The notes under the pieces: model-generated
What the model saw: the letters and a program-made list of their open reading frames with translations, nothing else
Told to the model about the DNA's origin: nothing
Database searches by the model: none
Made by a program: the position numbers and the translations under genes
Part shown: piece after piece, positions 1-47,893 of the stretch
How the letters are laid out: each line of letters begins with the position of its first letter
How positions within the stretch are numbered: position 1 is the first letter of the stretch
Source of the DNA: an uncultured Paludibacter sp.
GTDB taxonomy: Bacteria; Bacteroidota; Bacteroidia; Bacteroidales; Paludibacteraceae
DNA: 47,893 nucleotides
Reading direction: 5' to 3'
Assembly (NCBI GenBank): GCA_900498215.1
Contig: LR026962.1
Span: forward strand, 3,041,005-3,088,897

Positions 1-1047
1 GCGGCTTTAATGCTCTACAACAGGTATGGAGATGAAATGTATAAGAATGACGCACATAAAATTGTTGAATGGACAAGAAAGGATTTGTGCGATGCGAATG
101 GAGTAATTAAAGTTTGCGGGAGCGGAAACGATTTGCAAGGTTTCAAAGGTATTTTGATGCGGTATTTACGCCGTTACATTGTTGATTTGGCTCAGGAAGA
201 CGATGTGGATTGGATGCAAAGAAACGCGGTGCACGCATTTAACAACCGAAATTCAAAACGGATTTCTTGGACCGGCTGGTGGGAAAAAACGACAGAAAAT
301 TTCATTTTTTCTGACGGATATAATTATGTAAATCAACCTTTTGGAGCTTCCACAGCTGTTTCAGCGGCTTACAATGCTCCTTTGGATAGAAATTTAATAA
401 TAAAAGACGCTTACCGCCCAATTGAAGCTGAGCATTTTGATTATTTGAAAGGGATTTTGGTCGAAAAGAAATCAAATGACGAAAATCAGCAGGTAGTAGG
501 TAATATCTTTAATAATTACTATACAGCATATTGCAATGTTGATTTTGGAATCGAGCAGGCAAAAAAAGCATCATTCACAGTTTTGGGCGCATCTTCCGGC
601 GGGTCTATTGAAATTCATTCAGGAAGTCCGACCGGTCTGTTATTAGGAACAGCAACTGTGCCATCTGATGTCTCGGGCGATTTTATTTCAACATCCTGTG
701 ATTTAAATAGTAATCTGATAGGAATGCAAAAAATATATCTCGTTTACAAAGGCGGAGGTTTTAAGGTAGATAATTTTTGTTTTTACAAATCGGGAACAGG
801 TTTAGGAAATCCAAAAATTTCCACGTACATAAAACTTTATCCTAATCCGGCTTCAAACGAACTTTTTATCAAAACTCCCGAAAGTGGTAATGTATTAATT
901 CAGGACTCATTGGGACGGATGATTTGTTCTTTTCAAATACAGGAAGGAATTACGAGTTTAGATGTGAAAAATTACACTACAGGCGTGTATTTTTTGAATT
1001 TTCTTACAAACGAAAGAAAAATTTGTACTTCATTTATCAAAAATTAA
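1..1047 (+). CDS. GH76 endo-alpha-1,6-mannanase, C-terminal part, with CBM6 and T9SS tail
   Basis: The reading frame is open to the window edge (codons A-A-L precede the first ATG at 10), so this is the 3' part of a longer gene. The motif NDLQGFKGILMRYL near the start is typical of the C-terminal half of GH76 enzymes, which cut internal alpha-1,6-mannosyl bonds of yeast-type mannan. The catalytic Asp pair of GH76 would lie upstream, outside the window. About residues 135-262 (counting from the ATG at 10) look like a CBM6 beta-sandwich: IEAEHFDYLKGI, then YTAYCNVDFG, GSPTG and a closing VDNFCFYK. Residues 275-345 are a T9SS type A tail (LYPNPASNELFI, then YTTGVYFLNF), so the protein is exported across the outer membrane. 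It is followed after 27 bp by the GH127-like gene. Known from families: the GH76 and CBM6 roles. Inferred: the mannan substrate. Confidence 0.85.
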   Translation, partial: AALMLYNRYGDEMYKNDAHKIVEWTRKDLCDANGVIKVCGSGNDLQGFKGILMRYLRRYIVDLAQEDDVDWMQRNAVHAFNNRNSKRISWTGWWEKTTENFIFSDGYNYVNQPFGASTAVSAAYNAPLDRNLIIKDAYRPIEAEHFDYLKGILVEKKSNDENQQVVGNIFNNYYTAYCNVDFGIEQAKKASFTVLGASSGGSIEIHSGSPTGLLLGTATVPSDVSGDFISTSCDLNSNLIGMQKIYLVYKGGGFKVDNFCFYKSGTGLGNPKISTYIKLYPNPASNELFIKTPESGNVLIQDSLGRMICSFQIQEGITSLDVKNYTTGVYFLNFLTNERKICTSFIKN

Positions 1048-1074
1048 TTGAAAATAAAAATTTACAAAAATAGA

Positions 1075-3846
1075 ATGAAAAAAAATAAAGTTTCATTATT
1101 CTTAATAGCAATTATTCTCGGAAATATACTTAATATCTCCTCATTGTGTGCGGTAAATTACGTAAAAAATAAATCTCCGCTGGCTCAAGTTCCGTTTACA
1201 CCGCTTCCACTTGGTTCTGTGAAAGCCGAAGGATGGCTGTTGAAACAACTTCAGCTACAAAAAGAAGGTTTAACCGGAAATGCTGAAAATTTATATAGTA
1301 GTTCAAACGATTTGGGTTCCGGTAGTGATTGGCTGGGCGGAACAGGCGATAGCTGGGAGAGGGTTCCTTATTATGTGAAAGGACTTATAGCTTTAGCTTA
1401 TACGCTTGACGACCAGGAACTTAAAAATAAAGCTCAAAAATGGATTGACTGGTCGTTAAATAATCAAACTCGAAGCGGATTTTTTGGACCGTTACGGAAT
1501 AATGATTGGTGGGCTCGTATGCCTATGCTTTATGCCATTTGCGATTATTATGAAGCTACCAACGATAATCGGGTGATACCGTTTTTAACAAAATATTTTC
1601 AATATCAACTCAATGTAATTGATACTCAGCCTCTAAATACTTGGGGAAAAGCAAGAGCCGGTGATAATATTGAAATTGTTTTTTGGCTTTATAATCGTAC
1701 AGGTGATGCTTTTCTGCTTCAACTCGCTGATAAACTGAAGAATCAATCATACGATTGGACGGATATTTACACAAATAATAAATTTAATTTTTTTGGCGCT
1801 GATTTTCAGCCGAAGCACAATGTGAACGTTCCTCAGGCTATGAAAATGCCGGTAATTTATTCCCAAAAATCACAGTTGCAAACTGATAGAGATGCATTTT
1901 TTATCGGAAGAAACCATTTACTTTGTGATCATGGGCAAGCTCACGGAATGCAATCCGGAAACGAAATGTTAGCCGGAACATCTTCTGTAGCAGGTTTAGA
2001 ACTTTGTTCGGTAGTAGAACAAATGCAAACCAACGAAACGGCTCAAATGATTTTGGGAGATGTGTCAATAGGCGATCAATTGGAAAAAATAGCTTTTAAT
2101 GCCTTACCCGGTGGATTGACCAACGATATTAAAGGTTTGCAATATTATCAGCAGGAAAATCAGGTGATTAGCAAATTCGGTTATATCGGTTTTGGACAAA
2201 ATTACGATAATGGAAATATGCCCGGACCTTATTCGGGATATGGATGTTGTCGTTTCAATTTTCACATGGGATGGCCTTATTATGTGAAAACCATGTGGGC
2301 GGCAACTGCTGACGATGGATTAGCCGCTATGGCTTATGGACCATCTTCAGTTAAGGCTTTGGTGGAAAATGGAACAGAAGTGACATGGAAAGAAACGACT
2401 AATTATCCTTTTGATGAGCAGTTGGTGTTTACTTTAACAACTTCAAAATCAGTTGCCTTTCCTTTAAAACTGAGAATTCCGGCGTGGTGTAAAGCTCCTC
2501 AAATTAAAGTAAACGGAGTTGTGCAAGATGGAGTGGCTGCCGGAAATTTTTATACTATTAACCGTACATGGAATAACAATGATGTGGTAATTCTTTTTTT
2601 GCCAATGAGCATTCAAGTTAACGAAGAAGTAAACAACGCTGTAAGTATTCAAAGAGGACCTATTGTTTATTCTCTTCAAATAGATGAAAACTGGTCCGTT
2701 CGAAATGATTATGGAAATGGATTTCGCGAATGCGAAGTTTTTCCGCTTTCAGCATGGAATTACGCTTTAATTATAGATAAAAATGATCCTGAATCTTCCA
2801 TACAAATAAATAAAACGGCAATACCTGAAAATCCTTTTGAGCAAAACGTTACACCTGTTACTATGAACGTTTCGGCGCGAAAAGTTCCTGTTTGGGACTA
2901 CGCATTTAATGAAAGATTAGCTACAGACCCTCCTTATAGTCCGGTAATGACTTCCGAACCCATAGAAAAAGTAACTTTAGTTCCTTATGGTTCGGGTACG
3001 CTAAGAGTAACGGCATTTCCAGTTGTTGGGACGACTCAAATGGAATCAAGCTCCTTTACTGAAAATTTCACAGACGGGCAAAAAGGCTGGGTGCAATATG
3101 GAGGAAGTTTTTATGTGAATAATGGAGAATATTATGCAACAAACATAGAAGGAAGTAACCCGAGCTCAAAATCGGTGGCTTCCAAAACAAATTTCAGTGA
3201 TTTTATTTATAACGCTAAAGTACAAGTTAACAGCGATGGAGATGCGGGATTGATTTTTAGAGCGAGCCGATTTTCGTTTGGCGCTGACGAATATAACGGG
3301 TATTACGTTGGAATTAGCAGTTCAGCCAAGCAAATTGAGTTAGGGAAAGCAAATGGAACTTGGAACTCGTTGAAAACCGTAAATATGGACATCAAAACCA
3401 ACCAATGGTACAATGTGAAAATTATTGCAAAAGGAACAAATATAAAAGTTTATGTGGATGATATGACCACCCCGAAAATTGATTTTGTAGATGCTTCTTT
3501 TGCATCAGGAGCCATAGGAATTCGCGCCTATCAGGCACGTGCTGTTTGGGATGATATTTCCGTAGTTTCTCTTTCAGATACCCGCGTTATTTCTGAAAAG
3601 TCGACAGATAAAATAATACTTTTCCCTAATCCGGTGAGTTCGAATCTGAAAATTGACATTCCACAGCAAGGTATTATGACAATTTATGATGTGAATGGAA
3701 AACTAATTTATTTTAAAAATGTAAATTCAGGAATGATAACCGTAGATACAAAAACATATACAGCCGGTGTTTATATTATAAGACTTGCAACGAAAAGCGG
3801 ATTGTCGAGCGCTCGGTTTTTAAAGAAAGATAGAGAAACATCGTAG
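1075..3846 (+). CDS. Secreted GH127-like (PF07944/DUF1680) glycosidase with lectin-like domain and T9SS tail
   Basis: I start at the ATG at 1075, which begins a clear signal peptide (MKKNKVSLFLIAIILGNI). A TTG 27 bp upstream would add a charged lead. About residues 40-640 are the (alpha/alpha)6 domain of GH127/DUF1680, with LPLGSVKAEGWLLKQLQLQ, GGTGDSWERVPYY and PMLYAICDYYEA. The GH127 metal and nucleophile residues appear conserved: E309-L-C311 and C391-C392 match the Glu/Cys/Cys/Cys set (E338, C340, C417, C418) of the Bifidobacterium beta-L-arabinofuranosidase HypBA1, with similar spacing. About 670-840 resemble a concanavalin-type/laminin-G domain, and 855-923 are a T9SS type A tail (LFPNPVSSNLKI). 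Family activity suggests beta-L-arabinofuranosidase, but this subgroup is large and mostly untested, and its GH76/GH125 neighbours are mannan enzymes. The substrate is therefore open. Confidence 0.82.
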   Translation: MKKNKVSLFLIAIILGNILNISSLCAVNYVKNKSPLAQVPFTPLPLGSVKAEGWLLKQLQLQKEGLTGNAENLYSSSNDLGSGSDWLGGTGDSWERVPYYVKGLIALAYTLDDQELKNKAQKWIDWSLNNQTRSGFFGPLRNNDWWARMPMLYAICDYYEATNDNRVIPFLTKYFQYQLNVIDTQPLNTWGKARAGDNIEIVFWLYNRTGDAFLLQLADKLKNQSYDWTDIYTNNKFNFFGADFQPKHNVNVPQAMKMPVIYSQKSQLQTDRDAFFIGRNHLLCDHGQAHGMQSGNEMLAGTSSVAGLELCSVVEQMQTNETAQMILGDVSIGDQLEKIAFNALPGGLTNDIKGLQYYQQENQVISKFGYIGFGQNYDNGNMPGPYSGYGCCRFNFHMGWPYYVKTMWAATADDGLAAMAYGPSSVKALVENGTEVTWKETTNYPFDEQLVFTLTTSKSVAFPLKLRIPAWCKAPQIKVNGVVQDGVAAGNFYTINRTWNNNDVVILFLPMSIQVNEEVNNAVSIQRGPIVYSLQIDENWSVRNDYGNGFRECEVFPLSAWNYALIIDKNDPESSIQINKTAIPENPFEQNVTPVTMNVSARKVPVWDYAFNERLATDPPYSPVMTSEPIEKVTLVPYGSGTLRVTAFPVVGTTQMESSSFTENFTDGQKGWVQYGGSFYVNNGEYYATNIEGSNPSSKSVASKTNFSDFIYNAKVQVNSDGDAGLIFRASRFSFGADEYNGYYVGISSSAKQIELGKANGTWNSLKTVNMDIKTNQWYNVKIIAKGTNIKVYVDDMTTPKIDFVDASFASGAIGIRAYQARAVWDDISVVSLSDTRVISEKSTDKIILFPNPVSSNLKIDIPQQGIMTIYDVNGKLIYFKNVNSGMITVDTKTYTAGVYIIRLATKSGLSSARFLKKDRETS

Positions 3847-3923
3847 TTAATAGTGGATATCTTGTAATATCAATAAAAATAATCTTTAGTAATCTAATTT
3901 GTAAATATTTAATATCAGAAGAC

Positions 3924-5057
3924 ATGAAAACCAAAATTGTAATTTTAATTCTCGTAGTGCTTGGTTTATTTTTTTGTAAAAGTCAATGGAAAAAACCGGC
4001 TTTGCTCGATGCAAAAAACTTCGAAACGATAATAGATGGTAAAAAAGTCAGTTTATATACACTTCAATCGGGTAATGGTTTGTATATGCAGGTTACTAAT
4101 TTTGGAGGGCGTGTGGTTTCACTGTGGTGTCCCGACAAGAAAGGAAATTTAGCTGATATTGTATTAGGTCATAAAACCATTTTGCAATATACTGAGTTTA
4201 CCGGCGAACGTTTTATTGGATGTGTTGTAGGACGTTGTGCCAACAGGATAGCAAACGGTCAGTTTTCTATTGATGGAAAGACCTATAATGTTCCGAAAAA
4301 TAATAACGGACAAAGTTTGCATGGCGGCTTAAAAGGATTGGATATGGTTGCCTGGAATGTGGATGAGATAAAATATAATGAAATTAAACTTTCATACACT
4401 TCACCTGACGGTGCAGAAGGCTACCCGGGAAATCTAAAAATTCAAATGACTTATACTCTTACTAAAAATAATGAGTTTAAAATTACATACCGTGCCGTTA
4501 CCGACAAACCAACCATTGTAAATTTGTCTCATCATGGATTTTTTAATCTAAAAGGAGAAGGAAAAGGAACCATAAATGATCATATACTGCAAATTAACGC
4601 CGACAGTATTACACCCGTAAACGAAGTTTTGATTCCTACGGGCAAACTAATGGCTGTAGAAGGAACTCCTTTTGATTTTAACAAACCTACGTCTATTGGA
4701 TTAAGAGTGGATGCAGATAACGAACAATTGAAATTTGGTAAAGGATACGACCACAATTGGGCGCTTAACAGAAAAACCTCCGATAAAGTAGAATTTGCAG
4801 CTTCAGTTTATGAACCTGTGAGCGGAAGATATTTGGAAGTATGGACAGATCAACCCGGACTTCAGTTTTACGGAGGAAACTTTTTCGATGGAAAAGGAGA
4901 AGGAAAATACGGCTCGACTCAGAATTATAGGGAAGCGATTGCATTGGAAACTCAAAAATTTCCGGATAGCCCAAATCAACCCAATTTTCCTTCGGTACGT
5001 TTAAATCCGGGAGAAGTATACAAACAAACTTGCATTTATAAATTTTCTATACGTTAG
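3924..5057 (+). CDS. galM: Aldose 1-epimerase (galactose mutarotase)
   Basis: Interconverts alpha and beta anomers of aldoses such as galactose or glucose. The family signature residues are present: H133 in SLHGG, H203/H204 in NLSHHGFFNL, the sugar-contacting DHNW segment and the general base E342 in ALETQKFPDSPNQPN. RCANRIANGQF is also typical. At 377 aa it is a normal length plus an N-terminal export signal (MKTKIVILILVVLGLFFCK). The Cys at 18 might be lipidated, but L-F-F-C is a poor lipobox, so a periplasmic or anchored location is inferred. It sits 77 bp after the GH127-like gene and 92 bp before GH31, in the same orientation, as a helper for sugars released by the neighbouring glycosidases. 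Confidence 0.9.
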   Translation: MKTKIVILILVVLGLFFCKSQWKKPALLDAKNFETIIDGKKVSLYTLQSGNGLYMQVTNFGGRVVSLWCPDKKGNLADIVLGHKTILQYTEFTGERFIGCVVGRCANRIANGQFSIDGKTYNVPKNNNGQSLHGGLKGLDMVAWNVDEIKYNEIKLSYTSPDGAEGYPGNLKIQMTYTLTKNNEFKITYRAVTDKPTIVNLSHHGFFNLKGEGKGTINDHILQINADSITPVNEVLIPTGKLMAVEGTPFDFNKPTSIGLRVDADNEQLKFGKGYDHNWALNRKTSDKVEFAASVYEPVSGRYLEVWTDQPGLQFYGGNFFDGKGEGKYGSTQNYREAIALETQKFPDSPNQPNFPSVRLNPGEVYKQTCIYKFSIR

Positions 5058-5149
5058 TGGAAATATAAAACAACGATTTACATTGCATAAATCTTTTAAA
5101 AAACAAACTCAGCTTGTAGTTAAAAACATTAGGAATCATTAATTTGAAT

Positions 5150-7825
5150 ATGAAATATAAAATATTAATAGCTGTTATCCTATCGGTAATAACAAATATA
5201 CTTACAGCTCAGAAAAATAATCCTTCACCGAATCCGGCAGCTGTTGTTATCAGCGATAACGCCCGTTTTACTGTGCTAACTCCCAATGTAATACGTATGG
5301 AGTGGGCGGAGAATGCTATTTTTGAAGATAACGCTACGCTTACATTCATTAATCGTAATTTGCCTGTTCCCGCTTATAAAACTAAAATTAAGAAAGGTTG
5401 GCTGGAAATAAAGACGGCAGAACTAACATTGTATTACAAGGTTAACTCAAAAAAGTTTGATGCTACAACTTTGAAGATAGAATTTTCTCAGAATGGACGT
5501 AAAAAAGAGTGGAATCCGGAAATAATAGACCAAAAGAATCTAAAAGGTACCATTAGAACGTTGGACGGTACCGTTGGGAAATATCAATCTAACAATAAAA
5601 ATGACACCATACAATTGGAAACAGGCATACTCTCCCGAGAAGGTTGGACGATGATAGACGATTCGCGCAGACCTCTGTTTGATAATTCCGAATGGCCCTG
5701 GGTGATGGCTCGACCTGAAAGTAAATCGCAGGATCTTTATTTTTTTGTATATGGCGACGATTATAAAAAGATGCTTTATAATTTTAGTTTGCTCGCAGGA
5801 AAAATAGCTTTACCTCCTAAATTTACGTTTGGTGTTTGGTGGTCGAGATACTGGGAATACTCTGATGTTGAATTGAAGAATTTGGTTCAAGAATTTCAGT
5901 CGCACAATATTCCGTTGGATGTTTTGGTCATAGATATGGATTGGCACAAAGTGAACAATCCGGCGTGGTTTGACGCGCAAGGAAGAAGATTGAAAGATCA
6001 AAGCGGAGAAGATTTTGGTTGGACTGGTTTTAGCTGGAACAGAAGTTTATTTCCCGATCCGAAAGGATTTTTAAAATGGACAAACGATAATCATATTTAT
6101 ACCAGTATGAATCTTCATCCGGCTTCGGGTATTCAACCTCACGAAGACCAGTATGAAGATTTTGCCAAAGCCATGGGTGTGGATCCTTCCACGAAAAAAT
6201 ATATCCCTTTTGATATCACGAATAAGAAGTTTGCACAAAACTATATGGATATTTTGTTACATCCTTACGAAAAAGACGGAGTGGATTTTTGGTGGTTAGA
6301 CTGGCAGCAATGGGGTTCTACTAAAATTGAAGGAGTGAATCCGACATTTTATCTCAACTACGTGCACACAAGTGATATGGAACGCCGCGGAATTCGTCCG
6401 TTGATTTTTCATCGTTGGGGTGGAATTGGAAACCATCGTTACCAAATAGGTTTTTCCGGTGATACAAAAATATGCTGGGAATCGTTGAATTATCAACCCT
6501 ATTTTACTTCTACCGCCTCTAATGTTTTATTCGGTTTTTGGAGCCATGATATTGGAGGACATCATTTCCCGGATAAATACGATCCGGAACTTTATACACG
6601 TTGGGTTCAATGGGGAGCTTTTAGTCCTGTGTTTCGTACGCACTGCACTAAAGATCCTTCCATCGAACGTAAAATATGGAATTATCCCGATGAAAATTTT
6701 CAAGCTATGTCCAAAGCCATCAAGCTTCGTTATTCATTATTTCCATATATTTATACTAATGCACGTTGCGCGTACGATTCTGCTGTTTCTATTTTGAGAC
6801 CGATGTATTATGATTATCCTAAGATTGAAAACTCATATCAATTTAAAAGCCAGTATATGTTTGGCGCCGATATGCTTGTTGCGCCTGTAACGCATCCAGT
6901 GGAAAAAGATTCTATAAAAGGAAAGGCTTTTTATACAATGCAAAAAGTGTGGCTTCCTGCAGGAGAATGGTACGAATGGAACAGTGGAACGTTAATTAAC
7001 GGTAATCAGGTAATTGATAGACCTTATATGTTAGACGAAATTCCAATATATGTGCGAAGCGGAGCTGTAATTTGTATGCAACCCGATATGAACAGGATAG
7101 GAGAGAAGAACATCGATCCGTTAATTGTAAATATATTCCCCGGAAAATCAGGTAAAACCAGATTGTATGATGATGCCGGAAATGATTTGGGTTTCAAAAA
7201 AAATGACTTTACTTTTACTGATATTCGTTTTGAAAAGAAAGACAGTACATTAACGGCAGAAATACTTCCAATCGAAGGAAATTATCCCGGAATGCCCGAA
7301 TACAGACATTATGAATTAAGATTGCCTCTCACTTTTATACCGATTTCTGTAAAGGTAAATGGTGAAGAAGTTGCTTTTTCAGACCAAGAAGGTTGGAGTT
7401 ATAAGAGCTCTCAGTTAATGACTGTGGTAAAAACCAAACAATTCAGTGTAAATGATAAGGTAAACATAGAAATTCAATTTCCAAATTACGATATTCATCA
7501 ACTTTCAGGTGTGATTGGATTATCAAATAAAATTTTCTATGCTTCCCGTCAAGTAATTTCCAGTAGGGATTGGAAACATCAATTGTTTAATTTTGACGAT
7601 GTGATTTTTGCAGGACAAACTTTAAACAGAATTTCATTAAAGGCGGACAATCAAAATCTTTTGACTGAAATAGATTTGATAAAACGAAATTATCAGCCCA
7701 TTGTCAATGCTTTTGAGAAGCATACGGAAATAAATGGTTCAAAATTCTCAAATCTGTATGATTTATTAAAAGCGGCAGAAATTTATCAATCTGCAAATCT
7801 TACTGTGAAAAAAGAAAAGAAATAA
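5150..7825 (+). CDS. GH31 family alpha-glycosidase, exported
   Basis: The ATG at 5150 is preferred to the TTG at 5144 because it opens directly into a signal peptide (MKYKILIAVILSVITNILTAQ). The protein has the GH31 layout: an N-terminal beta-sandwich (about 30-200), a TIM barrel starting at KFTFGVWWSRYWEYSD, and C-terminal beta domains. The predicted nucleophile is D384 in FWWLDWQQWG and the acid/base is D467 in FWSHDIGGHH, 83 residues apart as usual for GH31. VLVIDMDWHK is the early barrel motif. GH31 covers alpha-glucosidases, alpha-xylosidases and several rarer activities. The WWLDWQ nucleophile context differs from the common WIDMNE type, so I do not assign a substrate. It lies between galM and the GH125 gene, probably in one transcript. 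Confidence 0.9.
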   Translation: MKYKILIAVILSVITNILTAQKNNPSPNPAAVVISDNARFTVLTPNVIRMEWAENAIFEDNATLTFINRNLPVPAYKTKIKKGWLEIKTAELTLYYKVNSKKFDATTLKIEFSQNGRKKEWNPEIIDQKNLKGTIRTLDGTVGKYQSNNKNDTIQLETGILSREGWTMIDDSRRPLFDNSEWPWVMARPESKSQDLYFFVYGDDYKKMLYNFSLLAGKIALPPKFTFGVWWSRYWEYSDVELKNLVQEFQSHNIPLDVLVIDMDWHKVNNPAWFDAQGRRLKDQSGEDFGWTGFSWNRSLFPDPKGFLKWTNDNHIYTSMNLHPASGIQPHEDQYEDFAKAMGVDPSTKKYIPFDITNKKFAQNYMDILLHPYEKDGVDFWWLDWQQWGSTKIEGVNPTFYLNYVHTSDMERRGIRPLIFHRWGGIGNHRYQIGFSGDTKICWESLNYQPYFTSTASNVLFGFWSHDIGGHHFPDKYDPELYTRWVQWGAFSPVFRTHCTKDPSIERKIWNYPDENFQAMSKAIKLRYSLFPYIYTNARCAYDSAVSILRPMYYDYPKIENSYQFKSQYMFGADMLVAPVTHPVEKDSIKGKAFYTMQKVWLPAGEWYEWNSGTLINGNQVIDRPYMLDEIPIYVRSGAVICMQPDMNRIGEKNIDPLIVNIFPGKSGKTRLYDDAGNDLGFKKNDFTFTDIRFEKKDSTLTAEILPIEGNYPGMPEYRHYELRLPLTFIPISVKVNGEEVAFSDQEGWSYKSSQLMTVVKTKQFSVNDKVNIEIQFPNYDIHQLSGVIGLSNKIFYASRQVISSRDWKHQLFNFDDVIFAGQTLNRISLKADNQNLLTEIDLIKRNYQPIVNAFEKHTEINGSKFSNLYDLLKAAEIYQSANLTVKKEKK

Positions 7826-7901
7826 TTAAACAGGCTTTGATTTTTGAAAAATAAACTCGGGATTCCAACCCAATTTCAATAAAAAATAAAAATTTTAATA
7901 C

Positions 7902-9416
7902 ATGATGAATTCAAAAATAAGGAAATTAAAGAAGAGTAACTTAGCAACCGGTTTGATGTTTGTGGTATTATTAATGGTGGGCTCTAATTGCTTTGCTAAA
8001 GGTAAAAAGATTAATTATGCCGATAAAGCAAATGCTATTGTTTTGGAAAATGATAACATAAAAATATATGTTTCTCAACGTCCTGCAATTAAAGATCGTC
8101 TTTTTATATCTCCGGCCATTGAAGATAAAATAAGCGAGGTCTCTAAATTGCTTAAAAATGCCCGTCTGCGTTGGATGTTCGAAAATTGTTTTCCTAATAC
8201 AATTGATACTACAGTTCGTTATTATAAACTTGAAAATGGTAATGATGATACTCTGGTTTATACGGGTGATATTTTTGCGATGTGGCTACGCGATTCCGGA
8301 GCCCAAGTTTGGCCTTACGTGAAATACGCCAATAAAGATGAGCATCTTAAAAAAATGCTTCGCGGAGTAATTTTAAGGCAATTCAAATCAATAATTATCG
8401 ACCCTTATGCCAATGCTTTTTTAGATCCTCACGATCCAAATCCAGACCATCAATGGATGAGTGACAAAACAGATATGAAGCCTGAGCTTCATGAACGCAA
8501 ATGGGAGATTGATTCACTCTGTTACCCTTTACGCCTGGCTTATGAATATTGGAAAGTTACAGGCGATGCAAGTATTTTTGAAGAAAAATGGATATCGGCT
8601 ATTCAAAATATACTAAAAACATTCAAAGAACAACAGAAAAAAAACGGTCCCGGACCTTATACATTTCAACGTAAGACAGAGCGTCAATTGGATACTATGT
8701 CGAATAACGGAATGGGAAATCCGGTAAATCCGGTTGGATTAATCGCTTCGGCTTTTCGTCCTTCCGATGATGCAACTACCTTTCAGTTTCTTATTCCGTC
8801 CAATTTTTTTGCAGTAACTTCTCTTCGAAAAGCTTCGGAAATTTTATCGAAAGTGAATAAAAATACTGAATTGGCGCAAGAATGTGCAAACTTAGCCAGC
8901 GAAGTGGAACAGGCTTTGAAAAAGTATGCTGTTTACAAGCATCCAAAATATGGAAAAATTTACGCTTACGAGGTAGATGGGTTTGGAAATCAATTGATAA
9001 TGGACGATGCGAATGTACCCAGTCTTTTAGCTATGCCGTATCTTGGAGATGTGGATATTAATGACCCAATTTATCAAAACACACGCAAATTCGTTTGGAG
9101 TAAAGATAATCCTTATTTTTTTAGCGGAAAAGCCGGAGAAGGAATTGGCGGTCCACACATCGGTTACGATATGGTATGGCCCATGAGTATAATGATGAAA
9201 GCATTTACGAGTCAAGATGATGAAGAAATTAAATATTGCGTTAAAATGTTGATGACTACTGATGCAGGAAAAGGTTTTATGCACGAGTCGTTCCACAAAG
9301 ATGATGCGAATAACTTCACCAGAGCTTGGTTTGCTTGGCAAAATACATTGTTTGGGGAATTGATTATTAAATTAATTGATGACGGAAAACTGGAATTATT
9401 AAACAGCTTGAAATAG
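7902..9416 (+). CDS. GH125 exo-alpha-1,6-mannosidase (metal-independent)
   Basis: GH125 enzymes remove terminal alpha-1,6-linked mannose without a metal. Diagnostic blocks are present: GDIFAMWLRDSGAQVWPYV (M127 to about P137), DPNPDHQWMSDKTDMKPE, HERKWEIDSLCYPLRLAYEYWK split over about residues 196-217, and KAGEGIGGPHIGYDMVWPMS near 410-428. The acidic residues in the HERKWEID block and the GEGIGGPH block are where the family's catalytic acid and base are found. An N-terminal hydrophobic segment (LATGLMFVVLLMVGSNCFA) indicates export, and there is no T9SS tail, so a periplasmic site is likely. Either ATG at 7902 or 7905 could be used. With the GH76 upstream it forms the usual endo/exo pair for alpha-1,6-mannan. 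A terminator-like hairpin follows at 9464. Confidence 0.93.
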   Translation: MMNSKIRKLKKSNLATGLMFVVLLMVGSNCFAKGKKINYADKANAIVLENDNIKIYVSQRPAIKDRLFISPAIEDKISEVSKLLKNARLRWMFENCFPNTIDTTVRYYKLENGNDDTLVYTGDIFAMWLRDSGAQVWPYVKYANKDEHLKKMLRGVILRQFKSIIIDPYANAFLDPHDPNPDHQWMSDKTDMKPELHERKWEIDSLCYPLRLAYEYWKVTGDASIFEEKWISAIQNILKTFKEQQKKNGPGPYTFQRKTERQLDTMSNNGMGNPVNPVGLIASAFRPSDDATTFQFLIPSNFFAVTSLRKASEILSKVNKNTELAQECANLASEVEQALKKYAVYKHPKYGKIYAYEVDGFGNQLIMDDANVPSLLAMPYLGDVDINDPIYQNTRKFVWSKDNPYFFSGKAGEGIGGPHIGYDMVWPMSIMMKAFTSQDDEEIKYCVKMLMTTDAGKGFMHESFHKDDANNFTRAWFAWQNTLFGELIIKLIDDGKLELLNSLK

Positions 9417-9463
9417 AAATAATAACGGACTTAACAGTAAAATAAGAATACTTGTAAAATACG

Positions 9464-9510
9464 ACAAATCAGCAGATGTAGAATAAAATCCGTCTGTTGA
9501 TTTGTTTTTG
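9464..9510 (+). terminator. Hairpin terminator downstream of the GH125 gene
   Basis: A 13-bp stem (acaaatcagcaga, 9464-9476, with 9493-9505, one G-T pair) is followed by a T-run. It lies 47 bp past the GH125 stop and can end the mannan transcript. Its sequence closely resembles the hairpin at 9631 inside the IS. Confidence 0.75.
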
Positions 9511-9578
9511 TAAATAATTCTATCAAAATTGATTGTAAAATGAATGAAGAATTATTTTAGTCTCTTTATTTGTTTTTA

Positions 9579-9610
9579 GGAGTGGTTGTTTGAAATTCTT
9601 TCAGGTAGAA
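9579..9610 (-). repeat. Copy of the tsaB 3' end, first part (split by IS)
   Basis: These 32 bp are identical to 30714-30745 inside tsaB. Read on the minus strand and joined to 11304-11322 with the IS and one target duplication removed, the copy encodes AYFEPFYLKEFQTTTP followed by K-N-K and a stop. The true TsaB ends with the same residues followed by K-K-I-K. This is direct sequence evidence of a duplicated gene end. Confidence 0.93.
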
Positions 9611-9611
9611 A
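9606..9611. repeat. IS target-site duplication, left
   Basis: The sequence tagaaa directly precedes the left inverted repeat and matches 11303-11308. Confidence 0.85.
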
Positions 9612-9628
9612 GGGATATTCGTTAAATA
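9612..9628 (+). repeat. IS left terminal inverted repeat
   Basis: gggatattcgttaaata pairs with the complement of 11286-11302 at 16 of 17 positions. Confidence 0.88.
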
Positions 9629-9630
9629 CA

Positions 9631-9680
9631 ACAAATCAGCAGAACTGAAACAAAAAACAGCCTGCTGATTTGTTTTTTTT
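9631..9680 (+). terminator. Hairpin terminator just inside the left IS end
   Basis: A perfect 12-bp stem (acaaatcagcag, 9631-9642, with 9662-9673) is followed by a run of T. Pointing inward on the plus strand, it would stop transcription entering the IS from the GH125 side. Confidence 0.75.
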
Positions 9681-9804
9681 TGTGGTTTTATCAACATCCT
9701 TTTAGTGATAAAGTTAAAAATAACACTGTTTTCTAATTTTCGGACATAAAGCGTTGGAAGTTCCGGTAAAAAAGAACTTCTATTTTTTTGTCGCTATTAT
9801 GTAT

Positions 9805-11172
9805 TCAGGCTATTTTCTTGTGCCTCGCCGCTTGTACTTTCTCAATCATTTTTACGGCATTGGCAGTATGTATTCCAAAAAATATCCAAAGTATCTCGGT
9901 TTGTTTCGTTCGGGCGTGTACTTTGAGTAAATCGTAGTGTTGTTTTTGAGTTCCAAAACTTCCTTCCATCCGTGTGGCTCTTTCACGACTTAATTCTTTT
10001 CTGAGCATCGTCCTGTCTTTTTCATCCTTAGCGGGTTTTCCCTTGCGTACAAATGAGGTATGAATGTTGTATTTTGTACAGAAACGTCTGTTCGCGTTAT
10101 TGGCATAAATACCGTCTGCTCCTATGGCTTTCACTCGTGTTTTCATCAAGTGTTGATGTAACCGGACGCATTGTTTGAGGCGTATTCCTTCATTGAAGGC
10201 TTTGAAAGAGAGATGTTCGATAAAACAAATCCCGTCTATTTGGATATTGTTTACTTTTGCCCCAAACTCTACGGTTTTGACTTCTTTGCCTCTGACAATG
10301 GGGCGAATATAAGGTTTATCAACACTGACAATTCTATCCGATATGTTTTCGCCCTCAAACATCCTTTTTTGTTGTTCCAATACTTCTTCTATGACAGATA
10401 AACGTTTGCGAAAATCGGTTGAAAGAGATAAACCCTTAGCGTGATTTTTTAATAATGATTTTATTTGGGATAATAATTTCTCCAATAAATGCAATAATCT
10501 GCGTACAAGCATCCGCTTTCTTGATTTCTTCACGTTGTTCTTGCGTTTTTTACTGTAAGAGAGATAAGCCTTTGAAACATCATTAAACTTATTGCGTGGA
10601 AGACGCTGATGAAGTATTGCACAAAAATCAGACAAACGGGTATGAAGCCAACGGACGGATTCCCATAACAGTTTTACATTGGTAGGATAACGTATATAAC
10701 TCTCATAACAAGTAGCATCTGTCATACACACGTGCAGGTTCTTCAAATAAGGTTTCCAATGCGATGCCAATACCTGTTGTGCAGAATCAATATCTAATAA
10801 CGAAGCTATCTCTACTCGAATGTCACTGACAATCTTAAAATTGTTTAGCGGGCGTAAAGGATGGATATATACACCGCAAAACATTTGGTAATGGATGTTG
10901 CCGTTTAAATGTTCTATCAATTGGGAATCGGAAAAACCGGTGTAGGACTTTAACAACATCAGCGCAACTTTCCCTTCCGCTGTAAAATAACTCTGACGAC
11001 CACAGGATTTATCTTTAAGACCGATGCTGCGGCAAAAATCGGTAAAAGGGAAAACTTCGTGAAGTTTGCCTAACTCGCTTTGTGCAAAACTTGAACGGTA
11101 ATTTTGATAAACATCAAACTCTGTAAATCCTAATGTAGGAGAAATCTGAGAAATTTTTTGTACTTTTGACAT
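9805..11172 (-). CDS. DDE transposase of the IS (IS1182/IS5-like)
   Basis: A 455-aa transposase that cuts and joins the IS ends. The N-terminal part (about 15-120) has the DUF772-like pattern YFTAEGKVALMLLKSYTGFS then YQMFCG. The putative catalytic triad is D152 (VCMTDATCYES), D353 (AIGADGIYANNANRRF) and E403 (RATRMEGSFGTQ). A lysine/arginine-rich stretch near 205-245 separates the first two. The reading frame is intact, so the element could still be active. The gene lies between the two inverted repeats, starting 130 bp from the right end. The exact IS family is not certain from sequence alone; length and ends fit IS1182-like elements. Confidence 0.9.
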   Translation of the reverse strand: MSKVQKISQISPTLGFTEFDVYQNYRSSFAQSELGKLHEVFPFTDFCRSIGLKDKSCGRQSYFTAEGKVALMLLKSYTGFSDSQLIEHLNGNIHYQMFCGVYIHPLRPLNNFKIVSDIRVEIASLLDIDSAQQVLASHWKPYLKNLHVCMTDATCYESYIRYPTNVKLLWESVRWLHTRLSDFCAILHQRLPRNKFNDVSKAYLSYSKKRKNNVKKSRKRMLVRRLLHLLEKLLSQIKSLLKNHAKGLSLSTDFRKRLSVIEEVLEQQKRMFEGENISDRIVSVDKPYIRPIVRGKEVKTVEFGAKVNNIQIDGICFIEHLSFKAFNEGIRLKQCVRLHQHLMKTRVKAIGADGIYANNANRRFCTKYNIHTSFVRKGKPAKDEKDRTMLRKELSRERATRMEGSFGTQKQHYDLLKVHARTKQTEILWIFFGIHTANAVKMIEKVQAARHKKIA

Positions 11173-11243
11173 ATCTTTTTGGGGTTATTACCTCCGTTTT
11201 ATGCCACTAACACAAATAGCGGGGGAATAATCAAAGATACGAA

Positions 11244-11286
11244 AAAGCCAACTATCTCACAATGATTTAGTTGGCTTTGTTTTTTT
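11244..11286. terminator. Bidirectional hairpin terminator inside the right IS end
   Basis: A perfect 11-bp stem (aaagccaacta, 11244-11254, with 11268-11278) has a T-run after it on the plus strand and a shorter T-run on the minus strand. It lies between the UxaE-like gene and the transposase and would block read-through into the transposase. Confidence 0.75.
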
Positions 11287-11302
11287 ATTTTACGAATATC
11301 CC
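11286..11302 (-). repeat. IS right terminal inverted repeat
   Basis: The complement reads gggatattcgtaaaata and matches the left end at 16 of 17 positions. Confidence 0.88.
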
Positions 11303-11308
11303 TAGAAA
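11303..11308. repeat. IS target-site duplication, right
   Basis: tagaaa follows the right inverted repeat and matches 9606-9611. Confidence 0.85.
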
Positions 11309-11322
11309 GGTTCAAAATATGC
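11304..11322 (-). repeat. Copy of the tsaB 3' end, second part
   Basis: Together with 9579-9610 this reconstructs a 47-bp segment matching 30714-30760 at 46 positions. The difference is a silent third-base change in a proline codon. The match stops at 11322, six bases from the stop codon of the UxaE-like gene. Confidence 0.9.
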
Positions 11323-11327
11323 TTGAA

Positions 11328-12584
11328 TTAATTAATATCTTGGACAAAAATTTTTTTTATATGACGACGATAAATATTATCTTCCACGCATTTGCCAATT
11401 ACATTTGAGTTTTTTTTAAGCATATTAGTAAATTCTGTGCCTAATTCTGCTGCTACTTTATATGCTACATGAATTAATTGTCGGAAGTCAGGATTATAAT
11501 CAGGGCAATCTTGTTCGTGTTGCAATGCATCCACAAATTTTTTGCTTGTCCATATATTTACTTCTTCTATTGATGGAAGTTTCGAATTATCAATATTAAT
11601 CACATCTGCATAAGGCGCACAAAGTTCTGCACTTCTATTGAAGGAAGTTGCGTAAATTTTTTTAGCTAATTTTAGTCCATCGCCTTCTGCTTTTGCTAGC
11701 CCTATTACTTCTTCAAGCCAAGTTGTTCCGGCGGTTTTAAGGTGTAAACCCTTATCGTGCTTTTTTATGATTTTATTAATTATCGGATAGATAGAAAATT
11801 TATCACTCCCTGAATGAATACTAATTTTAAGTTCTTTAGGTAATCCAAACTCTTTTATGGCAAAATCAATCACCAGAATATGTTCTTCAAATTCTTTTTC
11901 AAAATTTTCTAAATCTCCAATATAATCTACACCTTTGTTGAAACGTCCAGTAAATTTAGGAGCAATGGTTTGTACAGGAACCTCCATATTAGCAAGCATT
12001 TTTAGAATAAACAACATTTCAATAGGAGTTTGAGGTACTTCTACTTCATCCATAGAAATTTCTGTAATGAATTTTTCTTTGCCTTTTTCTTTTTTCAAGA
12101 ATTGATATATTTCTGAGGCGTGTTTTGTCGCGGCTAAGAATTTATATGTAACATTTTCCACTAATTCTTTGGTTACATTTAGTGGTTCACTAATCTCGGG
12201 TACAGAAAGTTTACCGATGTATTTTTCGCAAGAAGCAATGAATGTATCAATATCTTTTTGTTCACTTTTTTTACCTATTAGTGCAGCAATATCTAAAGTG
12301 AAAAAATTTGAAACTTTTATAAAGGGAGCTACCGTATTTAAATTGATGTGATCAGCATCGACAAAATAATTTCCTTTGAAATTCAATTTTTTAACCGCGC
12401 TATCTGCTTCATTACGTGTGTCATCCGGTTTTGAGTGTACGTATGTATGCTCACGGTTGGACTTATTCCAAACGGGACTTACCTTTATTCCTTCATTATT
12501 GGCTCCCATTATGGCTCTCAGTTGCGCTTCTCCTTGATGTGAGAAGCGATCGCCAATACCTATACTATATTTATCTAGTTTCAT
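11328..12584 (-). CDS. UxaE-like tagaturonate epimerase family protein
   Basis: A cytosolic 418-aa protein without a signal peptide. I recognise the UxaE (PF16257) style of sequence: KYSIGIGDRFSHQGEAQLRA, VSPVWNKSNREH, YFVDADHINL, KISIHSGSDKFSIYP and LKTAGTTWLEEVIGLA. Known members interconvert tagaturonate and fructuronate, linking galacturonate and glucuronate breakdown, with a metal site in an isomerase barrel. If correct, its presence suggests that the glycan handled by the adjacent block contains a uronic acid. It is transcribed away from the regulator at 13040 across a 455-bp gap. Its stop lies six bases from the stray tsaB 3' end. Bacteroidota paralogues may act on other hexoses, so the precise substrate is inferred. 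Confidence 0.68.
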   Translation of the reverse strand: MKLDKYSIGIGDRFSHQGEAQLRAIMGANNEGIKVSPVWNKSNREHTYVHSKPDDTRNEADSAVKKLNFKGNYFVDADHINLNTVAPFIKVSNFFTLDIAALIGKKSEQKDIDTFIASCEKYIGKLSVPEISEPLNVTKELVENVTYKFLAATKHASEIYQFLKKEKGKEKFITEISMDEVEVPQTPIEMLFILKMLANMEVPVQTIAPKFTGRFNKGVDYIGDLENFEKEFEEHILVIDFAIKEFGLPKELKISIHSGSDKFSIYPIINKIIKKHDKGLHLKTAGTTWLEEVIGLAKAEGDGLKLAKKIYATSFNRSAELCAPYADVINIDNSKLPSIEEVNIWTSKKFVDALQHEQDCPDYNPDFRQLIHVAYKVAAELGTEFTNMLKKNSNVIGKCVEDNIYRRHIKKIFVQDIN

Positions 12585-12891
12585 AAATAATTGTTTTTAT
12601 TTTTTTATCGGCTCAAGTTTGATACTTTAATTTTAATTTCTAATTTAATTTATAACAACTTGTAGAATTAATAAATATTTATCAGAGTGAATCAATGTTG
12701 GTTTTGAAAAATGAAATTTTTTATACTTATAATCTTATAACTGGTTGATAGTGAGCATATTTCTTGTTTGTTTGATTTTATATGGCGCCTTGATGTTATT
12801 CGTTTTAAGAAAAAGTGATAAAAACCAACTTATTATCGTCTACATACTATCCGGCAAAAATAATATGATAAAATTTTGATTAATTACTTTT

Positions 12892-12900
12892 TTGCGTTTT
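12892..12900 (+). promoter_or_regulatory. Possible operator TTGCGTTTT upstream of the regulator gene
   Basis: The nonamer ttgcgtttt recurs upstream of nagP (14202) and susC (17590), always on the same strand and ahead of a TATTTTTG box. A binding site for the XylR/AraC-type regulator is an inference. Confidence 0.4.
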
Positions 12901-12988
12901 AATTTCTTCAAAAAACGAAAATCCGTTATATGAAGAATATATAAATGTAAACTTTATAAAAAGTGTCAGGACTTTAAAACAAATATAT

Positions 12989-12996
12989 TATTTTTG
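12989..12996 (+). promoter_or_regulatory. Bacteroidota -7 box for the regulator gene
   Basis: TATTTTTG fits TAnnTTTG and lies 43 bp before the start codon. No clear TTTG -33 box was found. Confidence 0.5.
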
Positions 12997-13039
12997 TTTT
13001 GCTTAAATCCTTATTCCATTAAACTCAAGAAATAATTAA

Positions 13040-14197
13040 ATGATAAAAATACTCTTATTGATAGATTACTCAAGTGAATTCAGTCGAAAATTTCTCAAGG
13101 GGCTTATTAGATATTCCAAGGAATATGGGCCATGGATTTTTTATCGGCTTCCATCTTATTACAAAACTTTATATGGAAAGCAAGGTATTGTAAATTGGGC
13201 TAAAGAATGGGAAGCGGATGCCTTTATTGCACAGTGGGATCACGAAGGAACAAATTTATTATCGGAATTGAATATTCCCATTATTTTGCAAAATTATAAA
13301 TCTCGTAGTGAATATTTTTCCAATTTAACGGGCGATTATATTGGTACAGGGAGAATGGCAGCGCAGTTTTTTGCGAAAAAGAAATTTACAAATTTTGCTT
13401 TTTATGGAAATAAAAATGCAGTATGGTCACGTGAGAGGGCTGAAGGATACTTCAGTGAAGTCCAAAAATTGGGAGGTAACTATTATTATTTCGAAACAGA
13501 AATACTAAATGAAGAAAACTGGAGCTCAAGTCATATTGAGCTGGATACGTGGTTATTATCTCTTCCTAAACCTATCGGATTATTTGCGTGTGATGACAGT
13601 TTTGCCCTTCAAGTATCAGAAATATGTAAAATAAACAATATTGATATTCCCAATGAAATAGCATTGTTAGGAGTTGATAATGATGAATTAATTTGCACTT
13701 TGTCTGATCCTCCCATATCTTCAATTGTATTGGATGTGGAAAGAGGAGGTTATGAAGCGGGTCGGCTCATACATCAATTAATTAAGAAAGAAAAAACGAA
13801 TCCATTCAATATTACTGTAAAACCTACTAGAATTGAATTGCGGAAATCTACCGAAAAATATAATATATCCAACGAATATATTGCTAAAGTTGTAGATTAT
13901 ATTGAGAAGAATTTTGAGGAGGATATTTTGATTAAAGAACTGACAAGTATGGTTCCTCTTTCACGCAGAAATTTGGAAACAAAATTTAAAAAAGAGATGG
14001 GAATCTCTATTTATCAATTCTTATTAAATTGCAGAATAGAACGTTATGCCTATCTATTAGCAACTACCGACTGTTCACTGTTGGATATTGCATTGGAGTG
14101 TGGATTCAATGACAGTAAGAACATTTCACGGATTTTCAAAAAGTTCAAAGAATGTACTCCCATAGAATATCGGCAAAAATTTAAGAAATCTGTTTGA
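13040..14197 (+). CDS. XylR/AraC-type regulator: LacI-like sensor plus AraC helix-turn-helix
   Basis: A 385-aa transcription factor. Residues 1-270 form a periplasmic-binding-protein-like sensor, with GDYIGTGRMAAQFFAKKKF, PIGLFACDDSFALQVSEIC, EIALLGVDNDELICTLSDPP and SSIVLDVERGGYEAGRLI, as in LacI and XylR. Residues 278-385 form a double helix-turn-helix of AraC type: YIEKNFEEDILIKELTSMV, LSRRNLETKFKKEMGIS and CGFNDSKNISRIFKKFKECT. The fold is known for sugar-sensing activators of catabolic genes. It lies directly upstream of nagP-nagA-nagB (100-bp gap), so it likely responds to an amino-sugar or uronate signal and controls those genes and the susC operon; this is inferred from context and from the repeated upstream element. 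Confidence 0.88.
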   Translation: MIKILLLIDYSSEFSRKFLKGLIRYSKEYGPWIFYRLPSYYKTLYGKQGIVNWAKEWEADAFIAQWDHEGTNLLSELNIPIILQNYKSRSEYFSNLTGDYIGTGRMAAQFFAKKKFTNFAFYGNKNAVWSRERAEGYFSEVQKLGGNYYYFETEILNEENWSSSHIELDTWLLSLPKPIGLFACDDSFALQVSEICKINNIDIPNEIALLGVDNDELICTLSDPPISSIVLDVERGGYEAGRLIHQLIKKEKTNPFNITVKPTRIELRKSTEKYNISNEYIAKVVDYIEKNFEEDILIKELTSMVPLSRRNLETKFKKEMGISIYQFLLNCRIERYAYLLATTDCSLLDIALECGFNDSKNISRIFKKFKECTPIEYRQKFKKSV

Positions 14198-14201
14198 TAT
14201 T

Positions 14202-14232
14202 TTGCGTTTTTCGAAGAAATTATTGCGCATTT
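14202..14232 (+). promoter_or_regulatory. Possible operator: two half-sites 21 bp apart before nagP
   Basis: ttgcgttttt at 14202 and ttgcgcattt at 14223 form a direct repeat spaced by two helical turns, ending 27 bp before the -7 box. This geometry suits AraC-family activators, which usually bind direct repeats next to the promoter. Confidence 0.45.
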
Positions 14233-14259
14233 ACCTTATTCTTCTGTGTTGTTTACCTT

Positions 14260-14267
14260 TATTTTTG
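14260..14267 (+). promoter_or_regulatory. Bacteroidota -7 box for nagP-nagA-nagB
   Basis: TATTTTTG lies 30 bp before the nagP start codon. Confidence 0.55.
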
Positions 14268-14297
14268 TACAAAACTTAATATCAAGTATCCAATATC

Positions 14298-15617
14298 GTG
14301 AAAGACACAGAGATTTCAAGAAAAGGTTTTATTTCTTCAATGATTATTCTTACCGGATTGTATTTTATTTTCGGACTTGTTTCGTGGGTAAATGCTATTC
14401 TTATTCCTTATTTTAAATTTACGTGTGAATTGAGCGAAGTACAGTCCTACCTTGTGACTTTTGCTTTTTATATTGCTTATCTTATATTTTCTATTCCTGC
14501 ATCTGTTTTACTTAATAAAATCAGATATAAAAAAGGGCTGACAGTAGGTTTGTGGATTATGTCGGCTGGAGCTTTTCTTTTTGTTCCTGCTGCTTATTTA
14601 AGAAACTTTCCTGTTTTTCTTATAGGTTTATTTTCACTTGGAATAGGATTAGCTATTCTTCAATCAGCGGCAAATCCCTTTGTAACTATAATAGGCAAAA
14701 AAGAAAGCGCCGCAAGTCGTATGAGTTTTGTTGGGTTTTTTAATAAATTGGCAGGTATTCTTTCCAATTTATTATTTGCAGCAGTTGTTATGGGAGCGTC
14801 TGCAAAAAAAATGATGGTAGATATAAAAAATGGTCTTTATGTTGGACTTGCTCGCGAAGAAGCTTTAGATCAATTAATTCGTGGAGTTATTATACCTTAC
14901 TTTATATTAGGCGTTATTCTTTTTTTATTTGGTCTTATTATACGTTATTCTGTTTTACCTGATATTGATACAAAAAAGCAAAATGCTTCATTGGATATAA
15001 ATGCTGAAGGAAAATCTATTTTCCAATATCCCAACTTGATTTTAGGTGTGTTAGCAATGTTTTTTCACGTTGGTTCGCAAATGATTTCATTAGCTACGGT
15101 AATAAATTATGCAGGAACAATGGGATTGGAATTAGAAGGCACTGCCAAAAATTTTCCTTCTTATATTATGTCATTAACAATGCTGGGATATTTATTCGGT
15201 GTATTTTTTATCCCAAAATTAATCTCACAAAGAACAGCTCTGGTCATTTGTACATTATTAAACTTATTACTTTCATTTCTGATAATATTAGCAAATCGTC
15301 AGGTGCATTTTTTTGGGATAGATGCCAATATTTCCCTTTGGTTTTTAGTGCTGATGGGACTTCCAAATGCTCTTATTTATGCAGGAATTTGGCCTCTTGC
15401 TATCAGTGGATTAGGTAAACTAACCAATTTGGGTTCGGCAATGCTGGTAATGGGACTTTGTGGAAGCGCTATTATACCTTTAATATATAGTACTATTTCG
15501 GTAAAAACAGATATGCGTACAGCTTATTGGATATTGGTTCCTTGCTTTGCATATCTTGTGTTTTACGCCGTTTACGGATATAAGATTAATTCTTGGAAAC
15601 CTGTGAAAAAAATATGA
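14298..15617 (+). CDS. nagP: NagP/FucP-family sugar:proton symporter
   Basis: A 439-aa inner-membrane transporter of the major facilitator superfamily, FucP group, with about 12 hydrophobic segments. The family pattern is visible in LYFIFGLVSWVNAILIPYFK, LGIGLAILQSAANPFVTIIG and LVMGLCGSAIIPLIY. The start is the GTG at 14298, which gives a short cytoplasmic lead before the first membrane segment; the next in-frame ATG (14340) would cut into that segment. The gene is 3 bp ahead of nagA, which favours N-acetylglucosamine as substrate, as for known NagP porters. FucP-family members also take fucose, glucose or galactose, so the sugar is inferred from the operon. Confidence 0.85.
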   Translation: MKDTEISRKGFISSMIILTGLYFIFGLVSWVNAILIPYFKFTCELSEVQSYLVTFAFYIAYLIFSIPASVLLNKIRYKKGLTVGLWIMSAGAFLFVPAAYLRNFPVFLIGLFSLGIGLAILQSAANPFVTIIGKKESAASRMSFVGFFNKLAGILSNLLFAAVVMGASAKKMMVDIKNGLYVGLAREEALDQLIRGVIIPYFILGVILFLFGLIIRYSVLPDIDTKKQNASLDINAEGKSIFQYPNLILGVLAMFFHVGSQMISLATVINYAGTMGLELEGTAKNFPSYIMSLTMLGYLFGVFFIPKLISQRTALVICTLLNLLLSFLIILANRQVHFFGIDANISLWFLVLMGLPNALIYAGIWPLAISGLGKLTNLGSAMLVMGLCGSAIIPLIYSTISVKTDMRTAYWILVPCFAYLVFYAVYGYKINSWKPVKKI

Positions 15618-15620
15618 ATT

Positions 15621-16811
15621 ATGAATAAAAGATTAATTATTATAAATGCGAAAGTTATTTTCCCTGATTCTATTAAAGAGGGATTTTGTATTGTTTGTGA
15701 AAATGGCAAAATAACTAATATTGAAACAATAAGCAAGTTACAGTTTAATGATAACGACCAAATTATTGATGCAAAGAAAAAATATCTTTCTCCAGGTTTT
15801 ATAGATATCCATACACATGGCGGTGGAGGATTTGATTTTATGGACGGAACCGTGGAAGCTTATCTGAGAGCGGCAGAAACTCACATAAAATATGGAACAA
15901 CATCTTTACTACCCACAACCCTTACCAGCACTACCGAAGAATTGATGAATACATTTGCGGTATATAAAGAAGCTGTTAAACAAAATAAAAAAGGAGCATC
16001 TTTTCTAGGTTTACATTTGGAAGGACCTTATTTCTCTTACAATCAACGAGGCGCACAGGATCCTAAATATTTGCGAAATCCAAAACCGGAAGAATACAAT
16101 CGAATACTTGAAGCATCTTCGGATATTGTGCGTTGGAGTCTGGCTCCCGAATTGGAAGGCGCTCTTGAATTTGGAGAAATATTACAAAAAAGAAACATTC
16201 TTCCTTCTATTGCTCACAGCGATGCTATTTACGAAGAAGTATTGAAAGCTTACGAAAAAGGATTTACCCACATCACACATCTTTATTCAGGAATGTCCAC
16301 AATAACACGTAAAAATGCGTTTCGATATGCAGGTGTTGTAGAGTCGGCATATTTAATTGATGATATGACTGTGGAAATAATTGCAGATGGAGTACATCTT
16401 CCCAAATCGCTTTTACAGTTTGTATATAAGTTTAAAGGCGCAGATAAAACCGCTCTTTGTACAGACTCCATGAGAGGAGCCGGAATGCCTGACGGAAAAT
16501 CCATTTTAGGAAGCATTAAAAACGGACAAGAAGTTATTATTGAAGACGGCGTGGCAAAATTACCAGACCGCACAGCTTTTGCCGGAAGTGTCGCAACAGC
16601 AGACAGGTTGGTTAGAACAATGGTAATGATAGCTGAAATCCCTCTGGTAGATGCAATTAAGATGATAACCGCTACCCCTGCAAAAATAATGAATATACAT
16701 ACACATAAAGGTTTTATTGAAATTGGAAAAGATGCTGATTTAGTGATATTCGATAAAAATATTAATGTTACACATACAATTATAGAAGGAAATGTTATAT
16801 ACGGAAATTAA
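15621..16811 (+). CDS. nagA: N-acetylglucosamine-6-phosphate deacetylase
   Basis: Removes acetate from GlcNAc-6-phosphate in the cytosol. It is a 396-aa amidohydrolase-fold enzyme of usual length, with the expected landmarks in order: GFIDIHTHGGGGFDFMDG, LHLEGPYFS, IAHSDA (metal His), THLYSGMS, IADGVHLP and CTDSMRGAGMPDG (catalytic Asp). It follows nagP by 3 bp and overlaps nagB by 20 bp, so the three genes are co-translated as one operon. Expression probably depends on the promoter and direct-repeat site in front of nagP. Confidence 0.95.
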   Translation: MNKRLIIINAKVIFPDSIKEGFCIVCENGKITNIETISKLQFNDNDQIIDAKKKYLSPGFIDIHTHGGGGFDFMDGTVEAYLRAAETHIKYGTTSLLPTTLTSTTEELMNTFAVYKEAVKQNKKGASFLGLHLEGPYFSYNQRGAQDPKYLRNPKPEEYNRILEASSDIVRWSLAPELEGALEFGEILQKRNILPSIAHSDAIYEEVLKAYEKGFTHITHLYSGMSTITRKNAFRYAGVVESAYLIDDMTVEIIADGVHLPKSLLQFVYKFKGADKTALCTDSMRGAGMPDGKSILGSIKNGQEVIIEDGVAKLPDRTAFAGSVATADRLVRTMVMIAEIPLVDAIKMITATPAKIMNIHTHKGFIEIGKDADLVIFDKNINVTHTIIEGNVIYGN

Positions 16812-17586
16812 TTCAAACCCAATCGTATTTTTAAAAGACAAAATACAAGTACATATATTTAACTCCCGTGAAGATATGGGAAAAAAAGCTGCTGAAGATA
16901 CTGCCGCTAAAATTAAAGAAATATTGCAAGAAAAAAACGAAGTAAACATGATTTTTGCAGCAGCCCCTTCTCAAAACGAGTTTTTAAAATATTTAGTAAA
17001 TGATTTGTCTATTCCTTGGGAGAAAATAAATGCTTTTCATATGGACGAATACATTGGTTTAAGCGCAAATGCTCCACAGGGATTTGGAAATTTTTTAAAA
17101 GAAAGATTATTTGAAAAAGTTCCATTTAAAAGTGTTCAATACATAAATGGTTTAGTTGAAGATATTCAAGTTGAATGTGATAGATATGAAAAGTTATTGA
17201 TGGATTATCCTGTAGATATTGTTTGTTTAGGTATAGGTGAAAACGGTCATATTGCTTTTAACGATCCTCCTGTGGCAGATTTTAATGATAAAGTACTTGT
17301 CAAAGAGGTAGAATTGGATCCAAGTTGTCGTCAGCAGCAGGTGAATGAAAATTGCTTTACTTCTATTGATTTGGTCCCATTAAAAGCAATTACTTTAACC
17401 ATACCGGCTTTAATGAAAGCAAAATATATGTTTTGTGTTGTTCCTTCGGCAAATAAAGCAAAAGCTGTGTATGAAACTTTACACCATAAAATTAGCGAAA
17501 AATACCCTGCTACTATTTTGAGAACCAAAGAAGATATGAAGCTTTATTTAGATAAAGACAGCGCTAGTTTATTAATTTATCAATAA
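16792..17586 (+). CDS. nagB: Glucosamine-6-phosphate deaminase
   Basis: Converts glucosamine-6-phosphate to fructose-6-phosphate and ammonia. The 264-aa sequence shows HMDEYIGL (the Asp that deprotonates C2) and LGIGENGHIAFNDPP (ring-opening His and neighbours). The position that is Asp141 in the E. coli enzyme is Asn here, as in other NagB proteins such as that of B. subtilis, so this is not a sign of inactivity. The ATG at 16792 lies inside the end of nagA. Later in-frame ATGs would remove the beginning of the fold, so the overlap is accepted and suggests translational coupling. Confidence 0.93.
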   Translation: MLYTEINSNPIVFLKDKIQVHIFNSREDMGKKAAEDTAAKIKEILQEKNEVNMIFAAAPSQNEFLKYLVNDLSIPWEKINAFHMDEYIGLSANAPQGFGNFLKERLFEKVPFKSVQYINGLVEDIQVECDRYEKLLMDYPVDIVCLGIGENGHIAFNDPPVADFNDKVLVKEVELDPSCRQQQVNENCFTSIDLVPLKAITLTIPALMKAKYMFCVVPSANKAKAVYETLHHKISEKYPATILRTKEDMKLYLDKDSASLLIYQ

Positions 17587-17589
17587 TAA

Positions 17590-17598
17590 TTGCGTTTT
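17590..17598 (+). promoter_or_regulatory. Possible operator TTGCGTTTT upstream of susC
   Basis: The same nonamer occurs at 12892 and 14202. Here it is followed by tacgcaa at 17612-17618, giving an interrupted inverted repeat ttgcgt/acgcaa. It lies 50 bp before the TATTTTTG box. Confidence 0.4.
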
Positions 17599-17647
17599 TT
17601 GAGTGCAAATATACGCAATTAGGTGTTTTCTGAGAAATCATATAGCG

Positions 17648-17655
17648 TATTTTTG
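17648..17655 (+). promoter_or_regulatory. Bacteroidota -7 box for the susC operon
   Basis: TATTTTTG (TAnnTTTG) lies 64 bp before the susC start. A possible -33 element around 17626 (tttt) is weak. Confidence 0.5.
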
Positions 17656-17719
17656 TGATAAATATATTGAAAAATACTACTTATTACTAAATTTTAAACT
17701 TAATTAAATCTAATTCCGA

Positions 17720-20700
17720 ATGAAAGTGTTAAAAACATTCTACAAGTATGGTTTACTTTCTTTGCTGTTGGTTTATGCAGTAAATGCAAATGCGAATACA
17801 TTCAATTTAGAAGTAAATCAAGAGGGAATTGAAATCTCTGGTACTGTGAAAGATGAAGCCGGAGAACCAATTCTGGGCGTTAAAGTTATGGAAGTTGGTG
17901 CTATGAATGGTGTAATAACCAATGTAAATGGTAAATTTACCATTTATGTAAAGAACAAAGGTGCAAAACTTCAATTCTCTTCCATAGGATATGAAACCTA
18001 TGAAATTACGGTGGATGATTCCCACATCAATTTACAAATTACATTACAGGAAAAAGTAAGTAAATTAGACGAATTGGTAGTGATAGGATATGGAACGATG
18101 AAAAAACGAGATGTGTCAGGTTCCATTTCATCAATAAGTAATGATGCTATAGAAAACACGCCGATTAAAAACATTATGTCTGCAATTCAAGGACGTGCTT
18201 CCGGCGTACAAGTTGTTTCTAATTCAGGTGCTCCTGGTGACGGAATTTCTGTTACCGTACGAGGTCAGTCTACGTTAAATTCAGGAAATGATCCACTATA
18301 TGTAATAGATGGTGTTCCGGTTGAAACAAGTTCATTATCTAAACTTAACGGGTGGGAATCTCATGGGCTGAATCCATTAGCGGATATAAATCCGCAGGAT
18401 ATTGAATCTATCGAGATTTTAAAAGATGGTTCATCAACTGCAATCTATGGTTCGAGAGCTGCAAATGGCGTTATTCTCATTACAACCAAAAGAGGAAAAG
18501 AAGGAAAACCCCAAATAAATTTAAATATTTATACCGGAGTAAGCAAACTTCCAAGAAAACTAAGTGTGCTAAATGCAACGCAATGGAGAGACATAATTAT
18601 TGATACATATAAAAATTTGGATGCGTATAATGATGCAACAACCCCAACAGAGCCACACTGGACTGCAATAGATTCATTGAATCCTATGAATAGCGGAGAT
18701 GTTGATTGGCAGGATGTTATGTACAGAACTGCAACCCAAAAACAAATTAGTCTTTCAGTTATAGGGGGAACACAAGGTGCAAAATATTCGTTAAACACAT
18801 CGTATTTAGATCAAGATGGTATCCTATTGAATTCAAATTATAAAAGAATAACATCCAGATTAAATGTAGACTTTAAAGTTACTGATAAAATAAATACCGG
18901 TTATAGTGTTTCATTTACCAATGGCAGAAATAATAGAATAAATGCCGGTGGAACAGGAAATAACAGTTTGGTACAATCTATCTTAGTACGACCTCCGGTA
19001 TATTCACTTACTTATCCTGATGGCACTCCCATTTATTACTTTAATGGAAAACGTAATCCTGTTGGGCTTGCTGAAGAGTGTACGCACTTAAATACTACAA
19101 ATAGAATTATTGGAAATCAATACATTGAATTTGAGCTTCTTAAGGATTTAAGATTCAAAACAAGTATTAGTTTGGATTTCATAAATATGAAAGAAGATGA
19201 GTTTTATCCAACAACTGTTGATTATAGAGCAGGATATAATACAGGAGCAGTAAGTTCTACAAACAATTTGACATGGATAAATGAAAACTATTTAACTTAC
19301 ACTAAATCGTTTGATAAAAAGCATAATTTCTCGCTTCTTGGAGGATTCAGTCAGCAAGCCTGGAAATATGAAAGAACCGGTTTGAGCGGAATGTATTTTG
19401 CAAGTGATAATATTACAACACTAAACGGCGCCGGAACTATATCAGGGACAGATGTAAATATTGCAACGGAACACAGTTTAATGTCTGTTTTTGGACGTTT
19501 AGGTTATGATTATTTGGGTAAATATTTGTTTCAAGCAAATATGAGAGCAGACGGTTCTTCACGATTTGGCAAAGAAAATAGATGGGGTTATTTCCCATCA
19601 GCATCATTAGCATGGCGTTTTTCAGATGAAAAATTCTTGAAAAATATTAAACAGATTGAAGATGCTAAACTTCGTTTAAGTGTAGGACAAATAGGAAATG
19701 AATCCATAGGGAATTATATTTCACAAGGAGAATTCACTTTAGGAGCAAATTATTTAGATTATTCAGGAGCTGCTCCTACCGCAATGCCTAATTATAGCCT
19801 GTCTTGGGAAACCACCACTCAATATGATGCAGGTTTAGACATTTCATTATTTAAAGGAAGAATATATTTGACTGCTGACGTGTATTTGAAAAGAACAACA
19901 GATCTTCTTTTTAATGTGCCGATTCCGGAAACAACAGGATTTAGCTCAATAAGTCAAAATATTGGAGAAATTGAAAATAAAGGATTAGAATTCGCATTAA
20001 CAACCCATAATTTTACGGGTGTATTCAAATGGACTTCTAATCTAAACATCGGAATGAATAGAAACAAGGTTGTAAGTTTACCTGAAAATATTCTTACAAA
20101 TGGATACCTTCAAAATGGAACCTACCAGATTCTAAAAGTGGGCGAACCTATAGGAACTTTTTACGGATGGAAATTCTTAGGAGTTTATTCACGCGATGAA
20201 GATAATGTGAACAAAGTAAGATACGGTTCGGCAAATGGAAAATTATTCAGAGGAGGAGATCCTATTTGGGATGATTTCAAAGAAGATCAAGTAATCGATA
20301 ATCAGGATAAGCAAATTATTGGTAATGCACAGCCGAAATTTACCGGAGGATTTAACAATGACTTCTCATATAAAAACTTCTCGTTAAACGCCTTTTTCCA
20401 ATTTTCTTATGGAAATGATATTTACAGTAACTTGAATATGATGCGTAACTGGGTATTTGCTTACAATAACGTATCTACAGATGCTTTGCATAGATGGCGA
20501 GAACCAGGAGATGTTACAGATATCCCGAGACCTATCAGAAACGATCCTTTAGGAAACGAATATAATAGAGTGTCTGATAGATGGATTGAGGATGGCTCAT
20601 ATATTAGATTAAAAAATGTGACCCTTGCTTATGATTTGCCTCAAAATATAGTAAAGAAAATTTTCCTTAGTGGATTACAGTTTTACGTAACAGGTGAAAA

Positions 20701-20833
20701 TTTAATAACTTGGACTCATTATACTGCTTATGACCCCGAAGTAAGTTCTTACAGTGGATTGCAACTTGGTATTGATGATGGTTCTTATCCTCAAAGCCGT
20801 ACATTTATATTTGGGTTAAATTTAAAATTCTAA
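17720..20833 (+). CDS. susC: SusC/RagA-type TonB-dependent outer-membrane glycan transporter
   Basis: A 1037-aa outer-membrane porter. After a signal peptide (FYKYGLLSLLLVYAVNANA) comes a CarboxypepD_reg-like domain (about 37-112, ISGTVKDEAGEPILGVKV), then the SusC linker ELVVIGYGTMKKRDVSGSIS, the plug (about 125-235, with GRASGVQVVSNSGAPGDG, VIDGVP and SIEILKDGSSTAIYGSRA), and a beta-barrel of about 800 residues ending in FIFGLNLKF. It works with the SusD lipoprotein encoded 14 bp downstream and is powered by TonB. No FecR/anti-sigma extension is seen, in keeping with control by the AraC-type regulator. It heads a seven-gene operon. The substrate, probably a GlcNAc-containing oligosaccharide, is inferred from the enzymes that follow. 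Confidence 0.96.
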   Translation: MKVLKTFYKYGLLSLLLVYAVNANANTFNLEVNQEGIEISGTVKDEAGEPILGVKVMEVGAMNGVITNVNGKFTIYVKNKGAKLQFSSIGYETYEITVDDSHINLQITLQEKVSKLDELVVIGYGTMKKRDVSGSISSISNDAIENTPIKNIMSAIQGRASGVQVVSNSGAPGDGISVTVRGQSTLNSGNDPLYVIDGVPVETSSLSKLNGWESHGLNPLADINPQDIESIEILKDGSSTAIYGSRAANGVILITTKRGKEGKPQINLNIYTGVSKLPRKLSVLNATQWRDIIIDTYKNLDAYNDATTPTEPHWTAIDSLNPMNSGDVDWQDVMYRTATQKQISLSVIGGTQGAKYSLNTSYLDQDGILLNSNYKRITSRLNVDFKVTDKINTGYSVSFTNGRNNRINAGGTGNNSLVQSILVRPPVYSLTYPDGTPIYYFNGKRNPVGLAEECTHLNTTNRIIGNQYIEFELLKDLRFKTSISLDFINMKEDEFYPTTVDYRAGYNTGAVSSTNNLTWINENYLTYTKSFDKKHNFSLLGGFSQQAWKYERTGLSGMYFASDNITTLNGAGTISGTDVNIATEHSLMSVFGRLGYDYLGKYLFQANMRADGSSRFGKENRWGYFPSASLAWRFSDEKFLKNIKQIEDAKLRLSVGQIGNESIGNYISQGEFTLGANYLDYSGAAPTAMPNYSLSWETTTQYDAGLDISLFKGRIYLTADVYLKRTTDLLFNVPIPETTGFSSISQNIGEIENKGLEFALTTHNFTGVFKWTSNLNIGMNRNKVVSLPENILTNGYLQNGTYQILKVGEPIGTFYGWKFLGVYSRDEDNVNKVRYGSANGKLFRGGDPIWDDFKEDQVIDNQDKQIIGNAQPKFTGGFNNDFSYKNFSLNAFFQFSYGNDIYSNLNMMRNWVFAYNNVSTDALHRWREPGDVTDIPRPIRNDPLGNEYNRVSDRWIEDGSYIRLKNVTLAYDLPQNIVKKIFLSGLQFYVTGENLITWTHYTAYDPEVSSYSGLQLGIDDGSYPQSRTFIFGLNLKF

Positions 20834-20847
20834 AATGATATTGAACT

Positions 20848-22227
20848 ATGAAAACTATAAAATTTATAATTATTTCCCTGTTGTCATTTTCAATTGTTTC
20901 TTGTTCCGGATTATTAGATAAAGAGCCAATAAGCAGTTTTTCTGCGGACGGTTTTTATAAAACAACAAGCGACGCACAAACAGGGGTATACGGAATATAT
21001 GATGCAGCACAAAGTGCTTTCAGAACGAATTTTTCCTATTGGGGAGAAGGAAGGGCAGACAATGTAAAAACAGCTCAATCGGGAGAAGGTTTAGCACTTA
21101 TTCAGAATAACCTGGATGCTTCGTTAGGGTCTGCCTATTGGGGAGACTTATATAATATAATAAATCGGGCAAACTACGCTATTAAATATATTCCTAATGT
21201 ATATAGTGCAACAGATGCTACAGGAAGTCGATTAATAGGTGAAGCCAAAGCATTAAGGGCATTGGCATACTTTTATCTTGCAAGAGTTTGGGGCGACGTT
21301 CCTGTTATAACTGAACCGTATTTATCAATTGACCAAGGAATCTTTGTTACAAAAACAGATAAAGAAACTGTTTTGGATTTAGTCGAAGACGACTTAAAAT
21401 TTGCGGCTCAATATTGTATAGATAAATTTGGAGACAACAGAGACAGGATAATGTTTACAAAAGGTTCGGCAAATGCTTTGTTAACCCAAGTGTATATGTG
21501 GAGACATAAATACGATGAAGCAATAACAACTTCAAAATTAGTGTTAGATAACAGTTTATATTCGTTAGTTACAACAATGGCTGATTGGGGAAATATATTT
21601 ACTGCCGGATACTCTAAAGAAAGTATTTTTGAAGTTGCTTATAGCGATAAAGAAACCAATTCATTAAGAGTATTATACGCTATCGGCTCTTATGCTATTT
21701 ATACTCCGTCAGAAAAATTTAAATCCTCTTACGAAACAGGCGATAAAAGAATTGATTATGTATATGACGTAACGCTTGCCGATCCTAAAGCAATATGGAA
21801 ATTTTTAGGAAAAGGCGTAAGCGATGAAGTTTCTACAGCTTCAAAACAAGATATTGTTCTTATTAGGTTGGCTGATATAATGTTACTTCGTGCTGAGGCG
21901 CTCAACAAAAAAGGAGGTGCTGCAAATATAGCAGAAGCTCTCTTACTGTTAAACAAAATAAGAACTCGTGCCGGACTAACCGCTTTTGCTACTGAAGCTG
22001 ATGCTAAAGCTGTTTACGGCGACTTAGAATCTGCAATTCTACACGAAAGATCAATAGAATTATGCTTTGAAGGACACCGTTGGTTTGATTTGGTTCGTAC
22101 GGGAAAAGCTATTTCGACAATGAAACCGATAAATGGATTAAGTGATGAAAAAAATCTGGTTTGGCCTATTTCAATAACTTCATTACAAAAAAATCCTAAT
22201 TTGGAACAAAACGAGTATTATAAATAA
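20848..22227 (+). CDS. susD: SusD/RagB-type glycan-binding surface lipoprotein
   Basis: A 459-aa lid protein for SusC. The lipobox SIVSC puts the lipidated Cys at residue 19. Family patterns include LLDKEPISSFSADGFYKT, EAKALRALAYFYLARVWGDV (about 130-150), VLIRLADIMLLRAEALNK, LLNKIRTRAGL and the C-terminal HERSIELCFEGHRWFDLVRT, followed by the usual WPI and NPNLEQNEYY ending. The TPR-like helices form the platform that contacts SusC. It begins 14 bp after susC and is surely co-transcribed. Binding specificity cannot be read from sequence. Confidence 0.96.
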   Translation: MKTIKFIIISLLSFSIVSCSGLLDKEPISSFSADGFYKTTSDAQTGVYGIYDAAQSAFRTNFSYWGEGRADNVKTAQSGEGLALIQNNLDASLGSAYWGDLYNIINRANYAIKYIPNVYSATDATGSRLIGEAKALRALAYFYLARVWGDVPVITEPYLSIDQGIFVTKTDKETVLDLVEDDLKFAAQYCIDKFGDNRDRIMFTKGSANALLTQVYMWRHKYDEAITTSKLVLDNSLYSLVTTMADWGNIFTAGYSKESIFEVAYSDKETNSLRVLYAIGSYAIYTPSEKFKSSYETGDKRIDYVYDVTLADPKAIWKFLGKGVSDEVSTASKQDIVLIRLADIMLLRAEALNKKGGAANIAEALLLLNKIRTRAGLTAFATEADAKAVYGDLESAILHERSIELCFEGHRWFDLVRTGKAISTMKPINGLSDEKNLVWPISITSLQKNPNLEQNEYYK

Positions 22228-22256
22228 TCGAATGTTGATTAAAAAACAGATACAAA

Positions 22257-22838
22257 ATGAAAAAAATATCGAAAATAATCGGAGCATCCTTAAAATTGTT
22301 TATTTTAGCAGTGGTTTTAGGAACTTTTACGAAATGCGAAATACAAGATGATTTTAAGTATCAATCCAGCCCTACTAATGCAAATTTAGGAAAAACATGC
22401 TGGGGGTTCATTCAAGAGAGAACCGATATTATGTCTATGATGCAGGATGCAATCAATAGAGCACAAATGCAGAGTTATTACTCTGAAGACAAAGGATATA
22501 CTTATATCTTGCCTAGAAATAATGCTTGGACAAAGTACTTAAAGAGTAAAAGTTACACCGCAATTTCAGATATTCCTGTGGCAGAGCTTCAAAACATACT
22601 AAAGTATCATCTTGTAAAGGCAAAAGTAAATTTTTCAGATCCGGTGCTTATAACATCGAATAATCCTATTGCTTACGATACGGAAAGCGGTTCGATAATG
22701 TATTTATCTCATAATACAAACTTTCAAGGTTTGATTAATCAAAATACAAAAAAATCGTGGACCATTATTACCTCGAATTTAGTGCCTACAAATGGCGTTA
22801 TTCACGTAGTTGATGATGTTGTATATTTAAGTCAATAA
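22257..22838 (+). CDS. Fasciclin (FAS1)-domain lipoprotein in the surface-binding-protein position
   Basis: A 193-aa lipoprotein: the hydrophobic N-terminus ends in TFTKC, giving a lipidated Cys near residue 27. The rest resembles one FAS1 domain: YTYILPRNNAWTKYLKSK (the TVFAPTN-type box), LQNILKYHLVKAKV (the H box region) and IITSNLVPTNGVIHVVDDVV near the C-terminus. FAS1 domains are adhesion or ligand-binding folds. The gene occupies the slot after susD where glycan-binding SusE/SusF-type proteins are usually found, so a surface carbohydrate-binding role is a reasonable inference but not shown. One base separates it from the next gene. Confidence 0.8.
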   Translation: MKKISKIIGASLKLFILAVVLGTFTKCEIQDDFKYQSSPTNANLGKTCWGFIQERTDIMSMMQDAINRAQMQSYYSEDKGYTYILPRNNAWTKYLKSKSYTAISDIPVAELQNILKYHLVKAKVNFSDPVLITSNNPIAYDTESGSIMYLSHNTNFQGLINQNTKKSWTIITSNLVPTNGVIHVVDDVVYLSQ

Positions 22839-22839
22839 A

Positions 22840-24777
22840 ATGAATAAATACAGATTAGTTTTCTCAAATAAGATTGTGTTGATGATTTTGGGGTATGCTT
22901 TAATTATTAAAGTATATCCCTTTTCAAGTAACCCGACGTACATTCCAAGCAATAATCAAATTTTAGAAAAAACAGGAAACTTTCCTTTTTTCAATATTAT
23001 AAAACAATATAATGTCGGCGATTACATTCCAAAAGATCAAGGAGGAAAATTTATTCAATCTGAATTATTCGATAGTGAAAATGATGAGTATATCGTTAAA
23101 CAAATTCAAAAAGGCGCTTTAGAAAATATTTACGGGAATCCTATTAATTGGATAAAATATGAAGAAACAGAATTAGAAAAAAGCGTCTGGTTAAGCCGTT
23201 TGTATTTTTTGCCTAGCTTTGGAAGAATGTATTATCTAACAAATGATAGTGCGTATATTTCTTATGCAATGAATTTTCTTCGGAAATGGTACAATGAAAA
23301 TTTAGAATTGTTTAAGCAAAAAAGAACAAAATATAATTGGACAGATATGCAAATAGCATGGCGATGTATACATCTTAGCTGGTTTTATTTTTTAGGAGAA
23401 AAAGCGCTTTCAGAAACTGATAAAGAGTTTATCATTGATATATTAGATGAACATTCAAAAATACTTCTTGAACATTTTGGGAAACAACCGTTGAACGAGT
23501 TCAATCATCAATCTCACGGAGCATTGGCAATGCTTTATGTGGGTGCGCTGTTTCCACAGATGGAACAATCAAAATCGCTTATAGACACTTCACTAAAAAT
23601 TCTTGAACATCACATTCAATATGCTTTTTATAAAGACGGCGGAAATGTAGAGCAAATGTTTGGGTATTATCCTTTTGAGGCACATATTTTTAGAGATGCA
23701 TATCTGCTTTGTAAGTATAATAATGTTGAGAAACCAAACGGAATTGACGAGTTGCTGGTGAAAATGCAGAGTTTTATTTCTGCCGTAAAACAACCCAATG
23801 AAACAATGCCTCCTGTGAATGATTCGTATGAAATGCCTACAGAAGTTATACTTGAAACGCTCGGAAAAATAAACGACACGCTTTCTCAAAATAATTTATG
23901 CAAAAGTAAATTTTTTAATGAAACCCAAATTGGTGTAATTAAAAAAAGAATAGGAAATAATTCCTGGTATATTTTGGCAAATCCGGCAAAAACAATTGGC
24001 GCACACATGCACGCAGGCAGATTAGCTTTCAATATTTGGTATAACAACACGCCTATTATTAGAGATGGTGGATGTTGCAATTACGATAATCCTTTATTAT
24101 ATCAATGGTATAGAACTTCAACGGCACACAACACGGTTTTAATAGACGGAAAAACCGATGAAGCAACATCAACCGATTTGTTGTGGGCACCCAAAAGGGA
24201 AACACAGAACAAAATAACTGATTTTATAGAGGATAAAGATTTTACCTTTTTAAGAATGCACTCTCCGGCTGACGAAAAAACAAATTCTTCCGTGGATTGG
24301 TACAGGTCAATCGTTTTGATTGACAGCGCCTGTCTTATTTTACATGATTTTTTCAAAACCGAGAGCCGGCACAGTTACGAATTATTATTCCATTTTAGTG
24401 ATTCTGTCAATATCTTAAAGGGAAATAATACTCTCTCGATAGATAAAAATTCTACAAAAATTAATATTTTTCCTGTCGACAAAAATATAATCGAGAATCT
24501 TTCAATAAAAGAGGGATTTATAAATGTGGATGGAAAAAATATTAAAGCTCCTTATGCTCAATATACAATAAACGCAAATGGAGATTTGCACTCATTCATT
24601 ATTTTCACCCCGAGAAATAAAAATGAATTTAAAATAAAAACACTGGCAAATTCAGATGGAGCGGGTTTAAAGATAAAGATAAACAATAAAAACCGCACGT
24701 TATTATTTCCAAATCCCGACTGTAAATCATTAAATATTTTCAAAAAGAACACTCAAAATCAATTTGAGATATTTTAA
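22840..24777 (+). CDS. Heparinase II/III-family protein (candidate polysaccharide lyase)
   Basis: A 645-aa protein with an N-terminal signal or anchor (IVLMILGYALIIKVYPFSS). About residues 60-340 form the alpha/alpha toroid of the heparinase II/III family, with NWTDMQIAWRCIHLSWFY and NEFNHQSHGALAML (N222, H223, H226). The C-terminal half is the beta-sandwich domain PF07940, recognised by GAHMHAGRLAFNIWYNN (H389, H391), PIIRDGGCCNYDN and YRTSTAHNTVLIDGK. Relatives cleave uronic-acid-containing glycans (heparin, heparan, alginate, related polymers) by beta-elimination. The common H-A-H-A-D motif is H-M-H-A-G here, so the exact lyase family cannot be stated. It suggests that the target polymer contains uronate next to hexosamine. 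Confidence 0.8.
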   Translation: MNKYRLVFSNKIVLMILGYALIIKVYPFSSNPTYIPSNNQILEKTGNFPFFNIIKQYNVGDYIPKDQGGKFIQSELFDSENDEYIVKQIQKGALENIYGNPINWIKYEETELEKSVWLSRLYFLPSFGRMYYLTNDSAYISYAMNFLRKWYNENLELFKQKRTKYNWTDMQIAWRCIHLSWFYFLGEKALSETDKEFIIDILDEHSKILLEHFGKQPLNEFNHQSHGALAMLYVGALFPQMEQSKSLIDTSLKILEHHIQYAFYKDGGNVEQMFGYYPFEAHIFRDAYLLCKYNNVEKPNGIDELLVKMQSFISAVKQPNETMPPVNDSYEMPTEVILETLGKINDTLSQNNLCKSKFFNETQIGVIKKRIGNNSWYILANPAKTIGAHMHAGRLAFNIWYNNTPIIRDGGCCNYDNPLLYQWYRTSTAHNTVLIDGKTDEATSTDLLWAPKRETQNKITDFIEDKDFTFLRMHSPADEKTNSSVDWYRSIVLIDSACLILHDFFKTESRHSYELLFHFSDSVNILKGNNTLSIDKNSTKINIFPVDKNIIENLSIKEGFINVDGKNIKAPYAQYTINANGDLHSFIIFTPRNKNEFKIKTLANSDGAGLKIKINNKNRTLLFPNPDCKSLNIFKKNTQNQFEIF

Positions 24778-24791
24778 TATACTTTTTTATA

Positions 24792-26345
24792 ATGATAAAA
24801 AAACTCCAAATATTCATTACGTTGCTTCTTCTTATTTGCTATCCGCAAATAAAAGCAAATTCTCAAAACAGCCTCACAAATGATTTTGACATAAAAGGAT
24901 TTCATTTAGATCTTCGTATTCAGGTTATGACGCCCCAAGCGTTACACAATTTTGCCAAAGAATTATCAGAATTTGGAATTAATACGCTGGTAATGGAATG
25001 GGAAGCGTCTTATCCTTATGAAAAACATGCGGTTATCTCCAATAAATATGCGTACACGAGGGAAGAAGTAAAATCATTTATTGAATATTGTAATTCATTG
25101 GGCATTGATGTAATTCCGTTACAACAATGTTTTGGACACGTAGAATATATTTTACGAAACGAACGATACAGTGCTTTAAAAGAAGATCGGAAAGATATTT
25201 CACAGATTTGCCCACTCGAAACCAAAGGCGACAGTCTGCTTTTTTCTGATTTATTTAAAGATATGGCATTGTTACATACTTCCAAATATTTTCATATAGG
25301 TGGCGATGAAACTTATCTGTTGGGGCATTGTGAAAAATGTTCATTAAAAGCCTCACAGGAAGGAAAATCGAAATTATTTGTGGATTATATGAAGATGATT
25401 TGTAAGATTCTTATCGGTATGGGAAAAACACCTGTAATGTGGGCTGATATTTTGTTGAAATATCCTGAAGCTGCTAATGAACTCCCCAAAGAAACCATTT
25501 TTATTGATTGGAATTACGGATGGAAAAACAATTATTTTGGCGATATTGGTGCATTACAAAAGCAAGGACTTGTGTTTTGGGGTTCTCCTGCCATTCGTAG
25601 TCATCCTGATAATTGGTATATAACGGAATGGGAGAAGCATTTTAATAATCAACGTGATTTTATTCCTTATGCCCGTAAAGCAGGTTATAAAGGAATGGTA
25701 ATGACTTCTTGGTCAACTTCGGGATTATACGGTTTTACTTGGGACGTCAATTATGAAGTGTTGGATATGAAACAAATCCGAAATACATATCCTTTGTCTG
25801 GGTTTCGTGTTTTGGTAGCTTCTTACGCACAAGCGTTAAAGCAAAAAGAACCGTTAGATCCCAAAGCATTTGTAACGAAATATGCCGCTGAACGATTCGG
25901 ATTTACGCAGTCTGAAAGCGAGAAATTTTGGGAAACGTTTACTATTCCGCAGGAATTAATAGGGGATGGAAAACCTGTAAAAAGTCAATCTATAGCCGAT
26001 TTACAAAAAGAGACGCATCGGATAAAAGAAATTTTATACCGTTTGTCACCAAAAAGAAATAAAAAAGAATTTGAACATTTCAAATTAATGATTGATTTAA
26101 GAGAATTTTATTTGAAGTTTAAAGAACTCAAAGCTATTTATAATTCGGAAAACTTTTCGCGGAATGAATCCTTTGTTTTGATTTCTCAATTGGAAGATTT
26201 AATAAAGCAATCTAAAATGTTGGACAAAAGATTTTATAAGCTGCAAAAAAGTTTTCTCCCCAGTAAAGAAATTGAAGAACAAAATGAATTCCGCAGGATG
26301 GATTTAGTGAATATGTATAATCGAGTTGTAAGTATGAGTAAATAA
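24792..26345 (+). CDS. GH20 family beta-N-acetylhexosaminidase, hexosaminidase-D-like
   Basis: A 517-aa exported enzyme (signal peptide IFITLLLLICYPQIKA). The TIM barrel starts early (KGFHLDLRIQVM) without the extra N-terminal GH20b domain, as in hexosaminidase D-type members. The GH20 catalytic pair is D172-E173 in YFHIGGDETYLLG. Other barrel markers are GHVEYILRNERY, PVMWADILL and MTSWSTSGLYG. A helical C-terminal region (about 390-517) follows. GH20 enzymes release terminal GlcNAc or GalNAc by substrate-assisted catalysis. It is 14 bp after the heparinase-fold gene and 11 bp before a second, different GH20, so the two probably act on different linkages or ends. Confidence 0.88.
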   Translation: MIKKLQIFITLLLLICYPQIKANSQNSLTNDFDIKGFHLDLRIQVMTPQALHNFAKELSEFGINTLVMEWEASYPYEKHAVISNKYAYTREEVKSFIEYCNSLGIDVIPLQQCFGHVEYILRNERYSALKEDRKDISQICPLETKGDSLLFSDLFKDMALLHTSKYFHIGGDETYLLGHCEKCSLKASQEGKSKLFVDYMKMICKILIGMGKTPVMWADILLKYPEAANELPKETIFIDWNYGWKNNYFGDIGALQKQGLVFWGSPAIRSHPDNWYITEWEKHFNNQRDFIPYARKAGYKGMVMTSWSTSGLYGFTWDVNYEVLDMKQIRNTYPLSGFRVLVASYAQALKQKEPLDPKAFVTKYAAERFGFTQSESEKFWETFTIPQELIGDGKPVKSQSIADLQKETHRIKEILYRLSPKRNKKEFEHFKLMIDLREFYLKFKELKAIYNSENFSRNESFVLISQLEDLIKQSKMLDKRFYKLQKSFLPSKEIEEQNEFRRMDLVNMYNRVVSMSK

Positions 26346-26356
26346 AAAATCAGTTT

Positions 26357-29300
26357 ATGAAACCAATTAATTATATTTTACTGTTGTCGCTAATGCTTTT
26401 TATAAGCGGTTCTGCGTATTCAGTAACTGACGTGAAAATAATTCCTCAACCTAATAATATTGAATATTACAACGAACTTCACACATTAAAAAGCGGAGTT
26501 AGTGTTATTGCCGATAATGATCTTCAAAATGAAGCTCGTTTTTTAGCAGATATTCTCACAAAAGGATTTGGCAAAGAATCAAAAATAAAAACGAAAGGAA
26601 ATGGTATTTTTTTAATTTTAGATGAAGGATTAAATTCTCAAACAGGCAGTGAAGGATATGTTTTTTCTTCCGTCGGAAAAAATATTACTATCAAAGCAGC
26701 AACGCCAACCGGTATTTTTTATGGAATTCAAACACTTAAACAATTGTTTCCTGTTGAGTTTGAGCAAAGAATAAAAGAACGCAGCGTAAAAATTCCGAGT
26801 GTAAAAATATCAGACTATCCCAGATTTCACTGGCGGGCATTTATGCTGGATGAATCCAGACATTTCAAAGGTATGGACGAAGTAAAACGATTGTTGGATC
26901 AGATGGCATTGCTAAAAATGAATATTTTTCATTGGCATCTAACAGATGATCAAGGATGGAGAATTGAAATCAAAAAATATCCTCTGCTGACACAAATCGG
27001 TTCGAAAAGAAAAGATACACAAACAAGTAGAGGAAGTGAAAATAGAACAGGAAAACCTCACGAAGGATTTTATACTCAAGAACAAATAAAAGACATAATT
27101 TCGTATGCTGAAAAAAGGCACATCACAATTGTCCCTGAAATAGAAATGCCCGGTCACGCTATGGCTGCCATTGCTTCTTATCCTTGGATTGGTTCACTTG
27201 GAACAACTACGGAAGTTCCGGTTGTTTTCAGTAGAACGGAAGACTCATTTAATATCTCAGACCCAAAAGTAATTGATTTTTTGAAGGACATACTAAATGA
27301 AGTAATAAATTTATTTCCGGGCAAAGTTATTCATATCGGCGGAGACGAAGTAGTTTTTAAAACTTGGGAAGAATCGCAAAAGGTTCAGGATTATATGAAA
27401 CAGCTAAACATAAAATCACCCATCGAATTGCAGATTTACTTCACCAATCTAATGTCAAATTACATCGATAGTAAGGGTAAACGTATGATGGGATGGAATG
27501 AAATTCTGGGAGATGATATTCACGGCGAAAGAAATGATGCAAATACTAATAAAGACCAAAAATTAGCGAAGTCTGCAATTGTTCATTTCTGGAAAGGCAA
27601 CCTTGATTTAATAAACAAAGCTGTACAAAACGATTATGATGTTGTTAATTCAAATCATTGGGATACATATTTGGATTATACTTATGAAAGATTGCCTCTG
27701 TCAAAATCGTATGCATTTAATCCAATTCCTGAAGGTTTAGCCCCGAAATATCAATCTCATATTCTTGGTTTAGGCACTCAAATGTGGAGTGAATGGATTC
27801 CAACGGTAGAAAGTATGGAAAAACAAGTCTTCCCGCGTTTTGCCGCTTACGCTGAAGTTGGATGGACTGAATTAAAAAACAAGGATTATAGCAGATTTTT
27901 AAATTCACTCGAATTACTTAAAAAAAGATGGGACATTGAACACATTTATTACACCGATTCTGCTACAAAAAAAACAAGTGATGCAAGAACAAAGTATTTC
28001 CCAAAACAAGAAATTCCTGTATCTCAACTGCCTTCCAAAGACAAACTCTGGATTTTTATAATGGCAGGACAATCGAATATGGCAGGACGTGGATGGGTTT
28101 CTCCTTATGATACGGTTCCTCGACCAAATATTATTACTATTAACAGTAAAAACGAATGGGTTTTGGCAAAAGAACCGTTGCATTTTTATCAACCAAATTT
28201 AACGGGATTAGACTGCGGTCTTTCTTTTGCAAAATATTTAGCTGACAGCATAAACGATGATATTACAATTGCAATTCTGCCGACAGCCGTAGGAGGAAGT
28301 TCCATCAGTTACTGGTTAAACGATTCGGTGTTTAACGGAGTGCATCTTCAAAGTAATTTGTTTGAAAAAATAAAATTAGCAAAGCAATATGGAGTACTTA
28401 AAGGCATTCTTTGGCACCAGGGAGAAAGTGATGCTTCTCCCAAGAAAATTCCTGCTTATAAAAAAAATCTCGAAAAATTATTCAGTTTGATACGTCAACG
28501 GGCTGGAAATGAAAATCTTCCCATAATCGCAGGTGAACTTGGGAGTTATTCTAAAAAGGAAAAAGACAAGAAAAATTGGGCGGCGATTAATAAAATTATC
28601 CATAAAGTTGCTGATAAGGATGAAAATACTTATTTGGTGAAAACCGGTGATTTAACACCGAACGATGATTTTATTCATTTTGATGCTCCATCGCAACGAA
28701 AACTTGGAGAAAGATACGCCAAAGCTTATTTGCAAATTGAAAGAAAAGTAAGTGCACAACAACAGACAGCAGGAACAAATAATGTTTATAAAGAAACCGA
28801 AACAAAGAAAAATGAACGCATAATTTCTTTCTCCGGTTATAAATGGGCTGTAGCATCATCCAAAGGTAAAAAGTATGGTGGTCCGTTTTATTATTCAGAC
28901 TCTAATAATAACGTATGGATTGATAAAAACGGAAAACTTCATCTAAAAATCACGCACAGGAATGATAAATGGTATTGTGCAAAAGTAACTCTTTTGAAAC
29001 CGGTGACGTATGGGAAATATATTTTTCAAATTGACAGCCGCATTGATAATTTTGATAAAAATGTAGTAGGTGGATTATTTATATATAAAAATGACGTTCA
29101 GGAAATCGATATTGAGTTCTCAAAATGGGGAATAGATGAAAATATGAACTCTCAGTTTGTTATTCAACCAGGCGATAAAAATGAAAATAAAAAAAGATAC
29201 GATATAAATCTTACAGAAAATAAATCAACACATTGGTTTGATTGGCAGCCAAATTCTATCAAATTTATGAGCTATCAAGGACATTCCCATAAACTGTCCA

Positions 29301-29458
29301 ATTCGGGCAATATTTTTCAACAATGGGAATATTCCGGAGAAGACATACCGTTGGACTCAGACGAACAAGTGAAAATCAATCTTTGGATGTTTCGAGGAAT
29401 GCCGCCATCTGATAATAAAGAAACTGAAATGATTGTTTCAGCATTCAAAATAGAATAA
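26357..29458 (+). CDS. Three-domain enzyme: GH20 hexosaminidase + SGNH/SASA esterase + GH16-like domain
   Basis: A single open frame of 1033 aa with a signal peptide (ILLLSLMLFISGSAYS). Residues about 25-145 are a GH20b domain, and 150-545 the GH20 barrel (FHWRAFMLDESRHFKGMDE, HWHLTDDQGWRIEIKKYP, catalytic D330-E331 in HIGGDEVVF). About 570-790 are a sialate-O-acetylesterase/CE6-type hydrolase: S573 in AGQSNMAGRG, GILWHQGESD, and D771-x-x-H774. About 820-1033 are a GH16-like beta-jelly-roll with the EIDIE signature (E916, D918, E920) followed by FSKWG. The first domain should release beta-linked GlcNAc/GalNAc and the second remove acetyl groups; the third may cut or only bind glycan. There is no frameshift or internal start between domains, so the fusion looks genuine. 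Confidence 0.9.
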   Translation: MKPINYILLLSLMLFISGSAYSVTDVKIIPQPNNIEYYNELHTLKSGVSVIADNDLQNEARFLADILTKGFGKESKIKTKGNGIFLILDEGLNSQTGSEGYVFSSVGKNITIKAATPTGIFYGIQTLKQLFPVEFEQRIKERSVKIPSVKISDYPRFHWRAFMLDESRHFKGMDEVKRLLDQMALLKMNIFHWHLTDDQGWRIEIKKYPLLTQIGSKRKDTQTSRGSENRTGKPHEGFYTQEQIKDIISYAEKRHITIVPEIEMPGHAMAAIASYPWIGSLGTTTEVPVVFSRTEDSFNISDPKVIDFLKDILNEVINLFPGKVIHIGGDEVVFKTWEESQKVQDYMKQLNIKSPIELQIYFTNLMSNYIDSKGKRMMGWNEILGDDIHGERNDANTNKDQKLAKSAIVHFWKGNLDLINKAVQNDYDVVNSNHWDTYLDYTYERLPLSKSYAFNPIPEGLAPKYQSHILGLGTQMWSEWIPTVESMEKQVFPRFAAYAEVGWTELKNKDYSRFLNSLELLKKRWDIEHIYYTDSATKKTSDARTKYFPKQEIPVSQLPSKDKLWIFIMAGQSNMAGRGWVSPYDTVPRPNIITINSKNEWVLAKEPLHFYQPNLTGLDCGLSFAKYLADSINDDITIAILPTAVGGSSISYWLNDSVFNGVHLQSNLFEKIKLAKQYGVLKGILWHQGESDASPKKIPAYKKNLEKLFSLIRQRAGNENLPIIAGELGSYSKKEKDKKNWAAINKIIHKVADKDENTYLVKTGDLTPNDDFIHFDAPSQRKLGERYAKAYLQIERKVSAQQQTAGTNNVYKETETKKNERIISFSGYKWAVASSKGKKYGGPFYYSDSNNNVWIDKNGKLHLKITHRNDKWYCAKVTLLKPVTYGKYIFQIDSRIDNFDKNVVGGLFIYKNDVQEIDIEFSKWGIDENMNSQFVIQPGDKNENKKRYDINLTENKSTHWFDWQPNSIKFMSYQGHSHKLSNSGNIFQQWEYSGEDIPLDSDEQVKINLWMFRGMPPSDNKETEMIVSAFKIE

Positions 29459-29483
29459 ATACAGCTTAAAAAATAATATTGAG

Positions 29484-30608
29484 ATGCAAAAACAAGCTCA
29501 ACAAAAAACATCACGATTAGCATCGTTGGATGCCCTCCGCGGATTCGACATGCTTTGGATCACAGGAGGACAAAAAATTGTATTTGCCTTGGCGACAATT
29601 AAAGGTTTGCCTATTTTCAACTGGTTGAACCGGCAAATGCATCATGTGGAATGGAACGGTTTTGCTTTTTACGATATGATTTTTCCGTTATTTCTTTTTC
29701 TTGCAGGAGTTTCAATGCCTTATTCCTTTTCGAACAGGCTGGCAAAAGGAGAAACAAAAACAACTATTTACAAACACGCTTTCAAACGAATGTTTTTATT
29801 GATAATTTTCGGGATGATTTACAATGGGGTGCTTCATTCCGATTTCGAAAACATGCGTTTTGCTAGTGTACTCGGACGAATTGGTGTGGCTTGGTTTTTT
29901 GCGGCAATCATTTATTTGAATACTTCCTTACGTGGACAAATTATATGGTTTTGGGGAATTCTTGTTGGATATTGTTTATTGATGCTTTTTGTTCCTGTTC
30001 CCGGTTTCGGAGCGGGAGTCTTAACACCTGAAGGAAATTTATCGGGATATATTGACAGACTTCTATTACCTGGAAAACTTTATATAAATAACATAATGGA
30101 AGCCGAAGGCATTCTCAGCACACTACCCGCAATAGGTACAGCGTTGTTGGGAGTTTTTGCAGGTCATTTTTTAAGAGTAAATGATGAAAAAATCAGCCGA
30201 GTAAAGAAAAGTTTATGGTTGATTGTTGCCGGAGTTTTTTCGTTAGCTTTAGGGTTAATTTGGAATATCTTTTTTCCTATTAATAAAATATTATGGACGA
30301 GTTCTTTCGTTCTTTTTGCTGGAGGTTTAAGTTTAATTCTATTGGGGATATTCTATTTGATAATAGATGTTTGGGGATTTAAAAAGTGGTCTTTCTTTTT
30401 TGTTGTTATAGGATTAAACTCCATTACTATTTACCTTGTACAGTATAAAATTATAGATTTCAATAAAGTTAGAGATTTTTTGTTCGGAACGCTAATAAAT
30501 CTTACTCCCAACAGTATTCAACCTCTTGTTAGTGCAATTATTTATGTACTGCTTGTGTGGATGTTTCTTTATTTTCTTTATAAAAATAAGATATTTCTAA
30601 AAGTGTAA
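29484..30608 (+). CDS. NagX-like membrane acyltransferase (DUF5009, HGSNAT relative)
   Basis: A 374-aa inner-membrane protein with about ten hydrophobic segments. The N-terminal RLASLDALRGFDMLWITGG, then GFAFYDMIFPLFLFLAGVSM and FASVLGRIGVAWFFAAI, are characteristic of the DUF5009/heparan-alpha-glucosaminide N-acetyltransferase group. In animals the relative moves acetyl from cytosolic acetyl-CoA to glucosamine on heparan fragments; bacterial members called NagX are found in GlcNAc utilisation loci. Here it is the last gene of the susC operon, 25 bp after the three-domain enzyme. A role in acetylating free or terminal glucosamine in the periplasm is inferred. A strong terminator follows. Confidence 0.82.
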   Translation: MQKQAQQKTSRLASLDALRGFDMLWITGGQKIVFALATIKGLPIFNWLNRQMHHVEWNGFAFYDMIFPLFLFLAGVSMPYSFSNRLAKGETKTTIYKHAFKRMFLLIIFGMIYNGVLHSDFENMRFASVLGRIGVAWFFAAIIYLNTSLRGQIIWFWGILVGYCLLMLFVPVPGFGAGVLTPEGNLSGYIDRLLLPGKLYINNIMEAEGILSTLPAIGTALLGVFAGHFLRVNDEKISRVKKSLWLIVAGVFSLALGLIWNIFFPINKILWTSSFVLFAGGLSLILLGIFYLIIDVWGFKKWSFFFVVIGLNSITIYLVQYKIIDFNKVRDFLFGTLINLTPNSIQPLVSAIIYVLLVWMFLYFLYKNKIFLKV

Positions 30609-30658
30609 TAAAACTATTGGATTCAGTTTTTTCATAGATAAATATTTCCAAGAGAACG

Positions 30659-30700
30659 AAACGCTGTAAGAATTTGATTTACAGCGTTTTGTTTTTTTTA
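30659..30700 (+). terminator. Terminator at the end of the susC operon
   Basis: An 11-bp stem (aaacgctgtaa, 30659-30669, with 30679-30689) is followed by a T-run that overlaps the end of tsaB, which converges from the other side. Confidence 0.85.
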
Positions 30701-31384
30701 TTTTATCTTTTTCGGAGTGGTTGTTTGAAATTCTTTCAGGTAGAAGGGTTCAAAATATGCGACATCTACAAAATTATTCTCAGAAAAATGCTTTTCAGCC
30801 AATGAAATCATATTTTCAGCCAACGGTTCTATATTGTTTATAAACTTTGCATTAGGGTGGGTGAGAACTGTTTTGCATTTTTCAGCGCCGTTACCAAAGA
30901 AATAAACCGTGTTATTTTGCAGCAAATCTTGAAATGAACTTTCAGTAATAATTTCAGCGGAAATATCTTGTTTCATTTCTAAATCTAAGTTGTAAAAAGC
31001 GGTATAAACTTCCATTCTGCGTGCATCAATCATTGGACAAAGCAAAGCATTTTTTTCAATTTGATTTCTTTTGATAACTTCCTTACATAATATTTCGAGT
31101 GTGCTTACTGCAATTAGTGGAATTTCATATCCATAGCAAAGTCCTTTGGCGGTGGAAACTCCAATGCGCAAGCCGGTATAAGAACCGGGACCGGAACTTA
31201 CGGCAACAGCATCTAATTTCAGATTTTGTTCTTTTGCTTTTTCTAATGCTTGCTCTATAAATGGGCTTAATAATGCAGCATGATTTTGTCCTTTATCATC
31301 AGCAATGGAGAAAATACATTTTCCGTTTACGCTTAAAGCCACAGAACAAACATTGGTTGAAGTTTCGATATGAAGAAGAGTCAT
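30698..31384 (-). CDS. tsaB: tRNA threonylcarbamoyladenosine biosynthesis protein TsaB
   Basis: Partner of TsaD and TsaE in making t6A at position 37 of tRNAs that read ANN codons. The 228-aa sequence has the N-terminal LLHIETSTNVCSVALSVNGK, the ASKHA-fold motif VSSGPGSYTGLRIGVSTAKG and LCPMIDARRMEVYTAFYN, all typical of TsaB (YeaZ). It is a universal housekeeping gene. Its 3' end converges on the susC operon terminator. The last codons (30714-30760) are duplicated beside the UxaE-like gene about 19 kb away. The gene itself is complete, and its C-terminal tail may have been supplied by an incoming element. Confidence 0.95.
   Translation of the reverse strand: MTLLHIETSTNVCSVALSVNGKCIFSIADDKGQNHAALLSPFIEQALEKAKEQNLKLDAVAVSSGPGSYTGLRIGVSTAKGLCYGYEIPLIAVSTLEILCKEVIKRNQIEKNALLCPMIDARRMEVYTAFYNLDLEMKQDISAEIITESSFQDLLQNNTVYFFGNGAEKCKTVLTHPNAKFINNIEPLAENMISLAEKHFSENNFVDVAYFEPFYLKEFQTTTPKKIK
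30714..30760 (-). repeat. tsaB 3'-end copy of the 47-bp direct repeat flanking the hexosamine block
   Basis: Matches 9579-9610 joined to 11304-11322 at 46 of 47 positions and in the same orientation. It encodes AYFEPFYLKEFQTTT of TsaB. Together the copies bracket 11323-30713. Confidence 0.92.
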
Positions 31385-31426
31385 TTTTTAATAAACAAGT
31401 GTGGTGTAAACAAGTAAAACTCTAAT

Positions 31427-32104
31427 CTATTTCCTCCCGGTTAACTGAAAATACCAGCCAAGATTTAACGAAATATTCAGATAATTTGACGTGCTGAAAT
31501 AATCGCTTTTGGAATTGGCAAATATGTCGCTTAATCCGTAGTATCCACGTAATTCAATTTCATAAACCCCGGCATTATGTGTGTGCAGATTGTATCCGAA
31601 TCCGGCAGTTAATCCGTAATCAAAAGGAAAATAAACATCTTTGTATTGTTCGGAAGAGGGATTTGATGCGGTGTTTTTTACAACCGATTCATTTAACATA
31701 TAACCAATTTTAGGTCCTAAATTAAAAATAAATCGGTGCGTATTTCCAAAATAAAGATGCGTAAGCATCGGCAATTCAAGGTAATTAATGCGGCGTATGT
31801 ATTTTCCATCGGATTCGCTCCATCCACGTTGCGAGTATTTTAGTTCCAATTGCAAACCAAAGTGTTTTTCTGTTATATAACGGTAAGAAATACCGGCATT
31901 GTATCCTAAAAACAAATAATTTTGGTCTACTGACGGATTAAAAAGCACCATAGAAGTGTTTACTCCGTGTGAAGTTCCAATGTATTTTTCCGAAGGGGTT
32001 AAAAGTACGGTTTGTGAAAAAAGTGTTGAATTCAGAGCAAAAAATCCGAGAATTGCAACCAGTTTTTGAATGGATTTTTTAATTTCTTTTTGCAGCATCT
32101 TCAA
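31427..32104 (-). CDS. PorT-family outer-membrane beta-barrel protein
   Basis: A 225-aa protein with a signal peptide (KLVAILGFFALNSTLFSQ) and alternating beta-strand pattern across its length: FLGYNAGISYRYITEKHFGLQLELKYSQRG split by short turns, FIFNLGPKIGYML, YGLTAGFGYNL, and a closing aromatic strand ISLNLGWYFQL. This is the PF13568 small-barrel type. PorT itself is a T9SS component, but many family members are unrelated in role, so I do not equate this with PorT. The start overlaps the end of the LysM gene by 26 bp, which implies coupled translation and perhaps a joint function. The ATG at 32098 is an alternative start. Confidence 0.75.
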   Translation of the reverse strand: MKMLQKEIKKSIQKLVAILGFFALNSTLFSQTVLLTPSEKYIGTSHGVNTSMVLFNPSVDQNYLFLGYNAGISYRYITEKHFGLQLELKYSQRGWSESDGKYIRRINYLELPMLTHLYFGNTHRFIFNLGPKIGYMLNESVVKNTASNPSSEQYKDVYFPFDYGLTAGFGYNLHTHNAGVYEIELRGYYGLSDIFANSKSDYFSTSNYLNISLNLGWYFQLTGRK

Positions 32105-33884
32105 TCAGGAATAATTGTTGGTTCATAAATCCGCCGTCGTTTCCTATGCGCTTGAAATACATATCGGACTGAATTCCGTTGCTTTTCATATTTTTAGTAT
32201 TTTGTTCAATATCAAATCCATTTTTGTCCATCAGAGACAAAAAGTATTTAGTAATATCATAGCCAATCATATCGTATCGTGGATTTTTTTCTCCGCGAAG
32301 TTTTCCGTAATAACGCGTGAACTCATTTTCGTAATTTATGGCATTTGCCATACGTTGAGTGTCGTCTGTGAATGGAGCTACGTAATACATTTTAGGCTTT
32401 TTACCTGTTTCTCCTTTCCACGAGTATTGACCGATAACTCCCACATCGTATTTTTTACTTAAATCAAATAAATCATTCAAATAAGATTGAACGGAAGATA
32501 ATTTGTAGGCATCGAAAATGATGATGTTCTTTTTATCGGCGTTCAGATATTTTTCTATTTTGTTGGTGAATAAATCTGATTTTGTAATTTTTGTAAAATC
32601 AATACTTGTACGATCTAATTTATTGCCGATAAAATTGAAGGAATCGTTTTCGTCGTTATTTTGACCATTATTCTCAACATCAACTAAAATTATATTAGCA
32701 TCTTGGAATTTATTCTTCAATGCATTTACCACAAAAAAGTTTTGCAGGTCTTTATCAGGATTAAACTGAAAAATATAAGGATTGTCTTCAATGTCATCCA
32801 CATTGGAACTAAAAGGAACGACCGTATAAATTTCTCTGCGTTTGGCAAAATCGGCTAAAATAGGAATTTGTGCAGTATAAGCCGGACCAATTATCAAGTC
32901 CATTTTCTGCATTTCAGGTTGATTTATAACGGAATAAAGTTTGGTTTCAGATTTTTCTGTGTCATAAGTGTAAATCTCATAATTTATTCCGGAATTTTGA
33001 GCTTCTTTTACAGCCAAAAGCGCACCCATATAAAAATCCAAAAACTTGTTAACGGTAGCATCTTGTGTTTTTTCATTGAGCATAAACGGAAGCAAGTAGG
33101 CAATTTTATATGTGTTCTTTTTTTCTGATTTTTTAATTGTTCTTGTCCCTGAGTTAGTCGTGTTTATCCCCAAATTATTTTTGCTTACCGGAATTTTTAG
33201 TTCAACGCCTGTTTTAAGCACAATATCTGAACCGGGGTTTAATTTTACAATATCATCAACAGTTACGTTATATTGTTTGCTTAAAGAATAAAGGGTTTCT
33301 TTGGGTTGTACAATGTGAGTGGTGTATGCTCCTTCTTTACTTATGTGTAAATTAGACGTTGTATAAGGCGCGTTGGTTTTTTCAGTTTTTGGCTGTTCTA
33401 CAATTTCTTTGGATTTTTTATCCGATTTTTTTTGCTTTGATTTTTGTGGAATACGAATCACATCTCCTACACGTAAACCGTTTTTAACTTGTGGATTAGC
33501 TTCAATAATTTCATCTTGGGAAACATTATATATTCTGCTAATGGCAAATAACGTTTGTTTTTTTTCTACTTTATGAGTTATATATTCTGTTTTTTCATCT
33601 TCGGAAACAAGAGCTTGTTTGAGTGAGTTTTTTTTAGGAATTAAAATTTCTTCTCCCGCTTTTAATCCATCGTGGATTTGCGGATTAGCATTATTAATAT
33701 CAGATTGTGAAACATCAAATCTTCGGCTTATCGAATAAAGTCCCTCGCCGCTTTTAACGGTGTAAACGTAAAATTCAGCGCCATTAATCACTTTTACGGG
33801 ATAACTTTCCGTATCTTGTGAGTAAAGCGTCAGGCTAAGCAATAGAAATGTAAATAATGAAAGAATTTTCAAATGTTTCTTCAT
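32079..33884 (-). CDS. LysM-repeat protein with periplasmic-binding-protein-like domain
   Basis: I start at 33884, where ATG opens a signal peptide (MKKHLKILSLFTFLLLSLTL). The frame continues upstream, but the longer version would include the likely promoter at 33930. The 601-aa product has three LysM domains (about 39-85, 102-150, 189-235; for example YTVKSGEGLYSISRRFDVSQ), which bind peptidoglycan, separated by a lysine-rich linker. From about 265 on it resembles a type 1 receptor ligand-binding fold (YKIAYLLPFMLNEK, DLIIGPAYTAQIPILADFAK, YDMIGYDITKYFL). It may sense or scaffold at the cell wall; function is not known to me. It is followed, with overlap, by the PorT-family barrel. Confidence 0.85.
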   Translation of the reverse strand: MKKHLKILSLFTFLLLSLTLYSQDTESYPVKVINGAEFYVYTVKSGEGLYSISRRFDVSQSDINNANPQIHDGLKAGEEILIPKKNSLKQALVSEDEKTEYITHKVEKKQTLFAISRIYNVSQDEIIEANPQVKNGLRVGDVIRIPQKSKQKKSDKKSKEIVEQPKTEKTNAPYTTSNLHISKEGAYTTHIVQPKETLYSLSKQYNVTVDDIVKLNPGSDIVLKTGVELKIPVSKNNLGINTTNSGTRTIKKSEKKNTYKIAYLLPFMLNEKTQDATVNKFLDFYMGALLAVKEAQNSGINYEIYTYDTEKSETKLYSVINQPEMQKMDLIIGPAYTAQIPILADFAKRREIYTVVPFSSNVDDIEDNPYIFQFNPDKDLQNFFVVNALKNKFQDANIILVDVENNGQNNDENDSFNFIGNKLDRTSIDFTKITKSDLFTNKIEKYLNADKKNIIIFDAYKLSSVQSYLNDLFDLSKKYDVGVIGQYSWKGETGKKPKMYYVAPFTDDTQRMANAINYENEFTRYYGKLRGEKNPRYDMIGYDITKYFLSLMDKNGFDIEQNTKNMKSNGIQSDMYFKRIGNDGGFMNQQLFLIEDAAKRN

Positions 33885-33929
33885 AATAAAATAAGTTTTT
33901 ATACAAGATTTTAATAATGAATATGATTG

Positions 33930-33937
33930 CAAATGTA
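33930..33937 (-). promoter_or_regulatory. Bacteroidota -7 box for the LysM gene
   Basis: The minus strand reads TACATTTG (TAnnTTTG), 46 bp before the ATG at 33884. This supports the shorter start. Confidence 0.5.
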
Positions 33938-34011
33938 CAAAAAATAAACTATCTGCGCTTATAAATAACAATAATTAAGCCGTTTTTTTGTTTAAGCAAT
34001 TAAAAAAGATG

Positions 34012-34019
34012 TATTTTTG
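34012..34019 (+). promoter_or_regulatory. Bacteroidota promoter for the T9SS cargo gene
   Basis: TATTTTTG is preceded after 21 bp by TTTG at 33987-33990, matching the TTTG/TAnnTTTG promoter. It lies 46 bp before the start codon. Confidence 0.65.
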
Positions 34020-34064
34020 CAACAAGAATAAGTATGTGTAACTGAAAGTTTATCTCAAAAAAAT

Positions 34065-35348
34065 ATGAAAAAAATACTTGGTTTATTTTTGATTTTTAGC
34101 TGTTCAATTACGGCTTTTTCGCAAATTAATATAAAAAGTAAATATATCAGCGTATCTAATGCTTCAGGATTGGATAATATTTACATTTTTGAAAAAATAG
34201 ATAATTCTTCCGAAATACATTATACATCATCTAACGCATCATCGATTGTAAAATGGTATACTTTTTTGAATGGAATAAAAACCGAAATGACAAATGTTTC
34301 GGTATTGTCATCTACAGAAACTTATATTGATCCCGACAATAATACCGGATACTTGTTAGAAGTTGACGGACAGCAGATTGCCAGTTTTTGGGTGTTTGAT
34401 TATTCGCAATACACACCCGTTTTTAATTCTATATCCGCTTCAGATAGCGATTCTCCTTGCGATGATGTAAAATTGAATATAAATGCAGCTGTTTTGGCAT
34501 TTAATTATCAGAACCCAACCGGAGGAAATTTAAAATTAGACAGAAAATTTGCTGTAACTTACACTACACTCGAGTGGAACGAAGGAAGTAAGCAATGGGA
34601 TGAACAAACAAACGTTGAAACAATTGTGCTTCCAACTTCTGCTGATATTATGGTGCCTGTACCATACACAAATACAACGTTTACTCTATCCGGTGATGAA
34701 TTTGCTTCGCAATTAGGAATTAATGTTGCTCCAATAACTTCAGGAATATATGCAACAAAAGCCGTAAAATGCAATATTACTTCTATTACCAGCACGGTAA
34801 GAAAAGATGTAACAAACGAAAACAATCGTCCGAAAGAAGAAAGTCAATTGGAAGGTTCTGCGCCATTAGATATAAATTTTTATAGCAATCCTACTCCTGC
34901 TGCCGATACTTATATCTGGAAAATTTATAAAGATAATTCAGAAAGTCCGTTTATATCACGTTCGGTAAAAGATAATACATATACATTTACCGAAGCAGGA
35001 AAATACAAGGTGCTATTAACCGTAAGTAATCAATATTGTTCTGATATTGATACTGTATTTGTGGAAGTTGCAGAATCAATGTTGGCAGTTCCTAAAGTGT
35101 TTACTCCAAATGGAGATGAAATTCAGGACGAATTTAAAGTTGCTTATCAATCTATCATAGAGTTTAATGCTATTGTAATTAATCGTTGGGGAAGAAGATT
35201 ATTCTCGTGGACTGATCCTGCTAAAGGATGGGACGGTACAATTGGAGGTAAACCTGCCGCAGAAGGTCCATATTATTATATTATAACAGCAAAAGGTTCA
35301 GACGGGAAAAAATACAAGTTGAAAGGATGTATTAATTTACTAAGATAG
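34065..35348 (+). CDS. Secreted protein with PKD-like domain and T9SS type B (CHU_C) tail
   Basis: A 427-aa exported protein: signal peptide (ILGLFLIFSCSITAFSQ), a region of unknown fold to about 255, a PKD-like domain (about 260-340, SAPLDINFYSNPTPAADTYI then AGKYKVLLTVSN), and a C-terminal gliding-motility-type tail (about 345-427: VPKVFTPNGDEIQDEFKV, VINRWGRRLFSW, GWDGTIGGKPAAEGPYYYII). The tail directs transport by the type IX system, typically followed by attachment to the surface. No catalytic domain is recognisable, so an adhesin or structural role is only a guess. It has its own promoter and a terminator after it. Confidence 0.87.
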   Translation: MKKILGLFLIFSCSITAFSQINIKSKYISVSNASGLDNIYIFEKIDNSSEIHYTSSNASSIVKWYTFLNGIKTEMTNVSVLSSTETYIDPDNNTGYLLEVDGQQIASFWVFDYSQYTPVFNSISASDSDSPCDDVKLNINAAVLAFNYQNPTGGNLKLDRKFAVTYTTLEWNEGSKQWDEQTNVETIVLPTSADIMVPVPYTNTTFTLSGDEFASQLGINVAPITSGIYATKAVKCNITSITSTVRKDVTNENNRPKEESQLEGSAPLDINFYSNPTPAADTYIWKIYKDNSESPFISRSVKDNTYTFTEAGKYKVLLTVSNQYCSDIDTVFVEVAESMLAVPKVFTPNGDEIQDEFKVAYQSIIEFNAIVINRWGRRLFSWTDPAKGWDGTIGGKPAAEGPYYYIITAKGSDGKKYKLKGCINLLR

Positions 35349-35374
35349 TGGAGAAAACATACGAATTGTTTCGC

Positions 35375-35407
35375 AAAATCAGCATATTATGTGTGCTGAT
35401 TTTTTTG
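35375..35407 (+). terminator. Terminator after the T9SS type B cargo gene
   Basis: A 10-bp stem (aaaatcagca, 35375-35384, with 35394-35403) runs into a T-run. The remaining sequence to the tRNA is AT-rich and holds only the -7 box at 35589. Confidence 0.8.
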
Positions 35408-35588
35408 TTGGTAATTCGAAAATGATTTATATTTTTTCAATTATTTAATTTCGGCACAACTTTTGTTAAAAAACCATCGTATCAGCTGTTTTAGGAGGTT
35501 CATAAAATTTATATTTGAAAATGAACGATTTTCTGTATTTACTTGTTACTTTTCTTAAAACGGATAATTTTATTAAACTTTTTTTATC

Positions 35589-35596
35589 TATCTTTG
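35589..35596 (+). promoter_or_regulatory. Bacteroidota -7 box for tRNA-Lys
   Basis: TATCTTTG fits TAnnTTTG and lies 44 bp upstream of the tRNA. A -33 box is not obvious. Confidence 0.5.
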
Positions 35597-35640
35597 CATA
35601 GTAAAAATAAAATTTGTTTGCTTATAATAAACAATAAAAT

Positions 35641-35713
35641 GACTCCGTAGCTCAGCTGGTAGAGCAAATGACTCTTAATCATTGGGTCGAGGGTTCGAGC
35701 CCCTCCGGGGTCA
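35641..35713 (+). tRNA. tRNA-Lys (anticodon CTT)
   Basis: A 73-nt cloverleaf. The acceptor stem GACTCCG pairs with CGGGGTC (one G-T pair). The D-arm is GCTCAGCTGGTAGAGC, the anticodon stem AATGA/TCATT encloses loop CTCTTAA with anticodon CTT, and the T-arm is GAGGG-TTCGAGC-CCCTC. The discriminator base is A, and CA follows in the genome. Confidence 0.97.
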
Positions 35714-35765
35714 CAAGATTTTTTTGAAACAATTATTTAATTTTATAAACAAAAAATCAAAAAAA

Positions 35766-36464
35766 ATGAAAAAAACAAATTTATTTTTCGTATTACTGCT
35801 TAGTGTAAGCATAATATTTTCAGGATGTAAATCGCTAAATAATGCAGCCAAAGGCGGTATTTTAGGTGGAACAGCCGGAGCTGCTATTGGTGCAGGTATT
35901 GGCGCTTTAATTGGTAAAGATGGCAAAAGTGCAGCAGTAGGCGCTGCTATCGGAGGCGCTGTAGGAACTACAGCCGGAGTTATTATCGGTAAAAAAATGG
36001 ATAAAGCTGCAGAAGAAGCAGCTAAAATTGAAAATGCAAAAGTAGAAACTATTGAAGACATTAATGGTCTGAAAGCCGTGAAAGTTACTTTTGATTCCGG
36101 TATTTTATTTGATTTTAACAGCAGCGCTCTAAGACAGGAAGCAAAAGATGCTCTTACCAAATTCGGCAAAATTTTAGTGGAAAATCCTACAATGGATTTG
36201 GCTGTTTTAGGTCATACTGATAATGTTGGTTCATTAGAAGCAAATAAAAAAGTATCGTTGGCGCGCGCACAATCTGTTGCGGATTATTTAGTAGCTCAAG
36301 GAGCAACTAAAAGTCAAATGAAAACAGTAGAAGGTCGTGATTATTCTATGCCGGTTGCATCAAATGATACTCCTGAAGGACGTCAATTAAACCGCCGTGT
36401 AGAGGTTTATATGTATGCAAGTGAAGCGATGATTAAAGATGCAGAAACACAAGCTGGAAAATAA
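35766..36464 (+). CDS. OmpA-family lipoprotein with glycine-zipper region
   Basis: I start at the ATG at 35766; the frame runs back into the tRNA, which cannot be coding. The 232-aa product has a lipobox (SIIFSGC, Cys at about 21), a glycine-rich zipper (about 30-80, GGTAGAAIGAGIGALIG), and an OmpA peptidoglycan-binding domain (about 110-220: VTFDSGILFDFNSSALR, LAVLGHTDNVGSLEANKKVS, ARAQSVADYLVAQG, NRRVEVYM). It anchors the outer membrane to the wall. Only 52 bp separate it from tRNA-Lys and I see no -7 box between them, so read-through from the tRNA promoter is possible. Confidence 0.92.
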   Translation: MKKTNLFFVLLLSVSIIFSGCKSLNNAAKGGILGGTAGAAIGAGIGALIGKDGKSAAVGAAIGGAVGTTAGVIIGKKMDKAAEEAAKIENAKVETIEDINGLKAVKVTFDSGILFDFNSSALRQEAKDALTKFGKILVENPTMDLAVLGHTDNVGSLEANKKVSLARAQSVADYLVAQGATKSQMKTVEGRDYSMPVASNDTPEGRQLNRRVEVYMYASEAMIKDAETQAGK

Positions 36465-36485
36465 TAAATTAAAAACATAAAAAAC

Positions 36486-36523
36486 GAAAAAGCTGAATTC
36501 AAAAGAATTCAGCTTTTTCATTT
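36486..36523. terminator. Bidirectional terminator between the OmpA-family gene and the NADP-type icd
   Basis: A perfect 15-bp stem (36486-36500 with 36505-36519, core aagctgaattc) with a 4-nt loop and A/T-rich arms serves both converging genes. Confidence 0.88.
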
Positions 36524-36549
36524 TATGTAAAAAAATAATTCGATTGTTC

Positions 36550-37773
36550 TTATCCTAATTTTTTTTCCAAATTTCGTTTCAGAGCCGCTAAGAAATCTTC
36601 TGTATTCAAATATTTATCTTTTGTGATGTTTTCTCCATAAACTAAAATTGCTAAATCTTTCGTCATCTCTCCACTTTCTACGGTTTCTACACATACTTGT
36701 TCCAGTTTTTCACAGAAATCAATTAACGGTTTATTATTGTCCAATTTTCCTCTGTGTATTAAGCCTTGCGTCCATGCAAAAATAGAAGCAATCGGGTTGG
36801 TTGAAGTTTCTTTTCCTTGTTGATATTGTCGGTAATGGCGTGTAACAGTTCCGTGAGCAGCTTCGGCTTCTACGGTTTTCCCGTCAGGTGTAACCAGTAC
36901 GGACGACATCAATCCGAGTGAGCCAAAACCTTGTGCAACAGTGTCAGATTGTACGTCGCCATCGTAGTTTTTGCAAGCCCACACAAAACCGCCATTCCAT
37001 TTCATAGCAGAAGCTACCATATCATCTATCAAACGATGTTCGTATGTTAAACCGGCTTTTTCAAATTCGGTTTTAAATTCTTTTTCATAAACGTCAGCAA
37101 AAATATCTTTAAAACGTCCGTCGTAAGCTTTCAATATGGTATTTTTGGTAGACATATACAACGGATATTTCTTTGTAAGCGCCATTTGGAAAGATGAGCG
37201 AGCAAAACCGTAGATAGATTCATCGGTATTATACATTGTCATTGCAACTCCGTCTCCTTTAAAATTGAATACTTCCCATTCCTGTGTTTCTCCTTTTTCA
37301 TTGGTAAAGGTCATTTTCAATGTTCCTTTGCCTTTAATTACTTTATCTGTAGCTTTGTATTGGTCTCCAAATGCATGACGTCCAATGATAATCGGTTGAG
37401 TCCAGCCCTGTACGTAACGCGGAATATTGCTACAAATAATAGGTTCACGGAAAACGGTTCCACCTACAATATTTCGTATGGTTCCGTTGGGCGATTTCCA
37501 CATTTGTTTTAGTCCGAATTCCTTTACGCGAGCTTCATCGGGAGTAATGGTGGCACATTTGATTCCGACATTATATTTTTTTATAGCTTCCGCAGCATCC
37601 ACAGTAATTTGGTCATTAGTAGCGTCTCGATTTTCAATGCCCAAATCGTAATATTTTATATCTAAATCCACATAAGGCAGAATGAGTTGTTCCTTGATAA
37701 ATTTCCAGATGATACGTGTCATTTCATCGCCGTCAAGCTCGACAACAGGATTTTGTACTTTAATTTTTTGCAT
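36550..37773 (-). CDS. icd: NADP-dependent isocitrate dehydrogenase, eukaryotic/dimeric type
   Basis: Oxidises isocitrate to 2-oxoglutarate and CO2 in the TCA cycle. The 407-aa sequence is of the type found in mitochondria and many bacteria: [53 protein letters not shown] and [19 protein letters not shown]. The cofactor loop [20 protein letters not shown] carries the Arg-His pair that binds the 2'-phosphate of NADP in this class. It lies downstream of gltA in the same direction. A second, unrelated-type isocitrate dehydrogenase is encoded upstream of gltA. Confidence 0.95.
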
Positions 37774-37806
37774 TTATTATTGTCTATTATCTTTATTTGA
37801 TATGAT

Positions 37807-37830
37807 AAAAGCGGAAAAAATTCCGCTTTT
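37807..37830 (-). terminator. Hairpin between citrate synthase and the NADP-type icd
   Basis: A 10-bp stem (aaaagcggaa, 37807-37816, with 37821-37830) and 4-nt loop lie 40 bp after the gltA stop. The T-tract is only in the stem, so termination may be partial. Confidence 0.55.
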
Positions 37831-37869
37831 AAGAACTCTTAATTTCTGATCTATAACTTTTAATTTATA

Positions 37870-39225
37870 TTATCCTCTGTCTTTCATAGGGATAAATGAT
37901 TGACGTTCACGCACATTTTTATAAGCAGGACGGATAATACGTTTACTGCTAAAGTTCAGTTCTTCAATGCGATGTGCAGTCCAGCCCACAATACGAGCCA
38001 TTGCAAATAACGGTGTGAAAACATCTTCGGGAAGTCCGATAGCATCATACACAAATCCTGAGTAAAAGTCTACATTTATACAGGTTTGTTTTTGTCCTTC
38101 GCCTTTAAAGTTCATGAAAGTATTCACAGCGCGTTCTTCTACCAATTCCATTAATGCGAACTCATCTTCACGTCCTTTTTCTTTTGCTAAATCGCGAGCC
38201 ATTGTTTTTAATAATCCTGCACGAGGATCACTAACGGTATAAACTGCGTGTCCTATACCGTAGATTAAACCGGTTTTATCAAAAGCTTCTTTATTCAAAA
38301 GTTTATTAAGATAACCGTCCACTTCTTTTACATTGTCCCATTTTCTTACATTCTGTTTCATATCTTCCATCATCTTTTTTACCATAATATTGGCGCCTCC
38401 ATGAAGAGGACCTTTTAACGAACCAATACCGGCAGCAATGGCAGAATAAGTGTCAGTTTCCGTTGAACTTGTAACACGCACGGAGAATGTAGAATTATTA
38501 CCTCCACCATGATCTGCGTGAAGAATAAGAGCCAAATCAAGGATTTTTACATCGAGTTCGGTATAATTTCCGGGTCCTTTCATCATATAAAGGAAGTTTT
38601 CGGCAACAGAATACTCATCGCGAGGGTGGCGAATATGTAAAGAACGATTTTGTTCGGAATGACGAAGTACTTGATAAGCGTACGCAATAATAGTGGGGAA
38701 TTTGGCAATTAAGTTGGTGGATTGACGAATAAGATTGTCTTTTGTGATTTCATCCGGATTTTCATCGTAAGTATAAAGTTCGAGAACGCTTCTCGCCAAA
38801 ATATTCATAATATTTTTGCCTCGAAGTGACAAAATACTCATCATTGCTTTATGATCCAACGGCATGGTTTGAATCAGCACTTGACGAAATGTTTCCAACT
38901 CTTCTTTGTCAGGAAGACCGCCTGAAAGTAACAGGTAGGCTGTTTCTTCAAATCCTAAGCGGTTGTCTTGTAAAATTCCATTTACTAATTCTTCTACATC
39001 GATTCCACGATACATCAATTTTCCCGGAATTGCTTTTAATTTTCCGTCTTCTTGTTTTTCATAGCCAACAACATCTCCAACACGAGTTAAACCTGCTAAT
39101 ACGCCAGATCCATCATCATTTCTCAGTCCTCGTTTCACACCCATTTTCGCAAAAAGGTCTTTGTCTATCTTACTCGTTTTTTTGATTGATTCGGAGAGCT
39201 TGTAAATCAAATACTTCTTTTCCAT
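37870..39225 (-). CDS. gltA: Citrate synthase
   Basis: Condenses acetyl-CoA and oxaloacetate. The 451-aa protein has VLAGLTRVGDVVGYEKQEDG near the start, MYRGIDVEELV, then LILHADHGGGNNSTFSVR (catalytic His region), GPLHGGANIMVKKMMEDM (second His) and YGIGHAVYTVSDPRAGLL (third His region, with the Arg contacting citrate). The N-terminal extension of about 60 residues before the main helix bundle is longer than in the short Gram-positive enzymes. It lies between two isocitrate dehydrogenase genes and has a -7 box at 39254, so it may be the first gene of a gltA-icd transcript. Confidence 0.94.
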   Translation of the reverse strand: MEKKYLIYKLSESIKKTSKIDKDLFAKMGVKRGLRNDDGSGVLAGLTRVGDVVGYEKQEDGKLKAIPGKLMYRGIDVEELVNGILQDNRLGFEETAYLLLSGGLPDKEELETFRQVLIQTMPLDHKAMMSILSLRGKNIMNILARSVLELYTYDENPDEITKDNLIRQSTNLIAKFPTIIAYAYQVLRHSEQNRSLHIRHPRDEYSVAENFLYMMKGPGNYTELDVKILDLALILHADHGGGNNSTFSVRVTSSTETDTYSAIAAGIGSLKGPLHGGANIMVKKMMEDMKQNVRKWDNVKEVDGYLNKLLNKEAFDKTGLIYGIGHAVYTVSDPRAGLLKTMARDLAKEKGREDEFALMELVEERAVNTFMNFKGEGQKQTCINVDFYSGFVYDAIGLPEDVFTPLFAMARIVGWTAHRIEELNFSSKRIIRPAYKNVRERQSFIPMKDRG

Positions 39226-39253
39226 ATATTGATAATGTTAATTGTTATTTCTG

Positions 39254-39261
39254 CAAATATA
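39254..39261 (-). promoter_or_regulatory. Bacteroidota -7 box for gltA
   Basis: The minus strand reads TATATTTG, 28 bp before the gltA start codon. Confidence 0.5.
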
Positions 39262-39304
39262 ATGATTTAAATAGTGATATTGTTCTAATATATAAAAAAA
39301 TTAA

Positions 39305-40567
39305 TTAAAGTTTTTTTATTACCTCGTTTGAAAACTCAGATGTTGAAAGCGATCTGCCATTTTCCATGAACCGGGCTAAATCCGATGTAGCAGTACCGTT
39401 TTCAAACAAATTTTCCAATGCTTTAGTAATTAATTCTCCCGCTTCATTCCAACCTATATATTCCAGCATCATAACTGCCGAAAGCAACATAGAACAAGGA
39501 TTAGCGTTATTTTTTCCTGCAATATCCGGAGCTGTTCCGTGTGTTGCTTCAAAAATAGCATGTCCTGTATTGTAATTGATATTAGCGCCGGGTGCAATTC
39601 CTATTCCTCCTACCATTGCTGCGAGTTGGTCAGAAATATAATCTCCGTTTAGATTGAGTGTGGCAACCACAGAATATTCCTCGGGTTTTAATAAAGTGTT
39701 TTGCAAAAATGCGTCAGCTATTACATCTTTAATAAATACTTTCCCAGTTTCAATGGCTTCATTATATGCTTCAACGGCTGTTTCTAATCCTTTTTCGGTT
39801 TTTATTTTATTGAATTTGTCTTCGGTAAACGTTTCGTCAGGAAATTCTCTTTCAGCCAATGCGTACCCCCATTTCTTAAAACCGCCTTCGGTAAATTTCA
39901 TAATATTTCCTTTGTGCACTAAAGTAACAGAGGGGTATTTGTGTTTTATTGCGTATTGAATGGCTGCTCGCACTAATCGTTCCGTGCCTTCGATGGAAAC
40001 AGGTTTCACGCCAATAGAAGTAGTTTCAGGAAAACGAATTTTTGCAACTCCCATTTCTTCTTTCAGAAATTTCAATACTTTTTCCAGTTCGGGAGTTCCC
40101 GCTGCCCATTCAATTCCGGCATAAATATCTTCCGTATTTTCTCTGAAAATGGTAACGTGTACTTTTTCAGGACGTAGAAGAGGAGTGGCTACTCCTTTAA
40201 ACCAACGTACCGGACGCAAACATACGAATAAATCCAATTCCTGACGTAAAGCTACATTTAATGAACGGATTCCTTCGCCTACAGGAGTTGTAAGTGGTCC
40301 TTTTATTCCAACTAAATATTTTCGGAAAGTATCCATTGTTTCTTGCGGAAGCCAAGTTCCCTTCTCGAGAAATGCTTTTTCTCCGGCAAGTACTTCTTTC
40401 CATTCAATTTTTCTTTTTCCATTAAATGCTTTTTCTACTGCTTTATCTACTATTTTTTTTACCCAGAAAGTAATTTCTTTCCCAATTCCATCCCCTTCAA
40501 TAAAAGGAATGACAGGATTATCAGGTATAACTAATTTATTTCCTTGTTTAGTAATAGTTTGAATCAT
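39305..40567 (-). CDS. icd: Isocitrate dehydrogenase, E. coli-like type, predicted NAD-dependent
   Basis: A 420-aa enzyme of the bacterial homodimeric class: [40 protein letters not shown] (S102 matches the regulatory Ser113 of E. coli), [17 protein letters not shown] and [19 protein letters not shown]. In the cofactor loop [15 protein letters not shown] the E. coli NADP determinants Lys344, Tyr345 and Val351 are replaced by D348, I349 and A355, the set associated with NAD preference; Tyr391 is also changed to Ser, while Arg395 is kept. I therefore predict NAD use. It is upstream of gltA on the same strand, separated by 79 bp. Confidence 0.92.
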
Positions 40568-40629
40568 ACAATTTTTAGAGTGATTATAATTTTATGTTAA
40601 AACGAAAAAAAACAACAAAAGTTCACATA

Positions 40630-40665
40630 AAAAAAGCCGTTTCGGTTTATTTCTCGAAACAGCTT
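40630..40665 (-). terminator. Terminator after the unknown lipoprotein gene
   Basis: The stem 40634-40644 with 40655-40665 (one mismatch) is followed on the minus strand by a T-run. It separates the lipoprotein gene from the NAD-type icd. Confidence 0.75.
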
Positions 40666-40689
40666 CTTGTAAAATATTAAAAGTTCACT

Positions 40690-41700
40690 TTATTGATATT
40701 GAATATAAATAGGTTGTGGTTTTAATTTCAATAATTCTTGCGGAGTGAGCATTTGATAAGGCGGTTTTTTCAAATCGTTTTTGTAAAATAACTTGAATCC
40801 TGTAAATTGTACCGGCTGCGGAAAAATATAGTTTCGATGAGTTCCTTTTTTTAATTCCGGTTCGCCCCAGCCGTCCATATTAATAACTATTTGTACTTCA
40901 GGATGAAGTTTAATATTCTGATAATTAGTAAGCATTCCTTTCGTAAAACGATGAACTACAAGTACTTTTGGCGGTAAATTGTTTTCTTTTACCAATTTTG
41001 CCAAATATTCCGAAGCGTAATTAACATCCGAAGCATCGTAGGTTCCTATTTTTTTACCCGGGAGACTTCCATTTTTCATAGAAAATTCAGGATCAATGCC
41101 TAAATGTACGTGAGGCATTTTCAAGTATTTCTCAAGAGTTGGTAATTCGTGTTGAATGGTACTTAATCCGACTTGAATATCTAAAAATACAATAGCATTG
41201 CCCATTTTTGCAATGGTTAATACGGAATCTATCTGACTTTCAGGCATACGTGCGCGGTATTTCCCGTCTTTACCAGGCGCACCTTGAGCTACAATAGCAA
41301 TATAATGTAAAGCGGGCTGTACCGGTGTAAGAGAATCGGCTTTTTCCCACAATTTTATTTCAGCATTTAAATGTTCCCACATTTCTTTTGGAGCATATTC
41401 TCCTAAAGCGCCCATTTTTTTTGAGTAAAGATTGCCATAATAAGCCACAATTCGTTTAAAAGGAAGAATGGCTCCATCCAACGGATAAGGTTGATTTTTT
41501 ACAGGCCAATGTCCTGTGGTATCGCCATTGGCTAAAGTGATGAGCTTTTTATTGTAGGAAGCAGTGTCTAACGGAGTTGTTTTTTCTTTTTTATCGATGG
41601 TTTTAATTTCACCGGCTTTGTTATTTCCATTTGATTTAGAACCACACGCCATAAAAACGAGAAGAGATGCTATAAGAAGCGATATAAAGCGTATTTTCAT
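40690..41700 (-). CDS. Lipoprotein of unknown function
   Basis: I start at ATG 41700, which gives a lipoprotein signal (ISLLIASLLVFMAC, Cys near 19); an upstream ATG at 41730 would add ten residues before it. The 336-aa product has a charged linker, then a compact domain from about 80 on: RIVAYYGNLYSKKMGALGEY, LHYIAIVAQGAPG, VFLDIQVGLSTIQHELPTLE, VHLGIDPEFSM and KVLVVHRFTKGML. The pattern of strands ending in acidic or His residues suggests a TIM-barrel-like fold. I recognise similar uncharacterised lipoproteins but no function. It is flanked by terminators on both sides and stands alone. Confidence 0.7.
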   Translation of the reverse strand: MKIRFISLLIASLLVFMACGSKSNGNNKAGEIKTIDKKEKTTPLDTASYNKKLITLANGDTTGHWPVKNQPYPLDGAILPFKRIVAYYGNLYSKKMGALGEYAPKEMWEHLNAEIKLWEKADSLTPVQPALHYIAIVAQGAPGKDGKYRARMPESQIDSVLTIAKMGNAIVFLDIQVGLSTIQHELPTLEKYLKMPHVHLGIDPEFSMKNGSLPGKKIGTYDASDVNYASEYLAKLVKENNLPPKVLVVHRFTKGMLTNYQNIKLHPEVQIVINMDGWGEPELKKGTHRNYIFPQPVQFTGFKLFYKNDLKKPPYQMLTPQELLKLKPQPIYIQYQ

Positions 41701-41834
41701 AAAATTAATAAAACTTAAAATTGAACACAAAGATGTATAATTTTATTGAATCCCACAATAGGACAAAAAGGCGTTTTTCACACGGAATATTGTTTTGTGC
41801 TTTGAATTTGTTGTGTTGTCTAAAAATAAATAAA

Positions 41835-41869
41835 GGAAGAAGCCCCTTATGAATAAATGAAGGGGCTTC
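41835..41869 (-). terminator. Terminator downstream of the fused ETF gene
   Basis: A perfect 10-bp GC-rich stem (gaagcccctt, 41839-41848, with 41860-41869) is followed on the minus strand by a T-rich tract. Confidence 0.85.
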
Positions 41870-41900
41870 AAGAGTAATTTTCTAATTCTAATTTTTTGTT

Positions 41901-43844
41901 TTAATTTTTAACCGCTTCTACACCAAAGGTAAATCCTTGTTTAACTCTTTCAATCAATTCCGGGATAATGTCCTGATATTCGCCAACAATACCAAAATCA
42001 GCATTGTGAAAAATGGATGCTTTTGGATTGTGATCAATGGCAACTACTTTTCCCGCTTCCTTCATACCGGCAATATGTTGTATAGCTCCGGAAATACCAA
42101 CGGCAATGTAAACTTTAGGACGTACGGTTTTTCCGGTTTGTCCTATTTGGCGTGCATATTCGGCAAAACCTTCATCTACTGCGACACGACTGGCAGCCCA
42201 TTCTGCATTAATTCCTTGTTGTTTCAATGCTTCAGCGAGTTGTTTTACAAGTTCCAAATTATCGGCAGTTGCACCACGACCACCCGAAACAATAATTTCA
42301 GCATCGAATAAATTTTGCAGTCCGCCTTCACCACGTACCGTTTTTTCTATTACAACTTTAAAGTCCTCATTGTGGAGTTTTGGTGAGAAAGTAGATAAAA
42401 TACCTTTTTTGCCTTCTTGACGTTCAGGTACTTCAAATGTTCCTGCGCGAGCGGTAGAAATCTGCGGAAATACAAAACCGAGAATGGTAGCCAATTTGCT
42501 TTCGCCATACGTAGGACGACGTGAATGCAAAATAGGATAGACAATTAATTTTTCTTTCCGATTAATATATTCGCCGATTTCCAAACCCGTACAATCTGCT
42601 GTAACACCGCTTCCTGTTTTCATACCGATACGGGGAGCCAACTCACGTCCGGCAGTGGTTGCAGCAAAGAGAGCCACTTCCGGCTTGCGTTCATCAATAA
42701 TTTGTCTGATAATATTTGAAAATGGTAATACCAAATATTCTTCTAATTTATCATTTTCCACTAAAATTACCTCGTCAGAACCATGTTCTATCAATGTTTG
42801 AGCAAGCGATTTCACGTTTTTACCAATTAAAACGGTAGAAATTTTAGTGTCGCCTCCAAGTTCATTGGCAAGTTTACGAGCCGGAGTAAGTAATTCCAGT
42901 GAAGGACGAGCAATTTTTCCATTGGTTACTTCCGCCCAGGTTAAAATACCTTTTGCACCTTCTCGAATATCTTTTTCAGGGAAATCGGGCCTTTCTGCGG
43001 CTTTTTTCTCAGTTTTTTCCGCTTTTTCCAATACGTTTCCCCCTTTTTTGAAGTTATCAATAAAATTATCAATTACTTCTTTATCGCTATGACCTTCGGA
43101 GAGAACAACAGGCGGACGTTCACTGACAAGATTTGCAACAGCAGCTACAATCGTAGGCGAACCACTTAACCCAATTTTTTCAGTGCCTAAACCAATATCA
43201 TCAATGTTTAAAACAGTAACTTTTGTATTACGTGCTTTAATAGCTCCATTTAACGATGGTTTACGCGGCGGAACCCCCGTCGGTGTCAAAGAAATGGTAC
43301 AAGGCATTGGTAAATTCAACATTTGATAACCGCCTTCAATGATACGTTTGGCAATTACGTTTCCTTTTCCATCGGCTTTTACACTTTCCACAAAAGTTGC
43401 CTGAGGAATATCCATACTTTCAGCCACTTGCGATGGAACATGTGCGGTGTCTCCATCGCTGGTTTGGCGTCCGGCAAAAATGATAAATGGTTCTTTATTA
43501 TCTTTATTATATCCAAGATGTTTCAACATGGTGGAAATAGCCAATCCTGTGGCATACGTATCGCTTCCTCCCAAACGACGATCGGAAAGTAAATACGCTT
43601 CATCGTAACCCATAGAAATAGCTTTTTTTAATGATGGCTCAAATGAAGGTGGTCCCATCGAAACTACTATCATTTTAGCGTCAGGATATTGTTTCTTCAG
43701 TTGTAAGCCGGCTTCCAACCCAAATTGACAATCTATATTTATAATGGATTTAGCTTTTGTTCTGTCCATCAATCCATCGTCTCCCATACGCATTTCGGAT
43801 GGAAGAGGAACTTGTTTTATAAGAGATATAATTGTTAATGACAT
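41901..43844 (-). CDS. Fused electron transfer flavoprotein (EtfB-EtfA single chain)
   Basis: A 647-aa protein in which the beta and alpha subunits of ETF are joined. Residues 1 to about 260 are EtfB-like: TIISLIKQVPLPSEMRMG, FGLEAGLQLKKQYPDA, IFAGRQTSDGDTAHVPSQVA and CTISLTPTGVPPRKPSLNGA. A charged linker (EKAEKTEKKAAERP) follows, and about 300-647 are EtfA-like, ending in the FAD-binding part: EIIVSGGRGATADNLELVKQ, ASRVAVDEGFAEYARQIGQT, IAVGISGAIQHIAGM and VVAIDHNPKASIFHNADFGI. ETF carries electrons from acyl-CoA and similar dehydrogenases. Its partner ETF-quinone oxidoreductase is encoded immediately upstream (71-bp gap), so the two are probably co-expressed. Confidence 0.93.
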   Translation of the reverse strand: MSLTIISLIKQVPLPSEMRMGDDGLMDRTKAKSIINIDCQFGLEAGLQLKKQYPDAKMIVVSMGPPSFEPSLKKAISMGYDEAYLLSDRRLGGSDTYATGLAISTMLKHLGYNKDNKEPFIIFAGRQTSDGDTAHVPSQVAESMDIPQATFVESVKADGKGNVIAKRIIEGGYQMLNLPMPCTISLTPTGVPPRKPSLNGAIKARNTKVTVLNIDDIGLGTEKIGLSGSPTIVAAVANLVSERPPVVLSEGHSDKEVIDNFIDNFKKGGNVLEKAEKTEKKAAERPDFPEKDIREGAKGILTWAEVTNGKIARPSLELLTPARKLANELGGDTKISTVLIGKNVKSLAQTLIEHGSDEVILVENDKLEEYLVLPFSNIIRQIIDERKPEVALFAATTAGRELAPRIGMKTGSGVTADCTGLEIGEYINRKEKLIVYPILHSRRPTYGESKLATILGFVFPQISTARAGTFEVPERQEGKKGILSTFSPKLHNEDFKVVIEKTVRGEGGLQNLFDAEIIVSGGRGATADNLELVKQLAEALKQQGINAEWAASRVAVDEGFAEYARQIGQTGKTVRPKVYIAVGISGAIQHIAGMKEAGKVVAIDHNPKASIFHNADFGIVGEYQDIIPELIERVKQGFTFGVEAVKN

Positions 43845-43915
43845 TATTTTAAAATTAGAAATTAGAATTCTGAAATCTGTCTAAAAGTCTTGACCCTTGG
43901 CTCTATTTGTCTAAA

Positions 43916-45574
43916 TTACATATTTTGCCAATCGGGACCGTTACCACCATTGGGAACCGACCAAGTGATTCCATCACCCGGTGTTTTTATATCACATGTT
44001 TTGCAATGCATACAATTCTCAGCGTGGATACGTAATTCTTGATTTCCATTTTTGTCGGTGTGAAGTTCGTACACTTCTGATGAACAGAAAAACTGACAAG
44101 GCGCGCCGTATTGAGCAATATTAATTTTCTTGAAACTTTCCGGATTGTTTACACGCACATGTGGTACTTGTGCCTCATCATGTTGAACACCTGAATAATA
44201 CACATCGGTAACTTTATCAAATGTCAAAACTTTATCAAATTCCAGTTTGTCTTTGAAACGTTTTTTGAAAGGTACTCCAGTAAAATCAGATAGTGTTTTA
44301 GTCGTATCCTTATCATAATGAGTACGTTGTTTTCCGCTAACTCCGGCTCCGCCGGTGACAAGCAAACTTCCAAAATTCAACATTCCCACGACTGTTCCTT
44401 TTGCAAATCCTTGACGGAAATTGCGTACCGGAAACATTTCTTTGTAAACGATACTATCGTGAATGGCGTTTTCGTATTCTTTTAATACATTTTCAGAAAA
44501 ATCATTTTTACTTAATGCCGTAGCTGCGGTTTTTGCAGCCGCCATTCCTGAAGCAATTGCCAAGTGAATACCTTTTAGAGCCGGCATTGTAAGAAATCCG
44601 GCGCTATCGCCCACAATCATAGCATTGTCCACATACAATTTTGGAAGAGAGTACCAACCGCCTTCAGGAAGTGTTTTTGCACCGTATTCAACAAGTTTTC
44701 CTCCTTTTAAAATTTTTGATACAAACGGATGCGTTTTCCAAGCTTGCATTGCGTCGTGCGTGTCAAAAGTCGGATCGGGATAATCTAATCCTACCACTAA
44801 TCCTACGGCTACTTTATTGTCGTTTAAACCGTAAATAAATCCGCCTCCGAATTCTGTCATATTTAAAGGATAACCCATTGTATGATAAACTTCGCCGGGT
44901 TGTATATTCCCTTCGGGGACGCTCCACAATTCTTTACATCCAAGGGAATATACTTGTGGATTTTTATCTTTATCCAATTGAAAATTTTGAATGAGTTTTT
45001 TTGCCAAACTTCCGCGAGTTCCTTCGGCAAATATGGTAAGTTTAGCGTCCACGCGCGTTCCGGGCTGGAAGTTCTCCATCGGATTCCCGTGATGATCAAC
45101 GCCGGTATCGATGGTTTTTACACCGATGACTTTATTGTTTTCATATAAAATATCGCTTACTGCAAATCCGGAATAGATTTCCACTCCTTTTTCTTCGGCT
45201 TTTGTAGCCAAATAACGACAAATTTGCCCCAGAGATGCGGTGTAGTTTTCGGCATTGCTCATATAAGGCGGATGAAAAGGCACTTTGAAACTTCCTTTTT
45301 CCGAAAGCATAACCATTGAATCTTTGGTAACTTTGGCATTGAAAGGAATTTCGTTAAAATCAACTTCCGGAAGCAACGTTTTGAAAATATCCGGTTTAAT
45401 TACCGCACCTGAAAGAATATGGCTTCCAATGGAAATTCCTTTATCAATCAGTAAAATACGTTTTGTTTGCCCGCTTAATTTTAATAAATTAGCAAGATGA
45501 ATAGCAGTAGCTAATCCTGAAGGTCCTCCTCCGACAATCAGCACATCCGTGTATATGGTTTCAACATTACTCAT
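43916..45574 (-). CDS. Electron transfer flavoprotein-quinone oxidoreductase
   Basis: A 552-aa membrane-associated flavoprotein that passes electrons from ETF to the quinone pool. It has an N-terminal FAD-binding Rossmann motif (VLIVGGGPSGLATAIHLANL), an FAD/quinone region (GDSAGFLTMPALKGIHLAIA) and a C-terminal ferredoxin-like [4Fe-4S] domain with CQFFCSSEVYEL and ENCMHCKTCDIKTPGDGITW. Length and layout match ETF-QO (FixC-related). It precedes the fused ETF gene in the same direction. In Bacteroidota the acceptor is probably menaquinone. This pair implies respiratory use of fatty or amino acid oxidation. Confidence 0.95.
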   Translation of the reverse strand: MSNVETIYTDVLIVGGGPSGLATAIHLANLLKLSGQTKRILLIDKGISIGSHILSGAVIKPDIFKTLLPEVDFNEIPFNAKVTKDSMVMLSEKGSFKVPFHPPYMSNAENYTASLGQICRYLATKAEEKGVEIYSGFAVSDILYENNKVIGVKTIDTGVDHHGNPMENFQPGTRVDAKLTIFAEGTRGSLAKKLIQNFQLDKDKNPQVYSLGCKELWSVPEGNIQPGEVYHTMGYPLNMTEFGGGFIYGLNDNKVAVGLVVGLDYPDPTFDTHDAMQAWKTHPFVSKILKGGKLVEYGAKTLPEGGWYSLPKLYVDNAMIVGDSAGFLTMPALKGIHLAIASGMAAAKTAATALSKNDFSENVLKEYENAIHDSIVYKEMFPVRNFRQGFAKGTVVGMLNFGSLLVTGGAGVSGKQRTHYDKDTTKTLSDFTGVPFKKRFKDKLEFDKVLTFDKVTDVYYSGVQHDEAQVPHVRVNNPESFKKINIAQYGAPCQFFCSSEVYELHTDKNGNQELRIHAENCMHCKTCDIKTPGDGITWSVPNGGNGPDWQNM

Positions 45575-45610
45575 TTTATGTGTGTTTTTATGATAAGTTT
45601 ATTTGAGGTA

Positions 45611-45618
45611 CAAATTTA
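45611..45618 (-). promoter_or_regulatory. Bacteroidota -7 box for the ETF-QO/ETF operon
   Basis: The minus strand reads TAAATTTG, 36 bp before the ETF-QO start codon. Confidence 0.45.
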
Positions 45619-45654
45619 AGCATTATTTTTTGAAGAAATAGTATAAATTTTAAA

Positions 45655-45696
45655 TAAAAATAAGCACCTGACTATGAAATGTCAGATGCTTATTTC
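45655..45696 (-). terminator. Terminator after the short-chain dehydrogenase gene
   Basis: The stem 45658-45672 with 45681-45695 has one mismatch and is followed on the minus strand by a T-rich run. Confidence 0.8.
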
Positions 45697-45713
45697 TAAT
45701 TTATTTTCTTAAT

Positions 45714-46541
45714 TCAACCTTTTACTGATTTTGTCATTATCCGATCAAACAGTCGGGTAGGAGTGATGATGCTTAGAAATATAAGTGGCTTTGCAAAACC
45801 ACCCGCTTTGTAACGAACTTTTGGATGCTTTCTAGTACTTGCCTTTAAAATTGTTTTGGCTATTACTGTAGGTTTGGAAGCCATTTTATACATTTTATCC
45901 ATTCCTGTAGCTTGTGCTTTTGCTGATTTTTCATACACTGTTCCGGTAGATGTTTTGATTAAATTTTCCTGTGCAATTTCTTGCCATTCGGTATAAATCA
46001 TTCCGGGTTGGATTAAAACCACATCAATCCCGAACGGTTTTACTTCCATTCTCAGTGCATCGCTCAATCGTTCCAAAGCAGCTTTGGTTGCGTGATACCA
46101 GCCTCCGTTTGGCTCTCCGAAATAAGCGCCCATAGATGAAATATTTATAATCCGTCCGCTTTTTTGATTTCGCATTATTGGAAGAATTTTTTGAATAAGT
46201 AATCCCAAACCAAATAAATTCACTTCAAACTGACGCCGCGCTTCCTCCATTGGAACAACTTCTACGGCTCCAAAAGAACCATATCCTGCGTTATTTATAA
46301 GGATGTCAATTCGTTTTTCTTTCAATAGAATTTGTTTCACACAGTTTTCGATGGATTTTTCATCGGTTATGTCTAAAGATAGAATTTCCACGCCTACAGC
46401 GGTCAATTCTTTCATTTTATCTAAATTGCGGGCTGCTCCGTATACTTTAAATCCTTTTGCCGCTAATAGTTTAGCCGTTTCCTTTCCTATACCGGAAGAT
46501 GCGCCGGTGATTAATACTACTTTTTGATATGACATTTTCAT
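45714..46541 (-). CDS. Short-chain dehydrogenase/reductase (SDR)
   Basis: A 275-aa cytosolic oxidoreductase of the classical SDR fold: nucleotide-binding VVLITGASSGIGKETAKLLA, DILINNAGYGSF, GRIINISSMGAY (catalytic Ser) and the WYHATKAALERLS active-site Tyr-x-x-x-Lys. The Arg at AARNLDKM after strand 2 favours NADPH. The substrate is unknown; SDRs of this kind act on varied alcohols, ketones or lipids. It is a single gene with its own -7 box and terminator. The second ATG (46535) is an equally possible start. Confidence 0.9.
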   Translation of the reverse strand: MKMSYQKVVLITGASSGIGKETAKLLAAKGFKVYGAARNLDKMKELTAVGVEILSLDITDEKSIENCVKQILLKEKRIDILINNAGYGSFGAVEVVPMEEARRQFEVNLFGLGLLIQKILPIMRNQKSGRIINISSMGAYFGEPNGGWYHATKAALERLSDALRMEVKPFGIDVVLIQPGMIYTEWQEIAQENLIKTSTGTVYEKSAKAQATGMDKMYKMASKPTVIAKTILKASTRKHPKVRYKAGGFAKPLIFLSIITPTRLFDRIMTKSVKG

Positions 46542-46558
46542 TTTGTTTATTTATTAGA

Positions 46559-46566
46559 CAAATATA
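46559..46566 (-). promoter_or_regulatory. Bacteroidota -7 box for the SDR gene
   Basis: The minus strand reads TATATTTG, 17 bp before the SDR start codon. Confidence 0.45.
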
Positions 46567-46611
46567 AGACAAAAAGCATAATGGATTTGTTTTGCGCATT
46601 AAAAAAACTTA

Positions 46612-46651
46612 AAAATTAAACCCTCCAAATATAAGAATTCAAAGGGTTTAA
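46612..46651 (-). terminator. Terminator after the ABC-2 permease gene
   Basis: A 9-bp stem (ttaaaccct, 46616-46624, with 46643-46651) is followed on the minus strand by a short T-run. Confidence 0.7.
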
Positions 46652-46677
46652 TTTACTTTATGAGAGAACTAAAAGAT

Positions 46678-47868
46678 TTAATCGTTTGCGGTTTGTAATT
46701 TATTGTTTTTCTTAATTTCCCTGTAATACAAAGCGGATGTGATAACAAAATACACTAGCGTTTGAATCCATAATCCGGCTGTTTCAAAACGAATTTCCGA
46801 TGCTGTCGCTCCCATTGTATTTGTTTTTATAAATCCCTGAATACCAAAAGTGGATGGAAATATATAACTAAATGTTCTCCAAAATCCGCTCATATTGTAT
46901 TGAGGCCACGAAATTCCGCTTAGAAAAAGTAAAATGAGTGAAAAGAAGACCAATAAAATCATTTGCGTTTCCCTTTCCATATTGAAAACCGAAAGCGTCA
47001 TAGAGAAAAAGACGGTTGCCAATAAAAACGGGACAACGAATGATAACATGGTTTGAAAATCTCCAATGTGTGGAAGATTAAATATTCTTGGAACTATCAA
47101 TAAAATAAAAGCCGACCAAAACAGATAAACAATGAAATAAGACAACGCTCTTCCTAAAACTACTCTGAAAAGCCCTCCACGTGATGTCGTAGACATTATC
47201 AATTCGTTATTTGGATTGTCTTCTCTTTCGGCTCCGGCTGCCATTCCTATCCCGAATACCAATGTTTGGTGAATTATTAAAATCAATACGGCGGTGAGAA
47301 GAAAACTCGAAAATCCCATTCCCGGATTATAAAGAATAGTTCCTTCATTTTGTATAGGTTTGGCAGATATTTCCGCATCATATCCTGAAACTCCCACGTT
47401 ATTCAACCTCTCTATTTTTATTTTTTCACCCATATCCAGCGTAACGTAATTCACTGCCAAAACCATTGCCCTGTAATATAAGAAACTACTCATATCGCTG
47501 TACATACTTATTGTTGACTGATCTTTTTCAACAATTTTCTTGTTGAAATCCCTTGGAATATAAACAATTCCGTGAATGTTTCCCTTGTACATTTCAACTC
47601 TTGCCTGCTCCAGATTATTGAGTTTTTCATACACTTTCAAATCCATAGTGGCATCCAATGCTCTTATTAATTGTGCCGAACGCGATGTGTTCGAATCATC
47701 GACAACAGCTATCGGAACATCAACGGCTGTTTCATTTTTATAAAGATAAGGATATAATAACGGATAAACAATAGGCGCGAAAACAATAATTATAAGTACG
47801 CCTCTATCTTTGAAAATCCATTTAAATTCTTTTATAAAAATGTAAATCGTAGCCCGCATATTGGACAT
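46678..47868 (-). CDS. ABC-2-type transporter permease (YhhJ/YbhR-like)
   Basis: A 396-aa inner-membrane permease. One membrane helix near the N-terminus (RGVLIIIVFAPIVYPLLYPY) is followed by a large extracytoplasmic domain (about 45-185, VPIAVVDDSNTSRSAQLIRA, GIVYIPRDFNKKI), then five or six helices with GAEREDNPNNELIMSTTSRG and FLSGISWPQYNMS. This is the ABC2_membrane_3 layout found in exporters paired with an ATPase and a membrane-fusion protein. Those partners would lie beyond the window end. The ATG at 47868 is chosen; the one at 47859 is possible. Confidence 0.9.
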   Translation of the reverse strand: MSNMRATIYIFIKEFKWIFKDRGVLIIIVFAPIVYPLLYPYLYKNETAVDVPIAVVDDSNTSRSAQLIRALDATMDLKVYEKLNNLEQARVEMYKGNIHGIVYIPRDFNKKIVEKDQSTISMYSDMSSFLYYRAMVLAVNYVTLDMGEKIKIERLNNVGVSGYDAEISAKPIQNEGTILYNPGMGFSSFLLTAVLILIIHQTLVFGIGMAAGAEREDNPNNELIMSTTSRGGLFRVVLGRALSYFIVYLFWSAFILLIVPRIFNLPHIGDFQTMLSFVVPFLLATVFFSMTLSVFNMERETQMILLVFFSLILLFLSGISWPQYNMSGFWRTFSYIFPSTFGIQGFIKTNTMGATASEIRFETAGLWIQTLVYFVITSALYYREIKKNNKLQTAND

Positions 47869-47893
47869 AAATCGGAGAAATACGTTATTTTTA

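Follow-up and report, generated by a model that had tools for sequence, protein, structure and literature searches.

Gene content of the bracketed block

The window, by which we mean the whole stretch of 47,893 nucleotides analysed here, covers positions 3,041,005-3,088,897 of a genome assembled as one contig of 3,156,633 bases. Within it, two copies of the 3' end of tsaB bracket about 19 kb of DNA carrying uxaE and a polysaccharide utilisation locus (PUL) of the HexNAc type. The features of the bracket and its borders are as follows, with coordinates counted from the first base of the window.

7902..9416, plus strand: GH125, last gene of the left-hand PUL
9579..9610, minus strand: stray tsaB tail, first part, 32 bp, identical to 30714-30745
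9611..11303, minus strand: IS with DDE/DUF772 transposase (9805-11172), ends AGGGATATTCGT / ACGAATATCCCT
11308..11322, minus strand: stray tsaB tail, second part, past the IS, 14/15 bp identical to 30746-30760
11328..12584, minus strand: uxaE-like tagaturonate epimerase, sole copy found in the genome
13040..14197, plus strand: regulator with periplasmic-binding-like and AraC-type domains
14298..15617, plus strand: MFS sugar transporter, NagP-like, below curated cut-off
15621..16811, plus strand: nagA, TIGR00221 above cut-off
16792..17586, plus strand: nagB-like, glucosamine-6-phosphate deaminase family, below curated cut-off
17720..20833, plus strand: SusC-like TonB-dependent receptor
20848..22227, plus strand: SusD-like protein
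22257..22838, plus strand: fasciclin-domain protein
22840..24777, plus strand: heparinase II/III-type lyase
24792..26345, plus strand: GH20-type protein
26357..29458, plus strand: GH20 and SASA esterase fusion with an extra C-terminal part
29484..30608, plus strand: NagX-like glucosamine N-acetyltransferase, below curated cut-off
30661..30687, no strand assigned: terminator-like stem ACGCTGTAA...TTACAGCGT
30698..31384, minus strand: tsaB, intact, TIGR03725
30714..30760, minus strand: tsaB 3'-end copy of the 47-bp repeat, placed by alignment

The initial annotation had recognised a hexosamine block with a regulator, a transporter, nagA/nagB and a SusC/SusD pair, and profile matches from Pfam and NCBIfam bear this content out, the unmet cut-offs for NagP, NagB and NagX being the curated ones of NCBIfam. 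To that list we can add uxaE, the heparinase II/III-type lyase, two GH20 proteins and the NagX-like protein. The SusC and SusD genes are adjacent and are accompanied by carbohydrate-active enzymes and a regulator, which is the make-up by which SusC/SusD PULs are recognised. The target glycan probably contains hexosamine and perhaps uronate.

The bracket is preceded on its left by genes for GH76, GH127, an aldose epimerase, GH31 and GH125. A further SusC/SusD-like pair, 27.7% and 23.5% identical to the pair of the block, is found together with other large plus-strand genes within the 40 kb ahead of the window. Integration of this left-hand PUL at a tRNA gene was considered and set aside: tRNA-Tyr and tRNA-Gly lie to its left, and the 12-mers at their 3' ends do not recur in the DNA searched around the site.

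The two tsaB tails

The right-hand tsaB gene is intact and scores 170.2 bits against TIGR03725, for which the cut-off is 69.3. A scan of genome contigs with TsaB met one distant locus. When the IS and one copy of the sequence AGAA are left out, the 3' end of tsaB at 30714-30760 aligns with 9579-9610 plus 11308-11322 in the same orientation and is identical at 46 of 47 positions, as had been claimed before. The coordinates of the left copy need a small correction, since its first part stands at 9579-9610 and its second, previously given as 11304-11322, becomes 11308-11322 once the AGAA duplication is counted a single time. The left copy reads GGAGTGGTTGTTTGAAATTCTTTCAGGTAGAA + AGGTTCAAAATATGC, and in translation it ends in FYLKEFQTTTPKNK followed by a stop, against FYLKEFQTTTPKKIK followed by a stop for tsaB; the described K-N-K tail, in frame to its stop in place of K-K-I-K, is thus borne out.

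In both tails the residues PK and the stop codon lie past the 47-bp core. By hand count, 3/16 or 4/17 positions differ in this short extension, against 1/47 in the core (Fisher p 0.047 or 0.015, respectively; the core was delimited post hoc, so these values are flattering). Weak as the test is, more divergence past the core than within it is as expected of two alleles.

The repeat is not a chance resemblance, as the next-best ungapped match to the 47-mer reaches 30/47 in the 127.6 kb around the site (which include 1,466 N), and the longest widely spaced direct repeat there after this one is 24 bp. A 401-bp query against the genome's own contig returned tsaB, the stray copy and two short terminator-like matches, and no further copy of the tsaB tail. 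The terminator-like stem beside tsaB resembles two other places in the genome and one in the congener G005. Since the tsaB genes of 17 relatives share 32 to 41 of the 47 positions, while the two tails agree at 46, both tails should stem from a single species or from very close ones. The stray copy being a genuine end of tsaB, complete with a stop codon of its own, an insertion or rearrangement happened inside tsaB. It is well supported that such an event in the 3' end of the gene left behind an intact tsaB and a stray tail.

The IS that splits the left copy is 1,693 bp long and is flanked by a 4-bp target duplication, AGAA, at 9607-9610 and 11304-11307. Its ends agree with those of other genomic copies. 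Four copies have both ends visible, of which three show a perfect 4-bp duplication and one a duplication with 3/4 bases matching. That the IS has moved recently follows from two further copies with 100% identity over about 1.47 kb; its entry into the stray tail would be later than the event in tsaB.

A multi-copy IS is also the sort of repeat at which reads can be joined wrongly, and its position in the left tail raises the question of whether the stray tail is an artefact of assembly. We consider this highly improbable. The genome is a single contig, the left tail differs from the right one by a base and by its ending, its flanks are unique, and the IS within it has its own target duplication.

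Surroundings of tsaB and spread of the block

The pair of genes upstream of tsaB is kept in 7/7 congeners, and the 3' side differs. None of the seven has an open reading frame resembling a block gene or GH125 on the 3' side of tsaB (1.9 to 14.8 kb compared), so that no empty site is seen. The pattern, a conserved flank of core genes facing a variable accessory side, is one seen between species, each congener being represented by one genome. In G001, G004, G005 and G008 the surroundings of tsaB include a nifJ-like gene and a second one encoding about 392 aa (named by eye). In the genome of the window the same nifJ-like gene and its neighbour are found at 567-572 kb, which indicates that the 3' flank of tsaB has been rearranged.

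Relatives of GH125 occur in three of the seven congeners. Unrelated genes surround those of G005 and G001; the one in G002 (55%) stands next to a gene that shares 28% identity with a gene to the left of the window. Among the genomes compared, we found neither the arrangement of GH125 next to tsaB nor a donor arrangement.

A close counterpart of the PUL is found in the genome G107. At an E-value limit of 1e-60, SusD relatives occur in 3/150 genomes, namely the genome itself, G107 (88%) and G090 (35%). Against G107, SusD is 88%, the regulator 87% and SusC 85% identical at the amino-acid level, and the remaining seven are 54 to 77% identical. In G107 the genes from regulator to SusD stand at one contig end, past an aspS-like gene and an IS66-like fragment, and those from a lyase fragment to NagX stand at the end of another contig, next to an ispG-like gene (names by eye); the two contigs probably join. 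Its tsaB is on a third contig, where the PUL is absent, and its uxaE is on a fourth, near uxaC. Between the two flanks of the G107 PUL there is no direct repeat of at least 15 bp.

Searches with the lyase recovered the genome itself alone, 1/300 in the family, 1/393 in the order and 1/395 in the phylum (E limits of 1e-60, 1e-40 and 1e-25, respectively). These counts understate the spread of the gene, as they missed or excluded the lyase fragment of G107, itself a member of the family, which is 52.6% identical over 171 aa and lies at a contig end. Plasmid records gave two matches to the lyase, with a best identity of 24.6%, and 51 to SusD, all under 60% and the best-ranked at 33.7%.

At fourfold sites, identity to G107 is 527/1,350 (39.0%) for the block and 281/812 (34.6%) for eight comparison genes (p 0.043), a set that takes in uxaE even though it lies inside the bracket. 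SusD (52.3% of 151) and SusC (42.5% of 348) account for most of this slight difference. Because fourfold sites are near saturation in both sets, a recent exchange with the G107 lineage is not shown; an old exchange, or vertical descent with losses, is possible for the block. The GC content of the block is 0.332, against 0.357-0.369 in the flanks, and the DNA just to its right, at 0.319-0.341, is as low as the block. GC3 values overlap. A foreign origin of the block is not evident.

A composition that is not clearly foreign would suit an internal rearrangement, in which a break or template switch copied the tsaB tail onto a uxaE and PUL already present in the genome and no outside DNA took part. 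The rearranged 3' side of tsaB in this lineage points the same way, as does the position of the single uxaE: the gene lies inside the bracket, and uxaC, which stands close to it in G107 and G001, is here about 104 kb away. Drift aside, a copy of one tail should not diverge more past the core than within it, and the weak test described above speaks against such copying. On balance we regard an internal origin as doubtful.

Origin of the doubled tail

Integrative elements can insert at the 3' ends of genes and rebuild them. The geometry seen here is the one expected of such site-specific integration at the tsaB 3' end, with the gene end directly repeated, the gene itself intact and the displaced tail ending in a stop of its own, and the integrase would have been lost later or would act in trans. 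The genome does hold eight matches to PF00589 (tyrosine recombinase), although the nearest is about 365 kb from the window. Pfam profiles found no recombinase or relaxase family in the 13/13 open reading frames of at least 180 aa in the bracket apart from the IS transposase, in agreement with the earlier remark that no integrase is visible, and no transfer or mobilisation genes in the same set.

Other cargo between tsaB-tail repeats in relatives, which the initial annotation had looked forward to, did not materialise: none of the 300 family genomes has two exact tail sites. One site was found in 169 and none in 131, the count being made with a degenerate pattern coding for EPFYLKEF, which copies split by an IS, like the stray tail here, escape. 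Viral and phage collections yielded no tsaB tail, and the exact 32-mer of the tail had no match in viral contigs. A single viral match to the EPFYLKEF pattern, L092, was discarded, the gene not being tsaB by eye. A palindromic attachment core was likewise rejected (hairpin z -1.73, with 9/200 shuffles equally good). In the open literature searched we found no report of tsaB as an integration or attB site (the TsaB met there is a type VI antitoxin), of yeaZ with an integrase on a genomic island, or of a PUL with direct repeats and an integrase.

The lack of a nearby PF00589 match, of a second tail site and of a viral tail weighs against an integrative element aimed at tsaB, and the PUL of G107 lies away from tsaB, with no flanking direct repeat of at least 15 bp. 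Site-specific integration with an integrase since lost or acting in trans thus seems unlikely to us. The wider proposal, that PUL cassettes integrate at the tsaB 3' end through a recombinase in trans, with loci stacking up and the gene rebuilt each time, we consider improbable. Of the idea that a PUL moved as a cassette into tsaB, the insertion or rearrangement in the 3' end of the gene stands, and the site-specific mobile cassette lacks support.

The absence of signs of a dedicated mobile element, together with two distinct tails, fits recombination between two tsaB 3' alleles carrying different accessory DNA. Our preferred explanation, to which we give about an even chance of being right, is that homology-assisted recombination at a variable flank inserted DNA into the tsaB 3' end and left the 47-bp repeat as its scar. 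The incoming DNA, with uxaE, the PUL and at its end a near-identical tsaB tail, would have recombined with the resident tsaB, homology serving one side. On the other side an illegitimate joint would have formed about 47 bp, plus the last codons, short of where the old coding region ended. The old tail would then have stayed stranded beside GH125, and the incoming tail would have rebuilt tsaB. We infer the direction of this event, the recombination mechanism and a donor belonging to the same species or one very near it. Either tail could be the original, and the mirror image, with the left-hand PUL and its own tsaB tail as the newcomer, could also hold.

There are precedents for the elements of recombination between alleles. 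Recombination at flanking core genes has been documented for integrase-free hotspots by Oliveira et al. 2017 (PMC5635113). An inefficient process in which small linear DNA inserts with homology at a single end is described in PMC3240628. A length of 19 kb would be long for homology-facilitated illegitimate recombination, and this speaks against it.

The entry of PULs without an obvious mobile element into chromosomes is seldom visible, and here a preserved tail scar marks one joint. Were tsaB a genuine attachment site, this would add a new landing site for sugar-use loci, which is more than our evidence shows. The locus resembles integrative elements at gene 3' ends in its 3'-end direct repeat, intact gene and displaced tail, and differs from them in a bracket without integrase or transfer genes, in the lack of recurrence at tsaB and in that the related PUL does not lie at tsaB. 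Exchange of PULs between Bacteroidota is described in PMC13188876; our locus is alike in being a SusC/SusD locus of patchy distribution, and unlike in that fourfold sites do not show a recent transfer. With the integrase-free hotspots of PMC5635113 it shares accessory genes beside a conserved core gene, no integrase, and a tsaB flank that varies between related species; what sets it apart from them is that the duplicated end of the core gene remains as a scar.

Repeated sequences beside the two tsaB tails

The stretch at window 9447-9509, which lies between GH125 on one side and the stray tsaB tail on the other, is 78% identical to the opening 67 bp of the IS, and the alignment score of 55 compares with a maximum of 36 among 200 shuffles. 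On this sequence similarity, the stretch may be the remnant of an earlier IS end, or else a terminator common to both.

To the left of the other tsaB tail copy, we find:

window 30661-30687, terminator-like stem ACGCTGTAA...TTACAGCGT

The stem is found again at two further sites in the genome (loci L003 and L004), and has a congener match at G005:C54:80552-80593.

tRNA genes left of the left-hand PUL

L058 19312-19538, tRNA-Tyr and tRNA-Gly, directly left of the left-hand PUL region

tRNA genes are a common type of integration site. In a 12-mer search of the 127.6 kb around the site, the 3' ends of these two genes were not repeated elsewhere.

Genes of the block

window 26357-29458, GH20-SASA fusion
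window 11328-12584, uxaE

The fusion carries an extra C-terminal part of ~230 aa that is absent from its 798-aa relative in the family genome G107. Hexuronate genes lie near uxaE in G107 and in the congener G001, while in the window's own genome uxaE lies apart from them (locus L136).
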